Shown: positions 1 to 64,000 of the stretch, in pieces
How positions within the stretch are numbered: the stretch's first letter is position 1
Layout of the letters: the number at the start of each line of letters is the position of its first letter
From: Ianthella basta
Lineage: Eukaryota; Porifera; Demospongiae; Verongiida; Ianthellidae
Direction: 5' to 3'
NCBI GenBank assembly: GCA_964019415.1
Contig: OZ025885.1
Location: 3,260,672 to 3,324,671, forward strand
Length of the DNA stretch: 64,000 nucleotides
The notes under the pieces: generated by a model
Seen by the model: the letters and a program-made list of their open reading frames with translations, nothing else
Told to the model about the DNA's origin: nothing
Database searches by the model: none
Program-made: the position numbers and the translations under genes

Positions 1-11
1 TTATCTGCAGC

Positions 12-797
12 TTACTGACACTTGACTGAGAAGTTAAAGTATGTGTTTGGAAAGGGCTCATTGTTTAGTGTGTAGTGCCACCACTCGTTGGGGTAGTTGG
101 TGAAAGAGTGCTTCTCCAACACTGTCTTGAGCAACATGCGATGCTGCATCTGCTCTTTGGTCACTTTGCTGCTGTTAGTGTGAGCTATGGGACTGAAGCA
201 GTCAAATCCAGTTCCCATATCAACACTGTTATCACGGAACCTATCAGGTAAGGGGTTGAAGCATGGCAGCAGCTTCTGACCAGGATAATACTTCTCCTCT
301 GGAGGGGGAGGGTAGGGCACTATGGTGAGATCGGAGGTGGAGCCGCGAGAGTGGCCTGACTTCTTGGCAATGTAGCCTTCGGGGAAGAGAACACTCTTGC
401 TCAGTGTGGGGTAGAATTCTTCCTTCATCGTAGTGTCATTGGGGTTCTGTGACCAGCGTACGAAGTCGTCCACCGCCATCTGAGGTCGATAGCAGTCGTA
501 AACCTTAATGGTGTACGGAGGGGACATGGACATGAAATCGTCCTGGGCAGCAGAAAGCGCCTTTGCAGCTTGCTCCGTTAGAATGCATAACGGGTCAATA
601 TATCCCGTGATGGGACGGCCTACAAAGTTGTGAAAGCTGTCATAGCGGATCTCCCTCAATATTGTAGGTGCCACATCGGCAATGGACACGAATCCCTGGG
701 GGATGGCAGGGCACGCGGTGCTCACCTGGTATACATGTAGACACAGGACCAGGGTAACAGCCGAAATGAGTTCACCTCTTGCCCAAGTTGTTGCCAT
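12..797 (-). CDS. Secreted VanX-like D-Ala-D-Ala dipeptidase, copy 1 (intact)
   Basis: Intronless 261-aa peptidase of the M15D (VanX/DdpX) family, which hydrolyses D-alanyl-D-alanine. Residues 1-29 form a signal peptide with a Leu/Val-rich core, so the enzyme is probably secreted or luminal. Family motifs are in order: the DCYRP block near residue 101-105 (substrate Arg), SGHSRGSTSD at about 147-156 (zinc ligands H149 and D156), and EWWH at 238-241 (catalytic E238, zinc ligand H241). An in-frame ATG lies further upstream, but the start at 795-797 is chosen because it places the signal peptide at the N-terminus and matches the starts of the other copies. The gene ends near the window edge and converges on nothing visible; it diverges from death-fold gene 1. 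The fold assignment is firm; the substrate in an animal is inference. Confidence 0.88.
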   Translation of the reverse strand: MATTWARGELISAVTLVLCLHVYQVSTACPAIPQGFVSIADVAPTILREIRYDSFHNFVGRPITGYIDPLCILTEQAAKALSAAQDDFMSMSPPYTIKVYDCYRPQMAVDDFVRWSQNPNDTTMKEEFYPTLSKSVLFPEGYIAKKSGHSRGSTSDLTIVPYPPPPEEKYYPGQKLLPCFNPLPDRFRDNSVDMGTGFDCFSPIAHTNSSKVTKEQMQHRMLLKTVLEKHSFTNYPNEWWHYTLNNEPFPNTYFNFSVKCQ

Positions 798-1517
798 TGA
801 CTTGATCGCTGGTAACGGAGTCACAGACCGTAAGAGGCCCAGGGCGAGGGTGTCGTTTATAAGGCTTACGCAGCTACGTAAGGGTACTTTTAACAGGGGA
901 TCCCCTATTGTGTTTACGTGCTGTGCTGGCTGCCCGCCCATTGTTTAGTTAACGATGATATTGCTGTACTAATTGCGTACGTGGTTAGCAAGCTCAGCAA
1001 AGTGATAAGATGACTTGACAGAATGCAGAGACATACCGCATGCACTATTGCATGCGATATGTTCCACATTGCCTGGACAGACTCTGTCCAGGCTCTGTGG
1101 AACTGAGGATAAGTTCTAGATGGTTCCCTTTCTTGTTGTGCACCTGGCAAAGTGATTGCCTGTCAGTTATTCTTGCATGACATCACTGGATGGAATGCAG
1201 TTACTTAACCTAGTAGCTAATGGGGCAATAAATACAGATAAATATACGTCAACAAGGAGCAATGTGCCTGACTACCCAAATGTTGCCAGTTTGGAACATA
1301 ATAGCCTGAACACCAGTTTACAATTGGACAGATACACAGGTAAGCCCTTGTTGGTGCTGATTCAAATATCGAATACTACACTGGTAGGGAGGAGTGGCAC
1401 CTTGCAGTCTGATCTCCTCAACTACAGGTTTTATGTCTTTACGATCATTGCTATTCTATTCTGCAGTACAGTACATCAGTAGCTCAACACCTGACAGGCT
1501 GTAGTGAATTTGGACCA
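798..1517. other. Divergent spacer between dipeptidase copy 1 and death-fold gene 1
   Basis: No protein-coding gene is convincing here. It should hold the promoters of both flanking genes. A pyrimidine-rich tract ending in TTCTGCAG at about 1457-1464 looks like a splice acceptor, so gene 1 may have an untranslated first exon upstream. Unlike the other dipeptidase copies, no copy of the small unknown plus-strand gene is found here. Confidence 0.45.
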
Positions 1518-4500
1518 ATGGATATCCCTGCAGTGCAGAGAAAGCAAAAGTCATTGCAGAGTTTTCTGCTTGCACTTAGTCAGAAGTTTGGCAAAGAAAC
1601 TGAGGAGAACTTGAAAGTATTTGTAGCTGACCATGGCCAGTTACATGATTCAGGGTTTCTTTCACCTGCAGAGATAAATCAGTGCAAAAATACATATGAG
1701 TTGTTGATGAACCTAGTGGGAGCAGGCTTCATGAATCCTCGAGACATGTCCAAATTGATAGATTTCCTAGATGCAGGAGGTGAGAAAACCCTATCGAAAG
1801 AAGTGCAGGAGTTTCAAGCTCAAGCTGAAGAAAGTAAGTATGCTGTACAAGTTTGTGTTCATCAGAAAATATAATCTAAACATACTCATTCAAAGCCTTG
1901 AGGCACAGAACAATAGGTATTCTAATGAATCGATCTTCAACCATGCCTCTCACACAGTCAGTGCTATCAGACAGCACGGTAGTGCTGTCTAAGTAGGGAT
2001 GGCAGGGTTGTTTGTATACTGTAATACAAACAAAAAGTCGCGCTACTCCTGAATAGGACCTAAAACCGACAAACGAAGCTTCCCGTGTAGACGCGGGGAT
2101 TGAACAGTGCACATAGCTAACCTTACTTCACAGCAAAGGTGCGCTTACACGTAGAGAGCACCCTCGACATTTCCACACGTTTCGTCTTCTTCTTTTTTGA
2201 CAGCAGTAGCGCACGAACCAGAGGGACCAGGAGAATACTTCTCGCACCATATTGCACCATTTTGGCTGGATGAATTTCTTTGTAGGTTAGAAGGCGGCGC
2301 AATTTAGTGCGGAAGACGGTGTTGCCACGACTCCGGCCGTGTTGCTTGACCAAGTGGGGCAGACGCCATTTTCAAATTACGTAATTCAAACGGATGAAAC
2401 TGGCGTGACTGGTGCCATTGCGAGAAGCTGCGTACACCTTCCGGAGGCTCCTTCTTCCGTTGTTTTGCACCACAGTGGAATTCTTCGCCTTGCTCTACAA
2501 CTTAGTGTGGTATTTGGCTTGTGGAATGAATTGTTTACAATGCCAATACACAGTTAAAGTAACTAACTATATTGTGCATCTTAGCTCCTGCTCCATAAAA
2601 AGTGCAGAAACTAAAAATAATAAAAATACTCTACAAAAAATTAATAATAAAAATGTAGGGATGGCATAAAAAGGACAGAAACAAGTAAAGGCTGTTACAC
2701 GGTGGAGCATTAACCATCAATCATCCCTACATTCAAGGGTGTAGGACTATACGGTGCGACATTCTTGCATGTAGGGACCATGGTTAATGCTCCACTGTGT
2801 GACAGCCTTTACTTGTTTCTGTCCTTTTTATGCCATCCCTACATCCTTACTATTTTTGTAGAATACCAATGCATGGGATATGATCTTGCTTGTATGTAGG
2901 AGGAAATAGAATACTAGCCTGACTTGTATAAACAACTGTGCACACTATGCACATTCAATGTCAGTGCATTTCCAGACATTATTAAGTGGCAAGGTGCTGT
3001 ACATGTCAGACAATTGTTTTGCACTTGATTAATTCACTGCTGGAAGCTTTAGGGAAATAGCTAACTAATTCATGCAATGAGAATATATGTTAGAATGCTG
3101 TTGAGGTCCACTTAGACTAGAGGAAGTCATAAGTTAAATGAATCAATGATATGCAGGTTGTCCATCCAAGACCAGAGGAAACAGCACAATTGGAGAGAGG
3201 CGTAGGTCATTTCGATGTTTTCTGCTTGAGCTTAGCACACATTTCAAGAATGAAGCTGAGGAGAACTTGAGGGTTTTTGCAGCACACCACGGCCCTGATG
3301 CAGGCTTTCTTGCATCCACAAAGATTGAGCAGATCAAAACTGTGTTTGGCTTGTTGATGGCCCTAGTGGATGTTGGCTTCATGACTCCCCACAACATGTC
3401 CAACTTGATTGAATTCCTAGAATCAGGCCGTATGAAGAAATACCTAGTAACAAGGGTCCAGGAATTTCAATCTCAAGCACAAGGAAGTGAGTAAAATTGT
3501 ATTTATGGTAATTATAATATTACATTGCACTATTCATGGGGTGTGCATTAAACATAATTACTGTGATGCAGTGTAACCACTTTCACATGCAAACTCTACA
3601 GCACTGTATGTGTGCATGTTAAATTTGCCAAATTACTGTATGCACAATAGTGTACTGTAGTAGCTGGTCCTAGGCACAGCATCCTGAAAGCGAATAACCT
3701 TTGTGGCTAGGGCTAAATATGCTTAGTCTAATGTTGAACATCACTGGGCAAGACTTTTATTCAACTTGAATCGAAACATTCAGTTTCTTCATCAGAGGTG
3801 GGTACAAAACAGCAGGTTACTGCATGATGGGCTACAGTGTATGTGGAATTCTACTAATTCTAGTTGTAAGTGACAGCAGGTGAGGTGAACGCTAGGTAAT
3901 GAATAAACTGAACTATGACTTAAGACAGGGTGGGTCAACTTAAGCATGCAGTGTCTAGAGGGGGTATCTGGCAACATGCTATCATTTCTCTTTAAAGTGC
4001 ATGTTTTATGAGACTATGACTTAATGTGAAATGATTCCATTGTAAGCCAGCGTATTTGTTGCTGCAGCACTCTGACATCATCCACTCCATAGGGTGGCAG
4101 TGGTTCCATGCATGTCCGGCCATTGCCAAGTTATATAGTCTCTTGACTTCAACAAGTAGTTTTCTGGTGCTCCTTCACTCGCTTCCCAGGCATCTGCTTG
4201 CTTGGCCTGCATTAGCAGAGCAACCAATCCATGGGACCTGATACCCTACTCCTGCCAGCTGCCAGAAGGCTGCTCAACTTCCTGACATCCTCTACCACAT
4301 TCAGACTATTGTGGCTGCTGGCAACACCACCATGCTGTCATATTTCTGGAGGTTTCTGTGGAGCTGTTGTAGAAGCATGTTCATATGAGAAGGTCTAGCC
4401 TAAACCGAATGAATCACGTCCTGTTTTATACACGCTGACACCACTGATGAAGATATAACCACATGATTGTCAAATACTTCGGTAGTGTAGATCAAGCACG

Positions 4501-7500
4501 TTCTGATCGATGTGCATTGTTCATGACTTAGTACCTATTTTGTCAGGAATTGCACTGTTGCAATATTCACATGACTTGTATGGGGTCAGATTAATATCTT
4601 GCACATCCATAAGCAAGGCACTGCATGCTTATGTATTGGAAGAGTTAGTATGTACTAGGTTGATGAGAGTCAACCTTCTAAGGACTCACATACCATATAT
4701 ACTGCTGATCGGTTTTTAAGCATATGCGCTTATAGCTCTAGCTGGCAGGATAAAAATATGGGCCTAATAAAAGATATGTGCTTAACATGCAAACATTATA
4801 TTAAGATGGCCCGCGTAATGCAGTAAGTGAGTTCCAATTTAAGCCCTATTTTATTAGTTTGTAGTCATTTTTACACTTCAGGCAAGTGGCTAGTCTACCG
4901 GGGAGTCCTCATATGCACCTAATAGAAGGGGTGAACCCCCAACATCACTAGGTGCCTAACAAATAAGGTGAAAAATTGATAATGAAATGTGTGCTTAACA
5001 GAGGATATGCGCTTATAAGAAGGGTGTGCTTAACAACCGATCAGTAAGTAATGCATTTGATTATGTAATTAACCTTTAACATTTGCACTGTAATGTGCGC
5101 CATAATTAGTCTTCCAATTTAAGTTTGACTTCTGCTTGTCATGATTCACAATGCATAATTATGCATGTAGGTATCTCACCCAGGAGCAGTACCACCACGG
5201 CCCCTCCATGTGGTAATTCACATGCAGACCTGCAGACACATCCACCTAATGAAGCTGCTACATGTCAGCCTGTAGACCAGACCCGAGATGAGTTCATGAT
5301 AACTCCCAGTGTCCTTCCTGCAAAATCACAAAGCTTCATTAGTGTAGAACAGCACAGCAGTAAGCAAGGTAAGTATACAATGGGCACCCAATGTGGAACA
5401 CTAATTTTAACTCCAATGGTACCGGTATACAGCATAAACACAAAATCACTTATAACTTAGAAGGGCCTTAACCCAGTCACCCCTCCCCCCCTCCCCACCA
5501 CCACCACCATGCATGTCACATACACATTTCCACTACCTTGCATGTGTTCAGCTAAGGCCTGCATGTTTGTACTTCAGTACAGTAGGGAATTCTGTGAAAC
5601 TACAAGACATATCACCCTCAGATAGCTTACAAATATTACTAACGTCGGCAAGGTTTTCAACCCTGTTGTGAAGCTGGTATTAGAGAACCAACCCTTTCTG
5701 ATGCCTGAGCCAGCTGAGAAGCCCTCACTTCATTACTGTTACTACAGAAGTGGTGCATGGGAATTTCACTGCAAGGCAGTCATTTGCCCCAAAATTTGTT
5801 AAGCTTTTAGTTACGGAAGGAAGTTCTAAATGTGACACAGGTTAGACTGAGTGATCAATCCTTGGACGGAATGTATTCTCGGATTGGCGCAAGGCACTCC
5901 CAGAAGGTCTGCCATTCGTAAACATCTGGTAGCAGATTGGGCGCAATATGCTGTAGAGCAAAGCAGGAGTTGTTTCACGGATCGATAGCTTAGTGCAACT
6001 GTATCGAGTTTTATCACCATTTTTTCACGTGTTTTATCCCAGCTTGCGTGTTTGTCCTGTTTGACAGGGACATTGAGTCTGATTTTTCGATATCTTGTTA
6101 TGATCCCATACCTTGGTAACCAAACTCAGTATCAGTACTGTTTGTCTGATGCATTGAGGTTGGTTGCCTTCCCAATGTCCGTCAGTAATCGCGCTTCCGA
6201 CAATACATTAACGGACCCAAGAATTGATTTTCAGTGAGTGAGCAGGAAGTGACTCTTCTAGAGCGGCAAGGAGAAGTGTCAACGACACGCCTGTCTTAAT
6301 GTGTTCTAGAGTCAGCAAGGTGTTTTATTCCAAAGATAGGTCGGGCACTTCATCTCCTTCCTGGAAGTCAGATTGAGAAAAACAAAAGGTGTGCGAGCAT
6401 TGATCACTTTCTCTACCCTGTACTACAACCATTTAAGTTCTGCTGTTCGCAACTGAAACTGCATATTCATGAATAGCAAGAATTAGCTGCCAGTAATGCA
6501 ATAATAAAAGTCACGTCAACAACCAAACTTGTACAAAATATGTATAAAACAAAATTTTGCAGTATTATTTTGTACTTATATAATTACAGGCCATTATATA
6601 GCATTATGGTACTACCTGGGTAGCATAATCATTGTTCCAACCTCCATCCATTCACTAAATAGGATGCACAAATAGACCATTTGGGCTACAATAGGCTACT
6701 GTTTTCCCAAGTAGCAATTTAGGAACCACAAGCACAGCCATGAGTATGTAGAATGGCACAGCATTGCTAAATGACAGCATTCAGCTTCATATCATTCAAA
6801 TTATTCAAGCTTCCTTCCTTATATAATTCTGTACTCTTATAGATGCACCTGCCCCAACTACTTACAGACATTGTCAGGCAAGTATTAACCCTCCCAAAAG
6901 ATCCATGCAGCCTAGTCATATCAGCAACTGCCTACCAGATGATGATGAGCCTCCTCCATTGAAGCAACGCAGATTTTCTCACTCAGCTGATGAAAAGTGT
7001 GTTGTTAGCCAGCTGGCTGTTCCACTGCCAGGTGTTGGCAGACCATACTCCCTCACTGGCTTTTTAGCTGACATTCCAGATGATTTGCAGAAGGCCATGC
7101 AGTGGCTAGTCATTGGCAACTATGCCTGTGTTATACCAAACATTCGAAAACACCTCTCGTTTGTCGTGGAGCCATTGGCAGGAGATGATATTATTCTAGA
7201 TTTTGAATTATGTACGCCGCAACCCCTTCCCATTCAGGCACTCAATCATCCTGCCTTTGTGCACAGCGAGGACTATGAAAGCATTCTTCAGCTGATCATG
7301 GAAACCATACTCATCGCACCAAATCCTGAGAAAAACCTTGCTAAGCTTCTTCAGTATCCGCATATTTCAATCCCCGAGTCACTAAAGCTGCTATATAGGT
7401 CACGTCTTCCATCGGTAGCAACTGATGAAAAACTACGGGAGGAGCTAGCATGTCAATGTCATTACCATTCTGATCGCATGAGAAGTGAACAGCAAGCCAA

Positions 7501-8185
7501 TTTTGTTCCCCCCAAGAATCAGTGGTACCTGGCTCAAGTCTACGATGCTACAGCGAATATCAACAAACACCAGAAGAGTGCAGATTTTAGAACAAAATTC
7601 AAGCAGAAAGCATATTTTCATTATCATGCAATGCAAGTGAGACAGAACTATAAGCCACACATGTGCTTGCAGGAGGCACTACTAAAATTGGAGTCTGCTC
7701 GTTCTGCACAGAGTCAAGGATATGCTTATGCTGAAATGGCCACAAATGGCCCAGAGCACCCGGTGGTTCGGAGGGAGCATGCTGAAGTGGCTAGATCACT
7801 ACATGAGGAAGCAATAAACGACCATGCCACTCCACTTTTGAAGCTCCTTCATATGCACAAAGGAATGTCAGAAGGGGCAGCCCTTGTGGCCAATCTGAAA
7901 TTTGATCAGATGTTGGGGATCCTCCGACCAGCCCAGCTGGACTACATACTCTACTCCAGCATGTGGACTGAAGAAGAGAGAAAGCAAAAGCTGCAATGTC
8001 ACTTGACACAAGTTGTGAATGACTTTGAGAGAATCCATGACCAGCTGTCTTCCCGCACTGAGGTGGTCCCAGTACTGCTAAATCTACTTGCACAGATGGA
8101 AGAGAGCATGGTCTCCCTGAAGAAGGAAGTTGCTGAAGGTTGTATCAAGGGCTTTACCCTTAATAACCCCACCATGAGTGAATGA
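1518..8185 (+). CDS. Death-fold gene 1: tandem DED-like domains plus conserved C-terminal domain
   Basis: Four inferred exons: 1518-1833, 3157-3486, 5171-5368 and 6843-8185. All junctions are phase 1 with GT/AG borders, and they join to 728 aa. Exon 1 (about residues 12-103) and exon 2 (about 120-214) each encode a DED-like helical bundle with the pattern LLxLS..F near helix 1, NLxxF in helix 2, and a DMSxLIxFL run followed by a final VQEFQ helix. Exon 3 is a Ser/Thr/Pro-rich linker. Exon 4 carries an acidic/proline stretch (DDDEPPP) followed by the roughly 400-aa C-terminal domain shared with five paralogues, ending LNNPTMSE. No P-loop, caspase or TIR motif is seen. Introns 1 and 2 contain foldback MITEs. 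AATAAA occurs at 8291-8296. DED proteins act as homotypic adaptors in apoptosis and immunity; the role here is unknown. Without transcript data the exon joining is inference, but the symmetric phases support it. Confidence 0.75.
2654..2843. repeat. Foldback MITE in intron 1 of gene 1
   Basis: Two nearly identical arms of about 65-80 bp in opposite orientation begin TGTAGGGATGGCATAAAAAG on the left and end with its complement on the right. They are separated by a short loop around 2740-2770. The structure is that of a small non-autonomous inverted-repeat element. No coding capacity is seen. Confidence 0.75.
4704..5044. repeat. Short-TIR MITE in intron 2 of gene 1
   Basis: CTGATCGGT followed by TTTTAAGC at the left end is mirrored by GCTTAACAACCGATCAG at the right end. 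Internal GCGCTTATA motifs occur near both ends. It is about 341 bp, has no reading frame and lies wholly within the intron. Confidence 0.6.
5369..6842. other. Intron 3 of gene 1, no recognised feature
   Basis: The stretch between the linker exon and the last exon has no convincing coding potential. Short open frames near 5826-6237 have no recognisable motif and no paralogous support. Confidence 0.4.
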
Positions 8186-9413
8186 TTGAGTGCATTCAAG
8201 TGTGGCTGGCCAGGAGTTTCCTATATATCCTGACAGTAGACAGCTAGGATTGTAGTATACTGGATTTCTACTAATGCATGAAGTACACGCAATAAAGTGT
8301 ATGTATCCTTACCTCACTACATTTTGCTATTCTTTATCACATGCTTGATACACAATACCAGTGGTAGTCACATACACGAGGTGCAAGGTCTGCTATATAG
8401 CTATCACCTACTGGTTCTTTATTATTGACTGTAGAACAGTGCATCAGTGACTAAACAGCTAGCCTAGTCAGTTGTATTGAGCACAATTTTCCTGTGCCCA
8501 TTAATTTTGTGAATGTGTGCGTGCGTGTGTGTGTGACATCATCAAATGGTGTCCAAGGCCAGGGTAGCTATGTGGCTTCAAGGGGATCACAGAATCATGT
8601 TCTCCTAGCTGCACATTTCACCCATCCTTGCTGCCATGTGAGCTCCTTTAATTTTGGCTCATAATTACTTCCGACTTCGATTGTTTTGCATTGACAGTGA
8701 ATGCAACAACCGTGGGACTAAGAGAATTCTGATCAGGTATATAGACAAAACTGATTGCGGCAGTTAGTGCTTTACACGTGTGTTCATGTATGTATGAATG
8801 AGTGCAAGCTTAGACTGTACATGTGTCCATGTAAATGTATACGTGTTCATGCGTGAGCATGTGAACATTGCTAGCCTTTAGTGACCATAGGACAATTTCC
8901 ATTGCTGAACCGCCATAATCCTGCTAACTGAACAACCACAACCATCCAGTGGAAGGAGAAACTTGTCATTACACTATATAGCTCTCACTCTCAACTACTC
9001 TGCATGCAAGGACAGCATGAAGGGAGCACATGACATGTGAAACTAGGTAGCAACAAATGAAACCCATTTGATGTCACCTAGCACAACCGTAAAGAACAGC
9101 AATCGTTGGGGCATGACATAATCCTATGCCCTTTTCACCATGGAATTTGCTGAGGTCAGGGCTTGAGCGTGCCCTAACACCTAGCTAATAAAAGTGGATA
9201 GATGCTTATGCCTTACAATGCCAGTGTCCTGAAATGCAATCCATAGAATGAGCGATACTGTGCTTTCATTCATTAATATTCAATGCCAGCAATGCATAAC
9301 AAGTTAGCCATGAACACAGATGTGAGCACACACTACAAAATCACACTGTCATAGTGCACAGGCAGGTGTAGCTGTATTCTAATACACATTCTGATGACAT
9401 GTTCATCTGCAGC
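8186..9413. other. 3' flank of gene 1 and start of the first duplicated segment
   Basis: This spacer lies between the convergent ends of gene 1 and dipeptidase copy 2. From about 8925 it closely matches about 20298 and 33218 onward, marking the left edge of the repeated segment. A gene 1 polyadenylation signal AATAAA is at 8291-8296. No gene is seen. Confidence 0.6.
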
Positions 9414-10199
9414 TTACTGACACTTGACTGAGAAGTTAAAGTATGTGTTTGGAAAGGGCTCATTGTTTAGTGTGTAGTGCCACCACTCATTGGGGTAGTT
9501 GGTGAAGGAGTGCTTCTCCAACACTGTCTTCAGCAACATGCGGTGCTGCATCTGCTCCTTGGTCACTTTGCTGCTGTTAGTGTGAGCTATGGGGCTGAAG
9601 CAGTCAAATCCTGTTCCCATATCAACACTGTTGTCACGGAACCTATCAGGTAAGGGATTGAAGCATGGCAGCAGCTTCTGACCAGGCCAGTACTTCTCCT
9701 CTGAAGGGGGAGGGTAGGGCACTATAGTGAGATCGGAGGTGGAGCCGCGAGAGTGGCCCGACTTCTTGGCAATATAGCCTTCGGGGAAGAGAACACTCTT
9801 GCTCAGTGTGGGGTAGAATTCCTCCTTCATCGTAGTGTCATTGGGGTTCTGTGACCAGCGTACGAAGTCGTCCACCGCCATCTGAGGTCGATAGCAGTCG
9901 TAAACCTTAATGGTGTACGGAGGGGACATGGACATGAAGTCGTCCTGAGCAGCAGAAAGCGCCTTTGCAGCTTGCTCCGTTAGAATGCATAGCGGGTCAA
10001 TGTATCCCGTGATGGGACGGCCCACAAAGTTGTGAAGGCTGTCATAGCGGATCTCCCTCAGTATTGTAGGAGCCACTTCGGCAATGGATACGAATCCCTG
10101 AGGGATGGCGGTACAGGTCGTGCTCACCTGGTATACCTGCAGACACAGGACCAGAGTAACAGCCAACAAGAGACCAGAGCTCATCCACGAAGTAGCCAT
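9414..10199 (-). CDS. Secreted VanX-like D-Ala-D-Ala dipeptidase, copy 2 (intact)
   Basis: 261-aa product with the same length and motif set as copy 1. It has an N-terminal signal peptide with a LLLAVTLVLCL core, DCYRP at 101-105, SGHSRGSTSD at 147-156 and EWWH at 238-241, so all expected zinc ligands and the catalytic Glu are present. Differences from copy 1 are scattered substitutions, mostly in the signal peptide. The start codon at 10197-10199 is preferred over an in-frame ATG 27 codons upstream because it begins the signal peptide directly and matches copy 1. It is divergently paired with the unknown gene at 10719 across a shared upstream region, and converges on death-fold gene 1. Confidence 0.9.
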   Translation of the reverse strand: MATSWMSSGLLLAVTLVLCLQVYQVSTTCTAIPQGFVSIAEVAPTILREIRYDSLHNFVGRPITGYIDPLCILTEQAAKALSAAQDDFMSMSPPYTIKVYDCYRPQMAVDDFVRWSQNPNDTTMKEEFYPTLSKSVLFPEGYIAKKSGHSRGSTSDLTIVPYPPPSEEKYWPGQKLLPCFNPLPDRFRDNSVDMGTGFDCFSPIAHTNSSKVTKEQMQHRMLLKTVLEKHSFTNYPNEWWHYTLNNEPFPNTYFNFSVKCQ

Positions 10200-10718
10200 T
10201 GCCCAGCCGGATTTGGCCAGTAGAGGCGGAGACAATAGGTAATTCCCCAGGGAGTTGCCCTTGTGAAGCACGTGTTGCATGGCGGTCGATATGTTGATGA
10301 TCTAGTTCCGGCCGTTGAGTCACAAACGCCGCAAAATGTTGAGCTACAGCAGTATAAACCGGTCAGACGCCGTCAATCTACGCGTAACTTCAAGTAGGAA
10401 GGAAAATTTTCGGCGAGGAACTTCCAAGGCTGAAGAGGGCCAGGTAAGTACCGCCGGTACATGTCGAGTGTAGTTACGTTGCTAGCTAAATGGCAGGCTG
10501 TGTTACAAGCATGAGTGGGGTATTATACTGTGGTTGGGTTCAGCTCCTGTTTCGATTTAGCCTCGTTCCCAGGCCCTTATTATCGCGGACGGCCTGGGGA
10601 CGAGGCTAGTTTCGATTGTAACGTTTTGTAGAAGGAACAGCCGAGGCAGATCGGGTCAATCATGTTTTCGAAGAGTCTAGCTAATGTGAGGCGAATGAAG
10701 TAGAATTCGTCCAGTACG
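10200..10718. promoter_or_regulatory. Shared divergent promoter region (dipeptidase / unknown gene)
   Basis: This region is conserved in the three duplicated segments between the dipeptidase start and the unknown plus-strand gene. It contains CACGTG at 10269-10274, also present at 21878-21883 and 34152-34157. On the plus strand a candidate donor, CAG/GTAAGT at 10441-10449, suggests a short untranslated exon spliced toward the gene at 10719. Promoter function is inferred from position and conservation; no TATA element is clear. Confidence 0.5.
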
Positions 10719-11186
10719 ATGGCCTATGTCCGTTTGCCTCAGTCAGTACTCCCACCAGACGTCTTCTTTTCACCACTTTATTCATATTTTGGTGGTGCCT
10801 ACCTGCCTAATGTGGTGTTAGTATCCCTTCTGGTGTATAAACAACACATATCTGATGCATTTCCTCCTGTGTCCAGCCTTGGCATTGTACTATGTACATT
10901 TGGTAGCCGGCCCACTCCGGCAACTGGTGCCCATGGTATTCCTGATGTAGCTACTGTAACTCGCTTTCATGGTCAATTCTTGCCAACACAACCATTCATC
11001 TTTCACCTGTGGTGGTCCTCACTTGCATCCTGTCCTGATGATGTTCTCCATGTATGGACTAGTGCATTTACTGATGCAGACACAAATAAAAGCCCTGTAA
11101 TGCAACACACACCGCAAGGTGGTGGTGGTGTATGTGGTGGCATCTCTTTGGGAATAATTGGTGGGCGCTTACAAGGTTGTGACTGA
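10719..11186 (+). CDS. Unknown small gene, copy A (155 aa)
   Basis: Open frame of 155 codons beginning MAYVRLPQS. It is conserved in frame in two other duplicated segments (22271 and 34537), where it is damaged. The product has a hydrophobic N-terminal half (VVLVSLLV), a central stretch with FHLWWSSL and HVWTSAFTDADTN, and a glycine-rich tail ending LQGCD. I recognise no family. No signal peptide is obvious at the very N-terminus. It could be one exon of a larger gene, since a splice donor lies upstream. An antisense frame overlaps its 3' half and is treated as a shadow. Confidence 0.5.
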   Translation: MAYVRLPQSVLPPDVFFSPLYSYFGGAYLPNVVLVSLLVYKQHISDAFPPVSSLGIVLCTFGSRPTPATGAHGIPDVATVTRFHGQFLPTQPFIFHLWWSSLASCPDDVLHVWTSAFTDADTNKSPVMQHTPQGGGGVCGGISLGIIGGRLQGCD

Positions 11187-11622
11187 GAACACACATCTTC
11201 ACTGATGATGTGTAGGGAATGCTGTCTGTAGGACTTAATTCGAAGGATAGCTTCTACTGGCAGTTGTTATCATGGGTTCCTATGATTTAGTGTACGTTAT
11301 ATTCATTTTCAGTGAACTCATTCAAACTCTGAATGTGATTATACTTTGCACTATTCTGTTTCAGTGAAACGATACTATGCCATTTTAAATTTTCATTCGG
11401 TCAGTTTGTGAACTGTACATATGTTGCACAATACCAAGAGCAATAACATACCAGACTACTGTATTGGCCGAATGGTGTCTATAGCTACCTAGTGCTGTTA
11501 CAGTGTGTGGACTTAGCAACCTTGCCTATCTTGCTATGTATGTGTATACCTGTGTCATACTACATCTTTACACAACATACTGTGCTGAGCATCGCTTTTA
11601 CTGACAGTAAAAACTATCTTTT
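11187..11622. other. 3' flank of unknown gene copy A
   Basis: Segment-specific sequence shared almost unchanged with about 22740-23170 and 35010-35440. No gene or recognisable element is seen. Confidence 0.45.
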
Positions 11623-12073
11623 GGAATAGAAATGCTGCATATTTGAGAATAGTTTTGCGAGGTTGTACTGGTAAAGTCAGCCCTGAGCAGACTCCACAAC
11701 TGGTGCCAGTTTGTCTCTGTCCTCAGCTAGGGACAGTGTTATGGTTCAGAGCACCATTGTATGGTCAGCATAAACAAGGTTATGAACGGAGAACACCATT
11801 GGGACAGGGTGCAAGTGAGGACCACCACAGGTGACAACAAATTAATTTGTTGTCTCATCCTGACTGAGCTCAAAGTTCATAACCTTGTTTACGCTGACCA
11901 TACAATGGTGCTCTGAACCATAACACTGCCCCTAGCTGACGACAGAAACAAACTGGCACCCAGTTGTGGAGTCTGCTCAGGGCTGACTTCACCAGTACAA
12001 CCTCACAAAACTATTCTCAAATATGCAGCGTTTCTATTCCACTATTTCGTATTCCGCGTTTTAGTAATGCCCC
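11623..12073. repeat. Large foldback with captured gene fragment
   Basis: Left arm at about 11623-11786 and right arm at about 11874-12040 are inverted copies of roughly 165 bp. Each contains the AACTGGTGCCAGTTTGT and ACCATTGTATGGTCAGC blocks. Between them, about 11787-11832 is a short inverted piece of the unknown gene (matching the complement of about 22555-22605). The right arm is followed at 12041-12073 by a sequence ending CGCGTTTTAGTAATGCCCC, the same terminus as the TIR element at 14437-15598. The other segments have only one arm here. Confidence 0.65.
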
Positions 12074-13128
<1,055 letters not shown>

Positions 13129-13440
13129 AGAGAGAGAGCACAGACAATCTGAGAATATCATAACTACTGTGCCAAGGAAGCAACTTACTGTCAGAGTGTA
13201 CTACTGCACATTAGTAGGTTAGTAGTAGTCACAAATGTGTGTTAATCACTAATGATCAGTCCATAAATTCCTTTACTTTAGCTCAATGACTCCATCCACT
13301 AGTGCAGGAGATGTACGTATGTGCCTGCGAGATACATTTCAGCCTTGAGGCTTGTACTGTCTCTGTAGCCCATTCTTGAACGCTTGTCACATATAGCTAA
13401 AATAACTAGAGTTGGTTGTTTCTATGCTTTTAATTTTAAA

Positions 13441-14184
13441 TAGATCCCGTTGCCATGATAACGTGCATCTAAACAATGTTTCTAAATGTCGTAGACACCC
13501 AGATGTTGTTTCGCGCCGTGGTCTATTTCGTCCAGCCGTGTTCTAATTTGACGCCCGGCGTTCACACCTATGCTCTAAATACCAATTTAGAGCATGGGCA
13601 TGGCTTAGGCCCGTGGCCTATAGCAGAGAAAATGCAGCTGTGATAAGCGACAGTAGCTAACGCCACAACATACGATGCACAGGTCGCCCGGCTCACTTGT
13701 TTCATCGAGTAACAGGGAAAAGACACAATCCGGCTACAAACCAGAGCCGAGAAAGGAACTGGTTAGCTAGGAGCTGGGAACAGGCTTTGGTTAAAGACAC
13801 AGCTCTGGGAAAAACGCTGTGGCTGACGTGACTGACAATGAGTAAGCCTATGCTTAGCTGACACGCCACATCCACTGCCGACCAGTAGGAAGCGTACGCT
13901 GTGAGATGAACAACCCAACTTGAGACCCAAATCACACGACGTTTTCTCTGCCACTGTCAGGAGTAGCTACCTACTTCTGGAAGACGTGTGATGGCGCAGG
14001 GACAAGTAGGTAAACTGATTGGCTGCCAGCTCCTCACCCGATCATTAGGGACCTATAACACTTAAATGCTGACCAATCAGTGTCTGAAGATTTAGACCAC
14101 TCGGCACTCGGGCGCTTCGTGTCCTCGTGCCTCGTGCTCTAAATCTCAGAGACACCTCTTGGTCAGCATTTAACTATTACTTAG
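13441..14184 (+). repeat. Dispersed ~740-bp element, direct copy A
   Basis: Runs from TAGATCCCGTTGCC to TTAACTATTACTTAG. Similar direct copies lie at 25095-25885 and 42420-43162, and an inverted copy at 27978-28723. Internal features are a hairpin at 13571-13594 (TGCTCTAAA / TTTAGAGCA arms) and a 112-bp near-palindrome at 14062-14173. No terminal inverted repeats or coding frame are evident. A shorter related fragment occurs at about 17577-17840 inside the intron of gene 2. Confidence 0.65.
14062..14173. repeat. 112-bp near-palindrome
   Basis: TTAAATGCTGACCAA is mirrored by TTGGTCAGCATTTAA. The arms continue inward through GTGTCT-GA-ATTTAGA and CACTCGG/GTGC blocks to a GC-rich centre around GGGCGCTTCG. 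It could extrude as a cruciform. Counterparts are at 25762-25873, 27990-28101 (inverted) and 43040-43151. Confidence 0.75.
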
Positions 14185-14436
14185 ATAATTGAACTCATTA
14201 TAGTGGGGGTGGTGTTCAGGCTGGCCATAAATGACTGTACACATTCTAGAATTCTTGTTAGGATACTACTTAAAGTGGGTAACCTTTAGCCAGAAGGCTG
14301 CTCTCCCTAGCACCCACAATATGCATACAAATGCAATGCCATTTAGTCAGTCACTTTGCGTAAACTGGCAGAGTCTGATAGCGCGGGGGAGGGGGGTGCT
14401 GTCACTGATGGTCTGGCTGCCATGGCCAAGGCTTGA

Positions 14437-15598
14437 GGGGCATTACTAAAACGCGGAATACGGAATAGCGGAATAGCGGAATAACAGAATTGGATATATT
14501 AAAATGGCAGAGGAGTCGTACGCAAACAAGTCTCTCTGGCGTGTGCTTGGTGCTTGGTGCTGGGTGTGGGGACAAGATATGTGGTATACACGCAGCAAGA
14601 TAGGATGAAACTCTACTTCGGCGAGCGACGGAGGCTCTGCTGTTGAGTGGATAGTGGGTTGTACGGTGCCTTTCTCGAGCTTTTTGTGCGAGAAAACTGC
14701 GATTAGCTGCTGTTTTAATTCGAAGAAGCATTTCTGGGCAAACCACTTCCAAGAAGTTATCAATATACCCATTTCCCTTCCTTTCGTTCGAAATTGGAAC
14801 CTTTCTGGGCAGAAGCACACGCCAGAGAGACTTGTTTGCGTACAACTCGTCCGCCATTTTAATATATCTAATTCCGTTATACTGCTATTCCGTTATTCTA
14901 TGAAATTTAAAACAAAAACAATAATACAACACACCCAGGATGACATCTTAATTGAGAAAAAAGAAAAAGAAAAAAGGAAAAGATAATACAAGAGCAATAA
15001 TAAGTAGCACACCGGAACTGAGCAATACTATAGAGTGAATCACAGGCAATACAATACATTATGACTGTCTCAGTTAGTTCTGATTAGCTACCACCTTGGT
15101 ACCCTGCCCTCTCTAGCTACAAGATCGACAGGCGGGCTGGCAGGGCTGATCGGGTGGTGATAGCTGGATCTCGAGCCCCTCACACACATCACCACTGAAT
15201 GGATCAGGGAGAAGCTGATGGCGCATCGAATCCAGCCCATCGTGATTGCATATCTCTGGTCTTACTTCTCACTTATCAATGACGCGAGGCGTTTGTAAAA
15301 GGTCTCAGCTGCAACCCCCATGCCTCCGGTGGCTGAAAACACCAGTGGTGTAAAGGAGCCATGCTCCACCTCACGGATTCTCTCTTCATAGGACCTTCTC
15401 TTCTCTCTCTCATGTCTGCGATAACAGGCACCTGGGGTGGAGTGACGGTTGCTAGATGCATGCTGGTTGAACACCCTGAGGTCAAAGAAGGCATCCTGTC
15501 GTCTCTCCCCCCAGAAACCCTGGGCCTGGATGTCCAGTCAGGCCTATTCCGCTATTTCGTTATTCCGCTGTTCCGTATTCCGCGTTTTAGTAATGTCC
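14437..15598. mobile_element. ~1.16-kb TIR DNA element, segment A only
   Basis: The left end GGGGCATTACTAAAACGCGG and the right end, its complement with few differences, form terminal inverted repeats. These continue into a GGAATA-rich subterminal array of about 45 bp. The flanks repeat AAGGCTTGAG on the left and AAGCTTTGAG on the right, and the uninterrupted site is visible at about 26069-26080 and 43381-43390, so an imperfect 9-10-bp target duplication is likely. A second inverted repeat (about 14480-14550 against 14808-14900) lies inside. It carries a captured ORF relic at 15115-15540. No transposase is seen, so it is non-autonomous. Confidence 0.75.
15115..15540 (-). pseudogene. Relic of a mobile-element ORF (EVEHGSFTPLVFS-type)
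   Basis: The minus strand reads a run containing YEERIREVEHGSFTPLVFS, GGMG, FYKRLASL, then an in-frame stop near 15260, then RCAISFSL and VRGSRSSYHHP. This motif order is familiar to me from repetitive, mobile-element-associated predicted proteins in sponges and cnidarians. I cannot assign the element class with certainty. The internal stop and lack of an N-terminal region mark it as a relic. Confidence 0.6.
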
Positions 15599-16482
15599 AA
15601 GCTTTGAGCCACCATAATGTATGCCTCTTGAACCTTGCACTCTTAGCCACCACACTCCCCATGATGGTAAACACTGACAGAGTTCCTTAGTAACACCCAG
15701 CCTCTTGGACTCTTTTTAACTTCTTGTACATTCATGCGTACACACACTTTTTGGTTCAATAACCAACAGTCAATTGACTCTCATGCAACCCTATCAACAC
15801 GTCCTATGGCAATAAATGTCACAACCTATGTCAGTGGGCTGATGTAATTACACACTGCAGGTGACAGCGGCAAATAGCACATGCATACATCATTAGATTA
15901 CTGTGTGTGCCAGGTGTACGTACGTAGGTAGACAACAGAGAATGACATAATGCTAAAATACTCCAGTATAGCTTGCCAGTGCCTAAGATTATCATACTGC
16001 TGCCATTTTAATGCACTGAGGCAGCAAACAGGAGTCTTCTGTGGACCACCACATACATTCACATGCTTACATTTGGAAGTAGCTTGTCCAGCTGGGTTTC
16101 ATCATCACAAGAGGTAATCCACAGATTACACTGACTGAGGGTTTAGATTACATCAATAATTTTGACCGCTCACTGCTGCCTTAATCAGTGGTATAGCTTT
16201 TTCGTATATAAAGGCGTAAGGCCATTCCACTGAAGAAGGTAGCAGTGACCTGCCAAATGTTTGCAGGTCAAAACCCTTGGTTGGTGAACTTGGTGAACTT
16301 CCCTCCGCTATATATGTGCTTACATTGTATGCTTATCTGTGTATGTTCCGCTCTGTCCATTGTCAGGTGCACTCAGACTTGCATACTATAGCTAGTGCCA
16401 TGCATCTGTCTAGTAGCAACATGCAGTTTGCTGTAACTACTGTATACCATTATCATAGTATTCATTGTTTTCTTTGTGCAGA
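15599..16482. other. Upstream region of gene 2
   Basis: Duplicated spacer matching about 26085-27115 and 43390-43836. No gene is supported. A splice acceptor (TTTCTTTGTGCAG) ends at 16481, one base before the ATG of gene 2, implying an unseen upstream, probably untranslated, exon. Confidence 0.5.
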
Positions 16483-19400
16483 ATGCTTAGCAAGGCCAGT
16501 AAATATGCAGAGTGTGGGGCCACTGCCAGCCCACGACAACAGAGACGCACTCCAGGCTCCACTCAACCAAGCCCTTTTCGCTGTCTCCTCTCTCATGTTA
16601 GCATGCAGCTCGACACGAAGGACTTGAATCATTTTAAGGCACTAGTGGTAGATTATGGGCAGGAGGATGACAAGGGCATCCTGTCAGTGGAGCAGCTGGA
16701 AGAGATAACTACCATGTTTGAATTGATGGTTGCACTAGCACGGGTAGACTACATCCAACCTGATGACCTGTCCAACCTGGTAGCATTCCTAGAAATGAGA
16801 GGCCACCATTCCCTGGTGAAAAGGGAAATTGAAGAATTTCAAAAGAAAAGAGAAAGTAAGTGAATACTTGAAGTGCAATGACAGAAAGTAGGATTAACTT
16901 TGCTTGACTGTATTTGCATTCTATGCAATTAACTTTTAATAAGCCATCTGTTGCCACACTAGCCAATCTAGCTCACAGATTTCTAGTATCATCACTGTCT
17001 TACATTGCCACTGGTAATGTAAAATAGGGATAATAGCAAAAGAATTGAATATTGGTAACTAGCAGAGAAGCCTTGCTTTGTTGAGCTTCTCTTCTACAGC
17101 ACCCGATGCCTACACTTCCTACCTGTCCCCCGATGCCCTTAGCAACCATGTTACTGCTACAGCTAGTCTTACGCTGGCTAAGAATAAAATAATAGCTGGT
17201 GTGATGACTATGTAAATTTAAATTCAACCATGGTGACAGCTAATTAAGTCTGGTAAAAAAACAGGCGTCAATGGGAACGATAATTAGAAAATGGCTGTTG
17301 TCCACGAAGGAAAAAGCGGAAATGGAAGGGTAACTCTCTGCGAACTGCAAGACAGGTGGTGTTAACCCCACTAAAACCTGACCCCCTGTGCCCCCAGCAA
17401 CCACAGCGAGTTCGATGCCAACGGCGCAGGAAACATGTGCTCACATAGCAGACACACAGACACAGTCAGCTTTATATATTAGATTACCAGTATTTAGATG
17501 GTGGCAGTGCTCAGCACATCCTCCCTCAATTCCTTCGATTTAATTTATTCACAATGACATTCATTTCCATGCGTAAGTGCACAAGGAGCATTCCAATTGC
17601 TTCACACGTGATTCTAAATCCCATAAAGTACGTTGCAGGCAGAGCGTAAGGGTTTATAAATCCCATATAGGTCTGTTGCCATGGTAACAGGCATCTAAAC
17701 AATGGTTCTAAATCTCTGAGAAGCATTCCAATTGCTTAAGTTTCGAGTGTGATTCTAAATCCCATTGAGTACACTGCAAGCAGAGCATGGGTGCTTCTAG
17801 ATCCCATTAAGTACGATGCGGTCAGAGACCCCTTTACTGTGAGCAGTAGCACAACATTATTGCCACACAGAATTTGCTGCACTGTTGTGATTTGTGGTTC
17901 CTTCCATATTTCCTGACTTTAGATTCATCTCCACCAGCCATTCACAGAAGCATTCACACAAAAGTTGATGAAGACACTCACCACAAATGCATGGAACTGA
18001 GTGGTATCTATGACCACTTAAAACATGTTGATCTTGAATCTCCATCCTCCACTTCAAGCCCTATCCACACCAGTGATGAACAGCCAGGTTATGACCATCA
18101 GAAGCAAAGCTCTGAACCCAGTCAGCATGCTGAAGCAAAACCAGAGCAACCAACAGATGATGAATGCCAGATGGGCATTGCACCACTAAGTGTTGCCAGA
18201 CAGCAACAGAAAATCATTCCTTACTCCTTGGCTGTCGTTCAAGTTAACATACCGGTTGAGCTGCAGAAGGCAATGAAGTGCATAGTAATTGGCCACTATG
18301 TAGATGTTTTCCGAAGCATTTACAACCATTTTGATAATGTTATTAAGCGTTACACCAGAATATTTATGGGCCCATTCACAGGATTCAATGTTGAAGATGG
18401 TGTTGTCCTGAATTTTGGATTAGGCGCACAGCAACATCTTCCCATTCAGGCACTCACTCATCCTGCCTTTGTGCGCAGCGAGGACTATGAGAGCATTCTT
18501 CAGCTAATCATGGAAGCAGCACTCATGGCACCTAATTCCAAAGAAAACCTTGACAAGCTGCTTCATTATCCAAATCTTCATATCCCTGAGTCACTAAAGC
18601 TGCTATATAGATCACGTCTTCCTTCGGTAGCAACTGATGAAGAACTACGGGAGGAGCTAGCCAGCCAAAGCCAACACCTTGCTGAGTGGCTGAGAGATGA
18701 ACAGCAGCAAGCCAACTTTGCTGCCAGCAAGACCACATTGTACCTGGCCCAAGTCTATGATGCCACTGCCTACATCAACAGACACCAACAGAGTGCAGAC
18801 TTCAGAGCAGTATTCATGCAGAAAGCAGATTTTCACGAGCGTGCAATGCAAGAACGACAGAGCTATGAACCACGCACAGACCTGGAGAAGGCAGTTCTAA
18901 AGTTGGAGTCTACTCGTTCTGCACAGAGTCGAGGATACGCTTATGCTGAAATGGCCACAAATGGCCCAGAGCATCCTAAGATTCGGAGGAAGCATGCTGA
19001 AGTGGCTAGATCACTACATGAGGAAGCAATAAATGACCATGCTGCACCACTTTTGGAGCTCCTTCACATGCACAAGGGAATGTCAGAAGGGGCAGCCCTT
19101 GTGGCCAATCTGAGATTTGATCAGATGTTGAGGATCCTCCGACCAGCCCAGCTGGACTACCAACTCCACTCCAGGGAATGGAGTGAAGCAGAGAAAGGGA
19201 GGAAACTAAAGTATCATTTGGCACTCGTGGAAAATGAGTTTGATCGGATTCGTGAATTGCTCTCTTCCCAATCTACAGTGCTCCCTGTCCTACAAGATCT
19301 ACTTGAGAAGATGGAAGAGAGTATGGTGCCACTGAAGGAGAACGTTGCCAGAGGCTGTGTAAAGGGCTTTGCTCTTAATGATCCTACCATGAACGAATGA
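16483..19400 (+). CDS. Death-fold gene 2: DED-like domain plus conserved C-terminal domain
   Basis: Two inferred exons, 16483-16855 and 17923-19400, join in phase 1 to 616 aa. Residues about 31-120 are DED-like: FRCLLSHVS (helix 1), DLNHFKALV (helix 2), a TTMFELMVAL helix, DDLSNLVAFLE (helix 5) and a last helix EIEEFQKK. A Ser/Pro/Gln-rich linker follows. The C-terminal domain starts at about IIPYSLAVVQ and ends in the conserved tail GFALNDPTMNE. Invariant blocks include RSRLPSVATDEEL and GMSEGAALVANL. The start ATG follows a conserved acceptor by one base. The intron has no second death-fold exon; it holds a fragment of the dispersed 740-bp element at about 17577-17840. The length equals that of gene 6, and genes 2, 3 and 6 are very close. 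No enzyme motif is seen; an adaptor role is inferred from the DED. Confidence 0.8.
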
Positions 19401-20796
19401 AATAACATACAGTACTTGAATACTAGCTACTTTTGCCAACACACACTGTACACTGCTAACAATAATCTCACAACTATGTAGCCAGCTGCATAAAATATTG
19501 CATTCCTTGTATATATAGTCAACTAGTTAGCTACCCAAAATGTGCTGTAGGTAATTTAATAACTGACTTCCTTGCTTGCCCATCCAAGCACCTCAGTAAA
19601 ACTGTGGTCGCCAACCAAACATAACTGTAAATCTCCATATCAGCTCTACAGGCAGCTATGTATGTACTGTACGTATACTCTGCAGCAACTTGTATGTACA
19701 GCGAAATTGAAGGTCACATGATCAATCAAGATGGCTGAAGTCACTGCACTTTTGCCAGAGTCACCAGCTGCAGTGCCCCCGACCCGAACCCAGAAGGTCA
19801 GTTCAGACACATGTACACTTCATACCACTCTGAACTTCATGTTCCTCTTCTTGGTGCCTGAATAAGATACACTTGAGTAGATGTATGTTTGAGACACCTG
19901 CAGCTACAAGTATTAAATGGGCATGATGCACCTTAAGCATTGAATTAAATTGAATTGAATTAATTGAATGTGGAAGATCATGTGTAGTACTCTGAAATTA
20001 TGCTGAGTTTAGGAATAATATAGCTAGTGCCTACACCAACTTCTGTACTCACAAATGCAATCACGCACAGACTAGACTACAGTGGAAAGCAGCTGAAGCG
20101 ATGGAAATTTGTAGTTCATTTACAGTATGAACACTCTCACTGTGTGGGGATATTAAACCCCATCATCATGTTCATTGATTGACTGGTTGATTACTTACAG
20201 TATGCTGTGAATTAGTATTCTTCCTTCTCCTTGCTGTCTCTCTGCTGTCTCCTGTCCATAATATTGCTCCCTCCACAGAGTACCTTCACTTCCTCCTGCT
20301 AACTGAACACTGAACAACCACAACCATCCAGTGGAAGGAGAAATTCATCATTACACTATATAGCTCTCACTCTCAACTACTCTGCATGCAAGGAAGGCAT
20401 GAAGGGAGCACATGACATGTGAAACTAGGTAGCAACAAATGAAACCCATTTGATGTCACCTAGCATAAGCATAAAGAACAGCAATCGTTGGGCATGACAT
20501 AATCCTATGCTCTTTTCACCATGGCAGTTGCTGAGGCCAGGGTGAGTGTACCCTAACACCTAGCTATTAAAAGTGGACAAATGCTTATGCCTTGCAATGC
20601 CAGTGTATATACTGAAATGCAATCCATAGAATGAGCGATACCGTGCTTTCATTCATTAATATTCATTGCCAGCACTGCATAACAAGTTAGCCCTAAACAC
20701 AGATGTGAGCACATACTACAAAATCACACTGTCATAATGCACAGGCAGGTGCATGCAGCTGTACTTCTAATACATGTTCAGATGACATGTTCATCT
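19401..20796. other. 3' flank of gene 2, converging on dipeptidase copy 3
   Basis: Contains the small conserved frame at 19731-19865 and a short GAATT/AATTG-rich low-complexity run at about 19942-19969. A stretch around 20150-20200 (GGGATATTAAACCCC then ATCATCAT) resembles a LINE 3' tail. The segment B duplication edge is near 20298. No larger gene is seen. Confidence 0.5.
19731..19865 (+). CDS. Small conserved ORF (44 aa), copy 1
   Basis: It starts in a strong context (CAAGATGGC) and reads MAEVTALLPESPAA, then PPTRTQK, then a hydrophobic end LNFMFLFLVPE. Equivalent frames follow gene 3 (32185-32325) and gene 6 (63687-63821); the main length difference is a 3-base, frame-preserving indel. 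An AAG/GTCAGT after TRTQK is a possible splice donor, so this could instead be a first exon of about 22 codons. No family is recognised. Conservation in recent duplicates is weak proof of coding. Confidence 0.35.
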   Translation: MAEVTALLPESPAAVPPTRTQKVSSDTCTLHTTLNFMFLFLVPE

Positions 20797-21649
20797 TCAG
20801 CTTACTGACACCAAGAGTAGATCATATCTACTCTTACTGACACTTGACTGAGAAATTAAAGTATGTGTTTGGAAAGGGCTCATATGAGCCCTTTCCAAAC
20901 ACATACTTTAATCTCAGTGTGTAGTGCCACCATTCATTGGGGTAGTTGAAGGAGTGCTTCTTCAACACTGTTTTGAGCAACATGCGGTGCTGCATCTGCT
21001 CCTTGGTCACTTTGCTGCTGTTAGTGTGAGCTATGGGGCTGAAGCAGTCAAATCCTATTCAATCCCATATCTACACTGTTGTCGCAGAACCTATCAGGTA
21101 AGGTATTGAAGCATGGCAGCAGCTTCTGACCAGGCCAGTACTTCTCCTCTGGAGGGGGAGGGTAGGGCACTATAGTGAGATCGGAGGTGGAGCCGCGAGA
21201 GTGGCCTGACTTATTGGCAATGTGTAGCCTTCAGGGAAAAGAACACTCTTGCTCAGTGTGGGGTAGAATTTCTCCTTCATCGTAGTATCATTGGGATTCT
21301 GTGAGCAGCGTACGAAGTCGTCCACTGCCATCTGAGGTCGATAGCAGTCGTAAACCTTAATGGTGTACGGAGAAGACATGGACATGAAGTCGTCCTGGGC
21401 AGCAGAAAGCGTCTTTGCAGCTTGCTCCGTTAGAATGCATAGCGGGTCAATGTATCCCGTGATGGGACGGCCCACGAAGTTGAGAAGGGTGTCATAGCGG
21501 ATCTCTCTCAGTATTGTAGGAGCCACATCGGCAATGGACACGAATCCCTGGGGGATGGCGGGGCACGCGGTGCTCACCTGGTATACCTGCAGGCACAGGA
21601 CCAGAGTAACAGCCAATAAGAGACCAGAGCTCATCCACGAAGTCGCCAT
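20797..21649 (-). pseudogene. VanX-like dipeptidase, copy 3 (broken)
   Basis: The N-terminal two thirds are preserved from the start at 21647-21649: signal peptide, DCYRP block and GY near the catalytic segment. The frame is lost near 21218-21228, where extra bases before the TAGCC/GGCTA codons shift it just ahead of the SGHSRG zinc motif. Further damage includes an insertion near 21055-21065 and two palindromic rearrangements at 20813-20835 and 20853-20914. The EWWH region survives only as a misplaced, out-of-frame fragment. A functional product is not expected. Confidence 0.85.
20813..20914. repeat. Two adjacent palindromes in the 3' end of dipeptidase copy 3
   Basis: AAGAGTAGAT-CAT-ATCTACTCTT occupies 20813-20835. 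A longer perfect palindrome of about 30-base arms is centred at 20883/20884, made by an inverted copy of the local coding sequence (ATTAAAGTATGTGTTTGG and its complement). Neither is in the intact copies, so both are secondary inverted duplications. Confidence 0.85.
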
Positions 21650-21719
21650 AATATTGGCCCAGCCGGTGTCACAGGAAATCCGACCCCCCCCCCCACTTTA
21701 CGGTATCCCCGTGTAGAAT

Positions 21720-21812
21720 TTCCTAGGATATTTGGTATCCGGATACCGAATATCCTCAGGATAATTGGTATCCGGATACCGAATATCCTCAGGATAATCG
21801 GTATCCCCGAAG
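21720..21812. repeat. 33-bp tandem repeat with 14-bp palindromes upstream of dipeptidase copy 3
   Basis: GGTATCCGGATACC is a perfect palindrome, present at 21734-21747 and 21767-21780 within a 33-bp tandem unit flanked by GGATA/TATCC half-repeats. A C-tract (about 21684-21695) lies beside it. It sits just upstream of the broken dipeptidase start and is absent from the matching positions of the other segments. Confidence 0.85.
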
Positions 21813-22270
21813 GTACCCCCTCGCAGAAAAGAGAGAGACAATGGGTACTTCCCCTGGGAGTTGCCCTTTGTGAAAAGCACGTGTTGCATGGGGTCGACAT
21901 GTTGATGATCTACGTAGTTCCGGCCGTTGAGTCACGAACGCCGCAAAATGTTGAGCTACAGCAGTATAAACCGGTCAGACGCCGTCAATTCACGCGTAAC
22001 TTCAAGTGGGAAGGGAAAATTTCGGCGAAGAACCTCCAAGGGTAAAGAGGGCCAAGTAAGTACCGCCGGTACATGTCGAGTGTAGTTACGTTGCTAGCTA
22101 AATGACAGGCTGTGTTACCAGCGTGAGTGGGGTATTATACTGTGGTTGGGTTCAGCTCCTGTTTCGATTGTAACGTTTTGTAGAAGGAACAGCCGTGGCA
22201 GATCGGGTCAATCATGTTTTCGAAGAATCTAGCTAATGTGAGGCGAATGAAGTAGAATTCGTCCAGCACG

Positions 22271-22669
22271 ATGGCCTATGTCCGTTTGCCTCAGTCAGTA
22301 CTCTCACCAGACGTCTTCTTTTCACCACTTCATTCATATTTTGGTGGTGCCTACCTGCCTAATGTGGTGTTAGTTACCCTTCTGGTGTATGAACAACAGA
22401 TGTCTGATGCATTTCCTCCTGTGTCCAGCCTTGGCATTGTACTACGTACATTTGGTAGCTGGCCCACTCCGGCAACTGGTGCCCATGGTATTCCTGATGT
22501 AGCTACTGTAACTCGCTTTCATGATCAATTCTTACAATCACAACCATTCATCTTTCACCTGTGGTGGTCCTCACTTGCATCCTGTCCCGATGGTGTTCTC
22601 CATGTATGGACTAGTGCATTTACTGATGCAGACACAAATAAAAACCATGTAATGCAACACGCACTGTGA
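22271..22669 (+). pseudogene. Unknown small gene, copy B (truncated)
   Basis: Same start and reading frame as copy A for 132 codons. A TGA then replaces a sense codon found in copies A and C, removing the glycine-rich C-terminus that remains recognisable downstream as far as about 22738. It may still encode a shortened protein. The divergent arrangement with dipeptidase copy 3 is retained. Confidence 0.5.
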
Positions 22670-23214
22670 GGTGGTGGTGGTGTATGGGGTGGCATCAGTT
22701 TAGGAATAATTGGTGTGCACTTACAGGGTTGTGACTGAGTACACACATCTTCACTGATGATGTGTAGGGAATGCTGTCTGTAGGACTTCAAAGGACAGCT
22801 TCTACTGTCAGTTGTTATCATGGATTCCTATGATTTAGTGTACGTTATGTTCATTTTCAGTGAACTCATTCAAACTCTGAATGTGATTGTACTTTGCACT
22901 AATCTGTTTCAGTGAAACGATACTATGCCATTTTAAATTTTCATTCAGTCAGTTTGTGAACTGTACATATGTTGCACAATACCAAGAGCAATAACATACC
23001 AGACTACTGTATTGGCCAAATGGTGTCTATAGCTACCTAGTGCTGTTACAGTATGTGGACTTAGCAACCTTGCCTATCTTACTACGTATGTGTATACCTG
23101 TGTCATACTACACCTTTACATAACATACTGTGCTGAGCATCGCTTTTACTGACAGTAAAAACTATCTTTTGGAATAGAAATGCTGCATATTTGAGAATAG
23201 TTTTGGGAGGTTGT

Positions 23215-23690
23215 ACTGGTAAAGTCAAGCCCTGAGCAGACTCCACAACTGGTGCCATTTTGTCTCTGTCGTCAGCTAGGGGCAGTGTTATGGTTCAGAG
23301 CACCATTGTATGGTCAGCGTAAACATTGTTATGAACTTTGAGCTCAGTCAGGATGAGACAACAAATTTTGTATACCTTACCCACCATTGCATGGAGCCAT
23401 TTGTGGCTGTATCATGGTAGACAGAACATTGTCTGTGGTCTCAGTGCAAGGGTCACAGTCATTGATGGATGATGTTGCCATTGCTCCACAACTGGTGCCA
23501 TTTTGTCTCTGTTGACAGCTAGGGGCAGTGTTATGGTCAGGAGCACAATTGTATGGTCAGTGTAAACAAGCTTATGAACTTTGAGCTGAGTCTGGATGAG
23601 AACAATTAATTTTGTATACCTTACCCTATACCCACCATTGGGTGGAGCCATTTGTGGGCTGTGTCATGGTAGACAGAACGGTGTCTGCAG
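23215..23690. repeat. ~240-bp imperfect tandem duplication, segment B
   Basis: The block containing CTCCACAACTGGTGCCATTTTGTCTCTG, CAGCTAGGGGCAGTGTTATGG and TTTTGTATACCTTACCC occurs twice in tandem. Segment C has the equivalent pair at about 35510-35990, and segment A has an inverted pair instead. No gene is supported; an antisense frame starting MAPPNGGYRVRYT recurs here but only as part of the repeat. Confidence 0.65.
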
Positions 23691-24801
<1,111 letters not shown>

Positions 24802-25094
24802 ACAGACAATCTGAGAATATCATAATTACTGTGCTAAGGAAGACAACTTACTGTCAGAGTGTACTACTGCACATTAGTAGGGTTATTAGTAGACACAAAT
24901 GTGTAAATCACTAACGATCAGTCCATTCCTTTCCTTTAGCTCAATGACTCCATCCACTAGTACAGGAGATGTATGTGTCTGCGAGATACATTTCAGCCTT
25001 AAGGGTTGTACTGTCTCTGTAGCCCATCCTTGAACACTTGTCACATATAGTTAAAATAACTAGAGTTGGTTGTTTCTATGCTTTTAATTTTAAA

Positions 25095-25885
25095 TAGATC
25101 CTGTTGCCATGGTAACATGCATCTAAACGATGTTTCTAAACGTTGTAGACACCCAGCTGTTGTTTCGCATTGTGGTCTATTTCGTCCAGCAGTGTTCTAA
25201 TTCGACGCGCGGCATTCACACCTATGTTCTAATTACCAAATTAGAGCATGTGCAGGGCACACGCGGCGTTCGCGCTATGCTCTAAATACCAATTTAGAGC
25301 ATGGGCATGGCTTAAGCACGTGGTCTATAGCAGAAAAAATGCAGCTGTGATAAGCAACAGTAGCTAACGCCACAACATACGATGCACAGGTCACCCGGCT
25401 CACTTGTTTCGTCGAGAAACAGGGTGCAGCCACAATCCGGCTACGAGCCAGAGCCGAGAAAAGAGCTGGTTAGCTACGAGCTGGGAACAGGCTTTGGACA
25501 CCACTCTGGGAAATGCTGTGGCTGACGTGACTGACAATGAGTAAGCTTACTCTTAGCTGACGCGCCACATCCACTGCCGACCAGTAAGAAGTGTCCGCTG
25601 CGAGATGAACAACCCAACTTGAGACCCGAATCACACGACGTTTTCTCGGCCACTGTCAGGAGTAGCTAACTACTTCTGGAAGACGCATGATGATGCAGGG
25701 ACGAGTAGGTAAACTCATTCGCTGCCAGCTCCTCACCCAATCATTTGGGATCTATAACACGTAAATGCTGACCAATCGGTGTCTCTGAAGATTTAGACCA
25801 CTCGGCACTCGGGCGCTTCGCACCCCAATGCCTCGTGCTCTAAATCTCAGAGACACTTCTTGGTCAGCATTTAACTATTACTTAG
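25095..25885 (+). repeat. Dispersed ~740-bp element, direct copy B
   Basis: Same ends and internal hairpins as the copy at 13441. An extra stretch near 25205-25290 duplicates the TTAGAGCAT hairpin region. The 112-bp near-palindrome is at 25762-25873. Confidence 0.65.
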
Positions 25886-26798
25886 ATAATTGAAGTAATT
25901 ATAGTATGGGTGGTGTTCAGGCTGGCCATAAATGAGTGGGGCTAGCGCTGCTCTCCCTAGCACCCACAATATGCATACAAATGCACATGCAATTTAGTCA
26001 GTCACTTTGCATACACTGGCAGAGTCTGATAGCGGGGGGTGCTGTCACTGGTGGTCTGGCTGCCATGGTCAAGGCTTGAGCCACCATACGTAATGTATGC
26101 CTCTTGAATCTTGCACCTTGCACTCTTAGCCACCACACTCCCCATGATGGTAAACACTGACAGTTCCCTAGTAACACCCAGCCTCTTGGACTCTTTTTAA
26201 CTTCTTGCACATTCATGCGTACACACACCGTTTGGTTCAATAACCAACAGTCAATTGACTCTCATGCAACCCTATCAACATGTCCTATGGCAATAAATGT
26301 CACAACCTGACTATGTCAGTGGACTGAGGTAATTACACACTGCAGGTGACAGTGCCATTGGCACATGCATACATCATTAGATTACTGTGTGCCAATTGTA
26401 CATAGGTAGGCAAAAGAGAATGACATAATGCTAAAGTGCTCCGAGTGTAGCTTGTCCCTGCCTACATATGATTATCATATTCCTACCATTTTAATGCACT
26501 GAGGCAGCAAACAGGAGTCTTCCGTGGGCCACCATATACATTCACATGCTTACATTTGGAAGTAGCTTGTTCAGCTGGGTATCATCATCACAAGAGGTAA
26601 TCCTCAGATTTCACTGAACGAGAATTTAGATTCATCGATAGTTTCGACCACTCACTGCTGCCTTCATCAGTGATATGGCTTTTCAGTATTTAAAGGCGTA
26701 AGGCCATTCCACTGAAGAAGGCAGCTGTGACCTACCAAATGTTTGGTGCAATCAATACCTTTGGTTGGTGAACTTGGTGAATTTCCCTTCGCTATATA
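25886..26798. other. Duplicated spacer upstream of gene 3
   Basis: Corresponds to 14185-14436 plus 15599-16310 of segment A without the 1.16-kb TIR element; the empty insertion site is at about 26069-26080. No gene is supported. Confidence 0.5.
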
Positions 26799-26976
26799 CA
26801 GTGGAACCTCAGAAATAAGACCACCATCTGGGCCAAGCAAAGTGGTCTTACTTTCAAGGTGGTCTTAATTCTGAGAACGTAACGTACATGTGTACATGCT
26901 TTTGGGACTAAACCAAAGCGGTCTTATTTCTAAGGTGTTAATTTTATAGAGGTGTTCGTTTAGTGGGGTTCCACTG
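26799..26976. mobile_element. 178-bp TA-flanked MITE (CAGTGGAACC ends)
   Basis: The ends CAGTGGAACCTC and GGGGTTCCACTG are inverted repeats flanked by TA on both sides. Segment A has the uninterrupted sequence GCTATATATGTGCTTAC at about 16312, so the insertion duplicated a TA. The TA target suggests Tc1/mariner-type mobilisation. Confidence 0.85.
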
Positions 26977-27118
26977 TATGTTCTTACATTGTATGCTTAG
27001 CTGTGTATGTGCCACTCCATCCATTACTAGGTGTAATCAGGCTTGCCTACAATAACCAGGCCATGCATCTGTCTAGTAGCAACATGCAGTTTGCTGTAAC
27101 TACTATATACCATTATCA

Positions 27119-27730
27119 GACGTCACTTTAGGAATGTGCCCGGTTCAAAATGGCATCTCTATCTTAATGTAATAGGGCGCTTCAATGAAGCTAGCCAAAT
27201 GGCAGTACATGGCAAAGAACAATTAAAGGCCATGGGTGGGCTTCTTTTGATGTATTGATGACGGAAGTATACCCAAAGGCAACCTGGAGTGCACATAAAA
27301 GAAAAGTGTCATAGGCTGCTCGTACCCCATTTTGTCTTTTCATATTATTCTTGTTCTCCTTCCCACTGAATATTTGCGCGCTCCTAGGGCACGACACAGG
27401 GCACCTACAAACTTAATTTGTGTATGAGGACTTACGTACCTAGGTCGAGGACTAGGATCTGAGCGCCGCTGGCAATCTGATGAGTACAGCCCTGGAGCAG
27501 GCAGGAAATTTGTCCTCCCCGTGTATTAAAGATACGCCAATACCACCATTTTGTCGCACTGGTATACCGTACGGTATATACGCGGCAGCCGCTTCATCTA
27601 AATGTGGCGTAACTGTGCTCAATTCTCTACACAATCTTCAGCTAATTTATGGAAGGGGTATTAGTCAGCACTGGTATCAATCTGATGTAACCATAGTCCT
27701 TTGGATATGTAAAAACTGTACAAACAAGTG
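27119..27730. other. Unexplained insert upstream of gene 3
   Basis: Segment A runs directly from TATACCATTATCA to the gene 2 start region, whereas here about 1.66 kb intervenes (27119-28780). This first 600 bp has no recognisable gene or repeat. Short frames on both strands near 27452-27773 lack motifs. Confidence 0.45.
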
Positions 27731-27731
27731 T

Positions 27732-27979
27732 AGGAATGGCCAGCAGAAAAGGCATGGAAACAAGCAACAGTAACTCAACAGCATGATGAACCACATTGCC
27801 ATGAAGCTCGCTATGCATTCCTAATTTCCTTGTAGAGCTACATGGTCCCAAATGTCTAGCTGGCTAGTCCCATGTAGCTACAAGGAAATTAGAAATGCAT
27901 AGCAAACTTCACGGCAATGTGGTTCATCATGGTGTTGAGTTACTGATGCTTGTTTAGGCTTATTCTGATGGCCATTCCT
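27732..27979. repeat. Foldback element with ~115-bp arms
   Basis: AGGAATGGCC at the left and GGCCATTCCT at the right begin long inverted arms that include GTAACTCAACA, TGATGAACCACATTGCC and CTAATTTCCTTGTAG blocks. The loop is about 25 bp near 27843-27868. It abuts the inverted 740-bp element. Confidence 0.75.
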
Positions 27980-28723
27980 AAGTAATAGTTAAATGCTGAC
28001 CAAGAGGTGTCTCTGAGATTTAGAGCACGAGGCATGAGGGCACGAAGCGCCCAAGTGCCGAGAGATCTAAATCTTCAGAGACACCAATTGGTCAGCATTT
28101 ACGTGTTATAGATCCCAAATGATTGGGTGAGGAGCCGGCAGCCAATCAGTTTATCTACTCATCCCTGCGGCATCACACGTCTTCCAGAAGTAGTTAGCTA
28201 CTCCTGACAGTGGCAGAGAAAACGTTGTGTGATTCAGGTCTCAAGTTGGGTTGTTCATCTCACAGCAAACACTTCCTACTGGTCGACAGTGGATGTGGCG
28301 CGTCAGCTAAGCATAAGCTTACTCACTGTCAGTCACGTCAGCCACAGTGTTTCCCAGAGTGGTGTCTTTAACCAAAGCCTGTTCCCAGCTTGTAGCTAAC
28401 CAGTTCCTTTCTCGGCTCTGGTTCATAGCCGGATTGTGGCTTTTCCCTGTTTCTCGATGAAACATGTGAGCCAGGCAACCTGTGCATCGTATGTTGTGGC
28501 GTTAGCTACTGTTGCTTATCACAGCTGCATTTTCTCTGCTATAGACCACGAGCCTATAGCCACGCCCATGCTCTAAATTGGAATTTAAAGCATAGGCGCG
28601 AACACCACATGTCGAATTAGAACACGGCTAGACGAAATTGACCATGGCACGAAACAACAGCTGGGGTGTCTACGACGTTGAGAAACATTGTTTAAACGCA
28701 CATTACCATGGCAATGGGATCTA
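27978..28723 (-). repeat. Dispersed ~740-bp element, inverted copy
   Basis: Reverse complement of the copies at 13441, 25095 and 42420 along its whole length, ending GGGATCTA. The opposite orientation shows that it moves or is copied independently of the segmental duplications. It ends about 60 bp before the DED exon of gene 3. Confidence 0.75.
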
Positions 28724-28785
28724 TATCCCTTTTGATTCTAAAGGATTTTTATACAACATAGTATACATTGTACTCTCTATGCAGA

Positions 28786-31711
28786 ATGCTTAGCAAAGCC
28801 AGTAAATATGCACATTGTGGGGCCACTGCCAGCCCACGACAACAAAGACGCACTCCAGTCTGCACCCAACCAAGCCCTTTTCGCTGTCTCCTCTTTAAGG
28901 TTAGCATGCAGCTCGACACGGAGGATTTGAAACATTTTAAGGCACTAGTGGTAGATTATGGGCAGGAGGATGACAAGGGCATCCTGTCAGTGGAGCAGCT
29001 GAAGGAGATAACTACCATGTTTGAATTGTTGGTTGCACTAGCACAGGTAGACTACTTTCAACCTGATGACCTGTCCAACCTGGTAGCATTCCTGGAAATG
29101 AGAGGCCTCCATTACCTTGTGAAAAGGGAAATTGAAGAATTTCAAAAGAAAAGAGAAAGTAAGCAAATACCTGAAGTGCAATGACAGAAAATAGGATTAA
29201 CTTTGCTTGACTGTATTTGCATTCTATGCAATTAATTTATAGTAAGCCATCTGTTGCCATACTAGCCAATCTATCTCACAGATTTCTAGTATTATCACTG
29301 TCTTACATTGCCACTGGTAATGTAAAATAGCAATAATAGCAAAAGAATTGAATATTGGTAACTCGCAGAGAAGCCTGGCTTCAGTGAGCTTCTCTTCTAC
29401 GACACCCGATGCCTACGCTTCCTACCTGTCCCCCAATGCCCTCAACAGCCATGTTACTGCTACAGTTAGTCTTACACTGGCTAAAAATAAAATAATAGCT
29501 GGTGTGATGGCCATGTTACTTTAAATTCGACTGTGGCAACAGCCAATTAAGTCTGGTAAAAACCGGGTGTCAGTGGGAATGATAATTAGAAAATGGCCGT
29601 TGTCTGTGAAGGAAAAAACGGAAATGAAAGGGTAACTCTCTGCGAACTGCAAGACGGGCGGTGTTAACCCCACTAAAACCTGACCCCCTATGCCCCTAGC
29701 AACCAGAGCGAGTTAGACGCTGATGGAGCAGGAAACACGTGCACACATAGCGGACACACAGACACAGTCAGCTTTATATGTATATTAGATTGCCAGTATT
29801 TACATGGAGGCAGTGCTCAGCACATCCTCCCTCAATTACTTAGATTTAATTTGTTCACAATGACATTCATTTCCATGCGTAGGTGCACCATCAAGCACTG
29901 TAATGGCTAGCATGCACTTAGTGTAGTAATTACTGTACATTTCCTTGTATCCTTATTGACTTATCAGGTATTTTGTGTTGCATGCTCTATGTAAGTTGCT
30001 ATTATTGTATATTTACCAGTTTTTAAGTTCTAAACTTTCTAGTACCCAATAAAATCTACTTGTCAGCCATGTGCATTCCTACCCCTTGACTGTGAGCAGT
30101 AATATACCACTATTGCCATACAGAATTTCCTACACTGTTGTGGTTCCTTCCTTATTCCCTGACTTTAGATTCATCTCCACCAGCCATTCACAGAAGCATT
30201 CACACAAAATTTGATGAAGACTCTCACCACAAATGCATGGAACTAAGTGGTCCCTCTGACCACTTAAAACATGTTAATCTTGAATCTCCATCTTCCACTT
30301 CAAGCCCCAACCTCATCAGTGATGAGCAGCCAGGTTATGACCATCAGAAACATGATCCTTATCAGCATGCTGAAGCAAAACCAGAGCAACCAACAGATGA
30401 TGAATGCCAGATGGGCATTGTACCACTAAGTGTTGCCAGACAGCAACAGAAAATCATTCCTTACTCTGTGGCTGTCGTTCAAGTTAACATACCAGTTGAG
30501 CTGCAGAAGGCAATGAAGTACATAGTAATTGGCCACTATGTAGATGTTTTCCGAAGCATTTACAACCATTTTGAGAGTGTTATTGAGCGTTACACCAGGA
30601 AATTTAGAGGCCCATTCACAGGGTTCAATGTTGAAGATGGTGTTGTCCTGAATTTTGGATTAGGAACACAGCAACATCTTCCTATTCAGGCACTCAATCA
30701 TCCTGCCTTTGTGTGCAGCGAGGACTATGAGAGCATTCTTCAGCTAATTATGGAAGCAATACTCATGGCACCTAATTCCAAAGAAAACCTTGACAAGATG
30801 CTTCATTATCCAAATCTTTATATCCCTGAGTCACTAAAGCTGCTATATAGATCACGTCTTCCCTCAGTAGCAACTGATGAAGAACTACAGGAGGAGCTAG
30901 TCAGCCAAAGCCAACACCTTGCTGATTGGCTGAGAGATGAACAACAGCAAGCCAACTTTGCTGCCAGCAAGACCACATTGTACCTGGCCCAAGTCTATGA
31001 TGCCACTGCCTACATCAACAGATACCGACAGAGTGCAGAATTCAGAGAGCAGGATATATTAATGCAGAAAGCAGATTTTCACGAGCGTGCAATGCAAGAA
31101 CGACAGAACTATGAACCACGCACAGACCTGGAGAAGGCAGTTCTAAAGTTGGAGTCCACTTGTTCTGCACAGAGTCGAGGATACGCTTATGCTGAAATGG
31201 CCACAAATGGCCCAGAGCAGGAGGGAACATGCCAAGTAGCTAGATCAGTACATGAGGAAGCAATAAATGACCATGCTGCACCACTTTTGGAACTCACATG
31301 CACAAAGGAATGTCAGAAGGGGCAGCCCTTGTGGCCAATCTGAGATTGGATCAGATGTTGAGGATTATCCGACCAGCCCAGCTGGACTACCAACTCCACT
31401 CCAGGGAATGGAGTGAAGCAGAGAAACAGAGAAAACTAAAGTATCATTTGGCACTCATTGAAAATGAGTTTGATCGGATCCATGAATTGCTCTCTTCCCG
31501 ATCTACGGTGCTCCTTGTCCTACAAGATCTACTTGAGAAGATGGAGGAGAGTATGGTGCCACTGAAGGAGAACGTTGCTAGAGGCTGTACATGTGTAAAG
31601 GGCTTTGCTCTTAATGATCCTACCATGAACAAAGAGCGTGATGTCCTGATGTCGCTGTTGTGGAGTCCAGACTCCAGGTGGACTAAATCATTGACTCACA
31701 CTCCCATCTAA
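28786..31711 (+). pseudogene. Death-fold gene 3: DED-like plus C-terminal domain, frameshifted
   Basis: DED-like exon 28786-29158 and C-terminal exon from 30169 match gene 2 closely and use the same phase-1 junction. Within the last exon there is a 6-base insertion near 31047, a 12-base in-frame loss near 31219 and a 4-base loss near 31293 that shifts the frame; translation then stops at 31343. The original frame resumes as a separate open stretch 31298-31711. Its natural stop is displaced by a retro-insertion at 31631-31845, giving a different C-terminus in place of the conserved tail. A truncated product with an intact DED could still be made. A single assembly error could explain the 4-base loss but not the other changes. 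Confidence 0.8.
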
Positions 31712-31845
31712 CCATCACAACACATTCACTCCTCGCCCCTCCCCCATGTACAGACTGAGTGTTACTATTACTGTGTGTATGTTGCCCAGAATATTGTAAC
31801 TTGTAGTATATTAAATATTAATGGTTCTCAAAAGAAACAAAAAAA
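31631..31845 (+). mobile_element. 5'-truncated retro-insertion at the stop codon of gene 3
   Basis: A 215-bp insert begins after CATGAAC and ends in an A-rich tail (AAAAGAAACAAAAAA), followed by a second CATGAAA. Genes 2 and 6 have the uninterrupted site. The end sequence (TTGTAACTTGTAGTATATTAAA and A tail) resembles a LINE 3' end. The 7-bp flanking repeat supports target-primed insertion. Confidence 0.75.
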
Positions 31846-32584
31846 CATGAAAGAATGAAATAACATACTTAAATACTAGCTACTTTTGCCAACACACACT
31901 GTACACTGCTATCAATAATCTCACAACTATGTACCCAGCTGCATAAAATATTGCACTCCATGTATATGATAGCTAACTAGTTACGTAGATGTGCTGTAGA
32001 TATTTTAATAACTGACTTCCTTGCTTGCTGATCCAAGCACCTCAGTGAAATCATGATCGCCGACGAAGCATAACTGTAAATCTGCAAATCAGCTTTATAG
32101 CCAGCTACATACATACTGATATATATACGTATTATGCAGCAACTTGCGTGTGCAGTGAATTTGAAGGTCTCATGATTGATCAAGATGGCCGAAAACACTG
32201 CACTTTTGCCTGAGTCACCAGCTGCGGCGGTGCCCCTGACCAGAACCCAGAAGGTCAGTTCAGACACGTGTGCACGTCATACCGGTCTGAACTTCATGTT
32301 TCTCTGCTTGGTGCCTGACACTTGAGTGTTTGAGACGCCTATAGCTACAAATAATGAACATGATGCACATTAAGCATTGAATTGAATTGAATTGAATTGA
32401 AAATAGATGACTATGATGCATAATATTCTGAAATTATGCTGTACGTGTATAGGATTAATATAGCTAGTGCCTACACCAACTTCAGTACTCACAAATGCAA
32501 TCACGCACAGACTAGGCTCCAGTGGAAAGCAGCTGAAGCAATGGAAATTTGTAGTTCATTTACAGTATGAACACTCTCACTGTG
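31846..32584. other. 3' flank of gene 3
   Basis: Matches the 3' flanks of genes 2 and 6, including the small frame at 32185 and a (GAATT)n run at about 32377-32399. Nothing else is recognised. Confidence 0.5.
32185..32325 (+). CDS. Small conserved ORF (46 aa), copy 2
   Basis: Same frame as 19731-19865 with Asn at residue 4, one extra Ala from a 3-base insertion, and two extra C-terminal residues. The possible AAG/GTCAGT donor is retained. Coding status is uncertain. Confidence 0.33.
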   Translation: MAENTALLPESPAAAVPLTRTQKVSSDTCARHTGLNFMFLCLVPDT

Positions 32585-33170
32585 TTGTAAGTATATCAAT
32601 CAATCAATCATTATTTAAGTGCACCATGGCCATTGGCACTAGGGCACAGATTGGCCCCATGCAGCACTTACACATAACAAGCAAACTGAATACTCATGAA
32701 CCTGCAGTGGTGTTACCCAAACCTTGCATGCCACATACATACAATGATAGAAAACAGTTCATATAGTTGTGGCATGCATGCAGCAGACAGCAGGGATGCA
32801 GTGAGATCCTGGGTACTGCCCTTGTCACTGTGTCGCCTCATCCAGGCCTCCAATAGTCATCGTTGGGATTTCCAAGCTTCACATCTCATCAACCAATGTT
32901 CTACATCTTCCACTTCACCACTGTCACATTCCTTACACACTCTCTCCTGTTTGGTCACCCCCCTCCATCTTCCCATCTCAATTTGAAAACCTGCTGTGCC
33001 TCCCCTCAGTTTCCTCATCATCCTCCTATCTACCCTTCTCACCACTCTTGCACACTCCAACCACTCTCCCAACTCTACAATCCTCTTTAGTATCTCCAAC
33101 TTCGGCTTGGTATGGGGTGCAAGTTGGTGCAAGTATAGGGCATGGTATGGAGTGGCCTCGAACATGGGGC
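32585..33170 (-). mobile_element. LINE 3'-end fragment in segment C
   Basis: The minus strand encodes the C-terminus of a non-LTR retrotransposon ORF2: a basic RRVDRRMMRKLRGG stretch, FQIEMGRWRG, then the CKEC...HWLMRC zinc-like motif (about 32885-32945). Its 3' tail is a (TTGA)n run at about 32598-32611. It separates sequences that are close together in segments A and B. Confidence 0.75.
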
Positions 33171-33534
33171 TTACAGTATGCTGTGAATTAGTATTCTTAC
33201 TTCTCCCTGCTGTCTCTTGTCCATTGCTAACTGAAAACTGAACAACCACAACCATCCAGTGAAAGGAGAAATTCATCATTAAACTACGTATATAGCTCTC
33301 ACTCTCACATACTCTGCATGCAAGGACTGCATGCATGAAGGGAGCACATAACATGTGAAGTGCAATCCATAGAAGGAGTGATATTGCGCTTTCATTCATC
33401 ACCAGCACTACATAACAAGTTGACCATGAACACAGATGTGAGCACACACTACAAAATCACACTGGCATAATGCACAGGCAGGTGCAGCTGTATTTCTAAT
33501 TAATACACATTCTGATGACATGATCATCTGCAGC

Positions 33535-34084
33535 TTACTGACACTGGACTGAGAAATTAAAGTATGTGTTTGGAAAGGGCTCATTGTTTAGCGTGTAGTG
33601 CCACCACTCATTGGGGTAGTTTGTGAAGGAGTGCTTCTCCAACACTGTCTTGAGCATCATGCGGTGCTGCATCTGCTCCTTGGTCACTTTGCTGCTGTTA
33701 GTGTGAGCTATGGGGCTGAAGCAGTCAAATCCTGTTCCCATATCAACACTGTTGTCGCGAAACCTATCAGGTAAGGGATTGAAGCATGGCAGCAGCTTCT
33801 GACCAGGCCAGTACTTCTCCTCTGGAGGGGGAGGGTAGGGCACTATGGTGAGATCGGAGGTGGAACCGCGAGAGTGGCCCGACTTCTTGGCAATGTAGCC
33901 TTCGGTTGTTGTGAAGGCTGTCATAGCGGATCTCCCTCAGTATTGTAGGAGCCACATCGGCAATGGACACGAATCCCTGAGGGATGGCGGTACAGGTCGT
34001 GCTCACGTGCACCTGGTATACCTGCTGGCACAGGACCAGAGTAACAGCCAACAAGAGACCAAAGCTCATCCACGAAGTAGCCAT
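33535..34084 (-). pseudogene. VanX-like dipeptidase, copy 4 (internal deletion)
   Basis: Signal peptide and the first 56 or so residues are intact from the start at 34082-34084, and the last 122 or so residues, including SGHSRGSTSD and EWWH, are intact at the other end. About 245 bp between them, including the DCYRP block, are deleted at about 33906, and the two halves are in different frames. The deletion breakpoint lies next to TTCGG/TTGTTG. Non-functional as a dipeptidase. Confidence 0.9.
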
Positions 34085-34536
34085 ACTATTAGCCCAGCCG
34101 GATTTGACCAGTAGAGGGTGGAGGCAATTGGTAGGAGTTGCCCTTGTGAAGCACGTGTTGCATGGCGGGCGACATGTTGATGACCTAGTTCGTTGGGTCA
34201 CGAACGCCGCAAAATGCTGAGCTACAGCAGTATAAACCGGTCAGACGCCGTCAATCCACGCGTAACTTCAAGTGGGAAGGGAAATTTTCGGCGAAGAACC
34301 TCCAAGGCTGAAGAGGGCCAAGTAAGTACCGCCGGTACATGTCGAGTGTAGTTACTTTGCTAGCTAAATGGCAGGCTGTGTTACAAGCATGAGTGGAGTA
34401 TTATACTGTGGTTGGGTTCAGCTCCTGTTTCGATTGTAACGTTTTGTAGAAGGAACAGCCGAGGCAGATCGGGTCAATCATGTTTTCGAAGAATCTAGCT
34501 AATGTGAGGCGAATGAAGTAGAATTCGTCCAGCACG
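34085..34536. promoter_or_regulatory. Divergent upstream region, segment C
   Basis: Homologue of 10200-10718 with CACGTG at 34152-34157 and the candidate donor AAGTAAGT near 34319-34326. Both genes that it would serve are damaged. Confidence 0.4.
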
Positions 34537-35008
34537 ATGGCCTATGTCCGTTTGCCTCAGTCAGTACTCTCACCAGACGTCTTCTTTTCACCACTTTATT
34601 CATATTTTGGTGGTGCCTACCTGCCTAATGTGGTGTTAGTATCCCTTCTGGTGTATAAACAACAGATGTCTGATGCATTTCCTCCTGTGTCCAGCCTTGG
34701 CATTGTACTACGTACATTTGGTAGCTGGCCCACTCCGGCAACTGGTGCCCATGGTACTCCTGATGTAGCTACTGTAACTCACTTTCATGGTCAATTCTTA
34801 CAGTCAATCACAACTATTCATCTTTCACCTGTGGTGGTCCTCACTTGCATCCTGTCCCGATGGTGTTCTCCATGTATGGACTAGTGCATTTACTGATGCA
34901 GACACAAATAAAAACCATGTAATGCAACACACACTGTGGGGTGGGGGTGGTGTATGGGGTGGCATCACTTTAGGAATAATTGGTGTGCGCTTACAAGGTT
35001 GTGACTGA
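34537..35008 (+). pseudogene. Unknown small gene, copy C (frameshifted)
   Basis: Matches copy A up to GQFLQS, where a 4-base insertion near 34802 shifts the frame. The remaining part, including FHLWWSSL and the glycine-rich tail ending LQGCD, is open in the other frame from 34787. A product of 115 aa would result. Confidence 0.55.
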
Positions 35009-35509
35009 GTACACACATCTTCACTGATGATGTGTAGGGAATGCTGTCTGTAGGACTTAATTAGAAGGACAGCTACTGTCAGTTGTTATCATGGATTCCT
35101 ATGACTTAGTGTACGTTATGTTCATTTTCAGTGAACTCATTCAAACTCTGAATGTGATTATACTTTGCACTATTCTGTTTCAGTGAAACGTTACTATGCC
35201 ATTTTAAATCTTCATTCAGTCAGTTTGTGAACTGTACATATGTTGCACAATACCAAGAGTAATAACATACCAGACTACTGTATTGGCCGAATGGTGTCTA
35301 AAGCTACCTAGTGCTGTTACAGTGTGTGGACTTAGCAACCTTGCCTATCTTGCTATGTATGTGTATACCTGTGTCATACTACATCTTTACACAACATACT
35401 GTGCTGAGCATCGCATTTACTGACAGTAAAAACTATCTTTTGGAATAGAAATGCTGCATATTTGAGAATAGTTTTGGGAGGTGTACTGGTAAAGTCAAGC
35501 CCTGAGCAC

Positions 35510-35990
35510 GGTCCTTGATGGATGATGTTGCCATTGCTCCACAACTGGTGCCAGTTTGTCTCTGTTGACAGCTAGGGGCAGTGTTGTGGTCAAGGAGCAC
35601 AATCGTATGGTCAATGTAAACAAGGTTGTGAACTTTGAGCTGAGTCTGGATGAGAACAACAAATTTTGTATACCTTACCCTATACCCACCATTGGGTGGA
35701 GCCATTTGTGGGCTGTGTCATGGTAGACAGAACATTGTCTGTGGTCTCAGTGCAAGGGTCACAGTCATTGATGGATGATGTTGCCATTGCTCCACAACTG
35801 GTGCGGTTTGTCTCTGTTGACAGCTAGGGGCAGTGTTATGGTCAAGGAGCACAATTGTATGGTCAATGTAAACAAGGTTATGAACTTTGAGCTGAGTCTG
35901 GATGAGAACAACAAATTTTGTATACCTTACCCTATACCCACCATTGGGTGGAGCCATTTGTGGCTGTGTCATGGTAGACAGAACATTGTC
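35510..35990. repeat. ~254-bp imperfect tandem duplication, segment C
   Basis: TTGATGGATGATGTTGCCATTGC begins units at about 35514 and 35768. The units also share TTTTGTATACCTTACCC and TGGTAGACAGAACATTGTC. Equivalent to 23215-23690. Confidence 0.75.
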
Positions 35991-36055
35991 TGTGGTCTCA
36001 GTGCAAGGGTCACTTCATGCTCTGCTTTTAGCCTATTCAGTGCATTAAATGGTGG

Positions 36056-36329
36056 TGTAGAACGCTGTACAACTCGTTGGGGCTGGAGAACGGACGGGCA
36101 TGCAACGAACACTTCGCGGGCACAAGTCAACAATCAATGAAGCAACAAGGTGAACCAAACCTGTGAGCACTACAGGGTCTCTGATCGTGACTGACCAAGG
36201 TGCAACAACAACCGGATGATCACAGAGTTCTAATCAGGTGTGGATACAAAACTTTTTAAATTACAGATACACATGTACACAACACAATCGTCCACACACA
36301 GTTAACACAAGGGTCCACACAGTGTCACA
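36056..36329 (-). repeat. 3' LTR of the Ty3-type element
   Basis: 274 bp, with ends TGTAG...CACA on the plus strand. It is nearly identical to 41015-41288. On the minus strand it is preceded by a short purine run (GGGAG), a weak polypurine tract. Confidence 0.93.
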
Positions 36330-36628
36330 CAGCTCCCGTCATGGGAAGAATCCGTCCCGGATTCAGTACAATATAAAACCACCATACCGATCTGGTTGAC
36401 AGTGTGTTCTGATAGGGTAACAGCTTGGACATCGAGTGGCCATGTCTGGAACACCACGTTGACCAATTGGAGGACGTGCCCTGGCAGGGCAAGACTTGGA
36501 GCTCGGTAGGAGGCTGTGTCATCAGCCTCAACAGTTTGAAGCTGCTTGCCAAACACTGGAGGCTCTGTGGTTATCTTGGTAGGGGAAGTAGTGAGGGCAG
36601 GAGGTGACAATTTCTCCTTATCAGTGAA

Positions 36629-37900
36629 TCAGGTCCCCTCTACGCATGGTTTCAATCGGTCAAAGTGAACAACCAAACGCTGTTTCCTTCCACGGGTATG
36701 TTGAATCCCGTAAGTGACATCAGACAACTGCTTCACAATGCGATAGGGCCCAGTCCAGGGGTGATGCAGCTTACGAGATTGCCCTTTTGGGACAACCACT
36801 GAGTGCAGCCAAACTAAACTGTCCCGCTCATAGGGCTCTCCGTGGATCTTGCGGTCATAGAAATCCTTCTGTCTGGATAACTTCAACTTGAAGTTCTTCC
36901 GCACCCTCTCATACGCAGAACCAAGCATCCTCTGCAGTGCAGCAGCATATTTACTTGCCGGCTGGGGAGTGATGTCCGACGTACCATATGTGAGTTCAAT
37001 TGGGAGGCGTGCCTGTCTTCCAAACATGAGGAAAATAGGCGAGTGTCCGGTTATTGGCTGCAGGCTGGTGTTGTAGGCCATGCATACTGCTCGTACATGT
37101 TCTTCCCATGTATCATGATGGGTGCCAACCATGGTAGACAGCATGCTCAGGAGGGTACGGTTGAACCGCTCTACGAGTCCATCAGTTTGAGAGTGATAGG
37201 GGGTTGTTCTTGTCTTCTTGATGTTCAGCAACCGACATACTTCAGCAAGAACTTGTGCTTCAAACTGGCGACCCTGGTCGGAATGGAGCTGCTCTGGTGG
37301 GGAGAATCGCAGGAACAACTCATTGGTCAAAGTCTTGGCCACGGTGGAAGCTTCTTGGTTCGGGATGGGGTAGGCTTCCATCCAACGTGTAAAGTAGTCA
37401 CCCGCTACCAACAGGTAAGAGTTCCCCTTAGGTGACTCGGGAAGTGGACCAAGGATGTCCACTGCCACCAATTGCATCGGGTAACCCACCGTGACTGGTT
37501 GCAATGGAGCCTTCCTCTTAGGGTGGGCAGACTTCTGGGTAATGCACTGCGAGCAAGTCCGACACCACTTCTGCACATTGTTGAAGTGCCCAGGCCAATA
37601 GTACCTCTCCTTGAGTTTAGCCAGCGTCTTGTCTTCACCAAGATGACCCGACATGGTACCTTCATGGACATCATGTAGGACTTCCTCCCTCAAGGCAGCG
37701 GGGGTTACCAACTGTAAATGAGAAGTGTTCCCATCATTGGACTCAAAACACTCTCCACAGTATGCCGTCCTGGACAATGAGTTGTCTCCATATCTGATGT
37801 AGCCGCCAATAACTGGGGCCATTGGCCAAGGACTCCGAAAGTGGTGGTTTATGACCACTGTCTTTCCCTCTGAGAATGGGTCCCACATCTGGATCAGCAA
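36629..37900 (-). CDS. Integrase region of pol
   Basis: 423-codon open frame. The N-terminal zinc domain is visible as HDVHEGTMSGH followed by WCRTCSQC. The catalytic core has the first Asp in AVDILGPLP, the second in LHSDQGRQFE and the Glu in GLVERFNRT. A C-terminal segment with a GPYRIV motif follows. It is in a different frame from the upstream RNase H part; a frameshift near 37750, at a conserved LWR-type motif, and a stop just upstream mean it would not be made as part of an intact polyprotein from this copy. Confidence 0.88.
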   Translation of the reverse strand: MLIQMWDPFSEGKTVVINHHFRSPWPMAPVIGGYIRYGDNSLSRTAYCGECFESNDGNTSHLQLVTPAALREEVLHDVHEGTMSGHLGEDKTLAKLKERYYWPGHFNNVQKWCRTCSQCITQKSAHPKRKAPLQPVTVGYPMQLVAVDILGPLPESPKGNSYLLVAGDYFTRWMEAYPIPNQEASTVAKTLTNELFLRFSPPEQLHSDQGRQFEAQVLAEVCRLLNIKKTRTTPYHSQTDGLVERFNRTLLSMLSTMVGTHHDTWEEHVRAVCMAYNTSLQPITGHSPIFLMFGRQARLPIELTYGTSDITPQPASKYAAALQRMLGSAYERVRKNFKLKLSRQKDFYDRKIHGEPYERDSLVWLHSVVVPKGQSRKLHHPWTGPYRIVKQLSDVTYGIQHTRGRKQRLVVHFDRLKPCVEGT

Positions 37901-37940
37901 GCTGTAAGTCCCTTAGTGAAACCTCAGATTGACCTCTGCA

Positions 37941-40292
37941 TTAGAGAGTAAGCACCAAGGAAGCAGCCTCTTCTGCGAACGGCGTCTGCAAGTGGGTCTC
38001 TTGGCCACATTGATGACAAGGCAACCTGGATAGAGCATCAGCATTAGAATGTCTCTTACCAGGTCTGTGGAGAACAGTAAAATCATACTCCTGCAACCTC
38101 TCCAGCCATCGGGCCTTGAACTTCCAGAGCCAGGTGAGGGAGCTGTGGTCCGTTCTCAATGTGAAGTGCGAACCCAACAGGTACGGGCGGAAGTGCTGCA
38201 CAAACGTGACTACAGCCAACAATTCTCATCTGGTGACACAATAGCGTCTCTCCTGTTTGGACAAGACCTGGCTAGCATAGGCGATGACCTGCTCCTGACC
38301 ATCCTGGACTTGTGAGAGCACAGCTCCCATTTCCACATCACTGGCGTCTGTGTCCAAGGTGAATGGTTGGTTGAAGTCAGGGAAGGCCAAGATCGGTGCA
38401 GATACTAACCTCTGGCGGAGCTCCTGGAAGGCTGATGCACATTCAGCACTCCAACGAAATGAGCATGACTTCTCGGTTAGCCGGTGTAGCGGTTTGGCAA
38501 TCTGTGCAAAATCCTGCACAAATCGCCGGTAGTAACTAGCCAATCCAAGAAACTGCTGCACTTCCCGGACTGACTGAGGTTCTGGCCAATTACTCACCTT
38601 CTCGGTTAGGGCTGGATTGGTTGCCACGCCTTGACCTGACACAATGTGTCCTAAGAATGCGACCTCCTTGCAAGCAAATGCGCATTTTGTAGGTTTCAGC
38701 TTAAGGTTGGCACTACGCAGACGGTCAAAAACCTCAGCTAGATTTCTCAAATGGTCCTCAAAGGTCTTACGAATCACAATGATGTCGTCCAGGTACACGA
38801 GGCAACTGCTCCACTGCAGTCCTGCCAAGACCGAGTCCATCAACCTTTGGAAGGTCGCTGGGGCATTGCATAAGCCAAAGGGCATGACATTAAACTCAAA
38901 GAGACCCTCTGGCGTACAAAAGGCAGTTTTGGGCTTGTCTGCCTCGTCCATCTCAACTTGCCAATAACCACTTAGCAGGTCTAGGGTGCTAAACCACTTA
39001 GCGCCAGCGAGAGTGTCAAGCGTATCATCTATCCTTGGAAGAGGGTATGCGTCTTTTCTGGTCACTGAGTTAAGCTCACGGTAGTCTACGCAAAACCTGA
39101 TACTCCCATCTTTTTTCTGCACTAGCACAATTGGGGAAGCCCAGGGACTCGTTGATGGCTTAATGATCCCCTTGCAGCGCATGTCCTGTAGCAATTGACT
39201 GACTTCTTGTCTACGGGCTGGGGGAATTCTCCTGATTCGTTGTCGGATAGGGCGGGCATCACCCGTGTTGATCTGGTGTTGCACCTGGGCGTTTCTGCCA
39301 AAATCATCAGGACTGCTAGCGAAAATGTCAGCGTAACTCTCTAAAAATGCATACAGTACCTCATGCTGCTCTGTTGTCAGTTGTTCCCCCACACGTTCCA
39401 CTCTGTGCCACAAGTCCCTCTCCAGTTCTCGTGAAACGCTGAGCACTCCGCGACATTCCTGATCTGAACACTCCACAACCTGGGAGGCCTCCACGGAGCT
39501 GGCTACAGCCACTCGACTGCCACTGTACAGAGTTACCTCTCCTTTTCCAGGGTTAAGGATGCGGACAGGAATCCCCTGCTGTGCTTGAGCAGTTACCACG
39601 GCTTGAGCTACTAGTACTGGAGATGAGACTGTCTCTCTCCCCTCCACTAACCAGATCCCACCCAGAACTGGACCCTCAGGGGTGGCCAGTACTTCCATCT
39701 CGCTCATGGCTGGGACCTTGGTCGTCACTGCAACACGCAATACTTTAGTAGGGCCAGGCATACACCTGCCTCCTGCCTTGTTTAACGGCACCTTACCCCC
39801 TGAAAAGCAGAGTTCACCAGCCCCAACAGCTAGTGTGCAATCATGGGCTTCCAAGAAATCTAACCCGAGCAACGCTTCAGTGGTGATGTTGCTCAAAACA
39901 AAAATGCGGTGATCAAAATGTGTACCCCCAATGTTTATGCGCAACTCACAGGAACCATGTGAATCCAGGTTGTCTCCATTCACACCAACAAACGTCTGGG
40001 TACTGGCTTCAAGGGGAGGTCCATTTGGGCAAATCCCCTCCCACGTGTCTTTCCTTAGGATAGTAAAAGCTGATCCAGTGTCAATCAGGAAGGAGACTCT
40101 TCCATTGTTGATAGTGGCGGCAACAAAATATGATGAATCGGAGACTGTAGAATATACAGTTGTCGGCGGAGGGCACTGCTTGGACATTTCCACTTCTCCC
40201 TTGAACGTAGGCCCCACTACGCCGAGGGTCGGCCGTTTCCCGGCAACTTCTTTGCTGCACATCCTCGAGCATAGTGCCCTTCCTTGCCACAC
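37941..40292 (-). pseudogene. Protease, reverse transcriptase and RNase H of pol (stop-interrupted)
   Basis: An aspartic protease motif DTGS lies at about residue 71 of the 40292 frame. The RT includes the YLDD active site at about 500-503. RNase H starts with an Asp in LDTDASD at about 647. A TGA at 38223-38225 interrupts the RNase H domain; the same frame continues to 37941, where a TAA ends it. The frame overlaps gag and lies in the -1 frame, consistent with expression by frameshifting at 40235-40241. Confidence 0.9.
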
Positions 40293-40984
40293 TTGTGGCA
40301 GACGACAGGGGCAGATGGATCTCTGGATTGGGGTTGACGGTCTCTTCGGGTTGCAGATGACTGAGTTTCCAGACGCTCGAGGCGTTCAAGGATGGTTGAC
40401 ATGGTCTCCAGCGAGGCATCTGGTCTTCCCCCAACTCGATCTACAGATGCTTCTTCCACCCGTGCTACACGCTGCTTTGGAAGCAGGTACGACTCTAGCT
40501 CAAGGGTAGCACTCACCGCGGCCGCTACTGTGGTAGGGTGTCGCTGTTTCACGGCAAAAGCAATCTGGGGATTGTCAATCTTACCCAGATACTGCTGTAG
40601 GGCCAGCAGCTGTCGAGCGTCTGTGCTCAAGGTGGGGAATGCCCGATCAGCTAACACTCTGAGTTCCTCGCCAAAATCGGCCCATCCCTCAGACTTGCTC
40701 TTCGTGCGCGTGTGAAACTCCGCCACGTACAAGGCACACTTGCTCTCTGGTTCAAAGCGTTCGCGCAGCGCCTTGACAGCCTCCTCGTAGTCTCCCTGCG
40801 CTGCCTCGGACAGCTGCTTAAATGCCCGTTGGGCCCGTCCTGTCAGGCGGACCTTCAGCCACAGTAGCTTCTGTTCAGGGGCCCACTTGTTCACCGCCGC
40901 GACGTTACCGAAGTGGTCAAGCCACTCATCCCAGTTCCCATCGCCTGCATACGCGTCAGGAAGGACAACTGGTTTCCCCGCCAT
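40217..40984 (-). CDS. Gag of the Ty3-type element
   Basis: 255 codons from the ATG at 40982-40984, chosen because upstream in-frame codons lie in the primer site and LTR. A helical capsid-like region with WDEWLDHF and W-A-P-E-Q motifs is followed by a CCHC zinc knuckle (CHKCGKEGHYARGC) near the C-terminus. It ends at the TAG at 40217-40219, in the overlap with pol. Confidence 0.9.
   Translation of the reverse strand: MAGKPVVLPDAYAGDGNWDEWLDHFGNVAAVNKWAPEQKLLWLKVRLTGRAQRAFKQLSEAAQGDYEEAVKALRERFEPESKCALYVAEFHTRTKSKSEGWADFGEELRVLADRAFPTLSTDARQLLALQQYLGKIDNPQIAFAVKQRHPTTVAAAVSATLELESYLLPKQRVARVEEASVDRVGGRPDASLETMSTILERLERLETQSSATRRDRQPQSRDPSAPVVCHKCGKEGHYARGCAAKKLPGNGRPSA
40235..40241 (-). promoter_or_regulatory. 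-1 ribosomal frameshift heptamer at the gag-pol overlap
   Basis: The minus strand reads G GGA AAC in the gag frame, a canonical X XXY YYZ slippery site, six codons before the gag stop. Slipping back one base enters the pol frame exactly. A small GC-rich stem (GCCGA/TCGGC) lies immediately downstream. Function is inferred from phase and position. Confidence 0.75.
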
Positions 40985-40996
40985 TCCTCCAAAAAT

Positions 40997-41012
40997 CCTG
41001 CCGACTACGCCA
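40997..41012 (-). promoter_or_regulatory. Primer binding site matching tRNA-Ser
   Basis: The minus strand reads TGGCGTAGTCGGCAGG two bases after the 5' LTR. This is complementary to the CCA-tailed 3' end of the eukaryotic tRNA-Ser type whose acceptor stem begins GTAGTCG. The match is from memory of the tRNA and covers at least 16 bases. Confidence 0.8.
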
Positions 41013-41014
41013 AT

Positions 41015-41288
41015 TGTAGAACGCTGTACAAATCGTTGGGGCTGGAGAACGGACGGGCATGCAACGAACACTTCGCAGGAACAAGTCAACAATCAATGAA
41101 GCAACAAGGTGAACCAAACCTGTGAGCACTACAGGGTCTCTGATCGTGACTGACTAAGGTGCAACAACAACCAGATGATCACAGAGTTCTAATCAGGTGT
41201 GGATACATAACTTTTTAAATTACAGATACACATGTACACAACACAATTGTCCACACACAGTTAATACAAGGGTCCACACAGTGTCACA
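41015..41288 (-). repeat. 5' LTR of the Ty3-type element
   Basis: 274 bp, the partner of 36056-36329. It is followed on the plus strand by the GTGG target duplication and then GTGG-TTTATAC spacer sequence, continuing segment C. Confidence 0.93.
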
Positions 41289-42102
41289 GTGGTTTATACA
41301 TGTCCCTTGATTCTGTCTGTCCATAGACACATGGTGTGTCGGTTACTGGGCAGTTTACAGAGATATGGTGGCTATTGAAGTTTCTTAAACAATTGTCCGC
41401 TAACAGGAAATGTATCTGCTGTCGTTCTTAACCCACTTTGTGATGCACTTGTTTCTGCTGTATAGATGACTGACTGTGTACTTGCCTCAAGGGAAACCTG
41501 AGAATAGCATGAATTCCTTCCAAAATGTGTGTGAATTCAGAATAAGACAATAACTACCTAATCATCACTCTGTATGGTCACTGATGGTACTAACACTATA
41601 TAGCTGTGACTAGGACGCCATGTGCATACACATGTACCTGCATGTGCATTTGCAGTTAGTCAGGACTGTCACGAAGCAACACATACAACATGCATGTGTA
41701 CACCACACGTTCTATTCCCATTTGCTGATGCATTCATATTGATTGCACTTCTATTTACAGTGTAAGCCAATAGGGTTGTCCATGCATAGTATACGTAGGA
41801 ATGTGACTGATGTAAGAGATATGTGCTGACTGGCAACCTCAGTGCCTGGGAGTGCAACTAGGAAATTGCCAACTGGACCGCTTACACTATGTCCATGATG
41901 TGCTGCGGTGTCAGCTGTGGTTTCTATGAATGGTCACACCATATATACCTGTGTATAGACTGGTATGATTGAGTTTGATGCTCTAGTGAGCATGTAATTG
42001 TACTACACTGGAAAAGCATGACATCAATGGGATACTCCAGAGTAAGAGGTGAATGTGACAGATGGCAACATCTAGACATACTGGTGAATGTATGGGATGC
42101 AG
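41289..42102. other. Segment C spacer after the Ty3-type insertion
   Basis: Continues the duplicated spacer matched at about 12213-13018 and 23755-24560. No gene is seen. Confidence 0.5.
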
Positions 42103-42119
42103 GTGTGTGTGTGTGTGTG
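42103..42119. repeat. Short (TG)n, segment C
   Basis: 17 bases of alternating GT at the locus that has about 50 and 119 TG units in segments A and B. The flanking sequence is the same. Confidence 0.9.
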
Positions 42120-42419
42120 AGCACAGACAATCTGAGAATATCATAACTACTGTGCCAAGGAAGGCAACTTACTGTCAGAGTGTACTACTGCACATTAGTA
42201 GGGTTATTAGTAGACACAAATGTGTAAATCACTAATGATCACTAATGATCAGTCCATTCCTTTCCTCAATGACTCCATCCACTAGTACAGGACATGTATG
42301 TGCCTGCGAGATACATTTCAGCCTTGAGGCTTGTACTGTCTCTGTAGCCCATTCTTGAACACTTAGTCACATATAGCTAAAATAACTAGAGTTGGTTGTT
42401 CTATGCTTTTAATTTTAAA

Positions 42420-43162
42420 TAGATCCAGTTGCCATGGTAACGTGTGTCTAAACGATGTTTCTAAACGTTGTAGACACACCAGCTGTTGTTTCGCATTGTG
42501 GTCTATTTCGTCCAGCTGTGGTCTAATTCAATGCGCGGCATTAGCGCCTATGCTCTAAATACCGAATTAGAGCATGGGCATGGCTTAGGCCCGTGATCTA
42601 TAGCAGAGAAAATGCAGCTGTGATAAGCAACAGTAGCTAACGCCACAACATACAATGCACAGGTCACCCGGCTCACTTATTTCGTCAAGAAACAGGAAGG
42701 AGCCACAATCCGGCTACTAACCAGAGCCAAGAAAGGAACTGGTTAGCTATGAGCTGGGAATAGGCTTTGGTTTAAGACACCACTCGGGAAACACTGTGGC
42801 TGATGTGACTGACAGTGAGTGGCTTACGCTTAGCTGATGCGCCGCATCCACTGTCGACCAGTAGGAAGTGTCCACTGCGAGATGAACAACCCAACTTGAG
42901 ACCCAAATCACATGACGTTTCTGCCACTGTCAGGAGTACGTAGCTAACTACGTCTGGAAGACGCATGATGATGCAGGGACGAGTAGGTAAACTAATTCGC
43001 TGCCGGCTCCTCACCCAATCATTTGGGATCTATAACACTTAAATGCTGACCAATTGGTGTCTCTGAAGATTTAGACCACTCGGCACTCTGGTGCTTCACA
43101 CCCTCGTGCCTCGTGCTCTAAATCTCAGAGACACCTCTTGGTCAGCATTTAACTATTACTTA
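42420..43162 (+). repeat. Dispersed ~740-bp element, direct copy C
   Basis: Same ends as the copy at 13441. The 112-bp near-palindrome is at 43040-43151. No coding frame is supported. Confidence 0.65.
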
Positions 43163-43836
43163 TAGTGTGGGTGGTGTTCAGGTTGGCCATAAATGACTGT
43201 ACACATTCTAAAATTCTTGTTAGGATCTTATTTAAAGTGGGAACCTTTAGCCAGAAGGCTGCTCTCCCTAGCACCCACAATATGCATACAAATGCACATG
43301 CAATTTAGTCAGTCACTTTGCATACACTGGCAGAGTCTGATAGCGGGGGGTGCTGTCACTGGTGGTCTGGCTGCCATGACCAAGGCTTGAGCCACCATAA
43401 TGTATGCCTCTTGAATCTTGCACCTTGCACTCTTAGCCTCCACACTCCCCATGATGGTAAACACTGACAGAGATCCCTAGTAACACCCAGCCTCTTGGAC
43501 TCTTTCTAACTTCTTGCACATTCATGCGTACACACCTTTTGATTCAATAACCAACAATCAATTGACTCTCATGCAACCCTATCAACATGTTCTATGGCAA
43601 TAAATGTCACAACCTGACTACACTTCAGGTGACAGCGGCAAATAGCACATGCATACATTAGATTACTGTGTGTGCCAGGTGTACGTACGTAGGTAGACAA
43701 CAGAGAATGACATAATGCTAAAATGCTCCAGTGTAGCTTGCCATTGCCTATGATTATCATACTCCTGCCACTTTAATGCACTGAGGCAGCAAACAGGAAT
43801 CTTCCATGGGCCACCATATACATTCACATGCTTACA

Positions 43837-45385
43837 CCATTGGCAGATCCCCCATTTCTAATAGCAGTGACACTCTAGGGTGCAGGGTTCCAACTCCAAA
43901 GAGCATCCGACATGCCCTCAGTTGTACCTTGTCCACAGCTTCTAGATTCCGAGAGCACTCCCAAATCTCAGCTCCATACAGCATGGAGGACTCCACCAGC
44001 GAACTCATTAGCTTCTTGAATGTCCCAATGCCTATATCTCCAACTTCTACTCTGCATGCACCACTGAAACCAAGCCCCCAAGGCCTTCTTCCCTGCCACT
44101 ACTTTGTCTTGTACCATCTCCTTAAGGCCCAAGTGCTCATCCACCACACACCCCAAGTACTTGTAACAGCTCGCTATTGGAATCTCCTCACCATCGATCA
44201 TGTATCTTATCTCATTTCTCATCACTTTCTTCTTTCTGATGTGCATGATACCACACTTGGCAACATTAATCCTGATCCCCCAATCGATCCTCACACCACT
44301 GCACAAGTACATCTAGACTCTTTCTTAATCCCTCTTCGTTTGAGGCCAACAAGGTGGTGTCATCTGCAAAGAGGAGACCTGGTATGGTGTCACCACCACA
44401 CTCCACACCACAGCTATCTTCCCTCAGTCTGGACACTACTCCATTTATGTAAAGGGAGAATAACAAGAGAAAGAGGACACAGCCCTGACGAAGACCAGCA
44501 TTGACCTGAAACTCCTCACTCTGTTCACCTCCCATTTTGACACGGCAGGTGGTCCCTCATAAAGGGCCTTCAAGAAATGCAAGAACTTGCCATTTATCCC
44601 CAACCCCTCGAGGCAACTCCACAATTTCCTCCTGTCCACTTTGTCATATGCCTTAGAGAAATCTATCTGTCTCAACAGCACCAACGTCAACACCTGGTCC
44701 CTGCACCCCCTCCGCTTCCTGAAGCCTCCTTGCTCATCTGCAATCAGACCTTCCTCTTCGGCTACACTTGACAGACGGTTGTTTAAAACCATACATAGGA
44801 CTTACTCACAGTAGAAGTCAGTGAGACTCCACGGAAGTCGTTCACGTCATACGCCCCCTTAGCCTGCTTCTTAGGTACTGGAACCACTAAGCTCTCCTTC
44901 CATACAGATGGGACAAGACCATACTCCCAGCAGACTTGGAACAGCATCAGCCAAACTCCAAGAAGACAGTCAGCCTTCATCATCTCTACAGCAATTCCAT
45001 CTTGCCCTGAAGCAGCATCCTTCCTCACTCTTTCCAATGCCCATTGCATTTCTTCTGCTGAGATAGGTGCGCAGAGGCGGTCACTGACGTCCAAGCTATC
45101 TTGCTTACCATGGGTTGACCCCTCAACTCCATTGCCCCCCTCTCCACAAGAGCTTTCATCCACACACCCCAGCAGTTTACTAAAATGATTGCACCATACG
45201 TCCATTGCTTCTTCATTACACCTTATGTTCCCTTCTGAATCAAGAACCTCCATCAAGTTACACTTTTTCTTAGTCTGGCTAATGTTCAGCTGCTTTATGG
45301 ACCTCCAAAACTTCTTTGGGCTTCCCAACTCTGCTTCAAGTTGACAGCGCTTCTGTGTTTGGAACGATCTCTTCACCCGCTTCAC
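43837..45385 (-). pseudogene. LINE reverse transcriptase (frameshifted)
   Basis: Pieces in three frames. These are an N-terminal part with SGQDGIAVEMM and PVPKK (44783-45385), a middle part with EQGGFRKRRGC and IDFSKAYDKVDR (44445-44792), and the catalytic LLFADDTTLLA with upstream GLRQGCVL (44266-44535). The last is followed by CYKYLGCVVDE (43968-44312). Motif order is that of a LINE RT. Not translatable as one protein. Confidence 0.87.
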
Positions 45386-45570
45386 TGCCTTTGAGTAGGA
45401 CTGTCTCGACTGGATATACTCTCTCCTGAAGGTCCTCTTCTCTGATCACCTGTGACAGCCTTCAGACCATCAATAATGCTCTGAATGAAATCAGTGTCAT
45501 TGGTCATGTACCCTTCCGGGACTACATACTTGGTTGACCTCCTCGGGCTATCACTACCCTTGCTAGAACC

Positions 45571-46420
45571 TCAGCATGAATCACTGACACACTTCCCTAC
45601 CACCAAGTCCCAAGCAAGAACAGAGTGGTCAGGCATACGGTATCCCTCTTTGTTGCAGCATAGAGCTGCCTCGTACTGGGACATAGTCTTTACCATGAAG
45701 TTAGTAATAGAATCCAGCTCCTCTGCAGGAACAAGGCAATAATCCACCACGGAGCAACCTCTACTTGAGATACATGTGAAATCATCCCTGCCTTTGCGTC
45801 CATTCACAAAACAAAGCCCTGCACTCAGCAAACACTCTACCAGCAATTCCCCTTGATCATTCTTCACCATATCCACACTGATTCTATCACTCACCCACTC
45901 CATATCACCATCCTTCAAGTTGCCCCATCTGGCATTAAAATCACCACGTACCACCAGGTGACCTTCCAGCTGAAACCTTTGAATCTGTTCAGTCAAAACT
46001 TGAAATCGTTCTTCAGTGTCTACTTCACAACTGGAGCCCACTGGTGGAAAGTAACACACGGCTACAAAAAAATCACATGGGACTCCTTGTTCTCAAACTT
46101 TACCCACAACACATCCTCAACTTCCACATCCACAATGACCACTGACCACCACTTGCACCAGAAGCACTTGACCAACACACCTACATCACCTGACCCTCTC
46201 ACTGCTTAAGCATGATCTGTTGTGCCCAAACCAACAATAGCCATCATAGTCCACCTTTTCATCATCCTTCAGCCATGTTTCCACCAAACATGCAACGTCT
46301 GGTTGAAAGAAGTTAATAACCTTGGCCCTGAAATCATTACTTTCCACAGACCTATCCTTCCCACCTCAACCTCCCTTGGCCCATCCAGCCACATTCCACC
46401 ATAACATAGACACCAGATCC
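45571..46420 (-). pseudogene. LINE APE-type endonuclease (frameshifted)
   Basis: The intact part 45571-46059 has RGDFNARWG, a SRGCSVVDY motif and a final MPDHSVL, the DNase I-like (EEP) signature residues. The N-terminal part continues to about 46420 in broken frames, with WWNVAG and VACLVETWL recognisable. Target-site nicking would be its family role. Confidence 0.83.
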
Positions 46421-46905
46421 TCACCAGCTGAGTTCACATTAGTACCCCCCCTAGCTGCACCACTACTCTCCCCATCACTCGAGCCATTGCCCCGCACTGC
46501 CTCCTGCTCCTCTGCTAACGACCTAGAACTCGCACCACCACTGACTCTAAAAAAGGTGCTTCCTTCTCAATTTTCCAGAAGTCACTATAGCTACCTCCAT
46601 CTACTAACTTCAACACACTCTCTTCCCCCAACACCCAAAACCATCACCTGAAACGTCCCTTATCACTCTTGAACACACATTTAACCTCAATTGAGGCAGC
46701 CTCAGGCACCCTGCTCACCAAAAATGCTTTGACATCCTCCTCTGTATCCTCTCACTTGGTTCCCCACAGCTTCTTTCTGCCCACAAACTGTTGTGCCTTT
46801 CCAGGAACACTCTTTCTTTCAGCCTGGGCTTTCTTGGGCACCACCTTGTTTCCCTTTCGCTGTGCCTCGGACGAGCGAGTTGGGCTTCCTGGGATTCTCC
46901 TTCTT

Positions 46906-47207
46906 GTGAGGTACTGAATGTTTCTTATCACCTGGTCCATCACGACTGCACTATACAAGTTGGTTGTCCTTATGGCTACAATTTCATGCAGTTGGATGGT
47001 GCACCTACCTGAGCACATTATTGTGTGCTCTGGTGTTGAGGCTGGCCATGAATGACTGTGCACATACTTAATTGGAATTTGAATCTTATTCATAATTTAG
47101 AGTATGGAAGCATTTAGCCACAAGGTCACTAGTTCAGGCACCCACAGTACACAGTGAAGGGACATTTAAGTTACACATCCACTGCATTTCTATTCCTGCA
47201 GTCCAAC
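46906..47207. other. Upstream region of gene 4
   Basis: About 46960-47150 is a diverged copy of sequence also found before gene 6 (about 60060-60180 and 60745-60830) and at 14215-14330. It ends in a splice acceptor (TATTCCTGCAG, to 47201) six bases before the gene 4 ATG. No gene is seen. Confidence 0.5.
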
Positions 47208-50200
47208 ATGTCAAGAGGCGCTCAGCAGTATGCTGACTTAAGGGCAAAGGATGGCCCTGAAATGGAGAAAAAGTCAACAGTGTTTGAGTGTTTTCTACTT
47301 AGCCTCAGCACAGATTTCAGCCAGGAACTCACGGACAACTTGAAAATTTTTTTAGAAAAACGCCAACATACTGGGTCTGGATGCCTTGTACCATCAAAGA
47401 TTGAGCAGACCAAAACTGTGTTTGGCTTGTTGATGGCCCTAGTGGATGTTGGCTTCATGACTCCACATGACATGTCCAAGTTGATTGATTTTCTCAATGC
47501 CAGTGGTGAGAATGCCCTAGTAAAGAAAGTGCAAGCATTTCAAGCTGAAGCTCAAGGTGAGTTGAATGATTGTGTAATTTTTATCATTGAGAATTACATT
47601 GCTACTTTAGAAAGAAATGTACAGATTATATATACTTAGCGTAAATAACAAAGGTAACCCATCATAAAACAAAGTGTACATGTGGCCAATTTTGATTTGC
47701 TTTTATTATGATGTTGGAGTTGAGTATACAACATAGTTTGTCGAGAAGGAAAGAGTTATAAGCATAAGCGCAGCCAGGCCACATGGAAGGAGCTACGTCC
47801 GAAGACCTTAATTGAGACAATGTGCTGGAATATGACACTATCAACATCCTTATTGTCCGTAGACCTTCAAAACAACATAGGACAGGAAAGAAAGTGACAC
47901 CACCGGGAATCGAACCCAGGACATCTGGCTTTAGCTGCCAGTACTCAAGCCACTGAGCTATGATGCCTCACTGGCAACCACTCACTTCCCAGCCCTTATA
48001 GACCTTGGTTGGCGTGATTGTTGCTAAATTACAGGATGCCTGATGCGTGGAATTAATCAAGAAGGAAGTGGCACAGGTCGATTGTGTCTTGTTCCACCAT
48101 GTTGCCTTAAAGGTCATCCGATGTAGCTCCTTCTATTGGGCCTGGCTGCATTTATGCTTAGAACTCTTTTCTTCTCGATCAATTCCATGCAGCAATCATC
48201 CTATAATCTAGCAACATATGTTTAATTTGTGCTCTTTTGTTAACCGTAATACCTAGTGTCTAAGAAATGTATTCAATGCTGTCTAGAGCTCTCAGTTTGA
48301 CATGTTGGATGATGCCTTCTGTATGCAGATGTCGCATTAAGGAGTGGCGCAATGGAACAAGTCATGCAGAAAGAAGTTCTCACCACTGCCGAGCAACCCA
48401 GTGATAGCCAAAGTGAGTGTCCACTCCTAACTCATGTACCACCTTCATCGTTTGCTCTGCACAAGCTTTCTTGGGCAGGTGGGAGTAAACTTCACACCCA
48501 ATTCAAGGAGCCTAATCTTGTGTCTGTTTTAATTGCTAATCAGTTTGAATTAGCCGTGCATCATTGGTGTCTTGGTAGCAAACGATCTGCCTGTGATACT
48601 GATGGGAGTTCAGAACCCTGCTATCATACAAGTACTGTAATAAAGTGCCTGCCTCTGGCAGTCTTACTTCTCATGGGAGAATGGGTTAGGGTTAGAGTGG
48701 TATGGGTTTCCAAGCTGTAACATAGGGGGTACCTATTTTCATATTGAAATGGGGAACCGGGGTCCCATTTAGGGGGCCCATTTTCACATGATACCAGCCA
48801 TCTGACTCATCGCCTGCTGTGAATATGCTCATAATCCTTCATGATCATCAACTGCACATAGCAACTAGCTACCTGCACTAATTGTCAAACATTTAGTGAC
48901 ATTGTCTCTTTGGGAGGAAAGCAGTGAGTTCATTTACTGACATTACAGAAGTAGGCTTCTGGTACAGTGAGAGCTGAAATGGTAAGCCAAGAGTATGCTC
49001 TACCAATTCCAAGTGGAGGGTTATCATAATATGCTCCTGTGTGGAAATACTCACACACAGTGTCAGTTTTTAGGGTGTAATTTCAAGATTGGGTACTCTG
49101 CAAACCCCCAAAGTTAGATAATGAGTTTGTGCACTTACGTAGACCTTTGGCTTGCCACTTATCCTTCTCAACAATGTCTGGTGCAGCAATAAGTGCTATT
49201 TTACGGGTTTCATTGATGGCAATATTTCTAGATCTTGTTACAGGATAATTATTTATGCATCTTTTACACAACATAATTAGGGCTTCATACCAAGCTTGAT
49301 TCGTTCACACACGATCTGAAGGAGAACTGTATGGAAATATAAAGGCAAATAATTGTGGATCCATCCCATTCTGGTGCTGTATGATTGCTGCTGCTTCTTG
49401 ATGGTGAGGGCTACCTAAGACTACCAAGACCGTTGGGTATGACCATACAGTGGAACCCCTATAATGTGGACACCCTTTGGAACTATAGAAGTGTCCTGTT
49501 TATAGGGGTGCCCGCATTTCAGAGGTATGTACGGCTTATACCATAGTGGTATTTATTTTTGCGTGAGACTTATTTTTGCTATATTCGCAGTTCACCCCCC
49601 AATCCGCGAAAATATGTACACGCGAAATATTTGTCACGTTCTCCTTGCTGCTATTGAGCTATGGCACCACTGTGTTACTTCAAGCCGGTCGACGGCCACG
49701 TTCCTGACCCTAACGGCCCACTTTCTGCCGATATCCCACTACCTGTGATCCGGCAAGCAAACCTTGATGTGGTGGCGACTGAGAAGCAAGATGCCAGTGC
49801 AAAGATGTGGGCTTGAGGACCGTACGGTCGACTAACTGATCGACAGAGCATTGATTGGCAAGAATGCCAGTGAGAATGGGAACACTGCAGCTGTAGGGAA
49901 ATTCTCTAAGGAATTGGACAGGCCAGTGAATGGGTTGCTCATCTCATCTCCCGCTGGAACACAAGGTTCTCCCCCTCTTCCACAATCCACACACTCTTGT
50001 ATACATGCTGGCCTCTGATACTGGAATGGCACAGGTAAGTCGCTATCATATCATTTGCTCACCTAGCTATAATACCATAGCAACATAATAGACAGTAGTA
50101 GTACATATTTTTGCGTGTGGTGTAACCCGCGAAATTTAGAATCCACAAAAATTTTGTTTCAAGGCATTCTTCAGCATTTCACGAAAGTAAAGTATCGCAA

Positions 50201-53200
50201 AAATAACTACCACTATGGTATGCCCATATGTTAAAACAATCATGTAGTATGCCTGCAAAAGTATCAAAATAAGACAAATTTGTAAGTAGAGGTGGTTTGC
50301 TCGAGTACTCGACTCACGCACCATTTCTGAAGACGATTCTAAAGGGTAGCTGTTCGTGCTGAACTTTCTCATGTTAAAGACACTTTCAAAATCCTTTGTA
50401 TAGACGATTTGCGGCACTCGCCAACTTCTGTGCTGTTCTTGTCATAGGTAGCAGTGCACATCAGAGAGCCGCCATTTTCTGACAGCTGATTGAAATGTCC
50501 GGATTACCGGGTGAGTTTTATACAGAGTTGTATAGGGCAGTGGACAGAGCGCTGTCTGCAATACGAATAACAGGGTGTCCGCATTTCAATGGGAGCTTTA
50601 TACAGGTAGCACAAGGCCAATCGTTGGGACTTTAGAAGTGTCCGCATAATCGAGGTGTTCACTTTTCAGGGGTGTCTGCAAGGTGGGGTCCCACTGTACT
50701 GCTCATTCTTGCCAGTGTTGGAAGGAATGAGGCTCTGACAGACTGCTGTCTCCGGTGGTGTCAGCAGGTCTCCAATGGTGGGAGCTGTCCTGAAATGGAA
50801 GTTCAACTAATGGCTCAGAGCATAGGTATAAGCCACATACGTATGCTGAATGTGGGTAAGGCTTGGTGATAAGTGACAGCTGTTCTATCTCATGTATCCA
50901 TTGTTCAACCTTCATCTTCACAAAAGCTTCTAGAATTTGACTGACCCTTTGCAGACCCTAAGTACCGTCTCCCAAGCCTGGTGAGCTGGATGACAGAAAT
51001 AACAAAGGTGGTAAATGCTTCTTCATAGTGATCCTTCTTCACAATCAACCAGGTTTTCTTTGGGGGAATGAGGAAGTAGCCATACTGTGGACACATCTGT
51101 GTGAGACCATCCCACAAGACCTTGGTGTGCTTCAATGCACTAACGGCTGCATGAGGTGTCATCAGCTTACTAGCACTGCTTCACTTCAAGACTGAGCTTG
51201 TTCATCAATGGCTCCAACTATAAGACTGATCAAGTGGGGCGAATTGGGGTGTATGGTAGCAGCATGTCTGTTTGATTCGCTACGGGCCTCTCGACCTGTG
51301 CTTCATTGCAGTCATAAGTTGTGAGAGAAAGGTATGACAAGAGGTTCAATGGCGGTGACTGCAGGGGGTGGATTGGGAGTCCTCTCCAGATCTTTGGTTG
51401 TATCCATGCAAATGACAGGAGTTGCAATTAGGCCTTCATTCACTTGCAGTGTGCAGCCAAAGTGCTAATTTATGCTGCCATAACACTCACTATGGCACAA
51501 TTATATTGATAGTTGGTGTTGCAGTAAGGATCTTACTAATGGCATGGAACACTGTGCACAAGGGTAGCCATCAGAGAGACTACCATATGCGCTTTAATTT
51601 TTGAAGGGTTTATATTTCACAGATTTAATTTTCATTTTGAAGGTTTCGCATTTTCAAATTCGATCATGCTGAAGCAAGTGGTGGTGAAATATTCACGGCT
51701 GATATATTTATGGTTGTTCAGAATTGTATAGTTCTGTGCCCTTTGCACTGGTGCTCCTGGCTATATCTTTGCCTTCTCATACACTAAGACTGTTAGCTTG
51801 TCAAAGAGGTTCTTCTCTTGTTCCTGCAAAGGTACATCATGTTTCACTCAGCTGCCATGCACAGTGCCCTCTAGCTAGCTACTTCTTCAAATTGCAGCAA
51901 CCTTTGAGGAACATTTTACCCAGATCTGACACGCTACCACTTTCAGAGACCAAGAATAGGTATGCTTCGTGATCATGAAGAACATAGCATCCTAGGACAA
52001 AGGAACTATAGCGTAGTGAATGAATTGTAAACTAGTTGTTACCATTTTAGTAGGGACTACATCACTTTTCGTGGCTTTCTGTGTACTAAGACGTGTCTAA
52101 TATTTGGACAAAATTTTTGGTGACAACCGCTGACCTGTGAAAGCCACAAACATTAATCCCTGTGAAAATTAAGTGCATACGGTATGTAATCAGATGAATA
52201 ATTAGTATTAAAAGCTCTATTGTTCAATTAGAAGGCTCAAACTACTTGTATACCATTCATGCAACAACCCAAGTCTAGTCACACCAGCTGTGATGCTTAG
52301 TGACACCACGTTTTTATACATTACTCATACATGTATGTTGTGGTACTTCCGATAAATGATCCTTGTGCCTTCATGCAGGTACACTTCAATACCAGCCTGC
52401 ACGTGAAGACCAGCAACGTCCTGTTGCTCCTGCTTCTAACATGCCATTAGAAAGGACTTCATCATGTCTCAATCCCAGATTGCAAGAGGATGGCGAGAGC
52501 AAACAATGTCGGAGTAAACCACATCAGCAGTGCACTGACACTATGAGAGTTGCACTTGGCTCTACGGGCAATGAGCTGCTACCATACTCATTCAATGTTA
52601 GCAAGCAACAATGGCTTTTGGGAAAGACGAAGGTTCACATTCCACCTCATTTGAAGGATGCATTGGCTGCTGTAATTATTGGGCATTATACAGAGATTTT
52701 CCGTTCTGCTGATAAGCATTTTGCTGAGGCACTTCCAATCGCTGGTGACAAGTATTCACATTTGCACGTATCATCAGAGTTGCAGTGTAGGCTGTCCAAC
52801 TCTATCTGGCTTGATTTTCAACATGGATCTTTACATCTGCTGTCCCTTTCCCAATGGACCCATTCTTCCTCTTTGGCAAGTGCTGATTATGAAAGCATTG
52901 TTCAGTTGATCCTTGAAGGGATTCTACTTGCTCCTAATGCTAGACAAAATCTCCTTGTACTTTTGAATTCACAGCTTTGTATACCCAAATCTTTGAAGCT
53001 ACTTTACATGTCACGTCTTCCATCAGTGGAATCTGATGAGGAACTTTGGAAAGAACTAACGAATGATTGTGAAAGACTTATTGACCAGCTTCAGGTGCAG
53101 CGAAAAGAGTTCAACAAAGCACATAGGTATTTAGCTCAGGCATATGATGCCATGGGGTACCTTGTGAAACACACAAAATCTTTAGATTTCACTGAAAAGT

Positions 53201-53778
53201 GGACTATGAAGGCAAAATATCACCATTGGGCATCACAAGTACGTAAGCAATACCAGTGCTGCTCAGATCTTGAGGTAGCACTTCTTCTGCTTGAACAAAC
53301 ACGCTCAATACAGAGTGAAGGTTACTCACATTCTCAGGTGGGCAATAACAGCCAGAAATGTGTTGCAGAGCGAATAATGCATTCTGGGGAAGCACGTGAG
53401 CTGCACGAATTAGCCATCACTGAGCATGCAAAACCATTGCTGCAGCTACTGGACATGCACAGAGGGATGTCAGAACCAGTTGCTTTGGTGGCAAATTTAA
53501 GATTCGATGAGATGCTGAGGATCCTCCGCCCAGATCAGCTTGACCTCTTACTACACAAAGAATGGAGTGAAGCTGACAAGCGCAAGAAGTGCATAGCCCT
53601 GGCAAAGAAGACAGAAGGTGAAGCAAGTAGGATCCAAGACTTGCTTAGTTGGCGAACAATACCTGCCCATGCAACCCTTTGTGACAAAATGAAAACGTGT
53701 GTAGCTACACTACTGCAGCAAGTTGAAAAGGGTGTTATTCTGGGCTTTGCACTAAATGATCCTACCATAAGCGAATAA
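47208..53778 (+). CDS. Death-fold gene 4: DED-like domain plus divergent C-terminal domain
   Basis: Three inferred exons, 47208-47556, 48329-48412 and 52379-53778, with all junctions phase 1, join to 610 aa. Exon 1 encodes a DED-like domain (about residues 22-114: FECFLLSLST, DNLKIFL, TVFGLLMALVDVGF, DMSKLIDFL, VKKVQAFQ), most like the second DED of gene 1. Exon 2 is a 28-codon linker. Exon 3 holds a variable linker and the C-terminal domain, the most divergent of the six copies. It keeps RLPSVESDEEL, LAQAYDAMGYL, RGMSEPVALVANLRFDEMLRILRPDQLDLL and the terminal GFALNDPTISE. The 4-kb second intron contains nested MITEs. Additional exons in that intron cannot be excluded. Function is unknown. 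Confidence 0.72.
47741..48178. mobile_element. TIR element carrying a tRNA-like sequence (intron 1 of gene 4)
   Basis: TCGAGAAGGAAAGAGTT...AAGCATAAGCGCAGCCAGGCC at the left is mirrored at about 48105-48178 by its complement with few changes, giving inverted arms of about 75 bp. A tRNA-like block at 47896-47967 sits between them. The element spans parts of the intron and may overlap linker exon 2 only at its 3' side, not within it. It is an unusual combination of MITE-like ends and SINE-like content. Confidence 0.65.
47896..47967 (-). tRNA. tRNA-like sequence, CTA anticodon position, probably tRNA-derived repeat
   Basis: 72 bases fold as a complete cloverleaf: the 7-bp acceptor (GGCATCA with TGGTGTC, including G-U pairs), D arm GCTC...GAGT, anticodon stem CTGGC/GCCAG and T arm CTGGG-TTCGATT-CCCGG all pair. 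The A box (TAGCTCAGTGG) and B box (GGTTCGATTCC) are good. The anticodon loop AGCTAAA would give CTA, with G instead of U at position 33, so it is unlikely to decode. Best read as a tRNA-derived element or pseudogene. Confidence 0.5.
49448..50696. mobile_element. TA-flanked CAGTGGAACC-type element with nested insert (intron 2 of gene 4)
   Basis: The ends CAGTGGAACCCC and GGGGTCCCACTG are inverted and flanked by TA. The 1249-bp length is much greater than that of the related 178- and 183-bp elements because a second element (about 49538-50222) sits inside. The remaining body has motifs such as GTGTCCGCATTTCA near both sides. Confidence 0.75.
49538..50222. mobile_element. Nested MITE (ATACCATAGTGGTA ends)
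   Basis: ATACCATAGTGGTATTTATTTTTGCG at the left and CGCAAAAATAACTACCACTATGGTAT at the right are inverted repeats of about 26 bp. Length is about 685 bp. No transposase frame is seen. Confidence 0.75.
51581..52185. mobile_element. TIR element (TACCATATGCGCTTTAA ends) in intron 2 of gene 4
   Basis: The left end TACCATATGCGCTTTAATTTT is mirrored by AAAATTAAGTGCATACGGTA at the right. About 605 bp, AT-rich, no coding frame. It ends about 190 bp before the last exon of gene 4. Confidence 0.6.
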
Positions 53779-55185
53779 CATAAGTATCTTGTAACTACTT
53801 CATCATGTACAGTTTGCTTGTTTATATGTGTCAACATGCGAAGTTACATGCATGGCTGCAATTAACCTTTTATGCTGGCATCTGATGCAACTGTACTTGT
53901 TCACCAGCACATCTTTTTACTTCATTCCGTCATATTCTCCACTTTTTTTATTGCTTTCAAAAATCTTTGCATTGCAGTTGTACATAGTATGCGATACTCG
54001 CATGTACAAACTACTTGTATTGTGTACATAATGTAGACTATAGATATCATTCTGTGATCAATATATGCATTAAGTATGAATGATCAAGCATAGTATGTTT
54101 GGGGTGGCATGAGCAAATTTAAACACGCTGGAGTAAACAGTTAAGCTGAGTCACCTTCAGATAGGGAGACAAAGTCAGCAATAATTATTATTGATCCCAG
54201 TGGTAGCCTTGACATACATCATGTATCCAAATACGTACAGTGAAACCTCCAATAAAGGACACTCCGAAAGAGCTAGGACAAACCTCTATACAATGGACAA
54301 GCTAATAGTACACTTGTACACACATTTTATACAAAATAATCTCCGAAAGAGGACAACCTACTCCCTACAAAGGACAAAATGCTGGGTCCCTAGTGTGTCC
54401 TTTATTTGGAGGTTCCACTGTACACAGTTAATGTAGCATTGCACATCTACTGTAGAGAGAGAAAGGACATGTCATGCTGTATATCCTTGAGAAAGCATAT
54501 AGGCCATGTATGTAGTTCACTGCATAATCAACTGCATCTACAGGTGCATGAGCAATGATGTAGCAGATCGATTATCACTGTAATGATTGGGCCATCACAC
54601 AAGGAGAGAGTGGGGAGAAGAAGGAAGGACATCGCACTCTGGTGCTGCAGGAGAATGGGTTCTCGTAAGAGGTGGTCAGGGCTGCATCACAACCAAGATT
54701 ATATACAAAGGACACGGGAGGAGCAGCCACTCCATACGGTTACCTTCCATATCCCTACATGGCAGGGCCTGCGGAGAAGTACAGTATCAGAACTGTCTTC
54801 CGCACCCCTCTAAAGGTCAGTTAGAGGTGGCTATCTTAGACAGGTTTCACCCACTTATATACAGTACGTTATTTGCCACGTTCATTACTAGGTAACATAT
54901 ACAGAGCTACCTCTCCACGGCCACGGATGTCACGCATGAGTCTGTATGGTATTGGAATCCTATACAACGAACTGCAACGGAATTTACCCAGGGAAAGCAC
55001 CTATACTAACAGTACTCCGTGTACAAATTACCACTAGAACTCAGCCATAATCCTAATATAAATGCACTTGCTGAGCTTGCAAATTTTCACAAGTGACAAG
55101 AGAGAGAAAGCTTATCCCTAAGTGGCCACTCTCCGGCTGTAACATGTGACTCCACTAATTTAAGCGCTTTCGGTTATGATCCAAG
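53779..55185. other. Spacer between genes 4 and 5
   Basis: Holds the MITE at 54238-54420. Short frames at 54583-54895 lack motifs. No dipeptidase copy is found between genes 4 and 5, so these two are directly adjacent. The promoter of gene 5 should lie just before 55186. Confidence 0.5.
54238..54420. mobile_element. 183-bp TA-flanked MITE (CAGTGAAACC ends)
   Basis: CAGTGAAACCTCCAATAAAGG and CCTTTATTTGGAGGTTCCACTG are inverted ends, flanked by TA. Same family of termini as 26799-26976 and 49448-50696. Confidence 0.85.
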
Positions 55186-57569
55186 ATGGACGAAGATCGC
55201 AAACAGGCATTAAGGGTACACCATCAGGAACTGAGGAGTGGATTAATCTTGGAAAACGTTTTGCCTGCCTTCAGAATATACCTAACAGACGTGGAATATC
55301 TGCAGGTTGAGGGGAAACAAGGAAACGTGGCACAAGTAGATGCGCTAATCAGAATCCTGCTAACGAAGGAGAACAGGCACTTCGATGGATTGACCAACAT
55401 TTGTGAGCATAACGGATATCCACACTGGGCGAAAAAGCTGCGAGCAACTGCTGGTGTCGGCTGCAATGAGGAGAAACGTAGGTGTACAGCACTTTGTGAG
55501 CACTATTATAAGATATAATCTAGCATGGCTGGACCCTATTCCATAAGGAACTCCTTACAGCAGTGTACTGGCTGGGAAAGGTTCCTTCCCTCACCTACAG
55601 TGACATCAGCATATAATAGTAGGGTCAGGAAAATAGTGGTTGGCTATACGAGACTAGGCTTTACCAATGTGCTAGTGGCCCTTCTCAGAGCATGCCACTC
55701 CTCATCAGTAGTGCCTACTTGAGAGACTGCAGGCATGATGAACTTGAACTTGACAAGCTTTCGCATAGCAGGTAGGGGCAGTAGTAAGATGTTTCGACCA
55801 CAAGAGTCTTAGTCAGTTACCAAATGAAGACCCTTGTGGTCGAAACGTCTTACTACTGCCCCTACCTGCTACACGAAAGTTTGTCGAGTTCATTTCCACT
55901 CTGTAACATGAGCCTCTGCTAGATCATAAGACTGCAGGCAGTCATTGAGCCCAAACTGTTGTAAACCCAGTGTGCATGATTTTAGGAAGGGTGTTTTGAA
56001 ATGTAGCAGATTTGGATAGCCTGATTACCACACTCCAACGTGTCTGTCATTCCTAGGCTTCACACAGGGAGGGAGGAGGTATATCTGATTTTGCTTGTTT
56101 CGCATCGATTACCCGGGCACTACAATTATTGTATTTCACTCATGTGTGGACTGGCACAGAATTCACCAAACTGCTTCTTCTTTGTGCGTTGGTTAGATTG
56201 GACCTCACCAGTTGTTCAAGCCAATGCTGATACTCCCAAAGGTTCCAACCACCCTAGTCATCACAACAACTGTCTACAGCATGATGATGATGATGAACAG
56301 CCTCCTTTGAAGCAACGCAAGTTTAATCCCACCAGTGGTGAAAATCTCTATGAAAGTCAGCTAGCTATTGCACCACTACAGAAAAGAATCCCTTATTCCT
56401 TGGCTGTTGTTCAGGTGAACATACCAGATAAATTGCTGAAAGCCATGAAATGCATAGTTATTGGCCACTATGCGGAAGTGTTCCGAAGCATTTATGGCCA
56501 CTTTGTGAATGTCATCAGGCAGCATACTAAGAGAGTTTCAGGAACAATTGCGGGGTTCAATGTTGAAGATGGTGTTGTCCTTGATTTAGGATTAGGCACA
56601 CAGCAACATCTTCCCATTCAGGCACTCACTCATCCTGCCTTTGTGCGCAGCGAGGACTATGAGAGCATTCTTCAGCTAATCATGGAAGCAGTACTCATGG
56701 CACCTAATCCCAAAGAAAACCTTGACAAGTTGCTTCATTATCCGAATCTTCATATCCCTGAGTCACTAAAGCTGCTATATAGATCACGTCTTCCCTCGGT
56801 AGCAACTGATGAAGAACTACGGGAGGAGCTAGCCAGCCAAAGCCAACACCTTGCCGATTGGCTGAGAGGTGAACAACAGCAAGCCAACTTTGCTGCCAGC
56901 AAGACTACTTTGTACCTGGCCCAAGTCTATGATGCCACTGCCTACATCAACAGACACCAACAGAGTGCAGACTTGAGAGCAGTATTCATGCAGAAGGTAG
57001 ATTTTCATGTGCGTGCGACACAAGAAAGACAGAGCTATGAACCACACACAGACCTGGAGAAGGCTCTGCTGAAGTTGGAGTGCACTCGTTCAGCACATAG
57101 CCAGGGATATGCTTATGCTGAAATGGCCACAAATGGTCCAGAGCGTCCTACGATTCGGAGGGAGCATGCTGAACGGGCACGGGTTTTAAATGAGGAAGCA
57201 ATAAGTCATGTCGCACCACTATTGGAGCTCCTTCACATGCACAAAGGAATGTCAGAAGGGGCAGCCCTTGTGGCCAATCTGAGATTTGACGAGATGCTGA
57301 GGATCCTCCGCCCCACTCAGCTGGACTACAAACTACACTCTAGCAAATGGAGTGAAGCAGAGAAAGAGAAGAGACTAAAGTATCATTTGGCACTGATTGA
57401 AAATGAGTTTGATCGGATCTGTGAATTGCTCTCTGACCATACAACAGTTGTCCCTATTCTGGAAGACCTTCTGTTGGAGATGGAAGAGAATATGGTCGTA
57501 TTGAAAGAGGATGTTGCAAAAGGGTGCATTAAGGGCTTTGCCCTCAAGGACCCTAGCATGAGCAACTGA
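55186..57569 (+). CDS. Death-fold gene 5: CARD plus conserved C-terminal domain
   Basis: Two inferred exons, 55186-55477 and 56197-57569, join in phase 1 to 554 aa. The first exon, about 97 codons from MDEDRKQAL, fits the CARD pattern over residues 5-88: an N-terminal helix with the LRVHHQELRSGL stretch, LENVLPAFRIYLTDVEYLQ, a GNVAQVDALIRILLTKENRHFDGL helix pair, and CEHNGYPHWAKKL at the last helices. It differs from the DED exons of the paralogues, yet uses the same phase-1 junction into the same C-terminal domain. A variable acidic linker with a DDDDEQPP run precedes that domain, which keeps the invariant blocks and ends GFALKDPSMSN. The ATG lies in AAGATGGAC context. The intron holds a foldback at 55746-55891. 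CARDs recruit other CARD proteins; the partner is unknown. An alternative acceptor slightly downstream is possible. Confidence 0.75.
55746..55891. repeat. Foldback MITE in the intron of gene 5
   Basis: Arms of about 65 bp include GCAGGTAGGGGCAGTAGTAAG and GTTTCGACCACAAG and their complements, around a loop near 55812-55828. No coding capacity. Confidence 0.8.
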
Positions 57570-58089
57570 TTAATCTGACACCAAGAGCATGCACTCTGTA
57601 CTACCTGTGCACACTATTGTTCACTATGTCATCATGATCAGTGCATTAACTTCACATTTCCACACACAATGGTCTGTATAGTCACCATACTGTATTACTG
57701 CCTTGATATGTGTCTAAATTGCAATTGGTAATTATGTATATGACCAGATTAATCCACCACAACAATCAATATTCCAAGTACCCAGTCAAGAAACTCGAGT
57801 CCCTTCATGTGGTATGCACCACAGGCTAGAGTTCTTCTGCAGGCAATGCATGGTCGGGCATCCTCTAGATCTATATACAGCTGCATACACCACTACTAAT
57901 TTCATGGTATGTCATTAGCGGGCATGTTCTCTATCAGCCATAAAATTGAAATCAATCTGTCATCAGGCATATGTTCACTTATGCAGGCATTGCCAAGTAG
58001 GTACAATGTGAGTGACACTAAAGACATACACATGTACATGTGCAAGTTGGTAGTTTATTGGGAGTGGGATGACCTGATCCACAGTGCTT
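57570..58089. other. 3' flank of gene 5
   Basis: No gene is recognised. A short frame 57909-58181 has no motif and overlaps the dipeptidase relic. Confidence 0.4.
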
Positions 58090-58365
58090 CCCTATCTGAG
58101 CCTCTGGCTTTTGGAAGAAAATGCATTTGCAGTTTATCTGTTAGAATGCACAAAGAATCCTTGTATCCTGATATGGAATAAAAACCCACACTGTTGTAAT
58201 ATGTAGTCCCCATCACACTCAGGGATTGTTTCCACTGCCACGTCAGCAATGGAATCCAAACCTTGCAGGATGACATCGATCAGGTGGCACAGGTGGTGCT
58301 CAACTAGTGTATCTGCATGCAGGCACATCCAGAATGAGATCACTGCTTGTCCAAGTGGTTGCCAT
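58090..58365 (-). pseudogene. Decayed relic of a VanX-like dipeptidase (copy 5)
   Basis: The minus strand still reads a GLDSIADVA stretch aligned with GFVSIADVA of the intact copies, followed by a degenerate continuation to the CILTEQ region. The position corresponding to the start codon is 58363-58365. Upstream of it, AGGGTACTTTTGATGGGGG matches the promoter side of copy 1. Stops and substitutions are numerous, and everything after about residue 85 is missing. It keeps the minus orientation downstream of a death-fold gene. Confidence 0.7.
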
Positions 58366-61020
58366 TGGCCTCATCACTGGGAACAGATCAAATAAAGAAG
58401 AGTTGGTTGTGGAGTTAAAAAGATTATGGAGGGTACTTTTGATGGGGGTGTCCCTATAAATATAATATTATAATTTATTGTCAGTGTTGTGCTGTCTATA
58501 TGACAGTGCATATCTCATGTTTATTTTAGAATGAGATCATTGTGTGTGGATGATGAAATGAGCCACACAAGTACAACATAATTATAATAACAATGCTAAC
58601 ACCCTATCTATAGCATTTTCACGATTTAACTAATGAATTGTTAAATGGAGTGGTACTCTTGTGGAAACTGAAAAGCTTGATTGCCATAAATTGAACCCTA
58701 TACAGTAGCAAGGTAAGCCCTATGATTGCATGTTCAATTTATAGCAGGTAGCTACATAGGCGACTAACTTGGAGCTATACACTCCTGTAGGCACAATAAC
58801 TGGGTGATATTGGAGTTTTCCCACCCTTACATAACCACTTTAGTCAGGTATCCCCAACTGTACTGTCACACTTTCACTAGACCCTCCCTCCCCTCACTTG
58901 CACTTTACTGTATAGCCTCGCGACCCAAAAAGGTGGTCTGGTGTGTTGGGTGCTGCCAAGACCGGTCGTAGACAGTCAAGCTTCGACGCTAAGCCTTTTC
59001 AACGCCATACGATTGCATATATCCGTGACTAGAGCAAGTGCACTCATAGTGCGCTTGATTCGAATTTAAGCTGTTTCGAGGAGAGGGGCGCTTCCCAGCA
59101 TCATTGCAATCGCCTAATAGGCGATTACGGACTATCAAGCCTCTCCAATTAACCACCGCTCACTGGAATAGGTACACAAGCACGTCTAGTATTCACTTCT
59201 TCTCGGTGCAACAGAGGTCCACATATAATAATGGTGAAAGACAAGCTGCCACAGTGCACATTTCGAAATTAGGGGCGCTTAACAAGTTCTTGGTAATCGC
59301 CCCAGGGGCGGTATCAATATCGCCTAGGTCACGGGATTCACTTGCTGCTGGCAGACTGTCTGGGAATACAGCTAATACTATTGCATGCCTGATGGCGTGC
59401 TTCTTCAGCCATCCCTAAATGCGAAATTACAAGTGTCAAAACAATTCCATTGACAGTAGCTAGGACAGCTCAATATCTAATGAACAGCTAGTGCTGTAGC
59501 TAGCTATGTGAGATTGGATGGTCTGTGCACAAGTGATATCTACCATACACACCAGAAATGTGTCCTAGAAAGGGTAAAAATATAGCAAACGTATTGCTCA
59601 AACTCATTCTATACTGTATGGGCACTCACATGTAGCTAAAATTATAGCAACATACAAATCCAAAAAAAATTGTGCACAAATTGATCTTATCCAATGTACG
59701 TACTAACACATACAAACCACCGCCACCATCCCTAGTGTGCATGTATAGATAGCACTACTATGATGTCTGACTGTATGTACTGTTAGCATTACAAGTATAG
59801 CTAAAATTTACCTCAGTGCACACTGTAAAGCCTGGCAGATGCTATAATTATAGAGTTATGCGTAACTATTTCAAGCCAATCTTATCCCGGAATTAATGGC
59901 TGATATTGTGTTGAGCTGTGTCAAAGCAGATTGCTGACAGAGTGCACTTTGTTACTCTAGTAGTAGGTGCAGCTGGCAGTCACTACAGATGTGCGAATGA
60001 GTCCATTCCTTTTTTCATTCAAATGGCTTCTCATTCGGACCATCAATGGGAGGTAGGGTGCCTTTTAATTCCATACGTATGGTCCTAATGACTTTAATTT
60101 CATGCAGTTGAATGGTGCGCCTTCCTCATTGACCAATAAGGTACTCCCATTAGTGGATGCTCTGGGTGTTCAGACTTATGTTGTTTAACCCTGGTTAAAT
60201 GTGGTTAATCTCGCTAGCAGGAGCAACCAACGTCACATCTGTTTAGTTGGGGTTAATCCAGGTCAAGTAACCCTCCGCATGTGCAGTGCGTGCAGCGCGT
60301 GGGCTCAAACCCATTTTGCGCATCCGCAATTCCCACTTACCACGCGGGGTCAAGTGAAGTGCCGTTTGTTCTTTCTGGTTGGTCCACTCTGCCAGCATAG
60401 CGGGACAGCCTGCCCCCAGTTGGGCTTTTTTCCTACCCTCTATTCGGTTTTATTGCTGTGTCAGTACCCATGAGTTACATGTCTCCGCTCTCTTGGAGAG
60501 CGTGATGGAATGGCTTGAGCCTCCCCCCAGGTGTGACCTGGAAACTGCTAACTAATTGTTATGCAATAACCAGTAGTGATGTCATAATTTCTGGGGTCAA
60601 AGGTCATGGGCTGAGGGTTCCACTAGGTTGGTACCTGGCCATTACAGAATAGGCAAGTCGGCCTGGGCTATCCAGCCATGGACTCAGGTAAGGCAACCTA
60701 CGCATTCTGTTTACATGAACGGGAGGGAAGAGATTAAACTTCGCGTAATTGGAATTGGAATCTTATTTAGTGTGGGGACCTTTACCCAGAAGGCTACTCT
60801 TCCATGTACCACAATACACATATAAATGCACAATGTCATACTGTAAAGTAAGCCTTTCAGTGAGCAGAGTCTGATGGCAAGGGGTGCTGTCACGAAAGAT
60901 CTGCTACCTTGTCCTAGGTTTGTACCACTACAAATTCAGGCTCTTGAATCTTCCATCTAGCACCTTAGGCCACTAGCGCTTGCATGCATGTCATAGTATA
61001 CATTGTCCTCTCTATACAGA
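58366..61020. other. Spacer between the dipeptidase relic and gene 6
   Basis: No convincing gene in about 2.6 kb. AATCGCC-TAATA-GGCGATT at about 59108-59126 is a small perfect hairpin. About 60060-60180 and 60745-60900 are diverged copies of the segment upstream of gene 4 and of 14215-14400. A frame at 59104-59418 has no motif. It ends with an acceptor (CTCTCTATACAG, to 61019) one base before the gene 6 ATG. Confidence 0.45.
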
Positions 61021-63393
61021 ATGCTTAGCAGGGCAAGGAAATATGCAGAGTGTGGGGCCACTGCCAGTCCTCTGCAACAGAGACGCACTCCAGTCTCCAC
61101 CAAGCCAAGCCCCTTTCGCCTTCTCCTCTTTAAGATTAGCAAGCAACTTGTCGAGGAGGACTTGGAGAACTTAAAGGCACTAGTGCAAGATTACGGACAG
61201 GAAGATGACAAGGGCATCCTGACAGCAAAGCAGCTGCAGGAGATAACCACCATGTATAGTTTGTTGATGGCATTAGCAGGGAAACACTACATTCAGCCTC
61301 ATGACCTGTCCAATCTGGTAACTTTCCTGGAAATGAGTGGTCGCCATGACTTGGTGACAACAGAAATTGAAGATTTCCAAAGGAAACAAGAAAGTAAGTG
61401 CATCTATGCATGCTTGAAGCTTACAGTGGTTTCACGATTTCTAGTCTCGATTGACATTTGCGCATTGCACTCGATCATGTGAGTAAAGTATTGGAAGGAT
61501 AGGCTCGCACAGGATAAGCACGTGCTCCGATCTATGTGTGAGCTTATCAATCCAATACTTTACTCATGTGATTGAGTGCAATGCGCAAATGTCAATCGGG
61601 ACTAGAAATTGTGAAACCACTGTATTGATGGAAGGAGGTTTAGCTTTAGCTTGACTCATAATAATATAATTCACAATGTAATATTATTATAATACAATTA
61701 ATAAGCAATTTTAAGTAAACCATTTGTAGCCATCCTAGCCAGTCTAACTTACAGATTACTAGCATTTTCATTACTTTGCATTACCTTTATTCAATTCTTA
61801 ACACTGTACAGCACACAGTCTAAACCTACACACATTCCTACCATTGCCATTGCTGTAGGGGAGCAATAGATGCATTGTAATGGTGTTTGGTTCATTCCTT
61901 GATCCCTAACATTAGATTCACCTCCACCAGCCACTCACAGAAGAATTCACACAAAATTTGATGTCAGCACTCACCAGGAATGCATACAATTGGGTGGTCT
62001 CAGTGACCACCTGGAGCGTGTTCATTTCGAATCTCCACCATTTACTTCTAGCCCCAACCTCACCACCAATGAACAGCCAGGTTATGGCCATCAGAAGCAA
62101 AGCTCTGATCCCAGTCAGCATGCCGAAGCAAAACCAGAGCAACCAACAGATGATGAAGGCCAGATGGGCATTGCACCACTAGGTGTTGCCAGACAGCAAC
62201 AAAGAATCATTCCATACTCCTTGGCTGTCGTTCAAGTTAACATACCAGTTAGGTTGCAGCAGGCAATGAAGTGCATAGTAATTGGCCACTATGTAGATGT
62301 TTTCCGAAGCATTTACAGCCACTTTGTGGATGTTGTTAAGCGTCACACCAGGATATTTGTGAGGCCATTCACAGAGTTCAACGTTGAAGATAGCGTTGTC
62401 CTGAATTTTGGATTAGGCACACAGCAACATCTTCCCATTCAGGCACTCAATCATCCTGCCTTCTTGCGCAGTGAGAATTATGAGAGCATTCTTCAGCTAA
62501 TCATGGAAGCGGTACTCATGGCACCTAATTCCAAAGAAAACCTTGACAAGTTGCTTCATTATCCGAATCTTCATATCCCTGAGTCACTAAAGCTGCTATA
62601 TAGATCACGTCTTCCCTCGGTAGCCACTGATGAAGAACTACGGGAGGAGCTAGCCAGCCAAAGCCAACACCTTGCTGATTGGCTGAGAGGTGAACAGCAG
62701 CAAGCCGACTTTGCTGCCAGCAAGACCACACTGTACCTGGCCCAAGTCTATGATGCCACTGCCTACATCAACAGACACCAACAGAGTGCAGACTTCAGAG
62801 CAGTATTCATGCAGAAAGCAGATTTTCATGAGCGTGCAATGCAAGAACGACAGAATTATGAACCACGCACAGACCTGGAGAAGGCAGTTCTAAAGTTGGA
62901 GTCCACTCGTTCTGCACAGAGTCGAGGATATGCTTATGCTGAAATGGCCACAAATGGCCCAGAGCATCCAAAGATTCGGAGGGAGCATGCTGAAATGGCC
63001 AGATCACTACATGAGGAAGCAATAAATGACCATGCCACACCACTTTTGGAGCTCCTTCATATGCGCGAAGGAATGTCAGAAGGGGCAGCCCTTGTGGCCA
63101 ATCTGAGATTTGATCAGATGTTGAGGATCCTCCGAACAGCCCAGCTGGACTACCAACTCCACTCCAGGGAATGGAGTGAAGCAGAGAAAGAGAGGAAACT
63201 AGAGCATCATTTGGCACTCATTAAAAATGAGTTTGATCAGATCCGTGAATTGCTCTCTTCCCAATCTACGGCGCTCCCTGTCCTACAAGATCTACTTGAG
63301 AAGATGGAAGAGAGTATGGTGCCACTGAAGGAGAACGTTGCTAGAGGCTGTGTAAAGGGCTTTGCTCTTAATGATCCTACCATGAATGAATGA
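61021..63393 (+). CDS. Death-fold gene 6: DED-like domain plus conserved C-terminal domain
   Basis: Two inferred exons, 61021-61393 and 61916-63393, phase 1, joining to 616 aa, exactly the length of gene 2. The DED is the most canonical of the set: FRLLLFKISKQL (helix 1), EDLENLKALV (helix 2), TTMYSLLMAL, HDLSNLVTFLE, and an RHDL motif at residues 108-111, the RxDL signature of DEDs, followed by EIEDFQ. The linker is Ser/Pro/Gln-rich. The C-terminal domain begins at about RIIPYSLAVVQ and ends GFALNDPTMNE. The intron is only 522 bp and is largely filled by a foldback element. No catalytic motif is seen; a scaffold or adaptor role is inferred. Confidence 0.82.
61424..61622. mobile_element. 199-bp foldback MITE in the intron of gene 6
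   Basis: Arms of about 88 bp start CAGTGGTTTCACGATTTCTAG and end with the complement GAAACCACTG, flanked by TA. The arms share GACATTTGCGCATTGCACTC and GAGTAAAGTATTGG blocks. Confidence 0.85.
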
Positions 63394-64000
63394 CATAACA
63401 TACTAGAATACTAGCTACTTTTGCCAACACACGCTGTACACTGCTAACAATAATCTCACAGCTACGTATGTAGCCAGCTGCATGAAATATTGCATTCTTT
63501 GTATTCAGCTAGCTAGCTAGCTAGTTAGCTACCGTAACCCGCAATGTGCTGTAGGTAATTTATTCTTCATAACGGACGTCTTTGCTTGCTGATCCAATCA
63601 CCTCAGTGACTTTGGTCACCGACCAAATACGTACTTTATATATAGCTAACGTGTGTGTACATTTGAAGGTCACATGATCGATCAAGATGGCCGAAGACAC
63701 TGCACTTTTGCCGGAGTCACTAGCTGCGGCAGTGCCCCCGACCCGAACCCAGAAGGTCAGTTCAGACACGCGTGCACTTCGTACCACTCTGAACTTCATG
63801 TTCATCTGCTTGGTGCCTTAATAAGATACACTGGAGTACATGTATGTTTGAGACACCTGAAGCTACAAGTCTTAAATGGGCATGATGCACCTTAAGCATT
63901 GAATTGAATTGAATTGAATTGAATGTGGAAGATCATGTGTAGTACTCTGAAATTATGCTGATTTTAGAATTAATATAGCTAGTGCCTACATCAACTTCTG
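63394..64000. other. 3' flank of gene 6, homologous to the flanks of genes 2 and 3
   Basis: Closely follows 19401-20050, including the small frame at 63687 and a (GAATT)n run at about 63899-63923. By analogy a further dipeptidase copy may lie beyond the window. Confidence 0.55.
63687..63821 (+). CDS. Small conserved ORF (44 aa), copy 3
   Basis: Same frame as 19731-19865 and 32185-32325, with Asp at residue 4 and the stop directly after FICLVP. The strong start context and possible AAG/GTCAGT donor are retained. Confidence 0.35.
   Translation: MAEDTALLPESLAAAVPPTRTQKVSSDTRALRTTLNFMFICLVP

Follow-up and report, generated by a model that had tools for sequence, protein, structure and literature searches.

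Death-fold heads and a TPR-like tail: a candidate immune gene family with exchanged head exons in the sponge Ianthella basta

Background

In many cytosolic receptors of animals, the death-fold head is separated from the sensor by a STAND NTPase, either NACHT or NB-ARC. A stretch of 64,000 nucleotides from the demosponge Ianthella basta (hereafter the window) contains genes in which such a head is followed by a different kind of domain. Six tandem genes lie on its plus strand between positions 1518 and 63393, each composed of a death-fold head and one C-terminal tail exon of about 400 residues. Heads fused directly to a helical solenoid would offer a simple way of testing NTPase-independent triggering of assembly, and an exchange of heads with NLR-type genes would be documented exon shuffling that builds candidate immune proteins in an animal.

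Organisation of the gene family

The exons of the six genes are listed in Table 1. The tail open frames of genes 1-6 comprise 452, 516, 415 plus 146 (gene 3, frame-broken), 472, 514 and 496 aa, and the longest frame observed was 271 aa in 100 mononucleotide shuffles of the window and 290 aa in 100 first-order Markov simulations. Given its broken tail frame, gene 3 is probably a pseudogene, or else an assembly or allelic variant.

Table 1. Predicted exons of the six genes, with positions counted from the first nucleotide of the window
Feature	Position	Strand	Evidence and remarks
Gene 1, DED exon 1	1518-1833	+	ATG at 1518; phase 1 donor following 1833; tblastn (heads of genes 1, 4 and 6 as queries); Pfam DED 0.021
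Gene 1, DED exon 2	3157-3486	+	Symmetric phase 1-1; tblastn; Pfam DED 0.0028
Gene 1, tail exon	6843-8185	+	Open frame, tblastn, splice sites
Gene 2, DED head exon	16483-16855	+	Pfam DED 3.1e-8; splice sites
Gene 2, tail exon	17923-19400	+	Open frame, splice sites
Gene 3, DED head exon	28786-29158	+	Pfam DED 4e-7; splice sites; in-frame ATGs also upstream at 28708 and 28714
Gene 3, tail exon	30169-31633	+	Frame shift near 31295 (tblastn, frames 3 and 2)
Gene 4, DED head exon	47208-47556	+	Pfam DED 2.7e-4; tblastn; splice sites
Gene 4, tail exon	52379-53778	+	Most divergent paralogue; open frame, model, tree
Gene 5, CARD head exon	55186-55477	+	Pfam CARD_2 4.4e-6, CARD 2.3e-4
Gene 5, tail exon	56197-57569	+	Open frame, splice sites; conversion tract about 56730-56880
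Gene 6, DED head exon	61021-61393	+	Pfam DED 3.3e-11 and 8e-11 in two scans; PDB match to caspase-8
Gene 6, tail exon	61916-63393	+	Open frame, structure model

Across the 209 Mb (96 contigs) of the host genome, the gene 6 tail gave eight matches, which represent the six window genes (gene 3 twice) and one additional copy, the seventh, at C5:8250977-8252194 on contig C5, located behind an NLR-type CARD head. In the 20 kb flanking the window on each side, tblastn detected no additional heads, tails or M15 genes. The six-gene family with a common long C-terminal exon, proposed in a preliminary description of this DNA, was thus recovered in full. Absent from that description were the C5 copy, the second DED exon in gene 1, the frame break in gene 3 and the size of the CARD family to which the gene 5 head belongs.

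In all seven copies the head precedes the tail on the same strand. Every predicted head-tail junction (7/7) has GT/AG sites and is in phase 1 on both sides, and the same is true where DED exon 1 of gene 1 meets DED exon 2. The exons are therefore compatible for splicing, and the genes are presumably transcribed and spliced to yield head-tail proteins.

The death-fold heads

The assignment of DED heads to genes 1, 2, 3, 4 and 6 holds, although only the head of gene 6 exceeds the Pfam cut-off for DED; the heads of genes 2 and 3, both head exons of gene 1 and the head of gene 4 score below it and are linked by tblastn (E 2e-12 to 9e-60 with the gene 1, 4 and 6 heads as queries, some pairs being unmatched). 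Likewise, gene 5 has the CARD ascribed to it, with a CARD_2 score slightly under the cut-off. Of 218 candidate matches to this CARD in the genome, 150 were scored and at least 149, counting the CARD itself, had E <= 0.1; it belongs to a very large CARD family of the same genome.

In the PDB, the nearest relative of the gene 6 head was the tandem DEDs of caspase-8 (6.2e-4), PEA-15 being far weaker (0.7). The RxDL motif in helix 6 is a feature of DEDs, and it was present in only one of the 23 head proteins, that of gene 6 itself; its scarcity would count against a canonical DED mechanism. Possible partners are encoded elsewhere in the genome: on contig C12, a 712-aa frame (C12:1374045) has the arrangement DED-DED-caspase (DED 2e-37, C14 4.1e-57), and additional DED frames are present there.

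The tail

No credible match to a P-loop, caspase, TIR or kinase domain was found in the tails with Pfam, which agrees with the preliminary description, and neither a death domain nor a caspase was detected. NACHT was also absent from the tails, whereas three exons elsewhere in the genome were recognised by the same library (1.1e-25 to 6.7e-29). The tails gave no match to LRR models, which also missed all five frames scanned behind NACHT exons in the genome, and none to TRADD-N, although the latter result is uninformative, as PF13820 was silent in the whole genome and in control genomes too. No Pfam TPR model was listed for any of 33 tails at E <= 10 (most weak hits with E above about 0.1 being filtered out), and hhalign of nine profile segments matched only overlapping segments, revealing no internal repeats. 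Several weak candidates were taken as chance: DUF4411 (15/33 members, best E 0.0012), Med30 (9/33 members) and DUF2408 (2/33, best 6.4e-4 with 20.7 bits, the cut-off being 25). Three RRM chains were retrieved from PDB sequences (E 0.13-0.52), and these were also regarded as chance, since the part of the tail that they match is helical. No description of the tail was found in the open-licence literature searched.

Structure models were obtained for the tails of gene 6 (m883545073b42, window positions 62158-63390) and gene 4 (m4acc511c7b5b, 52579-53775). Both are almost wholly helical and form helical arrays, a small hairpin being the sole beta element. They look like TPR-type alpha-solenoids, with Foldseek matches below significance. 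In a viral structure library only weak matches were obtained (best E 0.038), many of them to TPR, SNAP or Sel1 repeat proteins. The suggestion of an unrecognised new domain thus stands for the sequence, but not for the fold, where the comparison proposed for the gene 6 tail yielded a TPR-type resemblance short of a significant match. The tail may be considered a new domain at the level of sequence only.

Relatives and selection

The protein database was searched with short exact words among proteins 0.55-1.75 times the query length, so that long NLR-like proteins carrying the tail would escape. Forty relatives of the tail were found (35 with a source label, 5 without), and 23 of the head (17 and 6, respectively); as window-encoded proteins carry no such label, those with one are counted as other assemblies. 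In three cases a head and a tail relative come from contigs of exactly equal length (1,410,471, 1,428,816 and 8,541 bases), which are read as one and the same contig. Viral contigs and contigs of bacterial and archaeal genomes contained no relatives. Gene 4 represents an old branch (SH-aLRT 100), and other assemblies contain relatives of this type.

Heads and tails are under purifying selection in the pairs measured. NG86 dN/dS was 0.21-0.56 for the tails (genes 1, 2, 4, 5, 6 and the C5 copy; 11 of 15 pairs, the other four being saturated) and 0.27-0.57 for the DED head exons (six exons, 14 of 15 pairs). Diversifying selection of the tails was considered and rejected, as dN exceeded dS in only one of 36 windows in three tail pairs; that window, between gene 5 and the C5 copy (0.028 vs 0.018), contains very few changes.

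Exchange of heads

The C5 tail is 92.6-92.7% identical to the tail of gene 5, yet its CARD is a different one, with 26% identity to the CARD of gene 5. The C5 CARD has a weak Pfam score of its own (CARD, 0.015) and 84-90% protein identity to the 15 closest CARD exons of the genome. Of 340 candidates in the genome 150 were scored, and all of these matched it, so that it has at least 150 matches, counting itself. At three related loci such a CARD exon is followed by a frame of 587-616 aa with NACHT (1.1e-25 to 6.7e-29); since LRRs were not found in five frames behind NACHT exons, these loci are termed CARD-NACHT, or NLR-type. The C5 locus matches them over the CARD exon and about 220-235 bases beyond its donor (87-88% DNA identity). 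About 340-355 unmatched bases follow, and the match to gene 5 begins 79 bases before the tail exon; the joint therefore lies inside the intron. No NACHT was found in the 30 kb of C5:8229000-8258999, of which about 22 kb are downstream of the C5 tail, and the closest known NACHT exon, some 14 kb upstream, is part of a gene next to it. The C5 locus is thus a chimera in which the tail occupies the place of NACHT in CARD-NACHT genes, and the matches on its two sides provide direct evidence that recombination joined the tail exon to an NLR-type head.

A comparable switch is seen in the window, where an alignment of about 1.19 kb gives the gene 5 tail 86% DNA identity to the tails of genes 2 and 6, yet the head is a CARD and not a DED. 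Within this tail, the tract at about 56730-56880 is 95-99% identical to genes 2 and 6 and 79-81% to the C5 copy, a mark of gene conversion which shows that tails exchange pieces too. Judging from the immune-receptor head of the C5 copy, these data suggest that the family represents mix-and-match immune sensors or adaptors.

Possible function and alternative explanations

An adaptor or sensor role in a death or immune pathway is the best inference for the family. On balance, its members are probably lineage-specific cytosolic adaptors or sensors of immunity or cell death, in which a death-fold head exon is combined with a TPR-like alpha-solenoid tail exon and no NTPase can be recognised. The helical superhelix of about 400 residues might bind a protein, a peptide or a microbial ligand, which would draw tails together, and the clustered DED or CARD heads might then nucleate homotypic assembly with the DED caspases of this genome or with CARD partners common to NLR-type genes. 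If the choice of head determined the output pathway, this would explain why the same tail is joined to a DED, to two DEDs and to two unrelated CARDs, at least once by recombination within an intron.

A somewhat unlikely alternative is a role as decoys or regulators, comparable to that of FLIP, PEA-15 and CARD-only proteins, the heads capping DED or CARD filaments and the tail serving as a recruiting scaffold rather than a sensor. The divergence of the heads, with RxDL in 1/23, the lack of a detectable effector domain in the tails and the closeness of the gene 6 head to caspase-8 in the PDB are consistent with this possibility, but re-heading with an NLR-type CARD suggests that the head serves an output of its own. 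A bolder form of the sensor hypothesis, which we regard as doubtful, would make the proteins NTPase-free animal immune receptors, where a constant helical sensor, undetectable by sequence, carries swapped DED, tandem-DED or NLR-type CARD output heads in NACHT's stead; linked genes of secreted D-Ala-D-Ala-dipeptidase-like proteins would hint at a bacterial cell-wall cue.

It is improbable that the tail is itself an effector, either an enzyme or a helical domain acting on membranes or chromatin, switched on by assembly of the heads, although the preliminary description left room for an effector as well. NASP/Hif1 histone-chaperone domains among the fold matches, a PPLK-basic patch in the linker of 5 of the 40 tail proteins and the failure to place the tail in a sequence family agree with this possibility; however, beyond the helical arrays and the small beta-hairpin, no catalytic fold was recognised among the top fold matches of either model. 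Slightly less probable still is a divergent BRO1-like (ALIX/BROX) or 14-3-3-like domain in place of a TPR-like one, for which the great length of the helices, the presence of 14-3-3 chains in both Foldseek lists and the Foldseek probabilities of HD-PTP Bro1 (0.99 at rank 7 for one model, 0.96 at rank 20 for the other) might speak. That heads and tails are separate adjacent genes is very improbable: the precomputed Pfam annotation of the 40 tail relatives shows no domain of the DED or CARD kind, as expected if gene calls ignore introns, but the uniform phase 1 junctions, the constant order and strand in all seven copies and the head-tail linkage in other assemblies argue for one protein.

Comparison with known systems

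Like NLRs (CARD-NACHT-LRR), the adaptors or sensors proposed here place a death-fold head first, and the C5 copy borrows the CARD exon type that precedes the NACHT exon at the three loci read; unlike NLRs, they show a match to neither NACHT nor LRR, having a TPR-like tail instead. A sponge NLR repertoire, in the part of the study cited here, comprises 126 NLRs, 20 of them with CARD, with NACHT-TPR genes kept separate (PMC12909245). Those of Dysidea avara are named among genes not counted as bona fide NLRs and, as described there, retain the NTPase, unlike the present family (PMC12909245). Homologues of Apaf-1/CED-4 are alike at both ends, with DED (Nematostella) or CARD heads and, occasionally, TPR replacing WD40, but they are defined in the cited part of that work by an NB-ARC ATPase, which was not found here (PMC2246300).

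DED heads are common to FADD, caspase-8, FLIP and PEA-15, and gene 1 has tandem DEDs, but the tails of the family carry no caspase or death domain match. The N-terminal ADP-heptose sensor domain of ALPK1 was tied with other TPR-type solenoids as a fold match; no sequence relation to it was found, and its C-terminal alpha-kinase domain has no counterpart among the matches of the tails.

Another large sponge expansion combines N-terminal death-fold domains with variable C-termini and multi-domain shuffling (PMC8195603). According to the portion of that survey cited here, Amphimedon has 357 proteins of the NCOA6 TRADD-N clade, most architectural types having 1-3 Death-like domains followed by TRADD-N and by a C-terminus that varies, ankyrins or SH3-LRR being the commonest; TPR C-termini are ascribed there to Crassostrea gigas, where they follow a cGAS domain, and to the DEDD2 clade (TTC28-like TPR), not to Amphimedon (PMC8195603). 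A death-fold head and shuffling are found in the present family too, but the tails have no TRADD-N match, and it is the tail that is constant and the head that varies. The parts are shared with known families, but neither an NTPase nor TRADD-N is matched here, and the tail is the constant element.

The CARD nearest to that of gene 5 is encoded at a locus on contig C3. Downstream of it, a frame of 272 aa, considered as a possible TRADD-N domain but giving no significant Pfam match, has 66 matches in the genome, including itself.

Tandem duplication and neighbouring genes

The region between positions ~8900 and 43800 of the window consists of tandemly duplicated units of ~12 kb apiece, with identity mostly of 88-96%. 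Every unit carries a gene of a D-Ala-D-Ala dipeptidase-like protein (Peptidase_M15), while the DED-tail gene is present in two of them (genes 2 and 3). Matches to M15 in the host genome were found only as the four copies of the window, three of which are arranged tail to tail after genes 1-3. Judged by eye, the hydrophobic N-termini of the M15-like products resemble signal peptides. An open reading frame together with the SxHxxGxxxD and EWWH motifs is present in two of the four copies.

The third unit is interrupted by an LTR element with 274-bp terminal repeats (97% identical), which, from the look of its frames, is presumably Ty3/gypsy-like. Fragments at 44783-46092 we take to be LINE-like.

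In the gene 1/5 branch, PPLK-basic residues of the tail linker are preceded by an acidic segment. A pattern search found this arrangement in 5 of 40 tail proteins, and it could be a localisation signal.

Features in the window and, in the last row, on contig C3
Feature	Position	Strand	Remarks
M15 gene, copy 1	12-944	-	Peptidase_M15, 9.4e-33
M15 gene, copy 2	9414-10301	-	
M15 gene, copy 3	20834-21697	-	internal stops
M15 gene, copy 4	33535-34090	-	frame change
LTR element	36056-41288	- (coding)	
LINE-like fragments (presumed)	44783-46092	-	endonuclease-like and reverse-transcriptase-like frames
Acidic/PPLK-basic linker, gene 1	6938-6976		
Acidic/PPLK-basic linker, gene 5	~56281-56330		
Conserved 272-aa frame	2440-3258 of L017 (C3:2014000-2022000)	-	

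Death-fold frames elsewhere in the genome

On contig C12 (loci L015 and L016), DED-DED-caspase, DED-DED and caspase frames are neighbours. Two other frames of these loci, long ones of 709 and 887 aa, are DED-DED as well; in them Pfam detected nothing besides DED at E <= 0.01.

The conserved 272-aa frame of C3, which had no significant match in a Pfam search, has 66 matches in the genome, including itself. It is located downstream of the CARD closest to that of gene 5, and is possibly another unrecognised CARD partner in the host genome.
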